Shown here: positions 1-64,000 of the stretch, in pieces
How the letters are laid out: every line of letters begins with the position of its first letter
Numbering within the stretch: the stretch's first letter is position 1
NCBI RefSeq assembly: GCF_001306175.1
Contig: NZ_LGKN01000003.1
Coordinates: 62,001-126,000, forward strand
Source of the DNA: Ardenticatena maritima
GTDB lineage: Bacteria > Chloroflexota > Anaerolineae > Ardenticatenales > Ardenticatenaceae
Direction: 5' to 3'
DNA: 64,000 nt
Notes under the pieces: model-generated
Told to the model about the DNA's origin: nothing
Database searches by the model: none
Seen by the model: only the letters and a program-made list of their open reading frames with translations
Position numbers and translations under genes: made by a program

Positions 1-129
1 GTGGTGCTCAGCGTCAACCGGGGGGTTCCCATTGTGCTCGACCATCCCAATGCGCTGATTTCGCAACAGATTCGCCAGATTGCCGACTTTGTTTTGGAGC
101 AAATTCGCCAGCCCCATTCCACGCGCTGA
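1..129 (+). CDS. MinD/ParA-like P-loop ATPase, C-terminal end only
   Basis: Only the last 42 codons and the TGA stop are inside the window, so the start and the nucleotide-binding motifs are not visible. The visible tail has the pattern LSVNRGVPIVL followed by HPNALISQQIRQIA and a short helix. That is how MinD/ParA/CpaE-type ATPases end: a 'S-x-N-x-G-x-P' strand, then a final amphipathic helix. In this family the protein would act in septum placement, chromosome or pilus positioning. Which of these applies here cannot be told. It is followed by a convergent gene on the minus strand. The family call rests on the tail pattern alone. Confidence 0.5.
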   Translation: MVLSVNRGVPIVLDHPNALISQQIRQIADFVLEQIRQPHSTR

Positions 130-161
130 GCGCAAGATGTGAACAAGCAGCCACACGCAAG

Positions 162-200
162 AAAAACAGGGCGGACCAGACGGTTCGCCCTGTTGCTTTG
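162..200 (-). terminator. Intrinsic terminator of the nucleotidyltransferase gene
   Basis: A 9-bp perfect stem (165-173 with 186-194) and 12-nt loop lie between two convergent genes. Read on the minus strand the stem is followed by a run of five T, so it mainly serves the minus-strand gene. Confidence 0.75.
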
Positions 201-212
201 CGCGCGGAAGGT

Positions 213-1121
213 TCAGGGAGCGACGGCCACGGGCATCATCAGGTGTGGCATGGGCACATACATTTGAATGCGTACACGCCGCGATTCCGCCAAAATCACG
301 AATTCTTCTTCTTCGTCTTCCACATGCGTGTGGGGGAAGACGAGAGCATGCCGCAATCGCGAGCGGCGAACATGTGCGCCATGTCCAATCGTCACATACA
401 GCCCAAGGCTGCTCTCTTCGACAACGGCATCGCGCGCTTTCCACGACAGCATCATGGGATCGTAGAGCAGGTTGGCGTATGGTGGATGCACCATGCTTGA
501 CCAGTCGCGCAGCATCAGGTGGGTGATGTGCAACAGGTCGGAAGGTTCATTGACGTTGAAGCGGCAAATGTTGGTGGGAAGAATCTGCATGGGCGCGTTG
601 CGCGCAACGATTTCATAGGTGAGGGCTTGCAGGGAATCATGTTCGACAAGCATGCGCGCCCAGCGGAAAATCTCTGGTTGCAGAATGTACGCGCCGGTTT
701 GCGCCATGCGTGCCGCCGTATCGCCAAAAGCCGCGTCCTGGGAGACGAAGAAGGTGTTTCGCCCAGGTGTGGCACGGCGCACATAGGGCTCAAGCCACTG
801 ACCAAAGTAGTTGTCGCCGTGCAAAACCAATGTCGGACCCTGTACCCAGTCGGCGGCGCTTGCCAATGCCGCCATAAAGGTGGCGGGGCCTTTTTGCTGA
901 ATGAGGCGAATATGACGGCGTTTGCGGATATGGCGGGCAATCGCGTCGGCTTTGTAGTTGACGACAATGGCAATGTCTGTGATTGCGAGGCGTTCCAGTT
1001 GGTTCAAAAGGTGGTCGAGTAGCGTTCCACCGGGGAGATACAGCAAGGGCTTCGGATACAAATCTGTCAACGGGCGTAAACGTGTCCCACGTCCTCCTGC
1101 CAGAATCAATGCTTGCACCAT
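213..1121 (-). CDS. Sugar-phosphate nucleotidyltransferase (RmlA/mannose-1-phosphate guanylyltransferase-like)
   Basis: The 302-aa protein belongs to the NTP_transferase family, which joins a sugar-1-phosphate to an NTP to give NDP-sugars for cell-surface glycans. The N-terminus carries the nucleotide-binding signature LILAGGRGTRLRPLT, then YPKPLL with the conserved lysine. A later HGDNYF matches the metal-binding G-D region. The C-terminal part ends in beta-strand-rich sequence that may be a short left-handed-helix or regulatory region. The start at 1121 was chosen because AAAGGAG lies five bases upstream. A longer frame begins 16 codons earlier without a ribosome site. Glucose-1-phosphate thymidylyltransferase and mannose-1-phosphate guanylyltransferase cannot be told apart from sequence reading. 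It stands alone with its own terminator. Confidence 0.85.
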   Translation of the reverse strand: MVQALILAGGRGTRLRPLTDLYPKPLLYLPGGTLLDHLLNQLERLAITDIAIVVNYKADAIARHIRKRRHIRLIQQKGPATFMAALASAADWVQGPTLVLHGDNYFGQWLEPYVRRATPGRNTFFVSQDAAFGDTAARMAQTGAYILQPEIFRWARMLVEHDSLQALTYEIVARNAPMQILPTNICRFNVNEPSDLLHITHLMLRDWSSMVHPPYANLLYDPMMLSWKARDAVVEESSLGLYVTIGHGAHVRRSRLRHALVFPHTHVEDEEEEFVILAESRRVRIQMYVPMPHLMMPVAVAP

Positions 1122-1286
1122 TGAACTCCTTTGTCTCTTTTGTGCACTCGCCATTGAATGCACCGCCATATATTGTAGTATTCGACTGTTTGTTTTACAA
1201 ACGCGTTTTCTCTACGTTTTCTCTACGTTCTATACACGTTTTTCCGCATGCAGACAATGGGCTTTTGGTCATAGTTTTTTCATGTG

Positions 1287-1306
1287 TTGACATAGCATGT
1301 TGTCAA
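1287..1306. promoter_or_regulatory. Palindrome in divergent promoter region
   Basis: TTGACA (1287-1292) and its exact reverse complement TGTCAA (1301-1306) are separated by eight bases in the space between two divergent genes (1122-1392). The left arm could also be a -35 box. Upstream, around 1205-1230, an 11-base TTTTCTCTACG unit is repeated in tandem. This could be an operator; there is no regulator gene nearby to assign. No other feature is evident in this gap. Confidence 0.3.
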
Positions 1307-1392
1307 TGAGCAAGTGATATGTTGCCGCTCGTCTTATTTTGTTAGATGATATGGCTATCGCATATCTTTCCTTGCATAACAGGAGGCGTTTT

Positions 1393-1932
1393 ATGGTGGA
1401 AAAGTGGCATGTTGAACGTGAAGAAATCGCCTATGCTGACCGTTGGGTGCGTGTGGTGCGTGCTCACGTGCGGCTTCCGAATGGACGTGCGTATGTCTAT
1501 ACCACGTTGTGGCGCGTGCCGGGGGCGGCGGTTGTCGCCCTCAACGAAAAGGGGCATGTGTTGTTGGTGCGAGAGTATCGCCATCCGTTGGGGCAGGTGA
1601 TTGACCAATTGCCGGGCGGTCTGGTTGATGAAGGCGAAACCCCGCTCGTGACGGCGCAACGCGAATTGCGCGAAGAGACGGGGCTGGAAGCCCGCGAGTG
1701 GGAGTGGTTGGGCGAGGTTGAGGATAACCCTGGATTGATTGCCGGGACAACAACGCTCTTTCTCGCGCGTGATGTCCACCCGGTCGCTGAACCTGCGCGC
1801 GAGTGGACCGAGTTTTTGGAGATGCGTTGGGAAGCCCCCGACGTGTTGCAGGCGCGTATTGCGCGCGGCGAGATTCGCGACCGGGTGGTGTTGGCGGCGT
1901 GGGCGTTTCTTACGGCGCGCGGGGTGTTGTAA
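1393..1932 (+). CDS. NUDIX hydrolase, ADP-ribose pyrophosphatase type
   Basis: A 179-aa protein with a full NUDIX box (G76, E82, R90, E91, E94, E95, G97), which binds Mg2+ and hydrolyses nucleoside diphosphates linked to another group. A short N-terminal beta domain before the box and the segment DNPGLIAGTTTLFLA after it match ADP-ribose pyrophosphatases, where the proline about 16 residues past the box is typical. The start at 1393 is supported by CAGGAGG seven bases upstream. A frame opening 18 codons earlier has no such site. Its 3' end overlaps the convergent phosphatase gene by 23 bases. Substrate is inferred from family only. Confidence 0.88.
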   Translation: MVEKWHVEREEIAYADRWVRVVRAHVRLPNGRAYVYTTLWRVPGAAVVALNEKGHVLLVREYRHPLGQVIDQLPGGLVDEGETPLVTAQRELREETGLEAREWEWLGEVEDNPGLIAGTTTLFLARDVHPVAEPAREWTEFLEMRWEAPDVLQARIARGEIRDRVVLAAWAFLTARGVL

Positions 1933-2518
1933 GTTGGGCGAGCAGGTGGCGTAGTTCATCGGCTGAAACGTCGAACACGTCCCATGCGGCGTTCTTGGGC
2001 AGAAGCGACCAGAGCGCCTCGTGGGGGGCGCCTTTGAGCCGAATGCGCATGAGCGCGATGGGCAATTTGTGCGTGAAAACGGCAACCCGCTCGTTGGGGT
2101 GGCGGGTTGCGATGTCCGCCAGCGCCGCCAAAATGCGCGTTTCGACGTCGTGCAGTGTTTCGCCGCCCGGCGGATGTGTTTCCCATGGCGCAGTTTGCCA
2201 CTGCTGAAAACGTTCCGGCCAGCGGGCGCGAATGTCGTCAACCAGCACACCTTGCCATTCACCCTGGTTGATCTCGCGCAGGCGGGGGTCCAGATGGACG
2301 GGCAGATTGAGCCGCTGCGCGAGCGCTTCGGCGGTTTGGGCGGCGCGTTTCAAATCACTGCTGTAAATGGCGGTGATTTGCTCTTGCGCCAGTTGCTCTG
2401 CTGTGGCTTCTGCCTGAGCGCGTCCACGTGCGTTGAGTGGTGGGTCTTCTTGCCCTTGATAGCGACCGATGACGTTCCAATCGGTTTCGCCGTGTCGAAC
2501 CATGTAAATCGTTGTCAT
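1910..2518 (-). CDS. Histidine phosphatase family protein, candidate glucosyl-3-phosphoglycerate phosphatase
   Basis: The 202-aa protein opens with VRHGET (catalytic His9) and has the second phosphohistidine-family His in FTHKLP near residue 150. It is therefore a phosphoglycerate-mutase-like phosphatase. Its start overlaps the stop of the upstream GpgS-like gene by four bases (ATGA), so the two are translationally coupled. In mycobacteria the phosphatase that removes phosphate from glucosyl-3-phosphoglycerate (GpgP) belongs to this same superfamily. The coupling makes that role the best guess here, giving glucosylglycerate as product. The family itself is broad (cobalamin phosphatases, generic phosphatases), so the substrate is inference. 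Confidence 0.8.
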   Translation of the reverse strand: MTTIYMVRHGETDWNVIGRYQGQEDPPLNARGRAQAEATAEQLAQEQITAIYSSDLKRAAQTAEALAQRLNLPVHLDPRLREINQGEWQGVLVDDIRARWPERFQQWQTAPWETHPPGGETLHDVETRILAALADIATRHPNERVAVFTHKLPIALMRIRLKGAPHEALWSLLPKNAAWDVFDVSADELRHLLAQLTTPRAP

Positions 2519-4425
2519 GCTTCGTCTCCTTCGTCTGGGGTGGTGTTGAGGCCAAAGGCTTTGCGGTATTCGGGCAATGTTGCCATGGGTGGGCGGCGAA
2601 TGTCTGAGATGTACAGTTCTTCGAGGAAGTAGCGCCCGCCTTCATACTGGATGAGTTTCATCGAGCGGTTGATGTCGCTCAGCAGGCGCACCTGGTTGCG
2701 CTCTTCAAGGTGTTCGATAAAGACTTGGATGATGGCAAAAGCCATTTTGCTGAGCGCCGGCAAAGGCTGATTGTGATGCACACGTTGGCGCAAATCCACC
2801 TGGGCGATACTGCTCAAGCCGTATTGTTCCACCAGGCTGAGCAACAGCCCCGTTTCGACGCCGTAGCCGGTGTAGAAAGGCAGTTGTTCCAGTACGCGGC
2901 GGCGTCCTGCGTATTCGCCTGAAAGTGGCTGGATGATGCCCGAAAGTTCGGGGTAGAAGAGGTTGATGAGTGGGCGAGCAACCAACTCGGTGACACGGCC
3001 GCCGCCACCGGCTTGCATTTTTTCCCCCACACGCAATGGTCGCCGATAAAATCCCTTGACATAATGAATGTCCTCGCGCAGGAGCAATGGTCCAACAATG
3101 CCGTACACAAAGCGGGGGTGAATGTTGACGATGTCGGTATCAATCCAGGCGATGATGTCGCCTTTCAGCACGTAGAGGCTTTTCCACAACCCTTCACCTT
3201 TGCCGCGGTACGTGCCGTATTGGGGCAGGATATCGCTATGCAAATAGACGGGAATGCCCAGGTCGCGGGCAATTTCCACGGTGTAGTCGGTCGAGCCGGA
3301 ATCAATGAGCACGATTTCGTCGAGCAGGGGGTATTCGCGCATGAGGGCGTCGCGCACGGTGGTGATGACATTGCCGATGGTCTCTTCTTCGTTCAAGGCG
3401 GGGAGCCCCAGGCTGATGGTAAGCCCTTGCTCACGTTTCAAGTCCACCAGGTGCGCGATGTCGCTAAATTCATCGCTGCTGAATGTGTTTTCAGCAAACC
3501 AGCGGTCAACAATCACGGATGTAGGGGAGGGGGGCAGTTCGAGTTCGTCGTAGCGTGTGCGTACTTCTTCAAAGTGCGCCGGGCGGTATTCCGTTTTGAC
3601 GAGGATGATAGGCGTGTTGACCGCTTCGGTGATACCGCGAGCAATAGCACCCACACGGCGCGCGCCACTGCCGGCACGCTGCTCGGCGACCCCCACCATG
3701 ATGAGGTCGTATTCGCCGGCGATTTGACGCACGGCTGAAACTACATCACCGATGACGCGCAGGCGGCGCGTCACCAAACGATGCCCGCGTGTGCTGCGCT
3801 CAATTTCCTGCCAGATGGCTTCATCACGCTCTTCGGATTGGCTTTCTTCGGCGAACAAGAGCGTGATGCGGCTATTGAGTGCTTCGGTCAGTGCTAGCGC
3901 GGTTTCGATCAGCAGGGCGCTTTCTTTACTGCCGCGAATGGGCACCAAAATGTTCTTCACCTCTTGCGGTGGAGGACCGCTGAATGCAATCACGTCGCAG
4001 GGAATGAGCCCCAGTAGCTCGTCCATGTGTGCCCCGTACACATCGTTGCTGTGCCCCGGTAGCCAGCGCAACACCACAACGCTGATGTCATGAGCGATGA
4101 CGATTTCTTGAATGATGCGCCAGGGTTCGTGGCTCACACGCACATGCAGGTCGAATTGGATAGGCTCGCCGAGGTACGTTTCTGCAAGCGATTGCAAGTT
4201 CTGGCGTGCGATCTGGACTTTGGGGGTGGCTTCGCTCAGGGCTTCGGGGTTTTCGACCGGCACGATGCCGATAACGCGCACGTAGGTGCGGCGGTTTTTG
4301 GCGATAGCCAGAGCGATACGCAGCAGCCATTCGTCGGGTGTTTGGTTGTGAATGAGCGGCACAAGCACAGGATGCACCGTGCGTTCGATGCGTTGTTTGC
4401 TGGCATGTTTCACGGTGTGGCTCAT
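2515..4425 (-). CDS. gpgS: Universal-stress domains fused to glucosyl-3-phosphoglycerate synthase-like GT
   Basis: A 636-aa protein in three parts. Residues 17-150 and 155-278 look like two UspA-type domains; the second starts NILVPIRGS and ends TPIILVKT. Residues 305-580 form a GT-A glycosyltransferase of the glucosyl-3-phosphoglycerate synthase type (GT81), with LGLPALNEEETIG, IDSGSTD, the metal-binding DTD at 429-431, the PLSGEYAGRR acceptor region and a C-terminal HH at 549-550. Stand-alone GpgS enzymes are about 320 aa, so the N-terminal half is an addition. The enzyme makes glucosyl-3-phosphoglycerate from NDP-glucose and 3-phosphoglycerate, the first step to glucosylglycerate, a compatible solute. 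GAGGAGG sits just upstream of the start. The coupled downstream phosphatase supports the assignment. Confidence 0.85.
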   Translation of the reverse strand: MSHTVKHASKQRIERTVHPVLVPLIHNQTPDEWLLRIALAIAKNRRTYVRVIGIVPVENPEALSEATPKVQIARQNLQSLAETYLGEPIQFDLHVRVSHEPWRIIQEIVIAHDISVVVLRWLPGHSNDVYGAHMDELLGLIPCDVIAFSGPPPQEVKNILVPIRGSKESALLIETALALTEALNSRITLLFAEESQSEERDEAIWQEIERSTRGHRLVTRRLRVIGDVVSAVRQIAGEYDLIMVGVAEQRAGSGARRVGAIARGITEAVNTPIILVKTEYRPAHFEEVRTRYDELELPPSPTSVIVDRWFAENTFSSDEFSDIAHLVDLKREQGLTISLGLPALNEEETIGNVITTVRDALMREYPLLDEIVLIDSGSTDYTVEIARDLGIPVYLHSDILPQYGTYRGKGEGLWKSLYVLKGDIIAWIDTDIVNIHPRFVYGIVGPLLLREDIHYVKGFYRRPLRVGEKMQAGGGGRVTELVARPLINLFYPELSGIIQPLSGEYAGRRRVLEQLPFYTGYGVETGLLLSLVEQYGLSSIAQVDLRQRVHHNQPLPALSKMAFAIIQVFIEHLEERNQVRLLSDINRSMKLIQYEGGRYFLEELYISDIRRPPMATLPEYRKAFGLNTTPDEGDEA

Positions 4426-4492
4426 TGGCGGACCTCCTCGGTTGGTTCGGGTTGGTGTGCGTAGTGTATGAAAAGATGGCAGAAGAACAAAG

Positions 4493-4540
4493 TCCCCAAA
4501 AAGAGACCTGCCAGGGACTTGCCCCTGACAGGTCTTTGTC
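4493..4540 (-). terminator. Intrinsic terminator after the metzincin gene
   Basis: A stem pairs 4504-4510 with 4529-4535 and continues inward after one mismatch. On the minus strand it is followed by CTCTTTTTGG. It separates the secreted protease gene from the gpgS operon. Confidence 0.7.
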
Positions 4541-4556
4541 GGGTGTGGCTGTGTGT

Positions 4557-6302
4557 TTACGGTATCTCGGTGCGTAGGCGGCTTGTGTGGACGCCGTCGC
4601 TGGCAAGGATTTCGTACAACCCAGGAGCAAGCGGCGTTGTGCGCGCCAATTCAGTGGCGGTCTGGTTGATGGCGAGTGCTTGCCAGGTTTTTCCGCCGTC
4701 GGGCGAGTAGCGCACCAGATAGACAAGGTCGTCGCCGTCGGTGTCGCTTACCGCCCAGCGCAGGGTGTTGGTGGTGGCGGTCAGGGCGTTTTCAACAAAT
4801 TGGGGGGCGGCGGCGCCGCCGTGGCGCTCGGCAAGCACCTCGCTCCCTTTGCGGATACGAATCGCATCGGCTTTGGGGTGCGCGGGAATGGTGAGCGCGA
4901 AACCGCGAATGTCCCCGCCCTCGGCGTCGCCCACGGGGTCCAGGGCGGCGTGAACCGGTGCGAAGGTGTAGGAAGCCAGCAGACGCCCGCCGGCGTCGAG
5001 CAGGTCGAGCGTGTAGGGGCCGGTTGCGTGCGGCAGGTTGGCGGTTTCCAGGGTAAACGCCGGGCGCAGTGTGGCGCTGGTATCATTTTCGCCCAGCATG
5101 CCCGAGACGAACATGACGTTTTCGGGGTGGGTGATACGCAGCAGATTGTTTTGTTGCGCATAGGTCAAGATGGCTTCGTAGGTGTAATCCGAAATCCAGG
5201 TCGGGTCGCAGTACCCCATGATGTCGTAGTATTGCGTGTAGGGGTAGATGGTTTGCGACCCGTACACGTCGAAGCCGTAATTTTGCGCGCCGCTGTTCCC
5301 GATAGGAGATTTGCCGTTCCCGTCCGTGTACGGGTAGGCGGGGTCGGGATCTGCTGCGCCGCAACCGGGGGCATGCTTGCGACCGTGGTTGTGCCCCACT
5401 TCGTGGGCGTGGGTTTCGCTCGCCCCGTCGTGATTGGCGTTCCACCCCGTCCAACCAACCGCCGCTTTATAGCCGCCAATCCAGCCCAGCCCGGCGATAC
5501 AGCCACCGCTACATTCCACATCCAGCAGGGCGTAGTAATACTCGTTGGGCGCGCCGTCCGCCAACCAGGCGTCTGTAATGTCATAGAGGAGATAGACCCA
5601 GTCGGTTTGTGTAGGGTCTGGTTTGCCGTTGGTGCAGGGGCCGCTGTACGTGAGCGGCGTGGCGCGTGTTTGCAGCGTGATGTTGGGGACGGGATAGACT
5701 TTGCGCGTGTATTCGATGAGATAATCGAAGGGCGCAGTGGGCGTGATTGTTCCGCCACCCTGGCACTGGTATTGCACGGGAACTACGCGCACGTTGAGCG
5801 TGGGCACACTGGTGAACGAAACCGTTGTTGTCTGGCTGGTGGCAAAGTACGTTGTGCCGTTGTCAGCCGTCACCCAGAGCGTGAGTGTACCCGAAAGCCA
5901 ATCGTTGGGCAGGGCAAAGTTGAACGTGTCGTTGAGCGCGGAGCGGTTCGCACTGCTTTTGAGGGTGCGTGGGTTGTTGATGGCGGCGATGGGAGACGTC
6001 GCGAGTTCCTGCCCGTTGCGCGACGCATGTAGGTAGGCTTCCACATTGGTGTGGGATGTCGCGCTGGTGATGGTGACGCGGGCGTATGTGGGGCGGTTGG
6101 CGACCAACTGGACGCTGGTGTCTGGTTGCTGGACCCCCTGGGTGATTTCAAAGCCGGCTGTAATGGCAAGCGGTGTTGGGTCACGTTTGATGAGGGGCAA
6201 GAAGACGCCGCAGTCCGGTGGGCAGGCTGTGGGCGTCGCCGTCGAGGTTCCCACCACCAACAGGAAAGCCAATACACCGAATAAAAGCACAAAACGCCGC
6301 AT
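4557..6302 (-). CDS. Secreted zinc metalloprotease with metzincin motif
   Basis: A 581-aa exported protein. The start at 6302 is set by AAGGAGA six bases upstream and leaves a clean signal peptide: MRR, then a hydrophobic run ending near GTSTATPTA. The central part has HEVGHNHGRKH, the metzincin zinc motif HExxHxxGxxH, and further on DIMGYC, a fitting Met-turn. Cysteines around CSGGC and CGAAD suggest disulfides. The N-terminal 200 residues are beta-rich, and the C-terminal 150 residues (PDGGKTWQ, LAPGLYEILASDG) resemble immunoglobulin or fibronectin-type domains. It probably degrades external proteins, but the substrate is unknown. It lies 34 bases after the DUF4230 gene. Confidence 0.85.
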   Translation of the reverse strand: MRRFVLLFGVLAFLLVVGTSTATPTACPPDCGVFLPLIKRDPTPLAITAGFEITQGVQQPDTSVQLVANRPTYARVTITSATSHTNVEAYLHASRNGQELATSPIAAINNPRTLKSSANRSALNDTFNFALPNDWLSGTLTLWVTADNGTTYFATSQTTTVSFTSVPTLNVRVVPVQYQCQGGGTITPTAPFDYLIEYTRKVYPVPNITLQTRATPLTYSGPCTNGKPDPTQTDWVYLLYDITDAWLADGAPNEYYYALLDVECSGGCIAGLGWIGGYKAAVGWTGWNANHDGASETHAHEVGHNHGRKHAPGCGAADPDPAYPYTDGNGKSPIGNSGAQNYGFDVYGSQTIYPYTQYYDIMGYCDPTWISDYTYEAILTYAQQNNLLRITHPENVMFVSGMLGENDTSATLRPAFTLETANLPHATGPYTLDLLDAGGRLLASYTFAPVHAALDPVGDAEGGDIRGFALTIPAHPKADAIRIRKGSEVLAERHGGAAAPQFVENALTATTNTLRWAVSDTDGDDLVYLVRYSPDGGKTWQALAINQTATELARTTPLAPGLYEILASDGVHTSRLRTEIP

Positions 6303-6336
6303 GTTTCTCTCCTTTTTATTGCACTTGCTGCGCATT

Positions 6337-7068
6337 TCAAGGCGAGGATACGCCTTCTTCATCCTTTGGGCAGGTTGATGGTGCTGGTGGTGTGGTCACT
6401 ACCTCGACGTTGCGGAAGGAAGCCGCTTCCAGGAGAGCACGCACGGCAATGGCGGCGCGGTTGTTGGCTTCTTCCAGAATAGCGTTTTCGCAGGCGGCGC
6501 GGCGAATTTTGGCGAGCGCCAGTTGTTCGGCGCGGCTTTGCATAGCGGGGTCCACAGGGCCGAAAAGGCTTTTGTCGAAGTCGTACACGTAAGAGCGTTC
6601 CACGTCAATTTTCGCATCCAGCAGTTTGGGGGGCGGCAGGCGAATGATGACCGTATCGCTGATGACCCGCACATCGTTGACGTCAATCTCGCTCAGATCA
6701 ACGCCGGCGCGCACTTCCCCATAGGCAACGTATATCATCTTGGTTTCCCCCACCTGGACGCCCAGCAGTTCGCGCGCCTGTGATTGGGCGACGATGGTTT
6801 CCATGCTGTAAATCGCGGTTGTCAACTCGCTGGCGTTGCGTACTTGCTTGACGATGACGGCGCGCACGTCAATCTGGGGCGTGGGGGTGGGTTGGGCAAA
6901 GAGCGTTTCCACTTTTTGCACAAAGGCTTCTCCCTGGCGGTAGAAGCCGTAGAACGTGAGCGCGGCTGTGAAGAGGGCAGCGCCAAGAAGCACAAGCGCG
7001 ATTGTTCCGGCAATGCGCCAACAGCCGCTACGGTTCGGTTCTGGTGTGGAAGCAGGTGTGTGTTCCAC
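6337..7068 (-). CDS. DUF4230 membrane-anchored protein
   Basis: About 243 aa. One transmembrane helix near residues 20-45 is followed by a DUF4230-like domain: VRNASELTTAIYSMETIV, then VAYGEVRAGVDLSEI and VIIRLPPPKLLD. The rest is predicted to lie outside the membrane, ending in a helix and a low-complexity tail. Function of the family is unknown. No ATG is available. Two GTG codons compete, at 7074 and 7068; GAGG is seven bases before the second but only one base before the first, so 7068 was preferred. The gene lies 17 bases downstream of the rhodanese gene and is probably cotranscribed. Confidence 0.75.
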   Translation of the reverse strand: MEHTPASTPEPNRSGCWRIAGTIALVLLGAALFTAALTFYGFYRQGEAFVQKVETLFAQPTPTPQIDVRAVIVKQVRNASELTTAIYSMETIVAQSQARELLGVQVGETKMIYVAYGEVRAGVDLSEIDVNDVRVISDTVIIRLPPPKLLDAKIDVERSYVYDFDKSLFGPVDPAMQSRAEQLALAKIRRAACENAILEEANNRAAIAVRALLEAASFRNVEVVTTPPAPSTCPKDEEGVSSP

Positions 7069-7085
7069 AATCACGCCTCACACAG

Positions 7086-7739
7086 TCAAATCGCTTCACG
7101 CAAGTCAAACGGGAGATGGGGCACGCCCCCCGGATAGAGCGCGGCGGCGTCGAGATTGTGGGCGCGCAACATGCTCGCGCCTGTGACGGCGCGTTCCCCC
7201 GACATGCAGACGGTGATATGGTGCGCATGGGCGGGAAGTTCGCCAATGCGCTGGTGCAGTTCGCGCAGAGGAATGAGCCGCGAGCCGAGCACGATACCGC
7301 TCAGGCGGGCTTCGGCCTCTTCGCGCACGTCGAGAATGGAGATGGTGTCGGCTTCATCTTCGCGCTGGGTACGCACAACCTCAATAAATTCGTAGAGTTC
7401 GAGGGTGGGGAATGGTTCAAGGGCGATTTCAGGATGATTCCAGCGGCGTAATGGTGTGTCGAGCCAGCCAACCACCGGATTGCGGCGCATTTTGTGTACC
7501 GCTTGGGCAATTTCTTCGGCTTCGACGGCGTCATCGTGAACGAAGGCGACCGGCGCATGCGGGTGCAACAGCACCATCATCATGGGAAAAGCCGAGGCGT
7601 CGGTTGCCGGAATGTTGATAGCGCCTGGAATGTGCGCTTCGACAAATTCAGCGCTGGAACGCAAATCCACCAGTATCGTGCCTTGCCGCTGGTAGTTCAG
7701 CAAAATTTCGGCGTTGAGGGCTTTGGGTGCCTCGCTCAT
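7086..7739 (-). CDS. Tandem rhodanese-domain protein
   Basis: A 217-aa cytoplasmic protein with two rhodanese-like domains. The first has VDLRSSAEFVEAHIPGAINIP but, where the active-site loop should be, reads AFVHDDAVEAE with no cysteine, so it is probably inactive. The second has LDVREEAEARLSG and the loop CMSGERA with the catalytic cysteine, so it could carry a persulfide. Inactive-plus-active domain pairs are common in sulfurtransferases. CAGGAGAGG lies upstream of the start. The gene is 27 bases after the ygfZ-like gene; YgfZ works on iron-sulfur clusters, so a sulfur-handling link is plausible but inferred. Confidence 0.85.
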   Translation of the reverse strand: MSEAPKALNAEILLNYQRQGTILVDLRSSAEFVEAHIPGAINIPATDASAFPMMMVLLHPHAPVAFVHDDAVEAEEIAQAVHKMRRNPVVGWLDTPLRRWNHPEIALEPFPTLELYEFIEVVRTQREDEADTISILDVREEAEARLSGIVLGSRLIPLRELHQRIGELPAHAHHITVCMSGERAVTGASMLRAHNLDAAALYPGGVPHLPFDLREAI

Positions 7740-7766
7740 AAACCACCTCTCCTGATGATTGGTTGT

Positions 7767-8852
7767 CTAGGGAAGTTCGGGGGGGCGCTCACGGCGCACG
7801 TAGCGCGGCTCTTCCAGTACGGCTTCGATAAGCGTGTCGCCATGTTGCACCGCCACTTTGGTGCCCGGCGTCGCCCAATCACGCCGAACGTAGCCCAGCC
7901 CAATGATGGCGCCGTCTGGCGTTTCGACGAGGCTTGTTAGCCGCCCGACCTCGCGCTCTTCGGCGATGAGAGGGCTTCCGACGGGGGCGGGGGCGGACAG
8001 CCGCAGGCGCATGAGGTGCTGCTTGATTTTGGCGTAGGTGTCCAGCCGCGCCACGACTTCTTGCCCGATGTAGCACCCCTTGTTGAAACTGATAGCGTCC
8101 CACAAGCCGGCTTCCAGTGGGTTGTAGTCTTCGGTGATTTCATGGTCGGCGGCGGGGCGACCATGCAGGACACGCAGAATCTCCCAGGCTTCGGCGCCCA
8201 TCGGTTCGATACCGAACGATTGCCCGGCGTGGAAAAGGGCTTCAAAGAGGGCGGCGGCGTGCGCTTGGGGCGCCACAATGGTGAAGCCGGGCAGCGCCAA
8301 CCCACTCCCCGCGGCGAGTTTGACGGGGACGTCGGCGATAGTGGCGTTGACAAAGCGCCCGGTTTCGGGAATGGGGGTGTGGAGATGTTCCAGCACGGCG
8401 GCGCTTTGCGGTCCCGCCAGGGTGAACAATGCGGTTTGGTCGGTGATGTCTTCAATTTTCAAATCGGTGCCAAAGAAGATGAAGCGCCGAAACCAGTTCG
8501 GCAAGATGGCGCGCCGTTCGGGCGATGTGATGAGCAGGCTTTCATCTTCGGAAACCAGCACCGTCAGCAGGTCAATCAGGCGGGCGGTGGCGGTGAGGGC
8601 AACGGCTTCGATGGCGTCGCCGGGCTGGGCGCGCTTGAAATCGGCGGTGGTGTAGTTGTGCAGAAAGGTGAGGTGGTCGCGCCCCAAGAGGCGCAAACGC
8701 CCCCAGTGGCTGCGGTCGCACAGGACAACGCGCTCTTCGGCGGCGCGTACCGCTTCGGCGGTGTTGCCGTATTCGTTGGGAACCAGCCGCCCCTGCTGTT
8801 CGATCCAGTTTGCCCCAAGGGCGTTGTGCACATGTTCCATTTCGTGCGCCAT
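7767..8852 (-). CDS. ygfZ: YgfZ/GcvT-family folate-binding protein
   Basis: A 361-aa protein of the aminomethyltransferase fold. It contains NKGCYIGQEVVAR, matching the KGCYxGQE signature of YgfZ, whose cysteine is essential for its role in maintaining some Fe-S enzymes with folate. True GcvT T-proteins lack this signature. The C-terminal barrel (LIAEEREVGRLTS, IIGLGYVRRDWATPG) is complete, so the gene is full length. GGGAGGC precedes the start by seven bases. It lies between nhaA (14 bases) and the rhodanese gene (27 bases) on the same strand, so these form a likely transcription unit. Confidence 0.88.
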   Translation of the reverse strand: MAHEMEHVHNALGANWIEQQGRLVPNEYGNTAEAVRAAEERVVLCDRSHWGRLRLLGRDHLTFLHNYTTADFKRAQPGDAIEAVALTATARLIDLLTVLVSEDESLLITSPERRAILPNWFRRFIFFGTDLKIEDITDQTALFTLAGPQSAAVLEHLHTPIPETGRFVNATIADVPVKLAAGSGLALPGFTIVAPQAHAAALFEALFHAGQSFGIEPMGAEAWEILRVLHGRPAADHEITEDYNPLEAGLWDAISFNKGCYIGQEVVARLDTYAKIKQHLMRLRLSAPAPVGSPLIAEEREVGRLTSLVETPDGAIIGLGYVRRDWATPGTKVAVQHGDTLIEAVLEEPRYVRRERPPELP

Positions 8853-8866
8853 GGTCAGCCTCCCGT

Positions 8867-10264
8867 TTATGATTCGCCCACCGCTTGGTATTCTTCCTCT
8901 TCAGCACTCAGGACGGGCGCTTGTTCTGGTCGGCTGGTGATGAGCAACCAGATGACACCGGCAACCCCGGCCAGGAATGAAGCCGTGAGAATGGAAAGTT
9001 TTGCCACCGGCAACGCCGATTCAGGCAAGCCCAACGTGGCGATGAAGAGCGCCACGGTGAAACCAATCCCGCCGAGCATGCCGGCGCCTAAAATGTGCGC
9101 CCACGAGACAGTGTCGGGTTTTTGCCCCAGTTTGAGCAGGCTGCTGAGGTATGCGCCCAGGAAGATGCCAACCGGCTTGCCCAACGCCAACCCCAGCACA
9201 ATGCCGAGGAAGAGCGGGCTGCCCAGAATATCGCCAAACCCACCTTCGATGTGCACGCCCGCGTTCGCCAGTGCGAAGATGGGCACGATGAAGAACGCAA
9301 CCACCGGGTGCAGATTTGTTTCGAGGCGGCGCAAGGGCGATTGGGCGTTTTCGCTCAGCGTTTCGAGCGTGTCAATCCCCGAGCGGAAGAGGTCATCGTT
9401 TTCGATGGCGTCTTCCATTTCCGCCAGAATGCGCCGGGCGTTGTTGAGGAACGTGCGGCGGTCGAGGAAGCGGCGCACGGGAATGGTGAACGCCATGAGC
9501 ACACCCGCAATGGTGGCGTGGACGCCGGATTGCAGGAACCCGTACCAGGCGATGATGCCCAACACGAGATAGACCAATGAACGATAGAAACGCAGACGGT
9601 TCAGCAGGAAGGCCACGCCAATGGCGGCAAGCCCAAGCAGGAGCCACGTCACCGAAAGGTCGCTGGTGTAGAAGAGGGCGATGATGAGCACCGCGCCCAT
9701 ATCGTCGGCGATTGCCAGTGTCGTCAGGAAGATTTTGAGCGAGGTGGGAATACGCGACCCCAACAGCGCCAGCACGCCCAGCGCAAAGGCAATATCGGTT
9801 GCCATGGGAATACCCCACCCGCTGAGAGTGGGTTCGCCCCAGTTGAAGGCCACGTAGATGAGCGCGGGCACCACCATGCCGCCGATAGCGGCGGCAATGG
9901 GGAACGTGACGCGCTTGATGGAGCGCAGTTCACCCACGGTAACTTCGCGCTTGATTTCCAGCCCCACAACGAAGAAGAAAATCGCCATCAAACCGTCGTT
10001 GATCCAGTGCCCGAGCGACATTTTGAGGGCGTGCTCACCCCAGGTAATGCCGACTTTGAGATGGTGCCAGAGTTCCTCGTATGTTTCGGGTGAAATATTT
10101 GCCCATATGAGCGCTACGATGGTTGCCGCGAGCACAACAATACCGCCCGAGGCTTCCTGGTGCGCAAAATCTTGAAACGCCCGCACAATGGATGTAAGGC
10201 GGGGCGAAATGTTCGATTGCATGGCGGCGTTGGCTTCGTCATCAAATTGAAAGTGCGGCTTCAT
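8867..10264 (-). CDS. nhaA: NhaA-type Na+/H+ antiporter
   Basis: A 465-aa inner-membrane protein with about twelve hydrophobic segments. It has the family hallmarks FFFVVGLEIKREV, the unwound-helix motif MATDIAFALG (D157) and LAIADDMGAV (D187, D188), the paired aspartates that bind Na+ and protons in E. coli NhaA. The C-terminal half has KPVGIFLGAYL and GGIGFTVALFIA, also typical. It exports Na+ in exchange for protons for pH and salt homeostasis. The N-terminal 30 residues are hydrophilic, slightly longer than in the E. coli protein. AGGAGG is eleven bases before the ATG, a somewhat long spacing. A salt-linked role fits the nearby glucosylglycerate genes, though they are not in one operon. 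Confidence 0.95.
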   Translation of the reverse strand: MKPHFQFDDEANAAMQSNISPRLTSIVRAFQDFAHQEASGGIVVLAATIVALIWANISPETYEELWHHLKVGITWGEHALKMSLGHWINDGLMAIFFFVVGLEIKREVTVGELRSIKRVTFPIAAAIGGMVVPALIYVAFNWGEPTLSGWGIPMATDIAFALGVLALLGSRIPTSLKIFLTTLAIADDMGAVLIIALFYTSDLSVTWLLLGLAAIGVAFLLNRLRFYRSLVYLVLGIIAWYGFLQSGVHATIAGVLMAFTIPVRRFLDRRTFLNNARRILAEMEDAIENDDLFRSGIDTLETLSENAQSPLRRLETNLHPVVAFFIVPIFALANAGVHIEGGFGDILGSPLFLGIVLGLALGKPVGIFLGAYLSSLLKLGQKPDTVSWAHILGAGMLGGIGFTVALFIATLGLPESALPVAKLSILTASFLAGVAGVIWLLITSRPEQAPVLSAEEEEYQAVGES

Positions 10265-10300
10265 TGTTGGGATTTTCCTCCTCTTTTCGTGTTGTGCGCG

Positions 10301-10726
10301 TTATTCTTCATCGGATGGGCGCAGACGGTTGACACCACGCGGCACTTGATAGTCGCGCCAGTTCATTTTGGCTTCGCCGACCTGGCTCCATTCGGGGCGA
10401 TACGCGGGGATGCAGACCGCCCACACCACCAGGTCGCTTTCGGGGGCGGCGTGAATGGCGTAGCGTGTGCCCGCCGGAATGAGTACCACGTCATCCGGCG
10501 CGATGTCGTACTGGTTGAAGGCCATTTCGATGACGCCGCGCCCCGCTTTGACGATGAGCAGTTCGTCGAAGCGGTTGGTGCGCGGTTGTCCATGCGTGCC
10601 GGCTGGCGCTGTGATGTGCGCCACACTGTAGCGGGATGTGTTGGTGCTTGCCAGCCCAATCAATTCGACGATGTGATGGCCGTCGCTGTTGGTGATGGGT
10701 TCTTGCTCGTGCAGTGAGCGTTTCAT
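10301..10726 (-). CDS. Cupin-domain protein
   Basis: A 141-aa single-domain cupin. It shows the two-motif pattern of the fold: THGQPRTNRFDELLIVKAGRG, then a second part around DDVVLIPAGTRYAIHAAPES. The metal-binding histidines of the first motif are partly replaced: only one His in GTHG and an E in FDELL. Metal binding is therefore uncertain. Such proteins may be isomerases or small-molecule sensors; nothing here specifies a substrate. GAGGGGG precedes the start. The gene is 36 bases upstream of nhaA on the same strand and may be cotranscribed with it. Confidence 0.8.
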   Translation of the reverse strand: MKRSLHEQEPITNSDGHHIVELIGLASTNTSRYSVAHITAPAGTHGQPRTNRFDELLIVKAGRGVIEMAFNQYDIAPDDVVLIPAGTRYAIHAAPESDLVVWAVCIPAYRPEWSQVGEAKMNWRDYQVPRGVNRLRPSDEE

Positions 10727-10838
10727 GGGTGTTCCCCCTCGTGTTGCTTTTGGCTTGTTGGTTGGGCTGCGCTGGGCTCTGTTTCACGCCATGTGCAAGC
10801 GTGTTGAACAACAAGTATAGCACATTTTGCCCACAACG

Positions 10839-11210
10839 TTACGCCAAATCTTCGTCAAACGTTTCATCGGGGTCGGTGTGCCAGTTTTCGATATGTTCCA
10901 GCAGGTTGTCAATGGCTTGCAGCACCAGCGCGACGTTCCACGTCTCACCCTGGCGGTCAGTCCAGCCGTCGCGTTCGGGGTAGCGGTCGTGGAACTGTTC
11001 GGTGCGCGTGCGCCATTCGATGAGCGTTTCGACGGGGTCGCCGTCGGCGGCGAGAACGCGCCGAATGAGGCGGGCTTCGGTCGCCCATTGGGCTTGCAGG
11101 GAATGTTGCAGGTCGGCGTGTTGGTTGCCTGTTCCCCGGCGCAACAGCCCCCCTTGTGTGAGTGTGCGCAATGTTTCGAGCCGTTTTTGCAGTAGTTCAC
11201 GCGTGTTCAT
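10839..11210 (-). CDS. Hypothetical small helical protein
   Basis: A 123-aa protein that I do not recognise. It is hydrophilic and mostly helical by eye (MNTRELLQKRLETL, NVALVLQAIDNLLEHIENW) and has an acidic C-terminus (DPDETFDEDLA). No signal peptide or membrane segment is visible. The start overlaps the end of the upstream alpha/beta hydrolase gene by 14 bases, so it is almost certainly expressed with it. A longer open frame reaches further upstream but runs antisense-like through the hydrolase gene and was rejected. Between this gene and the cupin gene (10727-10838) only AT-rich sequence is seen. Confidence 0.6.
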   Translation of the reverse strand: MNTRELLQKRLETLRTLTQGGLLRRGTGNQHADLQHSLQAQWATEARLIRRVLAADGDPVETLIEWRTRTEQFHDRYPERDGWTDRQGETWNVALVLQAIDNLLEHIENWHTDPDETFDEDLA

Positions 11211-12006
11211 GCGACGACTCCTCGCCAATGGCTGAGTTGATGAACGATGAGAGCCGGTCAAGGTAGGCTTGGCCGCCAACCAGCCAGGTATCATTGTGGT
11301 GTCCACCCGGTACAAGGTAGAGATCTTTGGGCGGCGGAGCGGCTTCGTAGAGGCGGCGGCCGTGCTCGACCGGTATGAGTTCGTCTTCTTCCCCGTGGAT
11401 GATGAGTTTGGGGCATGTGATACGCTTGATGCGGTCAATGCTGGGGTAAAAATCGGGTAAAAGGTGCGCCACCCCTGGAATGGGAAGCACCTGTTTGGCG
11501 ATATCACGCCCACGGGTGAATGTATTTTCGACGATGAGCGCGGTTGGCGTCACGTCTTCTTGGGCGGCAAGCCAGATGGCGACGGCGCCCCCCAAGGAGC
11601 GCCCAAAGAGCACCAGATGCCCCCGCAACTCCGTGCGCGCCCATTCCCACACTGCGCGGGCGTCGCGGTAGGTGCCTTGTTCGCTTGGCGTGCCTTCACT
11701 GCGGCCAAAACCGCGGTAATCCAGCAAGAAAATTTGCCAGCCGGCTTCATACAACAGGCGAGCGTTATCCAGACGGTCGGCAATTGTGCCGGCGTTGCCG
11801 TGGAAAAAGAGAATAGTGGCTGGCGCGTCAATGTGTGGGATGAGCCAGCCGTGAATGCGCACGCCGTCTTCGGTGCGCAACCAGATGGTTTCATAGGGTA
11901 AGCCGATGTCTGCGGGCGTGCGCCACAGCGTTTTTTCAGGATAAAAAATGTACTGGTTCAAAAGTGCTTCCATTTGCTCATGTTCGGAAAAATGATGGAG
12001 GTCCAT
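11197..12006 (-). CDS. Alpha/beta hydrolase (Bem46/YfhR-like)
   Basis: A 269-aa hydrolase with the full catalytic layout of the fold: oxyanion-hole FFHGNAGT, nucleophile elbow GRSLGGA (Ser), acid in HGEEDELIPVEHG (Asp), and the final His in GGHHND. The order and the GRSLGG form match the Bem46/YfhR group of serine peptidase-like hydrolases, whose natural substrates are unknown. No signal peptide is present, so it is probably cytoplasmic. The ATG at 12006 is preceded by a weak AGAAAGG. The open frame extends much further upstream, but that part is antisense to the divergent metallo-beta-lactamase gene and has no coding character. Confidence 0.85.
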   Translation of the reverse strand: MDLHHFSEHEQMEALLNQYIFYPEKTLWRTPADIGLPYETIWLRTEDGVRIHGWLIPHIDAPATILFFHGNAGTIADRLDNARLLYEAGWQIFLLDYRGFGRSEGTPSEQGTYRDARAVWEWARTELRGHLVLFGRSLGGAVAIWLAAQEDVTPTALIVENTFTRGRDIAKQVLPIPGVAHLLPDFYPSIDRIKRITCPKLIIHGEEDELIPVEHGRRLYEAAPPPKDLYLVPGGHHNDTWLVGGQAYLDRLSSFINSAIGEESSHEHA

Positions 12007-12219
12007 AGGCTCGTGCGCCTTTCTGTTGATGTCTCGTAAGCATCTTACTTTGCTTTGAAGGAAAGACAAGCAGGCGAGACGGGGGTGGGCGCTTGTGGTG
12101 TTCCTCAAATTGTGTTCAGTATGCCCCAACCAGCCTTGTTTGACGGAAGATTGCCTTTTGGGCAAACTCAAAGCCAGCCCATTTTGATGTTCGTGCGAAG
12201 CATGTGGGGGAACAGTATC

Positions 12220-12861
12220 ATGCACATTGAAACGCTGGTTGTTGGTCCGCTGCAAGTCAATTGCTACATTGTGGTGAATGAAGCGACGGGCGACGCCATC
12301 ATCATTGACCCAGGCGGTGATGCGGATCGCATTATCGCAACGATCCGCGCCAACGGCTGGAATCCTCTGCGTATCGTCAACACGCATTGCCACTTCGATC
12401 ACGTGTTGGGCGTGCCTGCACTCAAAGCCGAATTTGGTATCCCGTTTTGGGTGCCGCATGGTGAAGAAGCGTTGGTCGCGCGTGCGCCCCATATCGCGCA
12501 GGAGTGGCTGGGCTTCGACCCGGGACCGGCGCCCACGGTGGATGCGACCATTCGCGAAGGGCAAAACATCGCCCCGCCCGGATTGACGCTGACGGTGTAT
12601 GAAACGCCGGGGCACAGCCCCAATGGGTGTGTGTTCATCGGCGAGGGGGTCTGCTTTACGGGTGATGTTGTGTTTGCAGGCAGCATTGGGCGCTATGATT
12701 TGCCCGGTGCTGATTTCAACACATTGATGCGCAGTATCCGCCGCGTCATTTTGCCCCTTCCTGATGAGACGGTGCTCTTGCCGGGGCATGGACCCGCCAC
12801 AACAATGGCGGATGAACGGCGTTTCAACCCCTACATTCGTGCATTGATGGCCAAAGAATAA
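12220..12861 (+). CDS. Metallo-beta-lactamase fold hydrolase (glyoxalase II-like)
   Basis: A 213-aa protein with the metal-binding motif THCHFDH, a third His in ETPGHSPNG, the bridging Asp in FTGDVVFAG and the last His in LPGHGPATT. This is the complete binuclear site of the glyoxalase II-like subfamily, about the usual 200-215 aa for bacterial short forms. It would hydrolyse thioesters such as S-lactoylglutathione-like substrates. Glutathione itself may not be present in this organism, so the thiol is unknown. The start is chosen at 12220, with GGGGGAA eight bases upstream. An earlier open stretch has no ribosome site. It is first in a forward cluster with flavin reductase, a small protein and tnaA. 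Confidence 0.88.
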   Translation: MHIETLVVGPLQVNCYIVVNEATGDAIIIDPGGDADRIIATIRANGWNPLRIVNTHCHFDHVLGVPALKAEFGIPFWVPHGEEALVARAPHIAQEWLGFDPGPAPTVDATIREGQNIAPPGLTLTVYETPGHSPNGCVFIGEGVCFTGDVVFAGSIGRYDLPGADFNTLMRSIRRVILPLPDETVLLPGHGPATTMADERRFNPYIRALMAKE

Positions 12862-12881
12862 AACCAACCAAAAGGGAGCAG

Positions 12882-13433
12882 ATGATGTCTTTCGATGTTG
12901 AAATGTTCAAGCGCGCCATGAGCCAATTTGCCACGGGGGTGACGATTGTCACCACGCGGGATGGTGACGACGTGCATGGCATGACCGCCAATGCGTTTTC
13001 CAGCGTCTCGCTCGACCCGATGCTGGTGTTGGTCTGTATTGCCAAGCCTTTGCGCACGCATGAGATGATTCAGAAGAGCGGTATTTTTGCGGTGAATATC
13101 CTGGCGTTATCGCAGCGCGAGTTGGCGGAACGCTTTGCCGGCATGGTGCCGGGCGTGGAAGATCGTTTCGAGGGTATCGCGTACCAAACGGCGACAACCG
13201 GCGCGCCGGTGTTTGATGAGGCGCTGGCGTGGGTGGATTGCCGCCTCTGGGCGACGTATGATGGCGGTGACCACACGATTTTTGTGGGCGAGGTTGTTGA
13301 TGGCGCGGTGCTCAATGACGGGACGCGCGAGCCGTTGCTCTACTTCAACCGTCGTTGGGCGCATTTGGGACCGGTGGAGCAGCGGGGGTCAAGTCCGTGG
13401 CCGAAAAAGACCAGCGACGATGAGACGGAGTGA
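12882..13433 (+). CDS. Flavin reductase-like FMN-binding protein
   Basis: A 183-aa protein of the flavin reductase-like family. It shows FATGVTIVTT near the N-terminus, GMTANAFSSVSLDPMLVLVCI and FAVNILALSQRELAERFAG, the core that binds FMN in NAD(P)H:flavin oxidoreductases and in reductase components of two-component monooxygenases. Two adjacent ATG codons lie after GGGAGC; the first is listed. It begins 20 bases after the hydrolase gene and ends three bases before the next start, so all are in one unit. No monooxygenase partner is seen nearby, so the electron acceptor is unknown. Confidence 0.88.
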   Translation: MMSFDVEMFKRAMSQFATGVTIVTTRDGDDVHGMTANAFSSVSLDPMLVLVCIAKPLRTHEMIQKSGIFAVNILALSQRELAERFAGMVPGVEDRFEGIAYQTATTGAPVFDEALAWVDCRLWATYDGGDHTIFVGEVVDGAVLNDGTREPLLYFNRRWAHLGPVEQRGSSPWPKKTSDDETE

Positions 13434-13436
13434 AGC

Positions 13437-13775
13437 ATGATACGCATACCGCCTGCGCAGTGGGCGTCTGTGTTGCAATCCATCACGCGGCGGCAACAAC
13501 GCATTCCGGTGGTGTTGCGCGTAAAGGATGCTCCGCAGGGCATTGCTGAGGTTGTGTTGTGGCAAACGCCGCTGAATACGTTACGGGTTGCCGCCGCACA
13601 AGACCGCATTGATGTGGAAATTGTCGCGGGCTTGGCTGAATCCCCCATCACCTACCGGATTGACGCCGTGCGCACCATCTCGCTGGAATTGACCGCCGAC
13701 CGCGCCGCTGTGCGCGAAGTCCGTTTTGACGCTGTGGACGGCTCGGTCTCCGTCTTGCGGTTTGAGTTGCCGTAA
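13437..13775 (+). CDS. Hypothetical protein, 112 aa, beta-rich
   Basis: I do not recognise a named function. The protein is 112 aa, opens with [18 protein letters not shown] (a short helix) and continues as regular beta strands, ending in VSVLRFELP. The W near residue 9 and the strand pattern resemble small DUF5335-like proteins, but this is a weak impression. It has no signal peptide or membrane helix. The ATG starts three bases after the flavin reductase stop, and this close packing is the main evidence that it is a real gene. Confidence 0.6.
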
Positions 13776-13800
13776 AAGCGTGTTGACAACCGGAGAATGC

Positions 13801-13827
13801 TGGCACGATGGCGTGCCACGTGTGGCA
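13801..13827 (+). promoter_or_regulatory. Mutually exclusive hairpins before the tnaA ribosome site
   Basis: Three short segments can pair in two ways: TGGCAC (13801-13806) with GTGCCA (13813-13818), or TGCCAC (13814-13819) with GTGGCA (13822-13827). The middle segment is shared, so only one hairpin can form at a time. The last segment directly abuts AAAGGAGG, the ribosome site of tnaA. TTGACA lies just upstream at 13782-13787. A leader control of tryptophanase is possible but unproven. Confidence 0.3.
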
Positions 13828-13839
13828 AAGGAGGCACAT

Positions 13840-15234
13840 ATGCACTACCTTCCCGAACCGTTTCGTATCAAGATGGTCGAGCCGATTCGACTGTTGCCGC
13901 GTGAAGAGCGCCTGGCGGCGCTACAACGCGCAGGGTACAACCTGTTTGGGTTGCGCTCTGATGAGGTTTTCATTGACTTGTTGACCGATTCAGGCACCGG
14001 CGCGATGAGCCAGGCGCAATGGGCGGCGTTGATGCAGGGCGACGAGTCGTATGCCGGGGCGCGTTCGTTCTACCGTTTGCGCGACGCCATTCGCGATATT
14101 TTCGGCTTTCGCTTCTTCGTACCGACACACCAGGGGCGCGCCGCTGAACATATCCTCTGTCAGTTGCTCGTCAAGCCGGGCGACAAAATCCCCTCGAACA
14201 TGCATTTTGATACCACCGAAGGCAACATTCGCGCGCGCGGCGCTGAACCGGTGAACCTGGTGATTGATGCAGCCCGCGACCCGCAGTCCACACACCCCTT
14301 CAAGGGCAACATGGATGTGGACAAGCTGCGGCGCTTCATTGAAGAGACCGGCGTTGAGCGTATCCCCTTTGGCATGATCACCATCACCAACAATGCGGGC
14401 GGTGGTCAGCCGGTTTCGATGCAGAACCTGCGCGAAGTGGCCGCCGTGTATCACGAATATGGCATTCCCTTTTTCATTGATGCGTGTCGGTTTGCCGAAA
14501 ACGCCTGGTTCATCAAACAGCGCGAACCGGGCTATGCCGACAAAGCACCCATTGAGATTGCACGTGAAATGTTCGCGCTGGCTGACGGCGCAACGATGAG
14601 CGCCAAAAAAGACGCGATTGTCAACATTGGCGGCTTTTTGGCGATGAATGATGAAGCGTTGTACGAACGCGCACAGCAGGAATTGATTTTGCGCGAAGGA
14701 TTCCCCACCTATGGGGGCTTGGCGGGGCGCGACCTGGACGCCATGGCGGTGGGGTTGTACGAGGCGCTGGATGAAGCCTATCTCGCGTATCGGACAGGGC
14801 AGGTTCGGTATCTGGCGGAGCAGTTGCAGGCGGCCAACGTGCCCATTGTTCAACCGCCCGGTGGGCATGCCGTCTATGTGGATGCGCGGCGGTTGCTCCC
14901 GCACATTCCCCAAGCCCACTTTCCGGCGCAAGCGTTGGCGGTGGCGCTCTACCTGGAAGCAGGGGTGCGCGGTGTGGAAATCGGTTCAGTCATGTTTGCG
15001 CACGAAGACCCCGAAACGGGGGAGATGGTTTACCCGGCGTTGGAGTTGGTGCGGCTGGCGTTGCCGCGCCGTGTGTACACGCAAAGCCACCTTGATTATG
15101 TGGTTGACGCCCTGGGGCGGCTGGCGGCGCAACCCGAACGTGTGCGCGGCTTGCGCATGACCTTTGCGCCGCGGCTCTTGCGCCATTTCACGGCACGCTT
15201 TGAACCGGTGGAAGAAGCAGTGCTGATGCCATAG
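13840..15234 (+). CDS. tnaA: Tryptophanase (tryptophan indole-lyase)
   Basis: A 464-aa PLP enzyme of the beta-eliminating lyase family, full length. [10 protein letters not shown] binds the cofactor phosphate, [11 protein letters not shown] carries the PLP-ring aspartate, and MSAKKDA holds the Schiff-base lysine, K257. Two positions separate tryptophanase from tyrosine phenol-lyase. At 124 the protein has Asp (FDTT) where tyrosine phenol-lyase has Thr, and near the C-terminus it reads LRHFTARF with His where tyrosine phenol-lyase has Phe. Both favour tryptophanase, which splits tryptophan into indole, pyruvate and ammonia. AAGGAGG lies upstream of the ATG. It ends a forward cluster and has its own terminator. 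Confidence 0.88.
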
Positions 15235-15266
15235 GGGCGACGCGTTAGCTGTCGCCCCGTTTTTTG
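15234..15266 (+). terminator. Intrinsic terminator of tnaA
   Basis: An 8-bp GC-only-ended stem (15234-15241 with 15251-15258) is followed by GTTTTTT. The loop contains the stop codon of the convergent HD-GYP gene, so two genes share this hairpin. Confidence 0.85.
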
Positions 15267-18200
15267 CCTTGATGCAATGTGCGCATGAGGTGGTCGAAGG
15301 CTTGCACCACCATGGGGTCGAAGTGGCGACCACTTTCCGCGCGAATGTACGCGAGCGCTTTTTCATGCGACCAGGCGGGGCGGTATGGGCGATCGGATGT
15401 GAGTGCGTCGTACACATCCACCACGGCGAAGATACGGGCGGGGAGTGGGATTTCTTTGCCTTTGAGCCCGCGTGGGTAGCCCGTACCGTCCCACTTTTCG
15501 TGGTGATAGTAAGGAATATCGAGCGCCGGACGCAGATAGCTGATGCTTGAAAGCATTTCATAGGCGTACACCGGATGTTTGCGCATAATCTCCCATTCTT
15601 CATCCGTCAAGGGACCTGGTTTGAAGAGGATGCTGTCGGGGATACCAAGCTTGCCGATGTCGTGCAACAGAGCGCCGCGGCGAATGTGAACCCACTCCTC
15701 GACGGGGATATTCATTTGTTGCACCAGTTGCATGGTGAGCTTTGTCACCCGGTCGGCGTGCCCTTTGGTTTCGATGTCGCGCAGTTCCAGCGCCCGCGAC
15801 CACCCTTCAATCGTGGCGTCATAGGCCAGGCGGAGCTCGGTATTCGAGCGTTGGAGCTCATCGAAGAGCTCAAAATTGTCCAGCGCCAGCGCCAGGCGGG
15901 CGGCGATGGTTTCAACGAACGCGAGCCATTCTTCTGATGGATTGAAGACGTACCGCGCGAAAATCTCCAACACCCCTTTGAGCCGTCCTTTCGCAATCAA
16001 CGGAATCCCGATGAATGTTTGGAAGCGCTCTTTGTGGATAAATTCGGAGTGCATGCTGATGCCCGATTCGGTCAGATTGTTGAGTACCAGCCTGCGCCGT
16101 TCCATGGCAACCCGCCCGGCAAGCCCTTCTCCAATGCGTACATGGCGAATGGCGTCCGCGTAGCGGAATCCGCGTGCGGCAATGGGGGTGAGTTCGTTCA
16201 TCGTGTTGACCAGGCGCATGGTGACAGCGGCGTCCATGGCGAGCTCATCCAACAAGTACCCCAGCACCAGGTCGAATGTGAGCCGAATGTCCACACTGGC
16301 GTTGATGGTTGTGTCAATGTCGTGCAAAGTCGCCAGGCGGCGCAAACGGGTTTGCGTTTCCTGATGGAGGGCGGCGCGGTCGAGTGCAAGGGCGGCGAGC
16401 TCGGCAAGGGTGCTGAGATGCGGCAGAATGGCGGTGTCGAACGGGCTTGTACGTCCGAGCCAGACGGTACCCAGTACACGGTCGGCGAGGCGCAGCGGCA
16501 ACCCGATCACGGCGTGGCACCCATTCATGCGTTCCACCGCTTTGAAAATGGTGCTTTGTGTAATATCGTCGGAGACAAACGGTTGCCCAGTGGCGATGAC
16601 GTGTGCATTCGCGCCGAAATGTTCCGGTAATTCCCACCCGCGAAGATGCTCCCATTTGCCGAGCGCATACGCTGTGCGATAGATGCGGCGGACCGGGTCG
16701 AACAGCAGGAGTGAGGCGGCTTCGGCGTTGGCGAAACTCATCAAGTGGGGCAAGAGCCGGTTGGCAAGGTCGTCTTGGGTGTTGGCGTTGCGCAAATCCA
16801 GCGAGATGCGCGCGAGCTCTTGCGTTTTTTCCGCCCACAGGCGTGTTTGTTCATAGCTTTGGGTTGTTTGAAAGGCGAGCGCCGCTTGTTGCGTGATGGC
16901 TGTGAGCAAGGCTCTGGTTTCGGGGTCAGGCACACACTCGGTTTCGACAAGGACGCTTCCGAATACGCTTTCTTTCGTCCGCAAGGGGAGGAGCAAGAGC
17001 GTATTGGCGTCGTTGGCGAGGAGCGAGCGCCAGCGGGGATTCCTCTCTGTTTCGATGCTGAACGGGCTTGCGGATTCCGCAAAGCGTGCCTGAATCTCTT
17101 CGATGAGTTCTTCGCTCAGCGAATGATGCTCCGCGTTGAGGGTGTGCAAGCGTCGTGGGCGTCCACCAGACCAAAGCCAGAGGCTGATGCGCGGCGTTTC
17201 GAGAAGCATAGCCAGGTTCTCGATGAGCACGTTCGCCACGTCTTCGATGGTCTGTTGTTGTGTAAACTGGCTGGTGGCGTGTTGCAAACGTTCGGCGCGC
17301 ATGCGGGCGTGGCGTTCCGCTTCGTAGAGTTGCGCGTTTTCGATGGCTTGCGCTGTGGCGCGGGCAATGCGCATGACGAGATGGATTTCATCTTCGGTAA
17401 ATTCGCGCTCTTTCAGGCTATCCAGCCCGATGGTGCCGAGAGTTTGCCCGTGGGCAATGAGCGGTACGATGAGCAGAGAGACGGTGCCGCGATAGCGCAT
17501 AAGATGGTGTGTGCCGCGCGTGCGGGGGTCGTTTTGGGCGTCTTTGATGGCAAGTGGGCGTTGATGTTCAAGCACATAGCGCGTGGCTTCGTTCTCTTCC
17601 AGTGGAATGACCGCCCCCAACCCCGATGGACGCCCCGGCTCGCGGTATTCGGCGACCACACGCAACTCTTGTTTGTGGCGGTCGAGCAGGGCGGCGGCGG
17701 CTTGGGGCACGTGCAACACCTGCGCCAGCTCGGTGCAGATTGTTTCCAGCAAGACGGGGATGCTGTCCAGGGTATAGCTTTTGTCCATGATGTGCTGGAG
17801 CAGGCTCAGCTCCTGATATTTGCGGTTGAGGGCTTGTTTGTGTTCACGGGCTGGGGTGGCGTCAATCAGGAAGCCCGCGCCGCCGTGAGGGGCGCTCGTT
17901 TTTTGATGCGGATGGTAATAGAGTTCCAGGACGGTGTCTTTACCTTCGACGAAAAACGTTTGCACAACTTGTTGCCATTGCGGTTTGGGTTTGGTCGTTT
18001 CTGTGGCATGGCTTTGCAAATTTTCAAGCAAGGTGTTGAACGGTTGCCCCAAGAGGCGGTGTTTGTCTTGGCCAAGCATTGTTTGTGCATCGCCATGAAT
18101 GGCGGTGATGATGCCGTTTTCGTCGGTTGCCCAGACAATACCGGGAACCTGGTCGAGAGGGGTGCTTGTGCCTGCCTGGCGCACGACCTGTTCGATCACA

Positions 18201-18499
18201 GCGTCAAGCAGGTCTGTGGTGGTGTACTCGCGCACGAGATAAGCGGATGCGCCGAGTTGGAGCGCGGCAAGGGCGATGTCGAGCATTTTGTGTTCGACGA
18301 GGACGATGACCGGCGCAAGTGCGCGCAAAAGCGGCAGCCGCGCCAAATCGGCTTGGTTGGTGGGCGCAAACAGAATCGCGTCGAAAGGGTGTGTTTCCTG
18401 TGTGGTTGATGATGTCGTGTGGTGTGTCGCCGGCAAGAGGTCGCGCCAGGTGTGGATATTGATACAAAGCAGGTGATATGCTGGTGTTTGGGCTGACAT
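15245..18499 (-). CDS. Multi-GAF HD-GYP phosphodiesterase with degenerate receiver and PAS domains
   Basis: A 1084-aa cytoplasmic signalling protein. The N-terminus (1-110) looks like a receiver domain without the phospho-acceptor aspartate. A PAS domain follows (about 115-225, PGIVWATDENGIITAIHG), then several GAF domains (about 240-890), and an HD-GYP domain at the C-terminus. The last has LLHDIGKLGIP (about 945), HHEKWDGTGYPRGLKG (about 1006) and VDVYDALTSDRPYR, so the metal ligands and the GYP signature are intact. HD-GYP domains break down cyclic di-GMP, so the output is probably a change in that messenger in response to small-molecule or redox input at the GAFs. It is 10 bases downstream of a response regulator gene, its likely partner. 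Confidence 0.88.
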   Translation of the reverse strand: MSAQTPAYHLLCINIHTWRDLLPATHHTTSSTTQETHPFDAILFAPTNQADLARLPLLRALAPVIVLVEHKMLDIALAALQLGASAYLVREYTTTDLLDAVIEQVVRQAGTSTPLDQVPGIVWATDENGIITAIHGDAQTMLGQDKHRLLGQPFNTLLENLQSHATETTKPKPQWQQVVQTFFVEGKDTVLELYYHPHQKTSAPHGGAGFLIDATPAREHKQALNRKYQELSLLQHIMDKSYTLDSIPVLLETICTELAQVLHVPQAAAALLDRHKQELRVVAEYREPGRPSGLGAVIPLEENEATRYVLEHQRPLAIKDAQNDPRTRGTHHLMRYRGTVSLLIVPLIAHGQTLGTIGLDSLKEREFTEDEIHLVMRIARATAQAIENAQLYEAERHARMRAERLQHATSQFTQQQTIEDVANVLIENLAMLLETPRISLWLWSGGRPRRLHTLNAEHHSLSEELIEEIQARFAESASPFSIETERNPRWRSLLANDANTLLLLPLRTKESVFGSVLVETECVPDPETRALLTAITQQAALAFQTTQSYEQTRLWAEKTQELARISLDLRNANTQDDLANRLLPHLMSFANAEAASLLLFDPVRRIYRTAYALGKWEHLRGWELPEHFGANAHVIATGQPFVSDDITQSTIFKAVERMNGCHAVIGLPLRLADRVLGTVWLGRTSPFDTAILPHLSTLAELAALALDRAALHQETQTRLRRLATLHDIDTTINASVDIRLTFDLVLGYLLDELAMDAAVTMRLVNTMNELTPIAARGFRYADAIRHVRIGEGLAGRVAMERRRLVLNNLTESGISMHSEFIHKERFQTFIGIPLIAKGRLKGVLEIFARYVFNPSEEWLAFVETIAARLALALDNFELFDELQRSNTELRLAYDATIEGWSRALELRDIETKGHADRVTKLTMQLVQQMNIPVEEWVHIRRGALLHDIGKLGIPDSILFKPGPLTDEEWEIMRKHPVYAYEMLSSISYLRPALDIPYYHHEKWDGTGYPRGLKGKEIPLPARIFAVVDVYDALTSDRPYRPAWSHEKALAYIRAESGRHFDPMVVQAFDHLMRTLHQGKKRGDS

Positions 18500-18509
18500 G
18501 ACGCCCTCC

Positions 18510-18905
18510 TTAGGGTTTCTTCATCAAACCGGGGTTCGCATTTCCATTTTTCAGCAGCTGATCGAGATAGTTGACCAGTTGGTATTTGGACACGATGGTC
18601 TGGATACCGGCTTGGCGGGCGGCTTCTTCCAGTGCATCGGTTGGAAGGGCTGTGATGAGAATGAAGCGGCTCTTGGGCGCGTGCGGCGTAAGTTGTCGCA
18701 CGACATCCAAACCATTTGCCTGTGGCATATGTAAGTCAACCAAAATGTGGGTCGGTGTTGGGTATGCCTTAAGCATAGCCAGAGCGCCTTCTGGTGTGAG
18801 CGCACTGCGCACGCGCACCGTAGGGTGTATCGTGCGTACCCAACGTTCAATCATGGCGATGAAAACGGGGTCGTCGTCAAGAATGAAGATGTCCTTGTCT
18901 CCCAT
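18510..18905 (-). CDS. Single-domain response regulator
   Basis: A 131-aa receiver domain only. It has the acidic cluster DDDP near residue 10, the phospho-acceptor D57 in ILVDLHMP, the T/S position in ILITALP and the lysine in IVSKYQL. There is no output domain. The start at 18905 was preferred because GTGGAGC lies seven bases upstream; an ATG five codons earlier has nothing. It lies 10 bases before the HD-GYP gene and probably passes signal to it, since that protein's own receiver-like domain lacks the aspartate. The cognate kinase could be the one encoded at 19654-22419. Confidence 0.85.
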   Translation of the reverse strand: MGDKDIFILDDDPVFIAMIERWVRTIHPTVRVRSALTPEGALAMLKAYPTPTHILVDLHMPQANGLDVVRQLTPHAPKSRFILITALPTDALEEAARQAGIQTIVSKYQLVNYLDQLLKNGNANPGLMKKP

Positions 18906-18923
18906 TTTGATGCTCCACATGCG

Positions 18924-18952
18924 GTTGAACCGATTTTGTCGTCTGGTTCAAC
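18924..18952. promoter_or_regulatory. Inverted repeat upstream of the response regulator gene
   Basis: GTTGAACC (18924-18931) and its exact reverse complement GGTTCAAC (18945-18952) lie just ahead of the response regulator gene. They could form an operator or part of a promoter. The remaining gap to the next gene (18953-19027) shows nothing clear. Confidence 0.3.
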
Positions 18953-19027
18953 TGTAGCAGGCGGAGGGAGACATGTGTAGGGGGAGAACTGGTCAGGTGA
19001 TGTGGGGAAACCTTGACACGTGGTGAA

Positions 19028-19657
19028 TCAATCGAGGGAAATCAATCCTTCTTGAATGGCGAATTTTACGAGACCGGGGATATCGTGGATATCAAGTTTA
19101 TCCATGATACGGCTGCGGTAGGTTTCCACTGTTTTTGGGGAAAGGTGTAGTTCTTCGGCAATCTCCGCACTGCTCATGCCCCGAACAACACGCACCAGCA
19201 CTTGGCGCTCGCGCTCGCTGAGGCGTTCCAGCGGCGAGGGTTCATCTTGTTCAAGCAGAACGTCGGCAAGTGTGGGGCTGATGTAGCGGCGTTTTTGGTG
19301 CGCGGCGCGCACGGCTTCGATCAAGTCTGCGCCTGCGGACTCTTTGAGCACGTAGGCGGAAACGCCCAAGGCAAAGGCACGGCGTACATGCTGGCGGGAA
19401 CGATGCATGGTCAGAAGGACAACCGCTGTTTGGGGAGCAAGGGTGCGGAGATGCTCAACTACTTCAAACCCGTCAATGTCGGGCAACGCCAGGTCAATGA
19501 TGGCGACGTCAGGTTGCGTACGTTGCACCAGGTCAAGCGTTTGGTGTCCCGTGCTGGCTTCGCCGACAATCTCCATATCGGTGCGTGTTGAGAGAAGCGC
19601 CGCAAGCCCTTCGCGCACAATCGCATGGTCGTCTGTAATGGTGATGCGAATGCTCAT
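19028..19657 (-). CDS. NarL/LuxR-family response regulator
   Basis: A 209-aa two-domain regulator. The receiver domain has DD at residues 9-10, phospho-acceptor D55 in IIDLALPD, and the switch lysine in VLKES. A LuxR-type helix-turn-helix covers about 145-195 (LSERERQVLVRVV, then SSAEIAEELHLSPKTVETYRSRI). It should bind DNA when phosphorylated. Start 19657 overlaps the stop of the histidine kinase gene by four bases (ATGA), and GGAG lies eight bases upstream. Kinase and regulator thus form a coupled two-component pair. A longer frame upstream is only antisense-like sequence inside the kinase gene. Confidence 0.92.
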   Translation of the reverse strand: MSIRITITDDHAIVREGLAALLSTRTDMEIVGEASTGHQTLDLVQRTQPDVAIIDLALPDIDGFEVVEHLRTLAPQTAVVLLTMHRSRQHVRRAFALGVSAYVLKESAGADLIEAVRAAHQKRRYISPTLADVLLEQDEPSPLERLSERERQVLVRVVRGMSSAEIAEELHLSPKTVETYRSRIMDKLDIHDIPGLVKFAIQEGLISLD

Positions 19658-22419
19658 GATGTTGCTCCGAATGGAATGACCGCGCGGACGAGTGTTCCGC
19701 GGTTTGGCGCTGAAGAGATACTGACGTACCCGCCCAATGCCATAGCGCGATTTTGCATTCCTGTCAATCCAAGGCGCTCGGGGGCGACGTCTTCGGGTAC
19801 AAAGCCGCGCCCATTGTCGCGGATGGAGAGCACGAATTGGCGATCTTTGGCGTCCCACAGGAGTGAGAGTGTGATGAGGGTAGCGTCGGCGTGGCGTACA
19901 GCGTTGTTGAGGGCTTCTTGGGCGATGCGGTAGAGCGCTATCTGGATGCTGAGCGGGATGTTGTCAGGCAGGTCGCTGACCGAGCAGGTGATGGGGATAC
20001 CGGTGCGCGTTTCGGTTGTGGTGGCAAGCCATTTGAGCGTGTGGGCTAAACCAAATTCAGCCAGCATGGGGGGTTGAAGCAGTGCCATGATGTTGCGTAG
20101 CGCGTTGGCAAGGGTGTTCAGTTGGTGTTGCAGGGTTTCGACATACGCATGAACCTGTTCCTGGTCTTTCGTCTCAAGGGCGTGGCGCAGCAAGTTGAGT
20201 GTAATACTCAGCGCCGCCAGATGCTGACCGGATTCATCATGCAAGGCTTGGGCAATCGTCTGGCGCTCGCGTTCTTCCACTTCGGCAAGGGTGCGTGCCA
20301 GGGTTTGCAGGGCGTCTTGCTGTTGCAGGACGGAATAAAAGAGGCGGTTGTTTTCAAGCGTGTTCGCAATTTGTTGAACAATCCCTTGCAGGTGTTGCAG
20401 GTCTTTGTTGACATAAATAGGAGCGTGCGCATAGCACACAAGTGCGCCGAGCAGGCCTGTGGTACTCGCAAAGGGAACGGCAATGACCTGGCCGCGCTCG
20501 GTTTCTTCCATGATGGCGGGTGAGACGTACACAACGGGTTGTTGATTGAGCAGTGTTTCGAGTGCAATTTGGCGCAAATGCCACTCGATGGGGAGATAGT
20601 TTTCATCCTGAGGGATGTTGTAGTGGATGCTCACATGGGGCGATGATTCATCAGGTGTTTCGTAGATGAGAATGCCGATATCGAACGTTATGCTCCGGCT
20701 GAGTTCTTCGAGAAGATAGGTGGGCAGTTCTTCTAGTGTGTAGAGGGGGTGGGCGTAAGCGGCAATGGCGTGAATGGTATGGAGTTCTTGCAATTGTTCC
20801 GAGATGTGTTCCAGCAGGCGGTTTTTGTACAAGATGAGGGCGCACAGGTTGGCAACGAGTTGCGCGCGTTCAATATCGCGTTCGTTGAATGTGCGTGGTG
20901 TGTGATACGAAATAATCATGGCGCCAAGCGGCTCATCGTCCATGCCGATGAGTGGGAGCGCAAGCACCGATTGTGTTTCAAAAAGCGCCGCAATTTCAGG
21001 GGCAACGTACGGGCTTGCGTGGACATTTTCGATGGCAAGCGGGCGCCCTTCTTCAAGGACGCTTTGCGTGATAGTGCGCTTGTCGGTGGAGGGATGGATC
21101 TCGGTGTAGGTGTTGCGGTATTCACCATAGGCGGCTGTGGGAATAGGTTTGTTGTTCGCGGTATCCCACAGCGTGATATAGCACCCGTCGGCGTCGAACA
21201 AAGCGCCCAGATGGTCGGCGAGGAATTGAAGCAGGGTTTGCGAATCGTATTCCCGTAGCGCGTATTGCAGCAGCGTCGCAACCGCTTCGAGGAATGTGCG
21301 CTCGCTCTGTTCGGCGGTGATGGCGTCTTCGTAGGCTTGGATTTGTTCTTGGAGTTGGGACGCCATGCTGTTGAATGTCGTGGCGAGGGCGTCGAATTCG
21401 TTGGTTCCCAGTGGGGTGGAAGCGCGGGCGGAGAGGTTGCCTTTCGCCAGTTCTTGCGCTGTTTGATGCAGGTGTTCCAATGGCATGGTGATCCATGTGT
21501 GAATGCTGCTCCAAAGGGTCGTGAGCATCACCAGCAAAACCAACAGCGTGATCATGCTCACGATGGCTACCGTTCCGTGCACGCTTTGCAAGGCTTCTTC
21601 GCGTGGAAAAGCGAAGAGCAATGAGGCTTCGGCGTCAAGCGGAATGCGTGTCACCAGATAGGGGGTGGTCTCGTCTGCGGGGCGGGTGAGTACACTCGCC
21701 CATGTTGCTTCTTCCGCAGGGGTAAAGCGGCGCTCTGCGGCATCGAAGTGCATGAGTTGCGTGGGTGTGTGGAACAGGATACTGGTCGTTGGTGGAATGC
21801 CGTCGAATGGGAGCAGGGCGGCAAGGGGCGCGCCCAGCCCGATAACCCAGCGAATGCGCTGTTCTTCATCGCGTACCGCCCGCCCAAAAACAAGCACCTC
21901 TTCGCCTGTAATGCGGCTTGTTTGAATGTCTCCCACACGCATGGTCTCACTGGCGACCGCCCGTTGAAACCAGACTTGATCGGCGGCGTTGATGGTGGTT
22001 TGTTGCGGCGATGCCAGCGTGCAGAGCAGGCGGCCATCGGGGGCAAAGAGTGCGAGATTGTGGAAGGTGGAAGCATTCGCGAGGAGAGAGTCCAACAGTG
22101 GGCGTAGCGCGTCGCAATCACCATTTTCGCGCACTGCAAAATCGGCGGCGGTGGCGGTCAGCCAATCGGCAGTGGTGGTCAGTGCGTGGAATGTTTGCGC
22201 AACGTGCCACACACTTTTTTCTTGACGCAAAAGCGCCGCTTGCGTGGCTTGCCGTTCCAAAAACGTGTTCAGAATAAGCGTGCTGAGCCCCCAGGGAAGG
22301 ATCAGCCAGATGGAAAGCAACGCCAGCCGCCGTTTCAGGGAACCGGGCGGCAATGCCTGCGTGAATGCCTTGCGCACATGTGCGGCGATTGTTTGTGGGC
22401 GGGCGAAACCTGGTTGCAT
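19654..22419 (-). CDS. Membrane sensor histidine kinase (dCache-HAMP-GAF-HisKA_3)
   Basis: A 921-aa NarX-like kinase. A first membrane helix at about 32-52 and a second near 300 flank an extracytoplasmic sensor domain of the Cache type (ATAADFAVRENGDCD, IGLGAPLAALLPFDG). A HAMP domain follows (about 310-365), then two GAF domains (about 390-690). The HisKA_3 dimerisation helix has its phospho-histidine near residue 727 in ALHDESGQHLAAL, and the ATPase domain has NNAVRHA, DNGRGF and GLTGMQNRA. It signals to the overlapping LuxR-type regulator. The start at 22419 lies two bases after the preceding stop and has no strong ribosome site, so reinitiation is likely. The open frame runs on upstream, but only inside the previous gene. 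Confidence 0.9.
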   Translation of the reverse strand: MQPGFARPQTIAAHVRKAFTQALPPGSLKRRLALLSIWLILPWGLSTLILNTFLERQATQAALLRQEKSVWHVAQTFHALTTTADWLTATAADFAVRENGDCDALRPLLDSLLANASTFHNLALFAPDGRLLCTLASPQQTTINAADQVWFQRAVASETMRVGDIQTSRITGEEVLVFGRAVRDEEQRIRWVIGLGAPLAALLPFDGIPPTTSILFHTPTQLMHFDAAERRFTPAEEATWASVLTRPADETTPYLVTRIPLDAEASLLFAFPREEALQSVHGTVAIVSMITLLVLLVMLTTLWSSIHTWITMPLEHLHQTAQELAKGNLSARASTPLGTNEFDALATTFNSMASQLQEQIQAYEDAITAEQSERTFLEAVATLLQYALREYDSQTLLQFLADHLGALFDADGCYITLWDTANNKPIPTAAYGEYRNTYTEIHPSTDKRTITQSVLEEGRPLAIENVHASPYVAPEIAALFETQSVLALPLIGMDDEPLGAMIISYHTPRTFNERDIERAQLVANLCALILYKNRLLEHISEQLQELHTIHAIAAYAHPLYTLEELPTYLLEELSRSITFDIGILIYETPDESSPHVSIHYNIPQDENYLPIEWHLRQIALETLLNQQPVVYVSPAIMEETERGQVIAVPFASTTGLLGALVCYAHAPIYVNKDLQHLQGIVQQIANTLENNRLFYSVLQQQDALQTLARTLAEVEERERQTIAQALHDESGQHLAALSITLNLLRHALETKDQEQVHAYVETLQHQLNTLANALRNIMALLQPPMLAEFGLAHTLKWLATTTETRTGIPITCSVSDLPDNIPLSIQIALYRIAQEALNNAVRHADATLITLSLLWDAKDRQFVLSIRDNGRGFVPEDVAPERLGLTGMQNRAMALGGYVSISSAPNRGTLVRAVIPFGATS

Positions 22420-22421
22420 GG

Positions 22422-23285
22422 TTAGTTGCGCTCTGCTGCTTGTACACGTTTCCAGGCGCGACGGGCGGCGGGAACGTAGCGCACGTGTGGCGGCATGAAC
22501 GGCGTGGCGCGGCGAACCGTCGCGACAAACAGACGGAATGCCCGTTCGCGCTGTGGCGACCAGGGCAAGCCAAAGGCGTCGCGCAGGTGTTTCGGCAAGG
22601 TGGCGGCGGCGACCAGGCGATTGAGGGGGGCGATGAGCCGCAACCACCAGGTGCCGCCTTGCAACGCTTGGGCAATCTCGCGGGCGGCGGGCGTCACGTG
22701 CAGGGTTGCGCCGTAGAGCATTCCATGCATGTACTGCTCGAAATCGCTGAGTGTGGCGGGAATAGCGTCGGGAGAGAGCCCAAAGAGCATGCCGACCAAT
22801 TTCCCCTCGTCGTAGGCTTGTTCCCATGTGCGGCGCGGCAGGTCGGGCAGGAAGAGGCGATAGGCGAGCATGGCTGAATCAACCAACGTGGCGTACACCC
22901 ACAGCAACAAATCATCGTCGGTGGCGACAAAAGCGCGTTCTTCCATGCCGATGAATGCGCGCCCTTGCACACGGGCGTGAATCGCAAAAGCGCGGCGTGC
23001 GGCGCGCAGGGCTTCGTCGGGTGTGCCGAAGACAATGGCGTGCACGGTGTGGAACGTGCGAATGGCGCGCCCAAACGGGTCCTGGCGGAAGCGGCTATGA
23101 TGCGCTACCCCCTCGGCAACCGCGGGATGCGCAATTTGCAGCAGAAGCGCCCGCATGCCGCTCAGGTAGATGACGTTTTCGCGGTTGATATGCCACGTGA
23201 TGCTTTCGGGCCCGAAAAATCCGCGCACGGGATGGGCACGCTGAACAACGGTTTGGAGTCGATTTTCAAAAACGGCTTGTTTCAT
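22422..23285 (-). CDS. DUF2236 / MpaB-family oxygenase-like protein
   Basis: A 287-aa protein of the DUF2236 family, related to fungal MpaB and to the latex-clearing oxygenase Lcp. It has the typical N-terminal block with heme-ligand-type histidines: MRALLLQIAHPAVAEGVAHHSRF, then RAIRTFHTVHAIVFG. LLWVYATLVDSAMLAY and a later KLVGMLFGL follow the family. Members are heme-b oxygenases or unknown. No export signal is present. The gene ends two bases before the histidine kinase start, an unusual partnership that suggests shared expression. The real substrate is unknown. Confidence 0.82.
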   Translation of the reverse strand: MKQAVFENRLQTVVQRAHPVRGFFGPESITWHINRENVIYLSGMRALLLQIAHPAVAEGVAHHSRFRQDPFGRAIRTFHTVHAIVFGTPDEALRAARRAFAIHARVQGRAFIGMEERAFVATDDDLLLWVYATLVDSAMLAYRLFLPDLPRRTWEQAYDEGKLVGMLFGLSPDAIPATLSDFEQYMHGMLYGATLHVTPAAREIAQALQGGTWWLRLIAPLNRLVAAATLPKHLRDAFGLPWSPQRERAFRLFVATVRRATPFMPPHVRYVPAARRAWKRVQAAERN

Positions 23286-23329
23286 GGGACGAAAGACCTG
23301 TTTGTGTACAACGTGTTGAGACTATTGTA

Positions 23330-23377
23330 CCGCAAAAAGTGGGTTGCAGAAAAGTGGGTTTGTACCAACTTTTGCGG
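23330..23377. promoter_or_regulatory. Inverted repeat upstream of the DUF2236 gene
   Basis: CCGCAAAAAGT (23330-23340) and ACTTTTGCGG (23368-23377) are inverted copies differing by one base, and AAAGTGGGTT occurs twice between them. They lie in the promoter region of the DUF2236-kinase-regulator unit and could be a binding site. Confidence 0.3.
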
Positions 23378-23403
23378 AAAATTATTCAAACCGCACCTTG
23401 ATA

Positions 23404-23438
23404 ACAAAAGTGCGACGCATGTCTGATGCGTCGCACCT
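23404..23438 (-). terminator. Intrinsic terminator of the Liv-ligase operon
   Basis: An 11-bp perfect stem (23410-23420 with 23426-23436) with a 5-nt loop is followed on the minus strand by TTTTGTT. It closes the long operon whose last gene ends at 23472. Confidence 0.85.
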
Positions 23439-23471
23439 GCAAGATGGCGTCTGTTGCAATGGGGGCGGTGC

Positions 23472-24716
23472 TTATTCCCACGTGCGCTCGTCCACCAGCA
23501 GCGGGCTTTCCTCGTGCAGTGTCCCGTGGGGCACGACGACCACGTCGGCACGCAGTTTGAGCGTTTCGCGCAGGGTGGCGGCGATGGCGTCTGTGTCGAG
23601 TGTGGCGTTGGGGTGCGGTTCGACGCGCACGGTGAGCGTGTCGCGGTGTTCGGCGCGGCTGATGACCGCCTGGAAGCGGGCGACGGGAAAGCCTTCTAGC
23701 GCGCGCGCAATTTGGCGTGGGCGCACAAACATGCCGCGTACTTTGACCGCTTCGCCGACGCGCCCCAAAAACCCCACTAGGCGCGGCGTGGTGCGTCCAC
23801 ATGTGCAGGGTTCGGTGTGGAAAGCGGAAAGGTCGCCCGTGGCAAACCGCACCAGTGGATAGGCGGTGTCGGCGCGGGTGACAACCACTTCGCCTTTTTC
23901 GCCGGCTGGCAGCGGTTGCCCACTCTCGGGGTCAACAATCTCGACGACGATGTCGGGGGCGATGTGCCAGCCATCTTGCGCCTCGCATTCGTAGCCAATC
24001 GCGCCGACGTCGGCGGTGCCGTAGCCCTGGAAGGTGGCAACGCCTTGTTCCGCCAGCCAGGCGCGCAGAGACGGGGGCAGAGGGGCGGCGCTCACGTAGG
24101 CGCGGCGAAGCCCCGTTGTGATACCGCGCTCGGCGGCTTTTTCGAGCAGAATTTTGAGGAAGTCGGGTGTGCCCACGTAGCCGACGGCTTGGGTCTGCGC
24201 CAGCACGTCAAGTTGCCATTCCGTGTTGCCGGGACCTGTGGGCACGACCACACAGCCCAGCGCGCGCAGTGCACTGTCGAACATGGCGCCCGCGGGGGTG
24301 AAGTGGTAGGCAAACGTGTTGATGACGATATCGCCCCGCCGAAATCCCGCCGCCCAGAATGCAGCCGCCCAGCGCCAGTAGTCGGGACGGTCGCCTTCGG
24401 GGTCGAGGATAGGTCCGGGGGACATGTAGATGCGCTTCAACTGTTCGACGGGCACGGCGAGCATGCCCCCAAAAGGCGGATTGGCGGCTTGCAGGGCGGG
24501 CAGGTTGTCTTTGTCGAGCAGGGGAATGGCGGCAAGGTCGGCGACGCCGTGGATATCCTCGGCGCGCAGCCCCGCGGCGGCGAGGCGCTGTTGCACTTCG
24601 GGCACATGCGCGGCGGCGTAGGTGATGGTGCGGCGTACCAGGTCATCCTGGTAGGCGGACCATTGCTCCGGGGGCATGGCTTCAAAGCGGGGCAGGTAGA
24701 AACGCGATTCGGACAT
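23472..24716 (-). CDS. Phenylacetate-CoA ligase-like (PaaK family) AMP-forming ligase
   Basis: A 414-aa adenylate-forming enzyme in the PaaK branch. It begins with the family helix RFEAMPPEQWSAYQDD, has the P-loop-like stretch YMSPGPILDPEG (less Ser/Thr-rich than usual), FQGYGTADVGAIGYEC for the A5 region, RFATGDLSAF with the conserved Asp, and the C-terminal hinge and lid GRVGEAVKVRGMFVRP. It activates an aryl or other carboxylic acid to its CoA thioester using ATP. It is last in the transporter operon, 33 bases after livF, so its substrate is probably what the transporter brings in. PaaK itself is about 430 aa, so the length is normal. Confidence 0.85.
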   Translation of the reverse strand: MSESRFYLPRFEAMPPEQWSAYQDDLVRRTITYAAAHVPEVQQRLAAAGLRAEDIHGVADLAAIPLLDKDNLPALQAANPPFGGMLAVPVEQLKRIYMSPGPILDPEGDRPDYWRWAAAFWAAGFRRGDIVINTFAYHFTPAGAMFDSALRALGCVVVPTGPGNTEWQLDVLAQTQAVGYVGTPDFLKILLEKAAERGITTGLRRAYVSAAPLPPSLRAWLAEQGVATFQGYGTADVGAIGYECEAQDGWHIAPDIVVEIVDPESGQPLPAGEKGEVVVTRADTAYPLVRFATGDLSAFHTEPCTCGRTTPRLVGFLGRVGEAVKVRGMFVRPRQIARALEGFPVARFQAVISRAEHRDTLTVRVEPHPNATLDTDAIAATLRETLKLRADVVVVPHGTLHEESPLLVDERTWE

Positions 24717-24748
24717 AGCGACTGCTCCCTTGTGTGTTGCGAACGGTC

Positions 24749-25549
24749 TTATTGCAACCAGCGTTTACGGCGCTTGTAGTGTTTCACATTGCGGTACGAC
24801 TTGCGCTCGCCGACGGCTGTCAGTCCCAGATAAAACTCCTTCACGTCGGCGTTGTTCTTCAATTCTTCCGGCGTGCCTTCCAGCACGATGCGCCCATTTT
24901 CCATGATGTAGCCGTAATGGGCGACGTTGAGCGCCAGCCGGGCGTTTTGTTCCACCAGCAGAATGGTGGTGCCTTCTTCGCGGTTGATGCGCACGATAAT
25001 CTCAAAAATTTCTTTCACCAGCAAAGGCGCTAGCCCCAGCGAGGGTTCGTCCAGCAGCATGAGTTTGGGGCGCGCCATGAGCGCCCGCCCAATGGCGAGC
25101 ATTTGCTGTTCACCGCCGCTCAGATAACCCGCGGTTTGGTGGCGGCGTTCGCGCAGGCGGGGGAAGTAGGTGTACACACGTTCCATGTCGGGGCGAATGT
25201 TTTGGCGGTCGCGGCGTGTGTACGCGCCGGCCAGCAAGTTTTCTTCCACCGTCAGGTGTTCAAACACGCGCCGCCCTTCCATGACCTGGAAAATGCCACG
25301 GCGGACAATCTCCTCGGCGGGCAGGTGGTGGATGGGTTCACCCTCGAACAGGATGGAGCCGTCGGTGACCTCGCCGTCGTCGGGTTTGAGCAACCCCGAA
25401 ATGGCTTTGAGCGTGGTGGTTTTGCCCGCCCCGTTCGCGCCCAGCAAAGCGACAATTTGTCCTTGCTCCACCTGCAAGGAGAGCCCTTTGAGCACCAAAA
25501 TCACGTCATTGTACACGACTTCGATGTTGTTGAGTTCCAGAAACGCCAT
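24749..25549 (-). CDS. livF: Liv-type ABC transporter ATP-binding protein (LivF)
   Basis: A 266-aa ABC ATPase. Walker A is GANGAGKTT, the signature is YLSGGEQQM, and Walker B is LMLLDEPSLGLAP with the catalytic Glu. The final His-switch position is replaced by Gln in LLVEQNAR, which is normal for LivF. The C-terminus carries an extra basic tail (YKRRKRWLQ) of about 25 residues. It pairs with LivG at 30823-31635. The start at 25549 has GGGAGC five bases upstream; the frame is open 13 codons further but without a site. It acts at the inner face of the membrane, powering LivHM. Confidence 0.93.
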   Translation of the reverse strand: MAFLELNNIEVVYNDVILVLKGLSLQVEQGQIVALLGANGAGKTTTLKAISGLLKPDDGEVTDGSILFEGEPIHHLPAEEIVRRGIFQVMEGRRVFEHLTVEENLLAGAYTRRDRQNIRPDMERVYTYFPRLRERRHQTAGYLSGGEQQMLAIGRALMARPKLMLLDEPSLGLAPLLVKEIFEIIVRINREEGTTILLVEQNARLALNVAHYGYIMENGRIVLEGTPEELKNNADVKEFYLGLTAVGERKSYRNVKHYKRRKRWLQ

Positions 25550-25582
25550 GGCTGCTCCCTGTTGTGCTGCTTGCGTGAAAAA

Positions 25583-25613
25583 CGGCACGGCGGGCGTTCA
25601 CCCCGCCGTGCCG
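25583..25613 (-). terminator. Hairpin between binding-protein and livF genes
   Basis: A 12-bp GC-rich stem (25583-25594 with 25601-25613) and 6-nt loop sit in the 77-base gap. On the minus strand it is followed by GTTTTTCA. It may terminate part of the transcripts, which would leave more mRNA for the binding protein than for the ATPase. Confidence 0.6.
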
Positions 25614-25626
25614 TGGTTGCTTCTGC

Positions 25627-26823
25627 TCACTTCACCGTCAGGAAGTCGGTCAACTGCTCCCAGCGCCCGTTGCGCACGATGAAAAGGCGCATACCTTTCG
25701 AGCCGCGGTGGTCGTCGGATGTGAAGGTAATCGGCACCGTCACGCCGCCGGTGTCGTAGTTCGAGAGTGTTTCGAGGGCGGCTTTGATGTTCTCGCCCGT
25801 CACTTCCTTGCCGTCGGCAACTACCTTGCGGATGCCTTCGGTCATAATCGCCATGGTCCACCAGCCTTGCCCGTAGTGCACGCCTTTGGCTTCCAGCGAT
25901 TCCCCCTTGCTTGCCAGGAAGTCGGCGGGGTCTTTCAAACCGGGCACGTCCACTGTGGGCGGTGTGAAGGGGAACGACCCAATCACGCCTTCGGCGGCGT
26001 CGCCCGCCTGGCTCACCAAAATTTCATCCGAGCACCAGTTCAAGCAAATGAAGGTCACGTCGTCCATGCCCAGCCCGCGCGCGTTCTTGATGGCGAGGGC
26101 GGCGGGGGTGGAAACCGTTTGGAAGACCACATACTTCGCCCCCGAATCCTTGATGCGGCTCAATTCGGCCGTAAAGTCGGGCGCGCCGCGCGGCATTTCG
26201 TAGGCTTCGGCTTCAATACCGATGCTGGCGGCGTACTCTTTCCCGCCCTGCTCCCACGGCGACAATCCGAAGGGGCTGGGGTGGTGCATGAACGCCACCT
26301 TGGGGGCGTCGGCGTTGCCTTTGCTCGCCCAATCTTCCTTGATCCAATCCAGCACGATGAAGAATTGGTGCGAGTAGGATGTGCCCACCAGGAAGTTGTA
26401 GGGCGCTTCGTTGGGGTCGCCCAGCACGTGCGAATAGGACGCCGACATGAAGGGAAGTTTGTCTTCGGCAATCTTCCCGCGCAGGGCTTCGGTGTCGCCC
26501 GTGCCCCAGCCTTGGAACGCCACAACGCCTTCTTGCACGAACTGCGTGTAGAGTTGCTCGGCGCGCGGCACTTCGTAGGCGTAATCTTCCCACACCAGTT
26601 CAATTTCGCGCCCGTCAATGCCGCCGTTGGCGTTCAACCACTCCACATAGCCGCGAATCCCTTCGGCGTAGGGTGTCCCTACGTCGGATGTGGGACCGGA
26701 GAGGTCGAAAATCGCCCCCACCTTGATGGGACCGCCCGCTTCGCCGCCGCCGCCACCGCCGCAGGCTGCCAGCAGGCTCATCAGGGCGACGAGCAGAAGC
26801 ACAACCAGCGCTTTTCGAGACAT
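25627..26823 (-). CDS. Liv-type ABC transporter substrate-binding lipoprotein
   Basis: A 398-aa protein of the periplasmic-binding fold type I (Leu/Ile/Val-BP-like). The N-terminus is a lipoprotein signal: MSRKALVVLLLVALMSLLAAC with lipobox LAAC, then a flexible Gly-rich linker. The mature part starts IKVGAIFDLSGPTSDVGTPYAEG, the usual first strand and ligand loop, and later has WEDYAYEV and TAELSRIKDSGAKYVVFQT. It would catch its ligand outside the membrane and hand it to LivHM. Ligand identity cannot be read; the two CoA ligases in the operon suggest an organic acid rather than an amino acid. AAGGAGGAG lies upstream of the start. Confidence 0.9.
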   Translation of the reverse strand: MSRKALVVLLLVALMSLLAACGGGGGGEAGGPIKVGAIFDLSGPTSDVGTPYAEGIRGYVEWLNANGGIDGREIELVWEDYAYEVPRAEQLYTQFVQEGVVAFQGWGTGDTEALRGKIAEDKLPFMSASYSHVLGDPNEAPYNFLVGTSYSHQFFIVLDWIKEDWASKGNADAPKVAFMHHPSPFGLSPWEQGGKEYAASIGIEAEAYEMPRGAPDFTAELSRIKDSGAKYVVFQTVSTPAALAIKNARGLGMDDVTFICLNWCSDEILVSQAGDAAEGVIGSFPFTPPTVDVPGLKDPADFLASKGESLEAKGVHYGQGWWTMAIMTEGIRKVVADGKEVTGENIKAALETLSNYDTGGVTVPITFTSDDHRGSKGMRLFIVRNGRWEQLTDFLTVK

Positions 26824-26879
26824 ACTTCTCCTCCTTTCATTTGTTGACTCCGAGAGCGCACAGGCGCTCTTGTCCCCCG

Positions 26880-27923
26880 TTAGTATGAGAAGGGCCAGAC
26901 GTAGAAGTAATCCTTGATATTGCGCCAGAGTTTCGCCAGCCCTTCGGGTTCGAGCACGAGGAAGAGAATGATGACCGCGCCGAAGATGCCTTGCTGAGCG
27001 GCGGGCAACAACGTCGCCAGGATGGGGGCCACGTCGCGCAGGGCGCGGCTGAGGTTGCTAATCATGGCGGGCAACAGCGTCATAAACGCGGCGCCGAAAA
27101 ACGACCCGTTGATGGTGCCCAACCCGCCGATGATGATCATCGCCAGGTAGAGGATGCTGGTTTCGATCGTGAAGCGTTCCCACGAGATGATGGTGCGGTA
27201 GTGCGCCGTGAGCGCGCCCGCCAACCCGACAAAGAAGGACGATGTGGCGAACGCCAGCAACTTGTAGTAGAAGACGTTGACGCCGATGACTTCGGCGGCG
27301 ATATCCTGGTCGCGGATGGCGACGAACGCGCGCCCCACCCGTGTGCGGAAGAGGTTGGCGGTGAACAGCGCCGTGAACCCCGCCGCCAAAACCAGAATCC
27401 AGTAGAAGCGGAAGTCGGTGTTCAGACGCACGCCGAAGAGCATGGGCGAGGGAATAACCAGGGCTTCGGTGCCTCCCGTGAGTTGGGGCCAGTGCGTAAT
27501 CGTCCATTCGACGATTTCTTGCGCCGCCAGCGTGGCAATCGCCAGGTACAACCCTTTCAAGCGCAACGATGGAATGCCGAACACCACGCCAACCAGCGCC
27601 GTGATGAAGCAGGCGAGCGGGATGCTCAGATAGAAGGGCACGCCCATGCGGGCGGTGAGCAAGCCCGCGCTGTAAGCGCCCACAGCCATGAACGCGCCTT
27701 GCCCCAGCGAAATTTGCCCCGTGTAGCCCACCAGAATGTTCAGCCCAATCGCGCCGATGGTGGCGATGGCGATTTGGTTCGCCAGGTTGAGCCAGTAGGG
27801 CGAAGCGAAAAATGGGAAGACAAGCACAAAGGCGATGAACAGCGCCAGCCGAATTTTCTGCACGGGCGTGCGCCGCAACGCCATGTCGGCTTCGTAGGTG
27901 GTGAAAAAGACGCCAGATTCCAT
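26880..27923 (-). CDS. livM: Liv-type ABC transporter permease (LivM)
   Basis: A 347-aa membrane protein with about nine to ten hydrophobic segments and the LivM signature LNILVGYTGQISLGQGAFMAVGAY in the second quarter. The EAA-like loop is FVAIRDQDIAAEVIGVNVFYYKLLAF. It forms the channel with LivH. GAGGGAG precedes the start. It lies 36 bases after livH and 56 bases before the binding-protein gene. Confidence 0.93.
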   Translation of the reverse strand: MESGVFFTTYEADMALRRTPVQKIRLALFIAFVLVFPFFASPYWLNLANQIAIATIGAIGLNILVGYTGQISLGQGAFMAVGAYSAGLLTARMGVPFYLSIPLACFITALVGVVFGIPSLRLKGLYLAIATLAAQEIVEWTITHWPQLTGGTEALVIPSPMLFGVRLNTDFRFYWILVLAAGFTALFTANLFRTRVGRAFVAIRDQDIAAEVIGVNVFYYKLLAFATSSFFVGLAGALTAHYRTIISWERFTIETSILYLAMIIIGGLGTINGSFFGAAFMTLLPAMISNLSRALRDVAPILATLLPAAQQGIFGAVIILFLVLEPEGLAKLWRNIKDYFYVWPFSY

Positions 27924-27959
27924 GGGCTCCCTCGTTTTTGTTGCTTGGTCGCCTTTCTG

Positions 27960-28832
27960 TTAGACGCGCTCGATGATTTCTTTCCCGAACAGCCCGTAGG
28001 GGCGCACCATGAGCACCACAATCAGCACGATGAAGGGCACAATCAGGTTCAGCCCCTCGCCGATGTAGCCGCCTGTGTAAAATTCAAGCAATCCGATGAC
28101 GATGCCGCCGATGATGGCGCCGGGGATGGAATCCAGACCGCCGAGAATGACCACGGGGAAGACGCGCAACCCCAGAATGCCGATATCGCCGCTGACGCCG
28201 ACAATGTTGGCGAGGATAATGCCTGCGACCGCCGCTGAAATCCCCGCGATGCCCCACGCGATGGCGAACACGCGCTTGATGCTGATGCCCATGCTCAGCG
28301 CCGCTTGCTGGTCGTCGGCGATGGCGCGCATGGCAATCCCCTCGCGCGTGTAGCGGAAGAAGAGCGTGAACGCCACCAGGAACACGAGCGCCACGCCGAT
28401 GGCAATCAGGCGGTCCATGCCGATGGATGCGCCGCCGATTTGCACCACGGTGGTGGGAATGAAGCCGGGAAACTGGCGCGGCACGGGTCCCCACACCGCG
28501 TTGATGATGGCGCGCAACACACTCGACAGCCCAATCGTCGCCATAATCATCGAAATGACCGGTTCGCCGATGAGCGGGCGCAGGACGAAGGTCTCCGCCA
28601 GCACGCCCACAAACGCCGCCGCAATCAGCGTCAGCAAGACGCCCAGCGTCCACGGTAGCCCGAATTGCGCCACAAAAGCGAAGGTGAGATACGCGCCGAA
28701 CATGAGCAGTTCGCCCTGCGCAAAGTTAATGACGTCGCTGGATTTGTAGATGACCACAAACCCCAGCGCAACAAGGGCGTAAATCATGCCCATGCTCAGC
28801 CCTGTGATGGTGAGTTGCAGGAATTTGTCCAT
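27960..28832 (-). CDS. livH: Liv-type ABC transporter permease (LivH)
   Basis: A 290-aa membrane protein with about eight hydrophobic segments. It carries the LivH signature GLSMGMIYALVALGFVVIYKSSDVINFAQGE and the cytoplasmic loop RYTREGIAMRAIADDQQAALSMGI. It pairs with LivM. The start at 28832 is preceded by GGGGGGCT; the frame is open much further upstream, but that stretch is antisense to the synthetase gene and is not coding. It lies 26 bases after the acyl-CoA synthetase gene. Confidence 0.93.
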   Translation of the reverse strand: MDKFLQLTITGLSMGMIYALVALGFVVIYKSSDVINFAQGELLMFGAYLTFAFVAQFGLPWTLGVLLTLIAAAFVGVLAETFVLRPLIGEPVISMIMATIGLSSVLRAIINAVWGPVPRQFPGFIPTTVVQIGGASIGMDRLIAIGVALVFLVAFTLFFRYTREGIAMRAIADDQQAALSMGISIKRVFAIAWGIAGISAAVAGIILANIVGVSGDIGILGLRVFPVVILGGLDSIPGAIIGGIVIGLLEFYTGGYIGEGLNLIVPFIVLIVVLMVRPYGLFGKEIIERV

Positions 28833-28858
28833 GAGCCCCCCGTCTGTTGTTCGCTTGG

Positions 28859-30778
28859 TCAAGCGACCGCGTTTTCGCGTTCGCCGGTCAGGTCTTCGAT
28901 GCGCAACCGTGTTTGGATGCGCGCCGTCGTGCCGTCCTGGTAGGTGATGGTGGTATCCACTTCTACGTCGGGTTGCCCTGAGTAGAGCGCGGCAATGAGC
29001 GGCGCGTAGCGTTCGGCGATGACGTTGCGGCGCACCTTGCGCGTGCGGGTCAACTCCTCGTCGTCGGCGTCCAATTCCTTGTGCAAGAGCAGGAAGCGTT
29101 GAATGCGCGCCGCGGGCGGCAGGTCCTGGTTGGTGCGCTCCACGTGTCGGCGGATGAGCTCGTACACTTCGGGCTTTTGCGCCAGGTCGGTGTAGGTGGT
29201 GTAGGCAAGCTGGCGGCGTTCCGCCCACGTGCCCACGTTTTCGTAGTCAATGTTGATGAACGCCGTCACGAAGGGGTAGTCGCCGCCGCCAAACACCACG
29301 GCTTCCTTGATGTACGGGCTGAATTTGAGCTTGTTCTCGATGAACTGCGGGCTGAACTTGGTGCCGTCGGCGAGCGTCATCACGTCTTTGGCGCGGTCAA
29401 TCACTATCAGATGCCCATCTTCGTCGAGATAGCCCGCGTCGCCGGAGTGGAGCCAGCCGCCTTCGAGCGTCTTGGCGGTGGCTTCGGGGTTTTTGTAGTA
29501 GCCCTGGAAAACCGCCGGGCTGCGCATGAGGATTTCGCCCGTCTCGGAGTCAATGCGCAATTCGGTTTCGGGGAGCGGCAAACCCACGGTTTGAAACTTG
29601 ATGTCGCCGTCACGGTGCAGAATGGCAATCCCGGTGATTTCAGTCTGCCCGTAAATCTGCTTCAGGTTGACGCCCATGGCGTGGAAGAAGCGGAACACGT
29701 CGGGACCGAGCGCCGCGCCCCCGGTGTAGGCGCGTTTGAGCCGCCGCAAGCCGAATTTATCTTTGATGGGCATGAAGACCGTCCAGTCCGCGAGGCGGTA
29801 TTGCCAGCGCAACGCCGCCGATGGTTCGCGTTTCTCGAAAATCGTGTCCGCCATGCGGTAGCCGACGCGCATAGCCCATTCGTAAAAGGCGCGTTTGAGC
29901 CGCGTGGTGTCTTCAATTTTCACCTGCACTTCGGACACGATGCTTTCCCAAATGCGCGGCGGCGAAAACATGACGTGTGGACCAATCTCGCGCAGGTTTT
30001 CGCGTACCGTTTCGGGTTCTTCGGGGAAGTTGATGGTCAGCCCCACGGTGAACCCGACGGCGATGGTCATCATCTGCTCGCCAATCCAGGCGAGCGGCAA
30101 AAACGAAAGGTACTCGTCATCGGGTGTGAGGGGGTCAACCTGGTTGAGATTGCGCCCCATGGTGATGAGGTTGCTGTGCGTCAGCATGGCGAGTTTGGGC
30201 TTGCCCGTTGTGCCCGATGTGGTGGAAAAGATGGCGATGTCATTGGGGCGGGTCTTTTCGACGTTGCGCTCAAACAAGCCGGGGTGCTCGCGCCCGTAGG
30301 CGATACCTTTTTCTTCAACTTCGCGAAAGTCCAGCAGGAAGGGTTGGGTATAGTGGCGCATGCCGCGCGGGTCGTAGTAGATGACGTACTTCACCTTGGG
30401 GAGCTGGTCCCACACTTCCAGCACTTTGTCCACCTGTTCCTGGTCTTCGGCGACAACGAACGTGGCGTCGCTGAAATCCACCAGGTATTGGACTTCGCTG
30501 GCGATTGACGTTTGGTACACCCCCATGGAGATAGCGCCCGCGCTTTGCGCCGCCAGCTCGGCGATAATCCACTCAGGGCGGTTGTCGCCGATGATGGCGA
30601 TTTTGTCGTCGGGGCGCAGCCCCAGGCTGATCAACCCCAGTGAGAAGTTGCGCACACGGTCAAGCAGTTCGCGCCAGGTGGTGGTCTGCCAGATGCCAAA
30701 CTCTTTTTCGCGCAGGGCGACCTTGTCGCCAAACTGCCTGGCGTTGTGAACGAGGAGTTTGGGAAGTGTGTCGGTCAT
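28859..30778 (-). CDS. Long-chain acyl-CoA synthetase-type AMP-binding enzyme
   Basis: A 639-aa adenylate-forming enzyme close to the FadD15 group. The motifs are IFSTTSGTTGKPKLAMLTH (ATP loop), YLSFLPLAWIGEQM, YGQTEITG (A5), GWLHSGDAGYLDEDGHL (A7) and DRAKDVMTLADGTKFSPQ with the conserved hinge. The length suits long-chain or very-long-chain synthetases. It sits between livG and livH, and such ligases commonly accompany Liv-type transporters in several phyla. It would activate an imported or membrane-derived carboxylate. The start at 30778 has GAGGAC upstream; an ATG eleven codons earlier has no site. Confidence 0.88.
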   Translation of the reverse strand: MTDTLPKLLVHNARQFGDKVALREKEFGIWQTTTWRELLDRVRNFSLGLISLGLRPDDKIAIIGDNRPEWIIAELAAQSAGAISMGVYQTSIASEVQYLVDFSDATFVVAEDQEQVDKVLEVWDQLPKVKYVIYYDPRGMRHYTQPFLLDFREVEEKGIAYGREHPGLFERNVEKTRPNDIAIFSTTSGTTGKPKLAMLTHSNLITMGRNLNQVDPLTPDDEYLSFLPLAWIGEQMMTIAVGFTVGLTINFPEEPETVRENLREIGPHVMFSPPRIWESIVSEVQVKIEDTTRLKRAFYEWAMRVGYRMADTIFEKREPSAALRWQYRLADWTVFMPIKDKFGLRRLKRAYTGGAALGPDVFRFFHAMGVNLKQIYGQTEITGIAILHRDGDIKFQTVGLPLPETELRIDSETGEILMRSPAVFQGYYKNPEATAKTLEGGWLHSGDAGYLDEDGHLIVIDRAKDVMTLADGTKFSPQFIENKLKFSPYIKEAVVFGGGDYPFVTAFINIDYENVGTWAERRQLAYTTYTDLAQKPEVYELIRRHVERTNQDLPPAARIQRFLLLHKELDADDEELTRTRKVRRNVIAERYAPLIAALYSGQPDVEVDTTITYQDGTTARIQTRLRIEDLTGERENAVA

Positions 30779-30822
30779 GGGCGTCCTCAACTGACTGATT
30801 GCGGTTGCCAAATGCGCGCGCG

Positions 30823-31635
30823 TTAGAGCTGTTCCATCAAGGCTTCATCGCCCAGGTAGGCTTGAATCACGAGCGGGTTCTGGCGTACTTCTTCGGGTGT
30901 GCCCGTGGCAATGACGCGCCCAAAATCGAGCACCACCACGCGGTCCGAAAGGTCCATCACCACGCCCATATCGTGCTCAATGAGCACAATCGTCACGTCG
31001 CGCTCCTGGTTGATGTCGAGGATAAAGCGCGCCATGTCTTCTTTCTCTTCCACGTTCATGCCCGCCATGGGTTCATCCAACAGCAGGATATCGGGGTCGA
31101 GGGCGAGCGCCCGCCCCAGTTCGACGCGCTTTTGCAGCCCATACGCCAGCGTGCCGACGGGTTTGCGGCGGATGTTTTCAATTTCGAGGAAGTCAATCAC
31201 ATCTTCCACGCGGCGGCGGTGTTCGATTTCTTCTTTCTGCTGTCGCCACCAGTACAGCCCGCAGGTGAAAATGTTGCCTTGCATGTGGACATGCCGCCCC
31301 AGCATGAGGTTGTCGAGGACGGTCATGTGGCGGAAGAGTTCAATGTTCTGGAAGGAACGCGCAATGCCGAGACGGGCGATTTCGGCGGGTTTCTTTTTGA
31401 GCAGGTTGTGCTCGTTGCCCTGGCGGTCGTAAAACACGAGGCGACCTTGTTGGGGGCGGTAGAGCCCGCTGATGCAGTTGAGCAGACTGGTTTTGCCGGC
31501 GCCGTTTGGCCCGATGATGGCGAGGATTTCACCTTCGCGGACTTCGAGGCTCACATCGGTGAGGGCGGCGACACCACCAAAGTGAAGTCCCAGGTGCTCG
31601 GCTTTCAGGCGTACACGTGGTTGCCGTTCAGACAC
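30823..31635 (-). CDS. livG: Liv-type ABC transporter ATP-binding protein (LivG)
   Basis: A 270-aa ABC ATPase, first gene of the operon. Walker A is GPNGAGKTS, Walker B LLLDEPMAGMN, and the LivG-type switch EHDMGVVM has the catalytic His. The signature region reads LAYGLQKRVELGRAL, with YG in place of the usual SGG, a form often seen in LivG. An insertion at FTCGLYWWRQQKEE follows the Q-loop, again as in LivG. An ATG at 31647 opens the frame but has no ribosome site, whereas a GTG at 31635 has TGGAGG six bases before it, so the GTG is chosen. Confidence 0.9.
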   Translation of the reverse strand: MSERQPRVRLKAEHLGLHFGGVAALTDVSLEVREGEILAIIGPNGAGKTSLLNCISGLYRPQQGRLVFYDRQGNEHNLLKKKPAEIARLGIARSFQNIELFRHMTVLDNLMLGRHVHMQGNIFTCGLYWWRQQKEEIEHRRRVEDVIDFLEIENIRRKPVGTLAYGLQKRVELGRALALDPDILLLDEPMAGMNVEEKEDMARFILDINQERDVTIVLIEHDMGVVMDLSDRVVVLDFGRVIATGTPEEVRQNPLVIQAYLGDEALMEQL

Positions 31636-31688
31636 ATGCGCCTCCATTGGCGATTTGCTTTTCAGCCATGTTGGGGAAAGTCATCGCG

Positions 31689-31718
31689 ATTATACGAAAA
31701 ACGCTTGGGCTTCGTCAA
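31689..31718 (-). promoter_or_regulatory. Sigma-70-type promoter of the Liv-ligase operon
   Basis: On the minus strand TTGACG (31713-31718) is followed after 18 bases by a perfect TATAAT (31689-31694), about 55 bases before the livG start. This is one of the two clearest promoters in the window. Confidence 0.75.
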
Positions 31719-31802
31719 GCGTGTGTGGGGCGGGCTTCTGTTTCTGTTCTATTCTGTTTTGGGGAAATTGATTTTGTTTTGTATAGCCCAATCCTGAATG
31801 CT

Positions 31803-31848
31803 TTTCAAAAAAAGAAAGCCCTGACACCTTTTGGGCGTCAAGGCTTTC
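31803..31848 (-). terminator. Intrinsic terminator of the dehydrogenase gene
   Basis: GAAAGCC (31814-31820) pairs with GGCTTTC (31842-31848), with an inner TGAC/GTCA pairing after one mismatch. The minus strand then reads seven T. It isolates the dehydrogenase gene from the Liv operon promoter. Confidence 0.85.
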
Positions 31849-31902
31849 ATGGGCGCACCGCAGAGCGACGCAGGGGCAAAACTACACGTTTGTGTAGGTT
31901 GG

Positions 31903-32901
31903 CTATGCGCCAAGCGCCGCCAGCACCGCGTCGGTCATCTCGCGTGTGCTGAGCGTGCCCCCCAAGTCGGGCGTTGCCGCGCCGCGTTGCAAGGCGGTCG
32001 CCACCGCCTGCTCAATAGCGGACGCCGCGCTTTCGTTCCGCCAGACGTAGCGGCAGAGCAGCGCCCCGCTCAGAATGGCGGCAATCGGGTTGGCGATGCC
32101 TTTGCCGGCAATGTCCGGTGCGCTCCCGTGGACTGGTTCCGCCACAGCGACGCCGTCCCCCAGGTTGATGGAAGGCGCAAGCCCCAGCCCCCCGCACCAG
32201 ACAGCCGCCAGGTCGCTGAGAATGTCACCGTAGAGGTTGGGCGCAACGAGGGTGTCGAAGCGTTCAGGCGTGCGCGCCAGGTGGTAGGCGGCGACATCCA
32301 CCAGCAGTTCATCAACCGCCAGGTCGGGGCGTGTTTCGGCAACCACAGCGCGCACCGTGTCGCGGAACAGCCCATCGCTCACTGGCAGGATATTGGCTTT
32401 GTGAACAATCGTGAGCCGTTGACGGGCGAGGTGCGCCGCCACGCGCCCAATGCGGGCGCTGGCGCGGCGGGTGATACGGCGCTGTGCGGTGACGGTCTCG
32501 CCGTCGCTGGTCTCTTCGCCCACGTACAAGCCTTCGGTGTTTTCGCGCACAATCAGCAGGTTGACGTGCGGGCGGGCGTTGGGCAGCGGCAGACTGTGCA
32601 CCGGGCGCACATTGGCGTAGAGGTCGAGCGCCTGGCGCATGGTGAGAATGGCGCTGCGGTAGCCGGCGACTTTACGCGCGGGCGATTGCACCGCGCCAAA
32701 AAGCGCCGCGCCGGCTTGGCGGATGGCGTCTAGCGTGGCGGGGGGCACGGAAACCCCATGGCGTTGGAACGCGCCCCAGCCCGCTTCGGCTTCTACCAGA
32801 TGCAGCGCCGGCATGACGGCTTGCAGAACGCGCGCCGCTTCGGGCACCACTTCTTGCCCGATGCCGTCGCCGGGAATGAGAACAAGGGTTGGCGTGGTCA
32901 T
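31903..32901 (-). CDS. Homoisocitrate/isocitrate dehydrogenase-family enzyme
   Basis: A 332-aa NAD-dependent beta-decarboxylating dehydrogenase. It starts [19 protein letters not shown] and has the substrate-loop [12 protein letters not shown], the core [31 protein letters not shown], the metal-binding [16 protein letters not shown] and the final [17 protein letters not shown]. The loop SPxRKVxG and the phrase EAEAGWGAF closely follow Thermus homoisocitrate dehydrogenase, an enzyme of lysine synthesis through alpha-aminoadipate. Isocitrate or isopropylmalate use is not excluded. AAAGG lies before the start at 32901. It stands alone, not with other lysine genes. Confidence 0.8.
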
Positions 32902-32979
32902 AGGCTGCCTTTCTGTTGGTTGGTCAATAATGGTACAATGCACCGTTGCAGGGAGAATCTCACAAACGAGAGGGGAAAC

Positions 32980-33678
32980 ATGTCATCGTTGACGACGCAA
33001 CCGATACCAGAACACCTTGGCTCTGTCAAGCGGTACGACCGCCATTTCATCGTCTGCACGGGGGTGCGCCACTGGGCGCCCAAAGTGGAGCAGGGCGGGG
33101 GGTTTTTGCAAGCCCTTGCCGATGCCACCAAGCCGCTTGAACCGCACCTGGGGCAAAAAATCCGCGTGACCGCCTCGGATGAGCCGAGCGAAGGCGACGG
33201 CTACGACGTGCTCGTCTTCCCCGACGGCGTGCGCTATCTGGGCTTGCGTGAGGAGGACATCCCCACGCTCATCGAAGACCATCTCCTGGGCGGGCGTCCA
33301 TCGCCGCGGCTGGCGCACCGCCCGGTGGAAGTGGGGTATGTGCTGGTTTGTGTGCACGCCGAACGGGACGAACGGTGCGGGCGCGCCGGACCGCCGCTTG
33401 TGGACCGTTTTTGGGAGGTGCTGGACCGCGAGGGGCTGAGCGACCGCTACCGCGTGGTGGCGTCCAGCCACTTGGGTGGACATAAATTCGCGGGCAACAT
33501 CATCGTCTATCCGTCGGGCGATTGGTACGGGCTGGTGACGCCGGCGGACGTGGAGCGCATTGTGCGCGAACATCTGCGCGAGGGGCGTATCGTGGCGGCG
33601 CTGTGGCGTGGGCGTATCGGCATGGAACAGGACGAACAACGCGCGTTCTGGTTCGAGTGTTGCGGAGGGGGCGCATGA
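32980..33678 (+). CDS. Sucrase-ferredoxin-like protein
   Basis: A 232-aa protein of the sucraseferredoxin-like group, thioredoxin-fold proteins that may bind a 2Fe-2S cluster. Conserved landmarks are FIVCTGVRHWAP (first Cys), VCVHAERDERCGRAGP (Cys and the RCGxxGP turn) and the SSHLGGHKFAGN box with YPSGDWYG after it. Those histidines are the candidate cluster ligands in the family. Its function is unknown, though related proteins are linked to redox work. GAGGGG precedes the ATG at 32980. The stop overlaps the nth start by four bases (ATGA), so the two are coupled. Confidence 0.85.
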   Translation: MSSLTTQPIPEHLGSVKRYDRHFIVCTGVRHWAPKVEQGGGFLQALADATKPLEPHLGQKIRVTASDEPSEGDGYDVLVFPDGVRYLGLREEDIPTLIEDHLLGGRPSPRLAHRPVEVGYVLVCVHAERDERCGRAGPPLVDRFWEVLDREGLSDRYRVVASSHLGGHKFAGNIIVYPSGDWYGLVTPADVERIVREHLREGRIVAALWRGRIGMEQDEQRAFWFECCGGGA

Positions 33679-34328
33679 GCGACCGCCACAGCCCGCCCGA
33701 AACACGCATTCACGCCATCATCGAACGGCTGCGCGACGCCCACCCCGACGCCACGTGCGCCCTGCACCATGCAAACCCGTGGCAATTGCTGGTGGCGACC
33801 ATTCTCTCGGCGCAAACCACCGATGAGCGCGTCAACAGCATCACACCCGAACTCTTCGCCCGCTATCCCACGCCTGAGGCGTTGGCGGCGGCTGACCGCG
33901 CCGAGATTGAACGCATCATCAAGCCGCTGGGCTTCTACCGCCAGAAAGCGCGCTACATTCATGAAACCGCGCAGAAAATCGTGCACGACTTTGGCGGTGA
34001 AGTGCCCGACAGCATGGACGCGCTGCTCTCGCTGCCGGGCGTGGCGCGCAAAACCGCCAATGTGGTGCTGGGCGTGGCGTTTGGCAAGGCGGAAGGGGTG
34101 GTGGTGGATACGCACGTCAAGCGGCTGGCGCAGCGCCTGGGGCTGACGAAAGCCGCGACGCCTGAGAAAATCGAACGTGATTTGATGCGGCTGGTACCGC
34201 GCGAGCATTGGATTGACATCTCGCACCTGCTCATCTTCCACGGTCGCCGCGTCTGCGACGCCCGCCGTCCCCAATGCGCCGCCTGTGTGCTCAACGACCT
34301 GTGCCCGTCGGCGGAGCCGGCGTTGTGA
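33675..34328 (+). CDS. nth: Endonuclease III
   Basis: A 217-aa DNA glycosylase with AP-lyase activity for oxidised pyrimidines. It shows the helix-hairpin-helix LPGVARKTANVVLG with the catalytic Lys, VDTHVKRLAQRLG with the catalytic Asp, and the C-terminal 4Fe-4S motif with spacing C-x6-C-x2-C-x5-C starting at CDARRPQC. Length and order match E. coli Nth. It is translated in a four-base overlap with the ferredoxin-like gene, and the mfd repair gene follows 94 bases later. Confidence 0.96.
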   Translation: MSDRHSPPETRIHAIIERLRDAHPDATCALHHANPWQLLVATILSAQTTDERVNSITPELFARYPTPEALAAADRAEIERIIKPLGFYRQKARYIHETAQKIVHDFGGEVPDSMDALLSLPGVARKTANVVLGVAFGKAEGVVVDTHVKRLAQRLGLTKAATPEKIERDLMRLVPREHWIDISHLLIFHGRRVCDARRPQCAACVLNDLCPSAEPAL

Positions 34329-34422
34329 GCCGGGCGTCTCGGTTCAGGCACAAATGTGCTATCATGTACGAACGAGGACGAACGCCCGAAAGCGTTTTCA
34401 GGCGCAACCAACGCATTGAACG

Positions 34423-37400
34423 ATGACGAACGAGAGACCGCAGACCGATACCAACACACAACAGACATTGCCGCCCCGCGCCCTCAACGTCGCGGGGCTT
34501 CTGGCGTTCATTCAGCGCCATCCCGGCGTCGCCGCCTGGCTGCACGACGCGGCGCAGCGCGCCCCCCTGGGCGAAGCCACACCCCCCGCGCTGGACGTGG
34601 CGCGACCGGCGCGCGCCGCCCTGATTGCCGCCACCGCCACGGTGCGCACGCCCTTGTGTGTCATCACCGCGCGCCCCGAACGCGCCATCTCGCTGAGCGA
34701 AGAGATACGCCGCTGGGCGCCCGACGGCGTGCCGGTGCTCGAATTTCCCGACACCGGCGCCCACCCCTACGAACGCGCCCCCTGGAGCCACGAGCGTATC
34801 CGCCGCCGTCTGGACGTGCTCAGCCGCCTGGCGCTTGCGCCCGACGCCCCCGCCATCATCGTCACCTCGGTGCATGCGCTGGTGCAACCCACCGTGCCCG
34901 CCGACCACTTCCGCCGCTACGTGCGCCGCTACGAAGTGGGGCAACAAGTCTCGCTGGCGTTCATGCTGGCGTCGTGGCACGCCATGGGCTATGAGCATGT
35001 GACGACCGTCACCGTGCCGGGGCAGTACAGCCATCGGGGCGGCATTCTCGACATCTACCCCATTCAGTACGATTGGCCTGTGCGCATCGAACTCTGGGGC
35101 GATGAGATTGACTCTCTGCGCGTGTTCGACCCCGAAACCCAACGCAGTGTTGAAACCATCACCGACGTGGTGGTGCCGCCCGCCAGCGAAGCCATTTTGC
35201 ACCGCTTGCCCGACGACGTGGCGCAACGGCTGACCGCGCTCAACCTGGAACCGCTCCACGAGGTGGCGCAGGCGGAATGGCGCGAAGCCATTGGGCGCTT
35301 GCTGGCGGGGCAGCGCTTCAGCGGCGTTGAGTTTTTCATTCCCTATCTCTACGCCGCGCCGGGCTTTTTCCTCGATTATCTCGCACCGCAGGCGCTCATC
35401 ATGCTGGATGATTGGGACGAAGTCGCGCTGGCGAGCAGCGACCTGGAGCGCGACGCCCTGCGCCTGCGCGACGAGCAGATGTTGCGCAAGGAACTGCCCC
35501 CCAACGCCGCCCCCGCCATCTTCACGTGGGACGACCTGCGCGAGCGCCTGGAAGACGGGCGGGCGGTTGTGCTGGGCTATGGTCCCGAATCGGCGGATTA
35601 CGGCTTGGAAAGTGCGTTTGCCGCCGCGCCCCACTTTGGCGGGCGCTTGCACGAAGCGGTGCAGGCGCTCAAACGCCACGCCGGGCAACAGACGCAAGTC
35701 GTCATCACGCGGCAGGCGCAAACCCTGCGCGAAGCCCTGGACCGCGCCCGCCTCTCGCCTGTGGAGCGCACCGACGTGGCGACGCCGCCCAAAGAAAAAA
35801 CGCTGACGCTCGTCCGTGGCACGCTGGGCGAGGGGTTTGTGCTGAACAGCCCCGACGGCGAGCCCCTGCTCACGCTCCTGACCGACGCTGAACTCTACGG
35901 CTGGAAACGCGCCACCCCGCGCCGTGCGGGAAGCCGCACACGCCGCACGACGCTGGAAAACTTGCTGGAAGAAATCGCGCCGGGCGACTACGTGGTGCAC
36001 ATCGAGCACGGCATCGGCATCTACCGCGGGCTGGTTCAGCGCGAAGTGCAGGGCGTGGTGCGCGAATACCTGGAAATCGAATACGCCAACAACGACCGGC
36101 TGTACGTTCCCGTCCACCAGTCCGACCGTGTGGCGCGCTACATCGGTCCCGCCGACGCCGAGCCGCGCATCCACCGCCTGGGCACCACCGACTGGGAAAC
36201 GGCGCGCCGTCAGGCGAAGCGTGCCGTGGACGACATCGCCGAGGAACTGCTGGAACTCTACATCGCCCGCGAGCAAGCCGAAGGCTTTGCGTTCAGCCCC
36301 GACACGCCCTGGCAACTCGAAATGGAAGCCCAATTCCCCTACGAAGAAACCGAAGACCAACTGCGCGCCATCGAAGAGGTGAAGCGCGACATGGAATCGC
36401 CGCGCCCCATGGACCGCCTGGTCTGTGGCGACGTGGGCTTTGGCAAAACCGAAGTCGCGCTCCGCGCCGCCTTCAAAGCCGTGCAGGACGGCAAGCAGGT
36501 GGCGGTGCTGGTGCCCACAACCGTGCTGGCGTTGCAACACTACCGCACATTCAGCAAGCGGCTGGCGCCTTTCGCCGTGGAAGTTGAAATGCTGAACCGC
36601 TTGCGCACGCCCCAACAACAGCAACACATTCTGAACCGCCTCGCGGCGGGGCAAGTGGACATCATCATCGGCACGCATCGCCTGCTGAGCGACGACGTGC
36701 TCTTCCACGATTTGGGCTTGCTCATCATTGACGAAGAGCAACGCTTCGGCGTCATTCACAAAGAAAAATTGAAGAAACTGCGCACCTCGATAGACGTGCT
36801 CACGCTCACCGCCACGCCGATCCCGCGCACGTTGCACATGGCGCTGAGCGGCGTGCGCGACCTGAGCACCATCGACACGCCGCCCGAAGAACGGTTGCCC
36901 GTTATCACCCGCCTGCTCGAATGGAGCGACGACGCCATCCGTCTCGCCATTCGCCAGGAACTTGACCGCGGCGGGCAGGTCTTCTTCGTCCATAACCGCG
37001 TGATGAGCATCTACGCCGTCGCCCAACGTGTGCAGGCGCTGGTGCCCGAAGCGCGCGTAGCGGTGGCGCATGGGCAAATGCCCGAACGCGAACTCGAACA
37101 GGTCATGCTGGAATTTGCCGAAGGCGAGCATGACATTCTGGTCTGCACCGCCATCATCGAAAACGGGCTGGATTTGCCCAACGTGAACACCATCATCATT
37201 GACCACGCCGAACGGTTTGGGCTGGCGCAACTCTACCAGTTGCGCGGGCGTGTGGGGCGCGGCACACGGCGCGGCTACGCCTACCTCATCCACCCGCCCG
37301 AACAGACCCTGACCTACGAGGCGCTGGAACGCTTGAAAACCATCCGCGAGGCGACCGAACTGGGCGCGGGCTTCCGCATCGCGCTGAAAGATTTGCAATT

Positions 37401-38010
37401 GCGCGGCGCGGGCGACATTCTGGGGGCGCGGCAGTCGGGGCACATTGCCGCGGTCGGGTTCGACATGTATACCAAACTGCTCGCCAAAGCCGTGGAAGAA
37501 AAGCGCGCCGCGCGTGGGCTTGCCCCCGCCGCGGTTGGCGGCGTTGCGCCGCCTTCCATCTCCGATGAGCAGGGACCGCTGATTGACCTGGGCGTGCCCG
37601 CCTTCTTGCCGCACGCCTACATCCCGCGCGAAGAAGACCGCTTGCGCATCTATCGGCGGCTGGCGCAGGCGCGCACCCTCGACGACGCCGACGACATCGA
37701 ACACGAATTGCGCGACCGCTTTGGTCCCTTGCCCGAACCCGCCGCCGCCTTGCTCGACCTGTTGCGCGTGCGTTTGCTGGCGCGCGCCGCCGGCGTCACC
37801 GCTGTGCGCCGCCGTGGCGAAACGCTCATCATCGAACTCCCCGGTCCTGCCGAAACGCGCTTGCTGGCGCAGGCGGGCGTGCTGGCGGACGTGGCCGCAT
37901 ATGGCCGCCGCGACCTGCGTTTGCAGGTGGGCGAGGGCTGGCAAGCCGTCTTACTCGACGCCCTGCAGACCATTCTGAACGCCATCGAAACGCTTGCCGT
38001 CAATCCCTAA
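34423..38010 (+). CDS. mfd: Transcription-repair coupling factor Mfd
   Basis: A full-length 1195-aa Mfd. The first 350 residues are the UvrB-homology module ([37 protein letters not shown]). The RNA-polymerase-interacting domain is near 520 ([18 protein letters not shown]). The SF2 motor spans about 610-980 with [12 protein letters not shown] near 667, DEEQRFGV near 769, TATPIPRTL and QLRGRVGRG. The C-terminal TRCF domain follows ([12 protein letters not shown]). It removes stalled RNA polymerase and recruits UvrA. The ATG at 34423 lacks an obvious ribosome site, but the frame is closed upstream. A very long open frame exists on the other strand and is only a shadow. Confidence 0.97.
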
Positions 38011-38025
38011 CCGTTGGAGTCAGCC

Positions 38026-38829
38026 ATGAATTGCATCTTCGTCAAACTTGGGGGCTCGCTCCTGACCGACAAAACCGCCCGCTACGCCGCCCGCCATGAC
38101 GTCTTGGCGCGGCTGGCGCGTGAAATCGCCGCGGCGCGCCACGCCAACCCCGACCTGGCGCTGGTGCTCGCCCATGGCAGCGGCTCTTACGGGCATGTCG
38201 CCGCGCGCGAAACAGGCTACGACCGCGAGCGGGGGCATCGCGATGTGCTGGCGTATGCACGGGTTGCCGCCGCCGCCGCGACGCTCAACAGCCTGGTGCG
38301 GGCGGCGTTGCTGGCGTGCGATATTCCCGCCGTCTCGTTGCCGCCTTCGGCGTCGGCGCTGGTGGAAGGGGGGCGGCTGGTGCGCATGGCGTGGGACCCC
38401 TTCGCCCGCATTCTGGCGTGGGGGGGCGTCCCGCTCACCTATGGCGATGTGGCGCTGACGGAGACGGGCGGCACCATCGTTTCCACCGAAACCGTATTGC
38501 TGGCGCTCGCCGAGCAGTTGCCGCCGACGCGCCTGCTCCTGCTGACTGACGTGCCCGGCGTTTTTGCGCATCCCCCCACGGGCGACACGACGCCCCCTCT
38601 GCTGGAACGCATTACGCCCGCCACCTGGCCCGAACAGCGCGCCGGTGTGCAGGGCGCCCGCGGCACCGACGTGACGGGGGGCATGGTGCGCAAGGTGGAG
38701 CAGATGTTGGCGCTGGTGGAACGCTTGCCGCAGGTGGAAGTCATCATCGCGTCCGGGCGGACGCCCGGCCTGTTGCAGCGGGCGTTGCTGGGGGAAGATG
38801 TGCCCGGCACGCGCATCGTGCGGGCGTGA
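38026..38829 (+). CDS. ipk: Isopentenyl phosphate kinase (archaeal type)
   Basis: A 267-aa amino-acid-kinase-fold enzyme. It opens FVKLGGSLLTDK with the catalytic Lys7, then has LAHGSGSYGH with His57 in the position of the active-site His that marks isopentenyl phosphate kinase. TYGDVALTETGG, LLLTDVPGVFA and GTDVTGGMVRKVE are also typical. It phosphorylates isopentenyl phosphate to isopentenyl diphosphate, the last step of the alternative mevalonate route described for Roseiflexus among the Chloroflexota. TTGGAG lies seven bases before the ATG at 38026. It begins 15 bases after mfd, and an M50 protease gene follows. Confidence 0.88.
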   Translation: MNCIFVKLGGSLLTDKTARYAARHDVLARLAREIAAARHANPDLALVLAHGSGSYGHVAARETGYDRERGHRDVLAYARVAAAAATLNSLVRAALLACDIPAVSLPPSASALVEGGRLVRMAWDPFARILAWGGVPLTYGDVALTETGGTIVSTETVLLALAEQLPPTRLLLLTDVPGVFAHPPTGDTTPPLLERITPATWPEQRAGVQGARGTDVTGGMVRKVEQMLALVERLPQVEVIIASGRTPGLLQRALLGEDVPGTRIVRA

Positions 38830-38912
38830 AGGTTTCAGCGAACGCTGTTTGTGGCTATACTTCAACTATCTTTTGAACGTCAACAACTCTTGAAGGTGCG
38901 AGGTTCATTCGT

Positions 38913-39974
38913 ATGCTGATAACGCTTGTTTCGTTTGCCGTTGTTTTGGGGTTGCTGGTGCTGGTGCATGAAATCGGCCACTTCGTGGCCGCCAAAGCCG
39001 CGGGCATCAAAGTCCTGGAATTTGGGATTGGCTACCCACCCCGTGCGCTGACGCTCTTCAAGCATGGCGATACCGAGTACACCCTCAACTGGTTGCCGCT
39101 GGGGGGCTTTGTGCGCATGCTGGGGGAAGAAGACCCCACCCACCCCGACAGTTTCGCCGCCAAGCCGCCGCTGGCGCGTGCGCTGGTGTTGCTGGCGGGG
39201 CCTTTCATGAACTTTGTGCTGGCGGTGGCGCTTTTCGCCTTGCTGGCCATGGTGGCGGGCGTGCCGACGGACAAACCGGCGAACGCCATCACGATTCTGG
39301 CGGTCGCCGAAAACTCCCCCGCCGCCGAAGCGGGCTTGCGCGAAGGCGACGTCATCCTCTACGTTGCCAACCAGCGCGTGACCACGAGCGAGCAGTTGCA
39401 AGCCCTTACGCAGGAGTTTCGCGGCCAACCGCTGACGTTGGTGGTGCGGCGCGGCGACCGCGAGATGGAAATCACGCTGGTGCCGCGTGAAAACCCACCG
39501 CAAGGCGAGGGGCCCATCGGCATTCAGATTACCGACCGCCTGATTGAGCGCTACGGACCGATTGAAGCGTTCCGGGCGGGCTTTGCGGCGACCAAGCGCG
39601 CATCGCTGCTGATTTTGAATGGGCTGAGCGCCATGCTGCGGGGCGAAGTGGGGCGCGAAGCGGTGGCCGGCCCGGTGGGGATTGCACAGGTGACGGGCGA
39701 AGTGGCGCGCGAGGGGGGCGTGCTGGCGCTCATCAATTTCACGGCGGTGCTGAGCATCAACCTGGCGATTTTGAACCTGTTGCCCTTGCCCGCGCTGGAC
39801 GGCGGGCGGCTCGTCTTCGTTCTGCTGGAAGTGGTGCGAGGCGGCAAGCGCATTTCCCCCGAAAAAGAGGGGCTGGTGCACTTTGTGGGCATGGCGATTT
39901 TGCTGGGCTTCGTCCTCATCGTGACGTACTTTGACGTGCTGCGGATCTTCTCCGGCGATTCGCTCATGCCGTGA
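38913..39974 (+). CDS. rseP: RseP-like site-2 protease (M50)
   Basis: A 353-aa inner-membrane zinc protease. The first helix carries HEIGH (19-23), the fifth region has NLLPLPALDGGRL with the third zinc ligand Asp, and between them is one PDZ domain (AENSPAAEAGLREGDVILYVANQRV). Four hydrophobic helices are seen. It cuts transmembrane anchors of regulators such as anti-sigma factors. Only one PDZ domain is present, as in many non-proteobacterial homologues; E. coli RseP has two. AGGTGCGAGG precedes the ATG. The gap before it (38830-38912) has a TATACT but no clear -35. No anti-sigma factor gene is nearby. Confidence 0.92.
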   Translation: MLITLVSFAVVLGLLVLVHEIGHFVAAKAAGIKVLEFGIGYPPRALTLFKHGDTEYTLNWLPLGGFVRMLGEEDPTHPDSFAAKPPLARALVLLAGPFMNFVLAVALFALLAMVAGVPTDKPANAITILAVAENSPAAEAGLREGDVILYVANQRVTTSEQLQALTQEFRGQPLTLVVRRGDREMEITLVPRENPPQGEGPIGIQITDRLIERYGPIEAFRAGFAATKRASLLILNGLSAMLRGEVGREAVAGPVGIAQVTGEVAREGGVLALINFTAVLSINLAILNLLPLPALDGGRLVFVLLEVVRGGKRISPEKEGLVHFVGMAILLGFVLIVTYFDVLRIFSGDSLMP

Positions 39975-40007
39975 GTTGTGCGTCTCCGTGCAGATGCGCA
40001 CAGCGAT

Positions 40008-40035
40008 TTGACAAGATGCACAATGCGGCTATAAT
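40008..40035 (+). promoter_or_regulatory. Consensus promoter of tRNA-Asp
   Basis: TTGACA (40008-40013) and TATAAT (40030-40035), both perfect, are separated by 16 bases. They lie 28 bases before the mature tRNA 5' end. Confidence 0.85.
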
Positions 40036-40062
40036 GCCGCCCGTCTTCGCGAGAGGACAAGA

Positions 40063-40135
40063 GGGCGCGTGGTGCAGCGGTTAGCACACCGGCCTGTCAA
40101 GCCGGAGGTCGCGGGTTCGAACCCCGTCGCGCCCG
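40063..40135 (+). tRNA. tRNA-Asp (anticodon GTC)
   Basis: A 73-base cloverleaf. The acceptor stem pairs GGGCGCG (40063-40069) with CGCGCCC (40128-40134), followed by discriminator G. The anticodon GTC is at 40096-40098 within a five-base stem CCGGC/GCCGG, and the T-loop is TTCGAAC. No CCA is encoded. It lies at the left edge of the AT-rich island. Confidence 0.95.
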
Positions 40136-40152
40136 TTCAAATGTATAGAATG

Positions 40153-40196
40153 CCAACAAACACCCGCTAGCAGGCGGGTGTTTGTTGTTGGTTTTA
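40153..40196 (+). terminator. Intrinsic terminator after tRNA-Asp
   Basis: A 13-bp perfect stem (40155-40167 with 40174-40186) with a 6-nt loop is followed by GTTGGTTTTA. Confidence 0.8.
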
Positions 40197-40472
40197 AATG
40201 AAGGGCAAGCAGGAGAGGAATGCATCTTCTCGTCATGGGTGTTAATTGGGCTTGACGCCAAAGACAGAGATTTATTTTGCTTTGCTCATTTTACCCTCAT
40301 GTCATATACTATTTGTCCAATTCCTTACAAGTTTATTCGCAACCTTCTTCTTAACTGACACAAATGGGGTGTTGATGCTCATCAATTGCGAAAGCCGGAG
40401 CAATGATGATATTTCCCCCATTCAAATCATGTCCCCAAAATCACAAATCATAAAGAGGTGTAGAGGCGCATC
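40197..40472. other. AT-rich intergenic region at the island's left edge
   Basis: Beyond the tRNA terminator, base composition drops sharply. TTGACG near 40251 with AT-rich sequence 15-17 bases downstream could drive the island operon, but no consensus -10 box is obvious. An open frame starting at 40246 crosses into the helicase gene in another frame and has no ribosome site or family likeness, so it is not called. No repeat of the tRNA 3' end was seen. Confidence 0.45.
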
Positions 40473-43325
40473 ATGCATCCTGGCTCTATTGTCCAATTTC
40501 GTGAACGGTATTGGGTCCTTTTACCACATGAAGAGAGTCATGTATATGCTCTTCGCCCGCTTACCGGCGCTCTTGATGAGACGTTACTCATCCATAAGCA
40601 ACTTGCCGATACAATTGGCTATTCATTACCCGAAGAGCGCATAACGTCAGCTGAGTTCCCTTTGCCAGAAGGAAACTATCCACAAGACGCTATGAGCGCA
40701 CGCTTGCTATGGCAGGCTGCGCGTTTGACGTTGCGTGAGGGAGCTGCCCCTATTCGTTCGTTGGGCAAGATTTCTATTCGCCCGCGCACGTATCAATTTG
40801 TGCCCTTGTTGATGGCTTTGCGTCTTGAAACTGTGCGCCTGTTGATTGCCGATGATGTGGGGGTTGGAAAAACCATAGAAGCGTTGTTAATTGCGCGTGA
40901 ATTGTGGGAGCGTGGTGAAATTCGCCGCTTTGCTGTTCTTGCTCCTCCGTATTTGTGTGATCAATGGCAAAAGGAACTGCAAGAAAAATTTAATTTCGAT
41001 GCTGTTGTTGTGCGATCAGGGACTGTTCGACAATTGGAGCGCCATTTACCGCCAGGGCAGACGATTTATGATTACTATCCTGTCCAGGTGATTAGCATTG
41101 ATTGGGTCAAAACAGACCGCAATCGGTATCTTTTTTTGGAACATGCGCCTGATTTGGTCATTGTTGATGAAGCACATGGGGCGACACAATCCAATAGAAA
41201 GGGGCAGCAGCTGCGTTACGAATTTGTTTCGCGTGTTGCGCAAGAGAAAGAACGTCATCTCATTCTGCTTACAGCGACACCGCATAGCGGTATCGAATCG
41301 GCGTTTCGCTCACTGCTCGGTTTGCTCAAACCGGAGTTTGCCGAGTGGGATATGGGCAATCTCACGCAAGAGCAGTTGCAGAGTCTCGCGCGCCATTTTG
41401 TACAGCGCACTCGACGCGATATTGAGCGAGATTGGGAAGGCGAAATTTGTTTTCCCAAGCGTATCTCCGAAGACCTTACATACTCACTTTCTCCGGGATA
41501 CCAAGCTCTTTTCCAGGAGACATATAAGTTTTGCCATGAAATTGTCAGCACAGGGCGATCTTTGGAACAACGCCGCCGCCGTGTGCGGTATTGGGGGGCG
41601 TTGGCGTTGCTGCGCTGTGTCATGTCCAGCCCTGCGGCGGCTTTGGCGGCTTTGCACGCGCGGCATGAGCGGTTATCTGATGGGGCTGATCTTGTGCTCG
41701 AAGAAGATGTGGATTTCCACCGTGCGATTTTTGAATCCGACAATGACGAAACAGACGATGAACAGCCGTCGCTTCCTATTGCTGAAACCGTTGTTTCGTT
41801 ACAAGAATCGGAGCAACGTAAATTACACCGGTTAGTCAAACTGGCTAAACAAGTCCATTCAACTGACGAGGATACGAAACTGCAAGGACTGGTGATTGCT
41901 GTTGATGATCTACTTCAAAAAGGCTATGCCCCCATTGTCTGGTGTCGTTATGTCGCAACAGCGGAATACGTGGCGGAAGGGCTTCGCACGCGCTTGTCCG
42001 CTCATACCGGCCTTCAGGTAGTCTGCATAACCGGTCGCCAGGCGGATGAAGAGCGACGCGCCCGCATTGATGAGGTTGATGCACACGCCCCCCGTGTGCT
42101 TGTGGCCACGGATTGCCTTTCGGAAGGCGTCAACTTGCAGGAAAAATTTACCGCTGTCATTCACTACGATTTGCCTTGGAACCCAAACCGGCTGGAACAG
42201 CGCGAAGGACGTGTGGACCGCTATGGGCAGACCGCGCCAGAGGTGCGTGTCATCCGTTACTACGGTGTTGACAATCCGGTGGATGGTGTCGTGTTGGATG
42301 TGTTGCTCAATAAGGCCCGCGAGATTCACAAAGCGTTGGGGACGTATGTTCCCATTCCGGAGGACAGTGAAAGTATCACCGAAGCTGTACTCAACGCCTT
42401 ATTCTTGCGAGGTTATCCTTCCGAAGCACGACAACTCTCTTTCAATTGGCTGGAAGTTGACCCCAAAATTGCCCACTTGCATAAAAAGTGGGAATACGAC
42501 GCGAGGCGAGAGAAAATCTCGCGAACCCGTTTTGCCCAACGTGCGCTGAAACCGGAAGAAGTCCAGCGTGAGCTTGAAGCTGCTGATGCTGTTCTGGGTG
42601 ACCCCGACGCCGTGCGTGAATTTGTCTTGGAAGCGACCTCGCGCCTTGGATTTCCTATGAAGCCCGATCCCCGACGCGCCGATGTTTGGCACATTCCCTT
42701 GACAGGGTTGCCAAGCAACTTGCCCGAAGCAGTGCGTTATGCTCTCCCGCATATCCAAGCTGATACCTGGGAAGTCAGTTTTGTTTCGCCGACACCTGCT
42801 GGGGCGACATATGTGGGGCGCAATCACGCCTTTGTTCAAACATTGGCGCGATTTTTGTTTGAAGAAGCGCTCACGCGCGAAGAGGATGCCCGTGCGGCGC
42901 GAACAGGAGCATTGGTGACGGATGCCGTGGATACACCTACTACGCTCTATTTGTTGCGTGTGCGGTATCTCGTTCAGCAGCCCAATGGGCGTGACCTCTT
43001 TTCAGAGGAAGTCCGTATTTTGGGGCGCACGCCTGCCGGCTGGCTCAGTGATGAAAAAGCGCTTCAATACCTCAATGCGGAGCCTCGCGGCAATCTCTCC
43101 GCCGAAGAGAAACAGCAACGTGTGCATGCCGTGCTGAAAGAATGGCCTCGTCTCGAAGACGATGTAAAACAACGGGTTGAAGCACGCGCCCAGGCATTGA
43201 CCGAAGCGCACAAGCGCATTCGCAAAGCCATGCGGAGTGGTGTGCGTGGCTTGCAGGTGACGCCGCGTTTTCCGGTTGATTTGCTTGGTGTGCTCGTTTT
43301 GCTTCCGAAGGAGGCGCAACAATGA
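40473..43325 (+). CDS. DrmD-like SNF2/DEAH helicase
   Basis: A 950-aa SF2 helicase of the SNF2/RapA-like type. Motif I is DDVGVGKTIE (127-136), motif II DEAH (232-235), motif III LLTATPHSG (265-273), and motif VI QREGRVDRYGQ (about 576-586). The N-terminal 100 residues and the C-terminal 300 residues (RKAMRSGVRGLQVTPRFP at the end) are unassigned. Size and motif form match DrmD, the helicase of class 1 DISARM, which sits next to an adenine methylase in that system as here. It probably translocates on double-stranded DNA of invaders. AGAGG precedes the ATG. The stop overlaps the next start by four bases (ATGA). Confidence 0.85.
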   Translation: MHPGSIVQFRERYWVLLPHEESHVYALRPLTGALDETLLIHKQLADTIGYSLPEERITSAEFPLPEGNYPQDAMSARLLWQAARLTLREGAAPIRSLGKISIRPRTYQFVPLLMALRLETVRLLIADDVGVGKTIEALLIARELWERGEIRRFAVLAPPYLCDQWQKELQEKFNFDAVVVRSGTVRQLERHLPPGQTIYDYYPVQVISIDWVKTDRNRYLFLEHAPDLVIVDEAHGATQSNRKGQQLRYEFVSRVAQEKERHLILLTATPHSGIESAFRSLLGLLKPEFAEWDMGNLTQEQLQSLARHFVQRTRRDIERDWEGEICFPKRISEDLTYSLSPGYQALFQETYKFCHEIVSTGRSLEQRRRRVRYWGALALLRCVMSSPAAALAALHARHERLSDGADLVLEEDVDFHRAIFESDNDETDDEQPSLPIAETVVSLQESEQRKLHRLVKLAKQVHSTDEDTKLQGLVIAVDDLLQKGYAPIVWCRYVATAEYVAEGLRTRLSAHTGLQVVCITGRQADEERRARIDEVDAHAPRVLVATDCLSEGVNLQEKFTAVIHYDLPWNPNRLEQREGRVDRYGQTAPEVRVIRYYGVDNPVDGVVLDVLLNKAREIHKALGTYVPIPEDSESITEAVLNALFLRGYPSEARQLSFNWLEVDPKIAHLHKKWEYDARREKISRTRFAQRALKPEEVQRELEAADAVLGDPDAVREFVLEATSRLGFPMKPDPRRADVWHIPLTGLPSNLPEAVRYALPHIQADTWEVSFVSPTPAGATYVGRNHAFVQTLARFLFEEALTREEDARAARTGALVTDAVDTPTTLYLLRVRYLVQQPNGRDLFSEEVRILGRTPAGWLSDEKALQYLNAEPRGNLSAEEKQQRVHAVLKEWPRLEDDVKQRVEARAQALTEAHKRIRKAMRSGVRGLQVTPRFPVDLLGVLVLLPKEAQQ

Positions 43326-46300
43326 CGACGGCTACACTCGCCTTTCGGGTTGAAGGTGGCTTGTTGAGCCCTGATGTGTTGGAAGATGTGCGGCGGGGGG
43401 CATTGCCCGGACAACGCCCGCAGGATTTTGGGCTCCCTGCCACGCGATCTTTGACGGATGAAGTGGCGTCCATCTACCACGATGCGCGCGCCCAATGGCA
43501 GATTTTCCAACACCGCCTGGCGAATGTCCCCGAAGATCGTCTTGGAACGACAGAGACCCGCCAATTTTGGGTGATCCCCTTGCTTGGGATGTTGGGGTAT
43601 GAGTTGCATTATAGCGCCAAGGCCGAAGTGGTGGACGGGTTGACGTTTGCCATCTCGCACCGCGCGGGGCTTACCGAGACCGCTCCACCGGTGCATATTG
43701 TGGGGGCGCGGCAACCTTTGGGGCGCGTGCCGGCAAGCGGACGCCCACGCCTTTCACCTCATGCTCTGATGCAGGAATACCTGAACCGCACCGACCACGC
43801 GTTGTGGGGGGTGGTGACCAATGGCCTGACATTGCGTTTGCTGCGCAATTCCACCTTTATTCGGCGTCAAGCCTATGTGGAGTTTGATTTGCAAGCTATC
43901 ATGGAGGAAAACCGCTTTGCGGATTTCTTCATGCTCTACCGGTTGTTGCACCGCACACGTTTGCCCGCCGATGGTGCGCCGCCCGATGATTGTTGGTTGG
44001 AAACGTATTTCCAACATTCTCTGGAACAGGGGGGACGTGTTCGCGAACATTTGCGCGAAGGGGTGGAGGCGTGCATTTCCATTCTGGCAAACGGCTTGTT
44101 GCAACATGCGCAGAATGAGGATTTACGGAAATGGGTGGATGAAAATGGCGCACAGGCGTTCTATCAGCAGTTGTTGCGCCTGGTGTATCGTTTGTTGTTC
44201 CTGCTTGTGTCGGAAGAACGCGGCTTGATGGGGGGGAACACGCTCTACTACGCCTCGTATGGTGTTTCGCGTTTGCGCCGGTTGACAGAACAACGCGCCG
44301 CCTGGACCGATGATAAGGATTTGTGGCATGGGTTGCGTGTGTTGTGGGAGGTGCTGCGCAATGAGAAAATGGCGAAGTTGCTGGATGTACCGCCGTTGAA
44401 TGGCGAGTTGTTTGCCCCTCTGGCGCTGGATAACGCTCGGTTGGATAACCGCACACTCTTGGCGGGGCTTTGGCATCTCTTCTGGTATCAGGAAGGGAAC
44501 GCGCCCCCGCGTCGGGTCAATTACGCCGCTCTGGATACCGAGGAACTGGGGTCGGTGTATGAGAGTTTACTCGATTATCAGCCGCACATTGTGAAAGGAG
44601 GGGGACGCCCGACTTTTAAACTGGGGTGGGGGTCGGAGCGCAAATCAACCGGTTCGTACTACACACCGCCCCAGCTGGTCAACGAACTTATTCACAGCGC
44701 CTTGGAGCCGGTGATTCAAGAACGATTGCAGAACGCCCCTGATCAGGAAGCGGCTTTGCTCTCTATCAAGGTCTGCGATCCGGCTTGCGGCTCCGGTCAC
44801 TTTTTGCTGGCCGCCGCCCGACGTTTGGGGAAGGAATTGGCGCGGATTCGTACCGGCGCCGAAGAACCGGCGCCCGAAGATGTGCGCAATGCCGTGCGTG
44901 ATGTGGTGGCGCATTGTATCTATGGTGTTGACAAAAACCCGTTGGCTGTCGAACTGGCGCGTGTAGCGCTATGGCTGGAAAGCCACGTCACCGGCAAACC
45001 GCTCTCTTTTCTGGACCACCATATCAAGCATGGTGATTCCTTGATTGGGGTCTTTGATATGGAAGTGCTCGAACAGGGCGTGCCGGATGATGCTTTTAAG
45101 CCGGTGAGCGGAGATGAGAGGCGAATTGCTTCCGCCGCCAAGCGGCGCAACAGGCAGGAGCGCAGTGGGCAAAGAGCACTTTGGGGATGGAATGAAGAGT
45201 TTGATCTGACCCCTCTGGCGCAAAAGTTCGCCCAGATTGATGCAATTCCCGATGATTCGCCTACCGATGTGCGTAAGAAACGTAACTTGTACGGCGACTT
45301 GCTTCGTGACGAGACGCGGAAACGTGCAAAAGAAGCGTGTGATGCCTGGGTGGCCGCTTTCTTTCAGCCCTATCGCCCCGGGGAGGAGGTGATAACGACG
45401 GATGTGGTGCGCCGTCTCTTGCATGGCGAGTGCGATGTTTCCGACATGATAAAAGACATTGCCGATGAGGTCGGCTTCTTCCACTGGCCGCTGGAATTCC
45501 CGGATGTATTTGAAAAGGGAGGATTTGATGTAGTATTAGGTAATCCACCATTTGGTTTTATTTTAAATGCTAAGCAAAATAAGTTTGTTAAATCTCAGAG
45601 CATTTATAAAGTGGCTATTCCATCTAAAAATACCTCGGCTTATTTTCTCGTATTATCATATAAATTAGTGAAAAATCAAGGGCGAATAGGTTTAGTGATG
45701 CCAAAATCGTTAACTTATTCTTATGCTTGGAATCCAACTCGGGAATATATTTCCCAAAGTGTGATACGTGTAATTGATGTTGGAAAGGCGTGGAAAAACG
45801 TAAAACTTGAACAAGTTCTTGTGACTTTAAAAAAAGCGTCAACTGAAGTTATTGAGGTTGGGCGGAAAAATACTAACTTTGACTTGCAGATTCAAGTTAT
45901 AAAGCGAAAACGGTTAAAAGAGTGGGGAATAATTCCAACAGGAATTTGTCAAGAAGATATTGATATTGCAGAAATTCTTTTTTCGCAAACTTCTTTTATG
46001 TTAGGGGAAATTGTACAAACTCAACGAGGTAAGGCTTTACAGAACTATTTTCGGGAAACTGGTGATTTGCCTGTTCTTGCTGGAAAGGATATTAAACGAT
46101 TTTCTGATCCCAAAACTCGTTATTATATAAATTCGGGAGAAGTTCCTTCGAAATATTTATTATTAACTCTCCCTGGGGATATAGTTTTTCAGAATATTGT
46201 AGCATATCTGAATAAACCAAAGGGACATATTCGCCTGATAGGAACGATTGTAGATAAGCCATTTGCTTGTGTAGATACAGTGAATATTTTAAGACCTATA

Positions 46301-46633
46301 GGTCCTTCTTTTTCTCCTTATATTTTAGCGTCCTATTTAATGTCAGATCTTGTTAACTGGTTTGTACATACATTTATTTTTAATCGAGCTATTCGTACTA
46401 TGCATTTTGATGGTTATGTTTTGCAAAAAATTCCTGTGCCTTTATATAAAACTTTACATCCCTTGGAAATGCTTGGCAAAAGGTTACGTAAAAATCCAAA
46501 AGAACAATACCTTTGGGAAAATTTAAATGAGGTAGTTTTTCAGGCTTTTAAAATTCCTTTGGAGTTGCAATATTATATTAATTCTTTCTATAAAAATAAA
46601 CCAACCAAGAAGGGGGGCAATCATGACACGTGA
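43322..46633 (+). CDS. Adenine-specific DNA methylase, N-terminal half native and C-terminal half exchanged
   Basis: A 1103-aa Eco57I/DrmMI-like N6-adenine methylase. The SAM-binding motif is VCDPACGSGHFL (484-495), and the catalytic motif is GNPPFG (740-745). A long N-terminal region (1-440) precedes the core. Up to about residue 735 the codons are GC-rich; from about base 45525 the sequence becomes strongly AT-rich to the end. The AT-rich part holds the catalytic NPPF and a specificity region like that of type IIG enzymes (GEIVQTQRGKAL, LPVLAGKDIKRF, IPVPLYKT). The usual C-terminal third of this family is missing here and is found instead at 47150-48523. The enzyme still has all core motifs, so activity is likely. 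It overlaps the previous gene by four bases and the next by eleven. Confidence 0.85.
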   Translation: MTTATLAFRVEGGLLSPDVLEDVRRGALPGQRPQDFGLPATRSLTDEVASIYHDARAQWQIFQHRLANVPEDRLGTTETRQFWVIPLLGMLGYELHYSAKAEVVDGLTFAISHRAGLTETAPPVHIVGARQPLGRVPASGRPRLSPHALMQEYLNRTDHALWGVVTNGLTLRLLRNSTFIRRQAYVEFDLQAIMEENRFADFFMLYRLLHRTRLPADGAPPDDCWLETYFQHSLEQGGRVREHLREGVEACISILANGLLQHAQNEDLRKWVDENGAQAFYQQLLRLVYRLLFLLVSEERGLMGGNTLYYASYGVSRLRRLTEQRAAWTDDKDLWHGLRVLWEVLRNEKMAKLLDVPPLNGELFAPLALDNARLDNRTLLAGLWHLFWYQEGNAPPRRVNYAALDTEELGSVYESLLDYQPHIVKGGGRPTFKLGWGSERKSTGSYYTPPQLVNELIHSALEPVIQERLQNAPDQEAALLSIKVCDPACGSGHFLLAAARRLGKELARIRTGAEEPAPEDVRNAVRDVVAHCIYGVDKNPLAVELARVALWLESHVTGKPLSFLDHHIKHGDSLIGVFDMEVLEQGVPDDAFKPVSGDERRIASAAKRRNRQERSGQRALWGWNEEFDLTPLAQKFAQIDAIPDDSPTDVRKKRNLYGDLLRDETRKRAKEACDAWVAAFFQPYRPGEEVITTDVVRRLLHGECDVSDMIKDIADEVGFFHWPLEFPDVFEKGGFDVVLGNPPFGFILNAKQNKFVKSQSIYKVAIPSKNTSAYFLVLSYKLVKNQGRIGLVMPKSLTYSYAWNPTREYISQSVIRVIDVGKAWKNVKLEQVLVTLKKASTEVIEVGRKNTNFDLQIQVIKRKRLKEWGIIPTGICQEDIDIAEILFSQTSFMLGEIVQTQRGKALQNYFRETGDLPVLAGKDIKRFSDPKTRYYINSGEVPSKYLLLTLPGDIVFQNIVAYLNKPKGHIRLIGTIVDKPFACVDTVNILRPIGPSFSPYILASYLMSDLVNWFVHTFIFNRAIRTMHFDGYVLQKIPVPLYKTLHPLEMLGKRLRKNPKEQYLWENLNEVVFQAFKIPLELQYYINSFYKNKPTKKGGNHDT

Positions 46634-47149
46634 TCCTAATTATTGGAAGAAAAAATACAAAGGGATGTGGAAAATTGCGTCTCAGCGAGAAGAAAAAGTT
46701 AAAAAATATTTAGAAGAACAGGGGTTTAAGATTGAGTTTTTTGGCTTAGGCTCTGGAACAGAGGAGTTTTTAGAGGGATCTGCGGATAAATATGGTTATA
46801 AAAAAGGCGAACCGGATTTGTGGGTTGTAGATACTAATATTTTCATTGAAGTTACCGGTACAAATAGTCCTTATGTGAAAAAGAGTGCGCCTTTATGGAT
46901 ACGACCTGACAAAATAGAATCTGCTAAAAATGATCCATCACGTGATGTATGGCTTGTACATGTACTTGACAGAGAAAATTTATTACGTTGTATCCAAATT
47001 AGTAATTTACCTTTAAATAAATTTAATAAAAAAGTAAAAATAATTAGAGGTGCAAGGGAAGTGTACATTGAAATTAGTGCTACAGACCCTGTTGTTCATC
47101 CAATAAAAAAGTTAGTAGAATATATCCGTGCGTATAAAAAATCTCATAT

Positions 47150-47175
<26 letters not shown>
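45525..47175. other. Very AT-rich replacement cassette inside the methylase locus
   Basis: From about 45525 to 47175 the sequence is much poorer in GC than both sides. It begins inside the FDVVLGNPPF motif of the methylase and ends just before RRLFTLSADDI, the point where the conventional methylase C-terminus resumes. It encodes the exchanged methylase C-terminus plus a 176-aa nuclease candidate. Boundaries are judged by eye from codon use. Confidence 0.7.
46623..47153 (+). CDS. Small PD-(D/E)XK-like nuclease candidate
   Basis: A 176-aa basic protein that I cannot place in a named family. The central GEPDLWVVDTNIFIEVTGT has PD at 64-65 and E-V-T at 76-78, which fits the PD...ExK nuclease core with Thr in the Lys position. 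An N-terminal helix with EEKVKKYLEEQGF and a later RPDKIESAKN (94-103), which supplies a lysine, also fit. Restriction-type enzymes and Hjc-like resolvases share this fold. The gene is AT-rich like the end of the preceding methylase gene, overlaps it by 11 bases, and overlaps the next gene by four (ATGA). It may act as the nuclease partner of the new specificity region. Activity is inference; the Lys replacement weakens it. Confidence 0.6.
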
Positions 47176-48523
<1,348 letters not shown>

Positions 48524-48574
48524 ACAAGTCCGCAGGCAAATTGTCAACGGCAAGCATTCCACAGGAGGCGCAAC

Positions 48575-51500
48575 ATGCTTGTATATGTGACGGACCATTT
48601 GAAGGAGCAATTAGCGGACAAGCAGTTCAAAGAAGCGCAGAGTGGAGTTCAAAAACTTCAATCTCGCCTTGAATCCATCACGGATGTGTACGAAATTGCG
48701 CCTTCCGTCATGGAACGGTTGCATCCAGTCTATAAGTACAGGATAGGGAAAATTCGTGTTATAGGGAAATTGATATATGAAAACGAGATTCCGGTGATGA
48801 TATTGGTTCACCTCTTTAAGAGAGGTGATGCGAAATATCAGAATTTTCTTAATATGAACGCCAAAGAGCGCCTTGATTTTATCGATCCCTATTTGCCTGC
48901 GCCGGAGGTCATACAAAAATTTATTGAAGAAAACCTGGCTGAAGTGCCGCAAGTCGAAGAACGTCCCCCATTACCTTCTGAGTTCGCCCATTGGCTAAAC
49001 CCCTTTCAACGATCACGACAAGATGTCATTATTTTTGAAAGTCGCAATTGGGTCCAAAAAATGGAGATGAATCGTTATCGAGCGACGATTCACCGGTACT
49101 TTGATATCCTGAATAAAGCCATCATCTCACAAAAATATGACTTTCCCGTCATTGACTTTATCTCCGGGGTTCGTGAAGAGCATCGCGTCGTCTATTTGGC
49201 AAATTTTCTTTTGGATCTTCCCAACTATCCATCGGAAGAGATATTCTTCTTGATTGATGCGAGCGAGGGGCGTGATGAAGAACTGGAACACCACTTGAAG
49301 CAGGGGCTTCGGGAGGGGACAGGACCTTATGCGTGGTTAAATGGCATATCTGACGGCATTGTGAGTACAGAACTCCAGTTTGATTTGCTTGCCCAACAAT
49401 CGGGGCGCGCCTATTACGCCTATTTTCTGCTTGATGAGCCGTTGTGGAAAGAAATCGAGGGTGTGAAAACAACGCAAAGCAGCAATAGTGGTGTTGACCA
49501 CAGAAACCCCGCGCTTTCAGCCGAAGAGGTTCGGATTCTTAGCCACGCATTGCATGGCGGGGATCAATATGTTTTGCCGCTTTTTATTAATGGGCGAGCT
49601 GGAAGCGGCAAATCAACCATGCTCCATTACCTTTTTGCCAATTATGTGTTTCGCAAACTCCAGGATGAATTACCTGGAAAAGTACTCTTTCTAACTTATA
49701 CAGAACAACTTCGCAAAGAATCTCAAAAAACAGTTCGTGAATTCTTGCAAATAGGGAATGAGTTTGCCATAAAAGATTTGCCCGAAAGGGAATTTGAAAG
49801 AATTATGCAGACTTCTTTTTGGAAGTTTGATGATTTTGTGCGTGAAATGCTTTCACAGGAAGAGCGTTTGGAAAAGTTTCCATTGGACAGGTTCGTCGCC
49901 AATTTTGGAGACTTTCAACGGGTGTATGAAACAATCGCGCCCAAAGGGCCTGGGAACTATTCCGCTGATGTCGCTTGGCATATTTTGCGCACCTATATCA
50001 AAGGCTACCGAAGAGGAGACCCCCTGGAGCCGGACGAGTATTATGAAGAAGTCTCCGAAAAAGAACGCTCGGTTCCATTAGATGCGTATAAATGGGTTTG
50101 GGAAAAAATTTGGCCGCGCTACCGTGATGAATATTGGGATATACAAGACGTTGTACGATACCTTATTCAGCAAGATCGTGTTCCGGCTGAATATGCCGTC
50201 GTTTTTTGTGATGAAGCGCAAGACTTTACGCGAGTTGAACTGGAATTTCTTTGGTTATTGTTGGTGTACCGGGAGTATGACCTCAAACATAGCGGATATA
50301 AACTGCGTATCCCGTTGGTGCTTGCCGGTGATCCTTTCCAGACTTTGAATCCCACAGGATTTCGCTGGGAGGCGTTGAAAAACGCTTTTAGCGATGAAAT
50401 TGAGGGGGCGCTCGATCCCGCTCAATTTGGCATAGTCGGTTTTTGTTATGAAGAATTGCGGTACAACTATCGTTCCGCGGCGCCGATTGTTCGGTTTGGA
50501 AACCTTTTGCAGTATTGGCGACGGACGTACTTCGAGGTGCATGGGGAAATCTGGCAAAAACCTTGGCAACATGATCAGCATTTCTTGCCACCGCAGCTTT
50601 ATGTGCTGGGGAAAATGGTTACAGAAGAGACACTTCTTCAAAAGCTTCAGGGTGAAATTGTTATTTTGCCTTGTGAACACAATCAGGAAGAAGAATTCGT
50701 TGCACAAGATCCTCTTTTGCGGCAACTCCAACAGCAAGCCACACCTCCGACATTTTTGAGCCCGATGGCGGCCAAGGGGTTGGAGTTCTCGCGAGTGTGG
50801 CTTTACAAGTTTGGCGAGTATTGTCCCGAAAACTTCTTCAAGTCGGATAATATTCCTTACGACGAGCGTCTGCGCAATGAGTTTTTCCTCAATAAACTGT
50901 ATGTATCAGTCACACGAGCGCAACGGTCTTTGAATATTATTGACACAGAAGAAGGGAAAAGGCGGTTATGGGATAAAGCCTTGACTCTTCCTCCCGTTGA
51001 AGAAAAAGACCTTCTTGGGAGTATTACTATTGGCGATGTGTTTGGTTTACAGGAAGGCGCTGAGCAGCTTGACCCCATGGAATTAGCAGAACAATTTCTT
51101 GCATCTGGCCGTCCTCACCTGGTGCGTCAGGCGGGTGAAATATATCGCCGTAGTGGAAAGATGGAGAAATCCAATTATTGCCGGGCCTATGCTTTGGAAT
51201 TGGAACGCAAGTATCGGGAGGCGGGGAAGCAGTATTTGGAATTGGGGATATTGTATTTTAAGGATGCAGAACGTTGTTTTTGGAATTCTCAGGATTGGGA
51301 ACAACTCGATGCACTCTATACCACTGGTTGGGAAGGCCAAGGCAACGTGCTTTATCGTCGGGCGACGTCCCTGATGCGGGCGCAGCAAACATTAGAGCAG
51401 ATATCTTTGCAGGATATTCAACTCTTTCTGGATGCTTTGGGAGATGAACTGAAGCGAGATGATTCAGTTCTCGAACATGAGAGCATCAAGCAAGTCTTGC

Positions 51501-52897
51501 GGTTTGTGGCTGATCTTATCCGGCAACGTTTTGAAAATACGGAGTATGTTCAATTACTGCGACGATTGGCCTCTTTGTTGCGTGAAAATCCCGGTATTGG
51601 AGTCATTTTAGGCGATGAAATGGCTGGCTGGGTTTGTTACTATGCGGGTGAGATTGAAGCATCTATCTCGTTTTGGGATGCGCTTGCGGTAAAACCGCAT
51701 GAATATTATTTGGCACAAGCTTCTATAAGTAAAGACGATACTGCCAAATTACGTTGGCTGGGGCAAGGTCAAGCATATGAGCAGATTGTTGACTTGAAGC
51801 GAGATTTGCAAAACGATCCTCAACGCGTAAAAGCACTGAGCGAGGAACATAAAAAATTGATAGGGCGCGCTTTGGTTCAGGAACAGCAATATAATGAGGC
51901 ATTTGATTGGTATCGCGAAAATGGATTACTAGAAGATGCCCTGACACTCTTGGAGAAGGGATGGATCGAACCGACTTTTGATATTCTCAAACAGTTCTTG
52001 GAAGAAGTTTTGAACTTATTGAGCGAAGCTCCTTCTGACAAAACATTCGAGTTTGCTGAGAAAGTCTCCAAACTTATTCAGGAGCATTTGGTTTGGAGAG
52101 ATGGAAATCAACTGCTGACTGAGTATTGGGACCAGCTGGGGAACACAAATAAAGAATGGGAATGGGTTGTAGAAAGTTTTAAACGCACCAAAGGGGAATA
52201 TAATAAGAAAGCATATGCCATGTTGGCGCATGTTGTTGCCAAAGCACAACCATTCTCATTCAGTTCTGTACGCCAAAAACAGCTTTTAGTTGAAATTCTA
52301 CTCCAACGGCTTTCACCGAAAGCCAGTCAGGCGTGGTTGCAAACTCTTCCCCTTGATATTGCAGTCACTGCACTTGACAAGATTACAACGCATCTTGACG
52401 CTCTGCGCTGGTATGAGGAAATGCTTGAAGTCGGCAATTTATCTGATAGCGATCGCGCTTTTATTCAAAAGCAGTGGCTTAAAACGAAAGAAGAACGGAT
52501 TGAATATAAACGAAGTCGCGGAGAGAGTACCAAGAAAGACGAAGAAGAGCTGGAGCAGAAGAAAAAAGAATGGAAGACAGTGGATGTTCTTGCTTCGAGC
52601 TCTGAAAAGGCGACTTTCTCGCATATTGAGCGTCCCGAATCTGAAACTGATATGGAAGTTAAAATTGACGTAGAAGTGGATGAAGATACATGTAAACTTT
52701 CGTCTGGCAATCAAATTGTTTTAATTAATGTGACGAATCAAAGCATTACATCTTTCAAAGTAAAAGTACTTGAAAGCAGGAAGGGTAAATCACTCCGATT
52801 TCGCGTGAAAGAATGGAATCTTCAAGGGGAATTGGGGCATGATCGCACTCTCAAGTTGTTTATTAATAGAAAACTATGGAAAAAAATAAAAATTTAA
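48575..52897 (+). CDS. SF1 (UvrD/Rep-like) helicase with RelE-like start and helical-repeat C-terminus
   Basis: A 1440-aa protein. Residues 1-95 resemble a RelE/HigB-type toxin fold (VYKYRIGKIRVIGKLI, then PVMILVHLFKRGDAKYQNFL). The SF1 motor has Walker A NGRAGSGKST (339-348), motif II CDEAQD (545-550), motif III AGDPFQTLNPTGFRW (584-598), motif IV RYNYRSAAPI, motif V AAKGLEF and motif VI YVSVTRAQ (776-783). From about 830 to 1350 the chain is a series of paired helices like TPR or SEL1 repeats (EIYRRSGKMEKSNYCRAYALELERKYREAGKQ region). A coiled, charged stretch and a beta-rich end follow. Full DISARM and Druantia sets have no such protein. AGGAGG precedes the ATG. Its role is unknown; DNA translocation plus partner recognition is the best guess. 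Confidence 0.82.
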   Translation: MLVYVTDHLKEQLADKQFKEAQSGVQKLQSRLESITDVYEIAPSVMERLHPVYKYRIGKIRVIGKLIYENEIPVMILVHLFKRGDAKYQNFLNMNAKERLDFIDPYLPAPEVIQKFIEENLAEVPQVEERPPLPSEFAHWLNPFQRSRQDVIIFESRNWVQKMEMNRYRATIHRYFDILNKAIISQKYDFPVIDFISGVREEHRVVYLANFLLDLPNYPSEEIFFLIDASEGRDEELEHHLKQGLREGTGPYAWLNGISDGIVSTELQFDLLAQQSGRAYYAYFLLDEPLWKEIEGVKTTQSSNSGVDHRNPALSAEEVRILSHALHGGDQYVLPLFINGRAGSGKSTMLHYLFANYVFRKLQDELPGKVLFLTYTEQLRKESQKTVREFLQIGNEFAIKDLPEREFERIMQTSFWKFDDFVREMLSQEERLEKFPLDRFVANFGDFQRVYETIAPKGPGNYSADVAWHILRTYIKGYRRGDPLEPDEYYEEVSEKERSVPLDAYKWVWEKIWPRYRDEYWDIQDVVRYLIQQDRVPAEYAVVFCDEAQDFTRVELEFLWLLLVYREYDLKHSGYKLRIPLVLAGDPFQTLNPTGFRWEALKNAFSDEIEGALDPAQFGIVGFCYEELRYNYRSAAPIVRFGNLLQYWRRTYFEVHGEIWQKPWQHDQHFLPPQLYVLGKMVTEETLLQKLQGEIVILPCEHNQEEEFVAQDPLLRQLQQQATPPTFLSPMAAKGLEFSRVWLYKFGEYCPENFFKSDNIPYDERLRNEFFLNKLYVSVTRAQRSLNIIDTEEGKRRLWDKALTLPPVEEKDLLGSITIGDVFGLQEGAEQLDPMELAEQFLASGRPHLVRQAGEIYRRSGKMEKSNYCRAYALELERKYREAGKQYLELGILYFKDAERCFWNSQDWEQLDALYTTGWEGQGNVLYRRATSLMRAQQTLEQISLQDIQLFLDALGDELKRDDSVLEHESIKQVLRFVADLIRQRFENTEYVQLLRRLASLLRENPGIGVILGDEMAGWVCYYAGEIEASISFWDALAVKPHEYYLAQASISKDDTAKLRWLGQGQAYEQIVDLKRDLQNDPQRVKALSEEHKKLIGRALVQEQQYNEAFDWYRENGLLEDALTLLEKGWIEPTFDILKQFLEEVLNLLSEAPSDKTFEFAEKVSKLIQEHLVWRDGNQLLTEYWDQLGNTNKEWEWVVESFKRTKGEYNKKAYAMLAHVVAKAQPFSFSSVRQKQLLVEILLQRLSPKASQAWLQTLPLDIAVTALDKITTHLDALRWYEEMLEVGNLSDSDRAFIQKQWLKTKEERIEYKRSRGESTKKDEEELEQKKKEWKTVDVLASSSEKATFSHIERPESETDMEVKIDVEVDEDTCKLSSGNQIVLINVTNQSITSFKVKVLESRKGKSLRFRVKEWNLQGELGHDRTLKLFINRKLWKKIKI

Positions 52898-52959
52898 GGT
52901 TGTGGCTTTCTCAGCAATGTTTTGCTGATAAAAGAAAAAGACCACTATCGAGGTTGAGT

Positions 52960-55900
52960 ATGTCTATCTTTGATTTACATACAGATGTTTTGAGTGATTA
53001 CAGCAATTTTGTACGCTCATTCATTCATATTGCTGATGAGCGCATTCGGCAGTTTGTTTTTGAACAACTCAATGATGGTCATTTATGGCCTGATTTTCTG
53101 CTTCAAGTGAGTCCCGCCTATAAACGTTCAGCGACGGTAGATGAATTAGCGCGGCAGGGCGTCTTGCATCCTGAAACAGCACGAATTTTCCGTACCGCCG
53201 ATGGGAAGCCATACCATCTGTACCAGCATCAGGTGGAAGCGCTGGAAAAAGCTGTGCAAGGACGGAGCTACATTGTCACCAGCGGGACAGGTTCTGGTAA
53301 AAGTCTCACTTATTTTATTCCCATTATTGATACAGTTGTGCGTGAGCAAATACCCAATGGCCGTACTGTTGCCTTGATTGTGTATCCCATGAATGCACTT
53401 GCCAACTCGCAATTACAGGCGCTTGAACAGTTGCGCCAGGATTATGAGGCGCGTACCGGAAAGAGATTTCCCGTCACATTTGCACGCTATACAGGTGATA
53501 CGCGCGACGAGCTTCGGCAAGCACTTCGGCAAAAACCGCCGCATATTCTGCTTACCAATTATGTTATGGCTGAACTCATGCTTGTTCGTCCTGAGGACCG
53601 GCGTTTGCTCGATAAAACTGCGGGCGGCTTGCGATTCCTGGTATTTGATGAATTGCATACGTATACGGGGCGACAAGGAGCAGATGTCGCCATGCTCATT
53701 CGGCGGCTCAAGCAGTATGCGGCGGCACCCAACCTCATTCACATTGGTACATCTGCAACAATGGTAGCCAATCGCAACGCCTCTGCGCGGGAGCGGCGCG
53801 AGACTGTTGCGCATTTTGCACAGCGGATGTTTGGGTATCCATTTGCTTTTGAAGACGTAATTGAGGAAACACTTATACCGGCCACCCGCCATTCTACTCT
53901 TGCACGTGACGTTCTTATCGAAAGTATACATGAGGCATGTGCACTTTCTCCTGACGACCTCGTTACATTCACTGCAGAGGAATATCTCACAAACCCTTTA
54001 TCCTCGTGGATAGAACGTTTTTTCGGGCTAGAAGAACATGATGGCTCTTATCGACGCCGTATTCCACAAAGTATTACAGATGCAGCTATGCAACTTCAGA
54101 AGGAGACTGGGCTTGATATTGGATTATGCCAACGCGCTTTACTAAATTGGCTCACACTTGGGAGCCAGATACCTTCATCTGAGCATGGGCGTGCTTTTGC
54201 ATTTAAAATTCATCAATTTATATCGCAGGGACGTGCTGTATATGCGACTATTGAAGATCCTGGACAGCGTTCAATTTCGTTGTCCGGACAAATTCAGACG
54301 GCAGAAGGAAGTTTGTATTACCCCCTCAATTTTTGTCGGCATTGTGGTCAGGAATATTATCGCGTACATAAAATGAGCTCACGTTTTCTCCCTTGGACAG
54401 GATCTTTTTTTGAAGAACTGGATGACGAATGCATATCTGGATATCTTATGGTCGCAACAACAGATCTGGATTGGTCGGAAGATCTGCTTCCAGATGAATG
54501 GTTTGATGATCAAGGACGTTTACGTCGTGCATATCGTGATCGTGTTCCAAAATTATACTATGTTAATGCTTCAGGTGAGATCGTGCATCATGCTGTGGGG
54601 GTAAAGACCTGGTTCCAACCAGAGCCATTTGCGCTCTGTTTGCGATGTGGAGAGTACTATACTCGTCGTGAAAGTGAATACACTAAACTCACAACCCTTT
54701 CAAGTGAAGCTCGCTCAAGTGCAACAACTATTCTCGCAACATCAGTGTTGCGGCACGCCACCACTATTCCTTCGATTGCCGATAAACTATTGACGTTTAC
54801 TGACAATCGGCAAGATGCTGCTTTGCAAGCGGGACATTTTAATGATTTCGTACATCGGGCTGTTTTACGTTCTGCGTTAGTAGCCGCTTTGGATGAATCT
54901 CCTCGATTGCATATGAGCGAAGTGGCCTCTGCGGTTGTGCGGCATTGTGGATTAACACTTCGTGATATCGCAGCTAATGCGCAATTGGCACCAGATACGC
55001 CTGCTGCGGACGAAACTTGGCAAATATTTACAGAATGGGTGGAGTATCTTCTCCTTGAAGATTTAAAACGAGGTTGGCGTATTAACCAACCCAACCTGGA
55101 AGAGGTAGGACTTCTTGAAATATCTTATCGTGGGCTTGACATTCTCGCCCAGAGTGATGAAGCCTGGCGTTTTTCTCCACAGTGGTATGCTCTTTCCCCC
55201 AAAGAGCGTTTTGAGCATCTGCGTAATATTTTGGACTATTTTCGGCGTAAACTAGCTATTCATGCCCCTTCTTTACAGTGGAATACACAACGTATCAAGC
55301 GACGCAAATGGGAATCGACCTTGAATGATTTTTGGGGACCGGATCCGGAGGGCAGTTTAGTAAGTGCTTCTTTTTTTGCGACTGAGCCTGCTGGCAATGT
55401 ACGCGATGTTTTCAGTCTTGGAGAACGAAGTGCGATTGCACGCTATTTGAAACGCTCATTAGGGATTGATGCACAAACATATCTTGAGCAGCGGGATGCG
55501 TTCCTGCAATTGCTTGTTCAGCATGGTATTTTGTGGCCGGAATCTTTAAAGAAAGGGATTGGGTACCAAATTGATGCAAACTGTCTTTGGTGGCAAAGAG
55601 GGAATGGCATCCCGCGGCGTGATGCTTTTTATGCGCGGATAGCCCAAGAAGGATACGAAGTCGCAGAGAAACCGGCGAATGCCTTCTTCCAGCAATTTTA
55701 CAAAGAGAACCCCGAGAGATTAGCTGGTTTAGAAGCGCGTGAACATACGGCACAAGTCGTTGCGCCTGGTGAGCGTGAAAAACGGGAACGGCGTTTTCGG
55801 TGGGATCAAAAAGATACAGAGAAAGAGAATCTGGGGCGCCGATTACCTTATTTGGTTTGCTCTCCCACAATGGAACTTGGAATTGATATTGCTGATCTGG

Positions 55901-58062
55901 ATGTTATTCATATGCGTAACGTCCCGCCGACACCGGCAAACTATGCTCAGAGGAGTGGACGCGCTGGGCGGCAAGGGCAACCAGGCTTAATTTTAGTTTA
56001 TTGTGGTGCTTTCAACTCGCATGATCAATACTTTTTTAGAAACCGAATAGAAATGGTGGCCGGGACAGTACGTCCACCGCAAATTGACTTGAACAATGCA
56101 TCTTTGCTGCAAGCGCATATTCATGCTGTTTGGTTGGCTGAGATTGGTTTGCCGATGCGGCAATCGATTGAGACTGTTATTGATACAGGTGCCCCCAATC
56201 TACCTTTGCGCCCTGAGGTGGCTGAGCAAATACGCCTCAATGACAAACGTTTGCAGGCGTTAGCCGCACGCATAGAAGAGATGCTTCGATATGATCGTGA
56301 GCAGGGGGAAATTTTTGAACATGGGCATTACGACCAAATCTTGCAAATCCTGCGTGATGCTCCCCAACGGTTTAACAGTGCTTTTGACCGTTGGCGGGAT
56401 CTTTATCAGGCGGCGGACCGACAGATGCAGGAGGCTATGGAGACATTATTAAGTGCTCGCTCCAAGGAAATGCAAAATGAAGCTCAACGTCGCCTCGATG
56501 AGGCGCGGCGTCAAAGAAATTTGCTTTTGCAAATTGAAACAGCACGTGAAGAAAGTGATTTTTATCCGTATCGCTACTTGGCAAGTGAAGGGTTCTTGCC
56601 AGGCTATAATTTCCCAGCGTTACCTATTCGTGCGTGGATCCCACGTGGTGCAAGTGGTGAATATATTCCGCGGCCTCGTTTTCTTGCGGTCCGTGAATTT
56701 GCGCCAGGAGCTTTTATTTATCATGAAGGGAAACAATGGGAAGTTGTGGCATTCAATACTCCTCCGGGAGGCTTGCGTTCAAGAAGAGTGAAATTCAAGC
56801 TGTGCAAACGATGTGGTGCATTTAATTCGTCTGGTTTTGATGTGTGCTTAGTGTGCCAGCAACGTCTTGATGCTACTTATGGACCACTTACCTATCTATT
56901 GGAAATGACTGACGTACGCACTCGCCGACGTAGTAACATTACGTCAAATGAAGAAGAGCGTCGTCGGCGAGGATACGATATTGGCATTTTTTATCAGTTT
57001 GCCACAGAAAACAATCGTCCTCGCATTGAAGAGTCTGATGTTGTTTTTGGCGCAACAGACCTTTTGCAGTTGACATATGCACATGCGGCCACTCTTATTC
57101 GAGTGAACCACGGTTTACGTACTGAGCAAGTTCCGGGGTTTGATATCAATTTGACAACGGGTGAATGGGTGCGGAATGAGGAAGGTCGTCAACCCGTTTA
57201 CGGCTCCCCTAGTCATGCTGTAAGTGAAGTCGAGCGTGTACATTTGTTCGTCCGCAATACGCGCAATTTATTGCTGGTCCGCCCTGCCCAGGAAGATTTG
57301 TTTTTAGATCCGCAGTATGGGCTGGCGTTTGCAATTACTTTGATGAATGCATTAAAACGTGGCATAGAAATGGTATATCAGCTTGATGAAAGTGAGTTGG
57401 CCGCGGCTATCGTTGGCATGGGTGAATATATGGCAATTTTATTTTATGAAACGTCAGAAGGTGGAAGTGGAGTATTAAGACGAATTATTAAATCGCCAAA
57501 GGATATTTCAGAAATTGCAAAAAATGCCCTTGAACGATGCCATTTTGATTCATCAACAGGAGAGAATCTGTCAGAAGAATGTATCAAGGCTTGTTATGAA
57601 TGTTTACTCACTTATCATAATCAGCATCAGGCGCTCCTTATTGATCGGCATTTGATCGCGGATTTTCTTGCTCAGATGACTCAAAGTACAGCCGAAATGC
57701 GTATCGCTGGCAGGCGTCGCAGAGAGCATATCGCTTGGTTACGATCGCATATTGATCAAGAGTCTGTGTTAGAGAAGCAGTTTTTAGATATTTTGGAGCA
57801 AGGAGGATATAATTTGCCAAATGATGTACAATATGCAATTCAGTTTCCTCGTTGCAACGTAGATTTCTTCTATGAACCTAATATTTGTGTGTTTTGTGAT
57901 GGGAGCGTGCATGATATTTCTTCTCAGAGAGAAAGAGATGCGTCTATTCGTTCTGCGTTAGAACAAAATGGGTATCGGGTTATTGTAATACGGTATGATC
58001 AACCTCTAGAAAGCCAGATAAAGATGTATCCAGAAGTCTTTGGTATGGGGTATTCTACATAA
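52960..58062 (+). CDS. DUF1998-type SF2 helicase with Vsr/DUF559-like C-terminus
   Basis: A 1700-aa helicase. Motif I is SGTGSGKS (108-115), DELH is at 230-233, GTSATM at 263-268, and motif VI QRSGRAGRQGQ lies near 996. Zinc-type pairs CRHCG (about 458), CLRCG (about 558) and CKRCG...CLVC (about 1280-1300) follow the DUF1998/Lhr-like pattern. The DUF1998-like cysteine cluster CIKACYECLLTYHNQ is near 1540. The last 100 residues (VDFFYEPNICVFCDGSVHD, then ERDASIRSALEQNGYRVIVIR) look like Vsr/DUF559 endonucleases. DruE of Druantia and DrmA/DrmB of DISARM share the helicase and DUF1998 parts; here they are in one chain with a nuclease-like end. The start at 52960 has GAGG eight bases upstream and avoids overlap; an ATG at 52876 has none. 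Confidence 0.85.
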   Translation: MSIFDLHTDVLSDYSNFVRSFIHIADERIRQFVFEQLNDGHLWPDFLLQVSPAYKRSATVDELARQGVLHPETARIFRTADGKPYHLYQHQVEALEKAVQGRSYIVTSGTGSGKSLTYFIPIIDTVVREQIPNGRTVALIVYPMNALANSQLQALEQLRQDYEARTGKRFPVTFARYTGDTRDELRQALRQKPPHILLTNYVMAELMLVRPEDRRLLDKTAGGLRFLVFDELHTYTGRQGADVAMLIRRLKQYAAAPNLIHIGTSATMVANRNASARERRETVAHFAQRMFGYPFAFEDVIEETLIPATRHSTLARDVLIESIHEACALSPDDLVTFTAEEYLTNPLSSWIERFFGLEEHDGSYRRRIPQSITDAAMQLQKETGLDIGLCQRALLNWLTLGSQIPSSEHGRAFAFKIHQFISQGRAVYATIEDPGQRSISLSGQIQTAEGSLYYPLNFCRHCGQEYYRVHKMSSRFLPWTGSFFEELDDECISGYLMVATTDLDWSEDLLPDEWFDDQGRLRRAYRDRVPKLYYVNASGEIVHHAVGVKTWFQPEPFALCLRCGEYYTRRESEYTKLTTLSSEARSSATTILATSVLRHATTIPSIADKLLTFTDNRQDAALQAGHFNDFVHRAVLRSALVAALDESPRLHMSEVASAVVRHCGLTLRDIAANAQLAPDTPAADETWQIFTEWVEYLLLEDLKRGWRINQPNLEEVGLLEISYRGLDILAQSDEAWRFSPQWYALSPKERFEHLRNILDYFRRKLAIHAPSLQWNTQRIKRRKWESTLNDFWGPDPEGSLVSASFFATEPAGNVRDVFSLGERSAIARYLKRSLGIDAQTYLEQRDAFLQLLVQHGILWPESLKKGIGYQIDANCLWWQRGNGIPRRDAFYARIAQEGYEVAEKPANAFFQQFYKENPERLAGLEAREHTAQVVAPGEREKRERRFRWDQKDTEKENLGRRLPYLVCSPTMELGIDIADLDVIHMRNVPPTPANYAQRSGRAGRQGQPGLILVYCGAFNSHDQYFFRNRIEMVAGTVRPPQIDLNNASLLQAHIHAVWLAEIGLPMRQSIETVIDTGAPNLPLRPEVAEQIRLNDKRLQALAARIEEMLRYDREQGEIFEHGHYDQILQILRDAPQRFNSAFDRWRDLYQAADRQMQEAMETLLSARSKEMQNEAQRRLDEARRQRNLLLQIETAREESDFYPYRYLASEGFLPGYNFPALPIRAWIPRGASGEYIPRPRFLAVREFAPGAFIYHEGKQWEVVAFNTPPGGLRSRRVKFKLCKRCGAFNSSGFDVCLVCQQRLDATYGPLTYLLEMTDVRTRRRSNITSNEEERRRRGYDIGIFYQFATENNRPRIEESDVVFGATDLLQLTYAHAATLIRVNHGLRTEQVPGFDINLTTGEWVRNEEGRQPVYGSPSHAVSEVERVHLFVRNTRNLLLVRPAQEDLFLDPQYGLAFAITLMNALKRGIEMVYQLDESELAAAIVGMGEYMAILFYETSEGGSGVLRRIIKSPKDISEIAKNALERCHFDSSTGENLSEECIKACYECLLTYHNQHQALLIDRHLIADFLAQMTQSTAEMRIAGRRRREHIAWLRSHIDQESVLEKQFLDILEQGGYNLPNDVQYAIQFPRCNVDFFYEPNICVFCDGSVHDISSQRERDASIRSALEQNGYRVIVIRYDQPLESQIKMYPEVFGMGYST

Positions 58063-58087
58063 CTTCGAATTTGTTCCGCGGTCTGTG

Positions 58088-58126
58088 TAAATGGGAAGAA
58101 GTGTTATCTTCTTCCCATTTTTATTA
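58088..58126 (+). terminator. Intrinsic terminator of the forward defence operon
   Basis: A 13-bp perfect stem (58089-58101 with 58108-58120) with a 6-nt loop ends in TTTTTATT. Confidence 0.85.
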
Positions 58127-58382
58127 ACCTTCCTCCGCTCTACATGGCTTTGCTGATGTGCTGCAGCAAGTGGCATGACATATTAAGGCAACCACATTAC
58201 GCTTGATTGGTTGATTAGGGAAAATATAAGTCAATGGATGCAAAAATTCTTTAACCATGTGCCCTAATATGCTAAACTGCTCATAGAGATTTATCTTGGG
58301 AATTGGTTAGTTACCCATTGTGCGCAGAGCCTTTTCTTTGCCGTGATCTAAAGAACACCAGCAAAAGAAAGGGCTTTTATTC
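58127..58382 (+). other. Convergent intergenic region with a second hairpin
   Basis: Most of this stretch shows nothing. Near 58329-58378 an imperfect stem (AGCCTTTTCTTTGC with GCAAAAGAAAGGGCT) is followed by TTTTATT on the plus strand and runs into the last codons of the minus-strand ATPase gene. It would act as a back-up terminator for the forward operon. Whether it also serves the minus gene is doubtful, as no T-run follows on that strand. Confidence 0.45.
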
Positions 58383-61300
58383 AGAATTAGAGGTAGTTGG
58401 TTCAATTTCTGCAATACTTCGCCAGCCATCGTCGAACATGAAGTGATTAGCGTAGGCTGCAGGATTTGGTATGCAGTAAATACGGTAATTTTCACTTTCA
58501 GCTTGTTCAACTACGTACAGCCAGAATTTATCGCCTAGTTTTTGCGCTTTTTCAAATTGAGTTTTTGATAAAGTAACATATTGCCCATTCCATTTACCTG
58601 ATAAAGACTTGACTTCAATATAGCGCACTATATTCCCTTCTTTATCCTTAGAAAGAATATCGTACCCGGGATGAGTATGAGGCATTGATTCTGGAATACG
58701 CCCCGCATTCTTCTCAAAGTCTAAAACCCGCTGAATGCCGGCTTGATCTATCCGCTTTCTATGTTCTTGGCTTATGCTTGGAGAATCTTCTGTTGTGAGT
58801 GCTGCAGATTCATCAGAGTGAATGACATAGCTCCTGAGTACCATACGTGTAGATTGGCGATGGCGGGATGAATTTTTCTTTTTTGAATATTTTTCAGTAA
58901 GCGGGAAGTCGTATGCTTTTCTAGTTTTTGGGGGTGCCTGATGTTTTTCTTCATTCAGATTTTCAGCAGGGTTGGATTTGATAGATTCGTCCAAAAGAGT
59001 ATCAGCAGGAGTGTTATGTGTTTGAGTACTCTCGGGAGGATATATCGTCTCAATAAACCTATCCTCACCTAATGTATTAATAGCCTCAACATTCTTCGTC
59101 ACTTGGGTAGGTATCTCTCCTAAGGGAGCATAGTATAATTCATCAAGTGTTCTTTGGGCTTCCTTAAAAGTTTTTGCAGCGAGTACGTCTTTAAATGCTG
59201 ACGCCAAAAGTCCTGGGTCTCCATCTGCAAGTAAGGCTAGAGCCAATTCGCGGGCTAAGGGTAGGTAAGGATATTCCCTATTTTGTGGTGTAAAAAGAAG
59301 CAAGTTGTCTTTTTCAATATAAAGAGCAGATATTGTCTCTGGATTACTTATGATTTCACGATTAAAAGCTTGCAATCGATATCGAATTTTTAATAATGCA
59401 ACAGATTGACAGCGTAAAGTATCTAAACGAAGCAGTTGTTTCTCACGGATATCTTTATCTGCAGATGCTACTATCCGCTGGAAAAGGAGGCGGCGAGTCC
59501 GAATGATCTCGGTCAATTCGAGATCATCAACTCTTTGTTCACATTCAACAATTTGTACTTGAACAGCCTCTCTGAGTAATCGAACCCCCGCAGCCGTTAA
59601 AGCTTTGCGTGTATTCAGGGGGGGGATAACAATGTTCCCTTTCAAAAAATCATTAAATTTATTTGCAAGACCGTGCTGGTCTTCTATGAAAATCCAACTT
59701 GGCTGATATAAAATTCGTTGGTTGTTGGGAACACATTTGATTGTTTGCAAGGTTTTAAGTGCTTGGCTTACAATGTTTTCGTTTTCATTTTCTAATGCTT
59801 CGTTGAGCATGATCCAGCAATGCCAAAGCACAGTATGTGCTTCCTCGTCTAGAGGTATATTTCTGGAGCCAAATTCTTCCGAAATTTCTTGTAATACCTT
59901 TAAAGCATCTTCCCACGTGGGATGCTCTTTTACCCCGATTTTCTCTAGAAAATCATTGATTTGACGAAGGTTTGACTCGAGCTGCTTTCTATAACGTCCA
60001 AAATTATGTTGTTGCCAAAAAACTTCATCAGGCCTGTAATATGCTCCATCAGACCAGAGACATTTTGTTCCTTGTAGTTTTTTAATGTTAGGGTCATTGG
60101 TCTTGGAATTTAAGAAATTGTAAATTTCTTTATGAGGTTTTTTTTGTCGCTCAATGCAATGCAGTAAGTGATTGACAACCAATTCTGTGGGTGGAACATG
60201 TTGAACGCCCAAAAACTTAAGGAAATTACTAGCCTCATTTTGAACTGCCCTAGATAAGCCTAGAAATAGCGCTTGGCTCTCGAAAAGGTATTTCTGATAT
60301 ACAGCATATAATTCATCAGGCTTGTACCATTGGTCAATTTTCCCTTCAGCCGGAAGCCAAGCGATTCGTTTAAGTTTCTCTAGTTTTTGCTTCGTTACTT
60401 CATTGGCTGTTTGATAATATTGGTCTAAAAATCCTACAATGAGTTCGATTTGTTTCACGGATTCAGGACTATAGTGTCTCGAAGAAATTTCGTCGATTTT
60501 CTTCAAAAGATCGTCAATTCGCGGTTTATCTGCCACACCCAACCACCGGTACAGGTCCTCAATTGGTTCACTAGGCGGATTTTCAAGAAGAGCGTAGGGT
60601 GTAGAGTCACCAAGACACTTGCGCACGTCGGCATTAGGGAAGTAACATTCAGTAGCTGGATAAGAACGTCCGTCCGAACACTCTATAAGAGGAATCTGTG
60701 CTAGGATATCCCGGGCACTTGGATTTTCTTTTAACTCTCCAAGATGATGGGCTAAAAGACGCACTGCAGCGCGGCGCTTTTCGTGGGGGATATCATCTTT
60801 TAATGCTTCTGGAAGAAATTTAGTGGCATATGTAAGAAAATCAAGTTCTTGCACACCCAAATCACGTAAAAAATCGTAGCGCATACCAATAGCATGAAGA
60901 TCAACCACATCGGCAAGACCAATCGGATCCTTAAAGTTACCTGGTAATGCAAGATCTGCTAGTCGTCGCAAATTCTTCCCACTGGGAAACATAGGGATTT
61001 GCTTGAAAGATTTTTTGAGATTTTTATCTTGCAAAACAATATCTCGTCGTTTTTCGAACCATTGTAAAATTTGATCGATTGGTAGATGCCGTTGCGCCCA
61101 AAGATGTTCTAGAAATTGAGAATCCATTTCTTGTAAAAGTTTCACTGCTACTCTGGCAGTAAATGGAGGACAGAGGTGGCGAAGAGGCTTAAACGCTTCC
61201 TCTGAAGATAAAAAAACAATATCTGGGCATAGACGTTTAAAAAGGTTTATCGTCTCCTCATCACTTTGATAAATGTCTTTGCAAGGCCAAAGAGATCCAT

Positions 61301-62837
61301 CATCACCTGGGGCGAGTGGCAGAGATTTGATTCTTTCAGAAAATTCAGGTTGATGCTTTAACAGAAGGGCTATTTCCGACCATAAAGCCTCGAGGTATTC
61401 TTTTTGGGCTAGCGCAGGGGGGAGTTCGTTAGGCTTGATACGCTGTATAAAACCTAACTCTTGAAATTTTTCATATATTGCTCTGATATCCAACTTATGT
61501 ATTTTGATTTCACGAAGTAACGATTGGTATGGGCGTAGAATTTCGTTTACAATTTTGAAACCTAAGGCTTCGAGCACTGGTATTGCTTTAGATTCCTCTT
61601 TTTGTGAGAGAAAATATGCTTCTTTTGGAAGAACCCATTGCTTTTGTGTAGTGTAGATAACTCGTTCTTTGGCTAGGGATTCACGTGCGTATTCCCAGAA
61701 TGCCTTTAGGGTAGGCTCGCCAGAGCATTTATTTTGCAAAAAAACTTCCCGAACCTTTTTCAAAAGTGCCCAAAATTTTTCGGGGCCAAGGATCTGAGGT
61801 AGTTGCTTAATGGCATCACCAAATGTCTGAGCAGCGGCCCGGAGAGCTGCTCTGTTCCACTCCGATTGGTAATCGTTTTCCAAAATAATACGTTTGCGGT
61901 CATTGGTAGTGTAAAAGTCAGCGTTAATATGGAATGGGAGCCCTGCATTATAGGTAGTAGGTAAATAGGCATATACCAAACCTTTTTCTAAGGATGCATC
62001 TGAGACAGCTAATGTTACTTTTGAAGAACGTTTGTCTTCAATTTGTTTATATTTTTGTTTTAAATTTACAGATTCTTCGGTGAAGTCTCCTTGAAATAGA
62101 TACCAAATTCGATCATTCTCTGGGGCACCCTCACTTACGATCATTTGACCGTCTAGATGAATCTTTTCAAACGTGCGTACAAGTTGGCCATTGTAAAGAA
62201 TCGAAAGCTTCTTAAGATGCTTAAGAAACAAAATAGCCTCAGGAAGGAAGGATTCTAACTCTTGGCGAAATCGCTGTGGTCCATCTGGGGGGACAGATTC
62301 AACACGTAAGGAACTCCGTAAATGAGATCCTTTTTCATATGCCCATGGCAAGATGAAGCGAGTTCTTGGTAAATGTCCTTTTTGGCATGTGGTGCATCCA
62401 CCACATGCCATAATACGTTTCTCTTCGGGATTATCCTCGCGGATTTTCCAGTGTCGCCCTGCAGAGATAAGCTCTGGATAATCGGTAATCTGGTAAACAG
62501 CGATAAAGCCAATACCAAAAGCGCCAATGGTATCTTGTTGCCAGCGTTTGTCTCCTGAAGCCACAGAACGAAAACGATGAAAGTCACATTTATAGCCTCG
62601 TTCCTTTTTCCAAAGACATATTTCTTCTTCCGCATGACCACAATCGCTGAACACACTATCATTATCTACGATAAGTGCTTTATCCGTAATATCAAAAGAC
62701 AGAGATGTCGCACGCGCGTCATCTGCATTCTGAATCAATTCACTGGCTAGAGTGCGATACCCTTGCAAATCGCGCAGTTTTGCACCAATGAAACCCAAAT
62801 AGTCAACAGAGCGAGATAAGGGCCGATCTGCAGTCAT
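58377..62837 (-). CDS. Sacsin-like GHKL ATPase with C-terminal DUF3883
   Basis: A 1486-aa protein. The N-terminus is a GHKL/Hsp90-type ATPase as in sacsin: ELIQNADDAR (33-42), IVDNDSVF (about 56-63) and IGAFGIGF (104-111) form the N, G1 and G2 boxes. Cysteines at 145, 148 and 151 (CGGCTTC) look metal-binding and are an unusual insertion. A long helical middle without known motifs follows. Near 1389-1475 GYDILSKD, YIEVKSLSG and FWLYVVE match DUF3883, which has a PD-(D/E)XK-like core (D...ExK). Sacsin-type ATPases with DUF3883 recur in defence islands. It runs toward the helicase operon with a separate promoter. AAGGAGAAGG precedes the ATG at 62837; an earlier ATG at 62864 overlaps that site. 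Confidence 0.85.
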   Translation of the reverse strand: MTADRPLSRSVDYLGFIGAKLRDLQGYRTLASELIQNADDARATSLSFDITDKALIVDNDSVFSDCGHAEEEICLWKKERGYKCDFHRFRSVASGDKRWQQDTIGAFGIGFIAVYQITDYPELISAGRHWKIREDNPEEKRIMACGGCTTCQKGHLPRTRFILPWAYEKGSHLRSSLRVESVPPDGPQRFRQELESFLPEAILFLKHLKKLSILYNGQLVRTFEKIHLDGQMIVSEGAPENDRIWYLFQGDFTEESVNLKQKYKQIEDKRSSKVTLAVSDASLEKGLVYAYLPTTYNAGLPFHINADFYTTNDRKRIILENDYQSEWNRAALRAAAQTFGDAIKQLPQILGPEKFWALLKKVREVFLQNKCSGEPTLKAFWEYARESLAKERVIYTTQKQWVLPKEAYFLSQKEESKAIPVLEALGFKIVNEILRPYQSLLREIKIHKLDIRAIYEKFQELGFIQRIKPNELPPALAQKEYLEALWSEIALLLKHQPEFSERIKSLPLAPGDDGSLWPCKDIYQSDEETINLFKRLCPDIVFLSSEEAFKPLRHLCPPFTARVAVKLLQEMDSQFLEHLWAQRHLPIDQILQWFEKRRDIVLQDKNLKKSFKQIPMFPSGKNLRRLADLALPGNFKDPIGLADVVDLHAIGMRYDFLRDLGVQELDFLTYATKFLPEALKDDIPHEKRRAAVRLLAHHLGELKENPSARDILAQIPLIECSDGRSYPATECYFPNADVRKCLGDSTPYALLENPPSEPIEDLYRWLGVADKPRIDDLLKKIDEISSRHYSPESVKQIELIVGFLDQYYQTANEVTKQKLEKLKRIAWLPAEGKIDQWYKPDELYAVYQKYLFESQALFLGLSRAVQNEASNFLKFLGVQHVPPTELVVNHLLHCIERQKKPHKEIYNFLNSKTNDPNIKKLQGTKCLWSDGAYYRPDEVFWQQHNFGRYRKQLESNLRQINDFLEKIGVKEHPTWEDALKVLQEISEEFGSRNIPLDEEAHTVLWHCWIMLNEALENENENIVSQALKTLQTIKCVPNNQRILYQPSWIFIEDQHGLANKFNDFLKGNIVIPPLNTRKALTAAGVRLLREAVQVQIVECEQRVDDLELTEIIRTRRLLFQRIVASADKDIREKQLLRLDTLRCQSVALLKIRYRLQAFNREIISNPETISALYIEKDNLLLFTPQNREYPYLPLARELALALLADGDPGLLASAFKDVLAAKTFKEAQRTLDELYYAPLGEIPTQVTKNVEAINTLGEDRFIETIYPPESTQTHNTPADTLLDESIKSNPAENLNEEKHQAPPKTRKAYDFPLTEKYSKKKNSSRHRQSTRMVLRSYVIHSDESAALTTEDSPSISQEHRKRIDQAGIQRVLDFEKNAGRIPESMPHTHPGYDILSKDKEGNIVRYIEVKSLSGKWNGQYVTLSKTQFEKAQKLGDKFWLYVVEQAESENYRIYCIPNPAAYANHFMFDDGWRSIAEIEPTTSNSE

Positions 62838-62890
62838 AGTCTTCCTTCTCCTTAATAATTGCAACTATTTGTCTAGATTCGGGGATCTGC

Positions 62891-63373
62891 TCACTGCAAG
62901 TAAAATCCCACATACTCGCGCACTTCCCCCAGTTCTCTGTCAAAGTCCAGGCGGCCTTCTCGGCGGGGATTGCCCTGCGCGTCCACCAAGGGGTCGGCGG
63001 CCAGAGCGACCAGGTGGAGCACCTCGCCGGGGGGCGGGGGCGGCGCAGGCCGGTCCACCAGGCGCAGAAAGCCGTAGTCCAGGCAGAGCGGGGCCTTGCG
63101 GTCGGGCAGCGCGGCGAACTCCCAGGGCAGGGCGTCGGCCGCTTCGTCCGCGTCCAGGAGCAAAAGCCCGTCGGGGTCCGCGTCCAGGCGTTCCAGCAGG
63201 GCTTGGCCGCCCAGGGCGCGGAAAAGCGCCAGCCCAGGCGTGTTTGTATCGTCATCGTGCTGAAAGGTTTGCAGGTCTGGCAGCGCGCTCAGTGGCGTCT
63301 CGGCGACAGTCTGGTCGTCCAGCGTGGTGCGTACAACGCCTTGCCAGGTGCGCAGGCGGAGCAGAACGGCCAT
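62891..63373 (-). pseudogene. CHAT-domain protein gene truncated at the island edge
   Basis: A 160-aa product that keeps only the first part of a CHAT (caspase-like) protein. DADEAADALPWEFAAL followed by PLCLDYGFLRLVDRP and LHLVALAADPLVDAQGNPRREGRLDFDRELGEVREY matches the start of CHAT domains, in which the catalytic His and Cys come another 100 or more residues later. Here the reading frame stops ten codons after the GC-rich sequence ends. The gene is thus cut by the island. GAGGG lies before the ATG at 63373. Intact CHAT proteins act as proteases or scaffolds in stress or cell-death responses. Full-length versions of a shorter, non-catalytic protein cannot be excluded. Confidence 0.6.
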
Positions 63374-63521
63374 GAGCATCCCTCACGTGTCGGTCGAATA
63401 TAGCGCGGTGATAAGGCAACTATACGCCAGCGTTGAATGGGCGTCAATCTGTTGGGGCGGGGGCGTGTTGGGTGGTGATGTGTTGCCTCGATATACTCCT
63501 CTTCACTTCAATGCCCCCTCC

Positions 63522-63731
63522 TCAAAGCCTTCTCAATCTCGCGCTGGAAAGCTCGATGGCGGGGGAAACGCTCGCGAATAGTGCGTATTCCATGAGTGTG
63601 AGGTGCTGGCGTGCAAGGTCCACAGCCAGAGCTGCTCCACGTTGGGCGATAACGCCTTGCGTGGTTGTCCGGAAAGGAGCACCAGGAAGAAAGAGTGCAC
63701 CAATGCTTGGTCGCTGCTGTTGCTGCTCCAG
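63522..63731 (-). pseudogene. Short coding-like relic of unknown family
   Basis: A stop-to-stop frame of 69 codons without an ATG near its beginning. The deduced residues (GALFLPGAPFRTTTQGVIAQRG, VDLARQHLTLMEYALFASVSP in part) look like real protein, and the LARQHLTLMEYALF part recalls the first helix of RasGEF-type domains. It lies between a secreted-protein gene and the truncated CHAT gene, so it may be debris. The rest of the gap (63374-63521) shows nothing clear. Confidence 0.25.
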
Positions 63732-63766
63732 CTAAGCACATCCTTCTCGGCAACGCCGGCATGCAT

Positions 63767-64000
63767 TTACCGTTCACAGCCAATCCCGTCATGGTCGCCG
63801 TCGAAACGGTGGGGGTCGGGTGGTAAGACGCGAAAACGCCGATAGGGAATGTCGCCGCAATCCAAATCCGGGGGCGGTGGTGGAATGCAGACATCCGGAT
63901 ACGAGGGATCGCATTGATTCGCCGGGGGCGGCGGTGGCGGCGCGGGCGGGATGGGTGTGGGCGGTGGGACCGGGGTGGGCGGCGTCGCCCAAAGACCGCG
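63767..64000 (-). CDS. Secreted protein with excalibur-type C-terminus, partial
   Basis: The last 77 codons of a gene that continues beyond the window edge. A proline-rich linker (PPTPVPPPTPIPPAPPPP region) leads to CDPSYPDVCIPPPPPDLDCGDIP and ends with HRFDGDHDGIGCER. The final DxDxDGxGCE is the excalibur motif, an extracellular calcium-binding module that often ends secreted thermonuclease-like proteins. Four cysteines may form disulfides. The catalytic part is outside the window, so the enzyme identity is unknown. No ATG is in view. Confidence 0.75.
   Translation of the reverse strand, partial: RGLWATPPTPVPPPTPIPPAPPPPPPANQCDPSYPDVCIPPPPPDLDCGDIPYRRFRVLPPDPHRFDGDHDGIGCER

What the first reader, a model, noticed from the sequence alone, without database searches (positions are those of the whole stretch)
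40473..62837. Composite defence system that is neither DISARM nor Druantia
Seen: SNF2 helicase, adenine methylase, SF1 helicase with helical repeats, a single-chain DUF1998 SF2 helicase with a nuclease-like end, and a convergent sacsin-like ATPase with DUF3883, all packed in an AT-rich island. Known: class 1 DISARM pairs drmD and drmMI with drmA, drmB and drmC; Druantia uses DruE, a large DUF1998 helicase, with other partners. Here the drmD-drmMI-like pair stands next to a DruE-like protein, and drmC (phospholipase D-like) is absent. The SF1-repeat protein and sacsin-DUF3883 protein have no counterpart in either. The inference is a distinct system with host methylation, several motors and up to three nuclease-like domains.
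Basis: partly seen in the sequence, partly recalled or inferred. Interest (0 to 1): 0.85.

Follow-up and report, generated by a model that had tools for sequence, protein, structure and literature searches.

The report
ARMADA defence system with split methylase
This is a complete copy of a recently described bacterial anti-virus system (ARMADA type I). Its DNA-methylating enzyme has been cut in two by a piece of a foreign restriction-modification system, an extra toxin-helicase gene sits in its middle, and an unrelated single-gene defence system (Tiamat) lies beside it.

Summary
It is not an unnamed system, though. Genes P0001, P0002+P0004 and P0006 are ArmA, ArmB and ArmC of ARMADA, described in a September 2025 preprint (PMC12458937). 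The ArmC tree places it in Type I; ARMADA-I-like loci were found in 127 distinct places across many phyla. The convergent sacsin/DUF3883 gene is TmtA of Tiamat, a separate single-gene system found beside no other ARMADA copy.

Two features go beyond the published main text. (1) ArmB is split at catalytic motif IV by a 1.6-kb, 33% G+C cassette in a 56-60% G+C gene. The cassette supplies a new methylase second half and a small nuclease-like gene; relatives of both lie together in a stand-alone type-IIG-like locus. The displaced specificity domain survives as an intact ORF, keeping 59 of 60 near-invariant residues. (2) Helicase P0005, with a predicted RelE-like N-domain, sits between ArmB and ArmC. 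That interval is a cargo slot: over 1 kb in 27 of 29 A-B-C loci, against 4 of 48 C-A gaps in C-A-B loci.

Verdict: new variant of a known kind. No function was tested.

The parts
40063..40135 (+). tRNA-Asp(GTC); left border of the island. Synteny with the same-genus genome G001 stops at its last base
40473..43325 (+). ArmA: SNF2/RapA-type DEAH helicase (P0001)
   Evidence: full-length PADLOC DpdE-model hit 637 bits, DrmD 308 bits; 40-48% identical to ArmA in other ARMADA loci
43322..45553 (+). ArmB N-terminal and catalytic part up to motif IV NPPF (residues 1-744 of P0002)
   Evidence: about 33-50% identical to ArmB of other loci; Eco57I/N6_Mtase
45540..47165 (+). AT-rich (about 33% G+C) cassette replacing the segment after motif IV: foreign second half of the methylase with its own target-recognition domain, plus P0003
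   Evidence: GC steps 56 to 33% and 33 to 60%; Alw26I-type MTase match 757-1084; homologous only to Paracoccus ArmB and to methylases outside ARMADA
46623..47153 (+). P0003: small protein, possible PD-(D/E)XK-type nuclease (D65...E76-V-T)
   Evidence: no family hit; homologue 39% identical two genes downstream of a IIG-like methylase in G248; conserved residues; fold not confirmed
47150..48523 (+). P0004: orphaned C-terminal (specificity) domain of the original ArmB as a separate ORF, start overlapping the P0003 stop
   Evidence: 36-56% identical to the ArmB C-terminus in Thermus, Chlorohelix and cyanobacteria; 59 of 60 near-invariant residues kept
48575..52897 (+). P0005: RelE/HigB-like N-domain + SF1 UvrD-type helicase + helical C-terminal extension; ArmD-like, in the B-C cargo slot
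   Evidence: UvrD; RelE/HigB/YoeB fold hits of residues 1-130; hhalign to ArmD 98.9%
52876..58062 (+). ArmC: YprA/MrfA-type SF2 helicase with MZB/DUF1998 and C-terminal Vsr-like nuclease; the likely start is the internal M29 (about 52960)
   Evidence: tree
58377..62837 (-). TmtA of Tiamat (sacsin-type ATPase + NOV_C/DUF3883); separate single-gene system, start at M10
   Evidence: PADLOC TmtA 1830 bits over 12-1494; SACS, NOV_C

Best explanation
The locus is an ARMADA Type I anti-phage system of A-B-C gene order next to tRNA-Asp in a Chloroflexota genome, with a stand-alone Tiamat gene downstream. Likely mechanism, inferred from families and from the tested E. coli Type II system: ArmB methylates adenines at a specific sequence and marks host DNA as self. 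ArmA and ArmC are ATP-driven DNA motors that act on DNA without that mark, and the Vsr-type domain at the end of ArmC cuts it. P0005 is an accessory RelE-helicase in the ArmB-ArmC cargo slot that probably adds an RNase or helicase arm, as ArmD does in Type II. Shown by sequence: the part of ArmB after motif IV was replaced by a segment related to type-IIG-like restriction-modification loci; it brought in a new recognition domain and P0003, and left the old recognition domain as the separate, intact ORF P0004. Inferred: P0002 is the working methylase with a new specificity, and P0004 is either a recent remnant or still used.
For: Profile hits for each gene. ARMADA definition and experimental data. 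A, B and C conserved together in plasmids and chromosomes of many phyla. ArmC tree puts the window with Type I loci, Thermus TF21 as sister, away from E. coli ArmC-II and DruE. ArmB: 81 of 104 complete ORFs carry N and C parts in one ORF; in the window P0002 holds the N part and P0004 the C part. GC steps coincide with NPPF. Cassette relatives lie in methylases outside ARMADA, once with a P0003 homologue. Paracoccus ArmB has the same kind of swap, with only the last 100 residues of the old C part left. P0004 well conserved. B-C slot: >1 kb in 27 of 29 A-B-C loci vs 4 of 48 C-A gaps, with GmrSD, ApeA-HEPN, OLD-like, Fic, Uma2, PIN, TumE and ParE-UvrD cargo. P0005 N-domain RelE-like by fold.
Against: No function was tested. 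P0005 has no close homologue in other ARMADA loci, so its place in the mechanism is a guess. Methylation by a hybrid ArmB is not shown, and the hybrid could be dead. The extreme GC of the cassette suggests a recent insertion, so P0004 may simply not have had time to decay. Only Type II ARMADA is reported as tested in the paper read; Type I activity is inferred.
Confidence: 0.82

Rival explanations
1. The cassette insertion inactivated ArmB: the locus is a decaying ARMADA copy and P0002/P0003/P0004 are debris.
For: Other ArmB genes are broken by frameshifts or IS elements; the cassette is compositionally fresh.
Against: Every ORF of the operon is intact, with short overlaps or short gaps between neighbours; P0004 keeps 59/60 and the ArmB N part 178/182 near-invariant residues; the same hybrid layout occurs in Paracoccus; motif IV and motif I are intact.
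Confidence: 0.2
2. P0005 is not part of ARMADA but a separate defence gene parked in the B-C slot, like the other cargo.
For: Its closest sequence relatives are stand-alone plasmid RelE-UvrD proteins, one with TPR repeats; the slot holds unrelated defence genes elsewhere; true ArmD matches it only weakly by BLAST.
Against: RelE-UvrD ArmD homologues occupy the same slot in five cyanobacterial A-B-C loci, and ArmD is essential in Type II.
Confidence: 0.5
3. A new composite system in which all the genes including the sacsin-DUF3883 gene act together.
For: Adjacency and shared low GC.
Against: TmtA is a known single-gene system family, convergent, and beside no other ARMADA locus fetched here; no P0005-like protein found with ARMADA elsewhere.
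Confidence: 0.05
4. Class 1 DISARM that lost drmC, or a Druantia variant.
For: DrmD/DrmMI and DruE profile hits.
Against: DrmD score 337 under the 610 cut-off; the DUF1998 helicase is a single chain, no DrmA/DrmB pair, no DruH; the tree separates ArmC from DruE.
Confidence: 0.03

Closest known systems
ARMADA Type I (Bell et al. 2025, PMC12458937)
   Same: ArmA, ArmB and ArmC homologues; Vsr nuclease end on ArmC; A-B-C order, which the paper reports for many archaea and cyanobacteria
   Different: ArmB split by a restriction-modification-derived cassette with the old specificity domain kept as a separate ORF; RelE-SF1 protein between ArmB and ArmC
ARMADA Type II (E. coli ATCC 8739, NCTC 12900)
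   Same: has a RelE-UvrD helicase as a fourth gene
   Different: order A-B-C-D, ArmC of another clade, ArmD 704 aa and only remotely like the 1440-aa P0005
DISARM class 1
   Same: SNF2 helicase and PglX-like methylase homologues
   Different: no DrmA/DrmB split, no PLD nuclease DrmC
Druantia (DruE)
   Same: giant YprA-family helicase
   Different: no SNF2/PglX-like pair in the E. coli type III locus seen here; DruH absent from the window
Tiamat (TmtA)
   Same: P0007 is a full-length TmtA
   Different: independent of the ARMADA operon
Type IIG-like R-M loci (e.g. G248, L198:4282-8275)
   Same: methylase second half and P0003 homologue close together
   Different: stand-alone, own N-terminal domains, no ARMADA genes

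Membership tests
ARMADA Type I | BrxHII/RapA-like SNF2 helicase (ArmA) | tested here: met
ARMADA Type I | PglX-like adenine methylase (ArmB) | tested here: met
   N part met; C part present as separate ORF P0004
ARMADA Type I | single-chain YprA helicase with MZB/DUF1998 and Vsr-type nuclease (ArmC) | tested here: met
ARMADA Type I | ArmC falls in the Type I clade | tested here: met
   15-sequence tree, node 100/99; long-branch outgroups, so not a full-family test
ARMADA Type I | anti-phage activity | not testable with these tools
   shown only for Type II in the paper
ARMADA Type II | strict order A-B-C-D with ArmD last | tested here: not met
   P0005 lies between B and C
ARMADA Type II | ArmD: RelE-like domain fused to UvrD helicase | tested here: inconclusive
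   same layout by fold and profile, but only remote similarity
DISARM class 1 | DrmD above curated cut-off | tested here: not met
   337 vs 610 bits
DISARM class 1 | separate DrmA and DrmB plus DrmC | tested here: not met
   helicase and DUF1998 in one chain; no PLD gene
Druantia type III | DruH partner | tested here: not met
   no DruH among the seven proteins
Tiamat | TmtA, full length | tested here: met
   P0007 1830 bits, 12-1494

The most novel reading that the evidence does not exclude
ArmB specificity evolves by capture of restriction-modification halves at motif IV, and here the displaced recognition domain (P0004) is still used in trans, giving a two-part ArmB with two specificities plus a captured nuclease (P0003) tied to the new one.
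Probability: 0.2. Interest if true: 0.72.

Novelty: new variant of a known kind. Interest (0 to 1): 0.5.

Why it matters
ARMADA was described only in 2025, and the type tested was Type II. This locus, with the survey behind it, gives two testable ideas about Type I. First, its methylase changes target by swapping the half after motif IV with restriction-modification enzymes, and can keep the old recognition domain. Second, the ArmB-ArmC interval of A-B-C loci is a slot that collects other defence and toxin genes, so it is a place to look for new ones.

Tried and rejected
Close relatives of P0005: none in 400 genomes of the phylum, genome contigs, viral contigs or phages; three distant stand-alone plasmid proteins. 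The genome and viral contig scans used peptides chosen from one sequence, so they could miss distant relatives. P0003 fold: the single-sequence AlphaFold model was useless (pLDDT 33.5), so the nuclease label rests on conserved residues only. Island as an integrated element: no second copy of the tRNA end in the window or genome and no integrase gene identified, so mobility is not supported. Frameshift as the cause of the ArmB split: rejected here because foreign sequence with a different GC lies between the halves; it fits Thermus TF21 and some others. Haladaptatus as a third ArmB with the same C part: rejected, its N part is not ArmB-like. PADLOC's DpdE label for P0001: its NCBIfam DpdE score is 190 against a cut-off of 500.

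Full report
What is there. The seven ORFs in 40473-62864 are intact. Profile searches give a DrmD/DpdE-like SNF2 helicase (P0001), a DrmMI-like adenine methylase (P0002), nothing for P0003, a weak IIG C-terminal hit for P0004, a UvrD-type helicase (P0005), a DruE-like helicase with MZB/DUF1998 (P0006) and TmtA of Tiamat at 1830 bits (P0007).

What it is. A plasmid search with P0006 and P0002 showed the same SNF2-methylase-helicase trio in Thermus, Deinococcus, cyanobacteria, alphaproteobacteria, actinobacteria and Chloroflexota. A preprint of September 2025 names it ARMADA: ArmA, ArmB, ArmC, with ArmD (RelE plus UvrD) in Type II (PMC12458937). Using the E. coli ATCC 8739 Type II and Druantia III loci as references, the ArmC tree places the window with all the Type I loci, sister to Thermus thermophilus TF21, at 100/99 support; E. 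coli ArmC and DruE fall outside, though on long branches. The window's phylum is inferred to be Chloroflexota: two genomes of the same phylum have contigs of exactly the lengths of the Chlorohelix plasmid and a Thermomicrobium contig.

Survey. An ArmB-N alignment brought 80 loci from genome contigs and strong hits in many of 400 genomes of the phylum. With flanks fetched and ORFs compared, 127 distinct ArmB-like loci were seen. Of 104 complete ArmB ORFs, 81 carry the N part and the P0004-like C part in one ORF, 10 (the window included) have the C part in a separate ORF, and 13 have no recognisable C part. Split cases inspected besides the window and Paracoccus look like frameshifts, decay or an IS insertion; not every one was resolved.

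The split ArmB. Residues 1-744 of P0002 are ordinary ArmB, mostly 38-50% identical to others; the canonical C part is P0004, 36-56% identical to the C-terminus in Thermus, Chlorohelix and cyanobacterial loci. Between them lies a block of about 33% G+C with sharp borders near 45540 and 47165, in a gene otherwise at 56-60%. The left border falls on motif IV (NPPF, residues 741-744). The block encodes a methylase second half resembling Alw26I-type enzymes and P0003. It matches the C-terminus of Paracoccus ArmB at 36%. In Chloroflexota it otherwise matches methylases outside ARMADA; in G248 such a methylase is followed, one gene later, by a 39% P0003 homologue. In Paracoccus only the last 100 residues of the old C part remain. 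P0004 keeps 59 of 60 near-invariant residues, and relative to the N part it ranks 77th of 82 loci in conservation, i.e. near the top. This fits either a recent event or continued use.

The extra helicase. Residues 1-130 of P0005 model with moderate confidence (pLDDT 72.6, from a single sequence; only one of five models was good); nearly all the best PDB matches are RelE/HigB/YoeB-type toxins (E 0.008 and up, probability mostly above 0.9). The helicase core matches the ArmD profile at 98.9%, which any UvrD-type helicase might partly do. RelE-UvrD ArmD homologues sit between ArmB and ArmC in five cyanobacterial Type I-like loci (L072, L075, L078, L080 partial, L097), an arrangement not mentioned in the main text of the preprint; its supplementary tables were not read. 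More generally, in 29 A-B-C loci the B-C interval exceeds 1 kb in 27 (median 2.3 kb), against 4 of 48 C-A intervals in C-A-B loci. These loci are related to one another, so the counts are not independent events. The slot contents include GmrSD, ApeA-HEPN, OLD-like ATPase, Fic, Uma2, DUF2887, PIN and TumE genes, and also a radical SAM protein and an ADP-ribosylglycohydrolase.

Tiamat. P0007 has no counterpart in the other ARMADA loci fetched, lies on the opposite strand, and belongs to a known single-gene family; it is a neighbour. That Tiamat is a single-gene system rests on my own knowledge of the PADLOC family.

The island. Synteny with the same-genus genome G001 ends at the last base of tRNA-Asp (40135); a search of the window's genome with the G001 sequence beyond it found nothing. 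No repeat of the tRNA end exists elsewhere in the genome, so an integrated element is not demonstrated.

Mechanism. Shown elsewhere: in E. coli Type II all four genes are needed and protection is non-abortive (PMC12458937). Inferred here: self-marking by ArmB, DNA attack by the ArmA/ArmC motors and the ArmC nuclease, an accessory RNase/helicase arm in P0005.

Noticed in passing
L032, L062, L070, L074, L100, L167 and other A-B-C loci: The ArmB-ArmC interval of A-B-C ARMADA loci is a variable cargo slot with diverse defence or toxin genes (GmrSD, ApeA-HEPN, OLD-like, Fic, Uma2, PIN, TumE, RelE-UvrD).
   Followed up: partly
L072, L075, L078, L080, L097: Type I-like ARMADA loci of cyanobacteria carry an ArmD homologue upstream of ArmC, not mentioned in the main text of the ARMADA preprint.
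   Followed up: partly
L045: Thermus thermophilus SNM1-7 plasmid carries an A-B-C-D ARMADA with an ArmD 32% identical to E. coli ArmD and an NYN-domain gene between A and B.
   Followed up: no
L033: Deinococcus radiodurans R1 plasmid pMP1 carries an ARMADA I locus with ArmB broken into pieces, next to McrBC.
   Followed up: no
L031:7642-13005: Thermus thermophilus TF21 ArmB looks frameshifted just after motif IV; the C part follows as its own ORF. Several T. thermophilus plasmids give the same hit.
   Followed up: partly
L041: Nocardioides sp. JS614 plasmid has DISARM genes, ARMADA I and McrBC side by side.
   Followed up: no
L198:4282-8275: IIG-like methylase, an unknown 214-aa gene and a P0003-like gene in a row: candidate uncharacterised R-M locus.
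   Followed up: partly
window 62891-63379 (-): A short ORF just upstream of TmtA that reads like the start of a CHAT-type protein; possibly a fragment (not searched).
   Followed up: no
window 40135: The region after tRNA-Asp differs completely between two genomes of one genus, so this tRNA is a variable site.
   Followed up: partly
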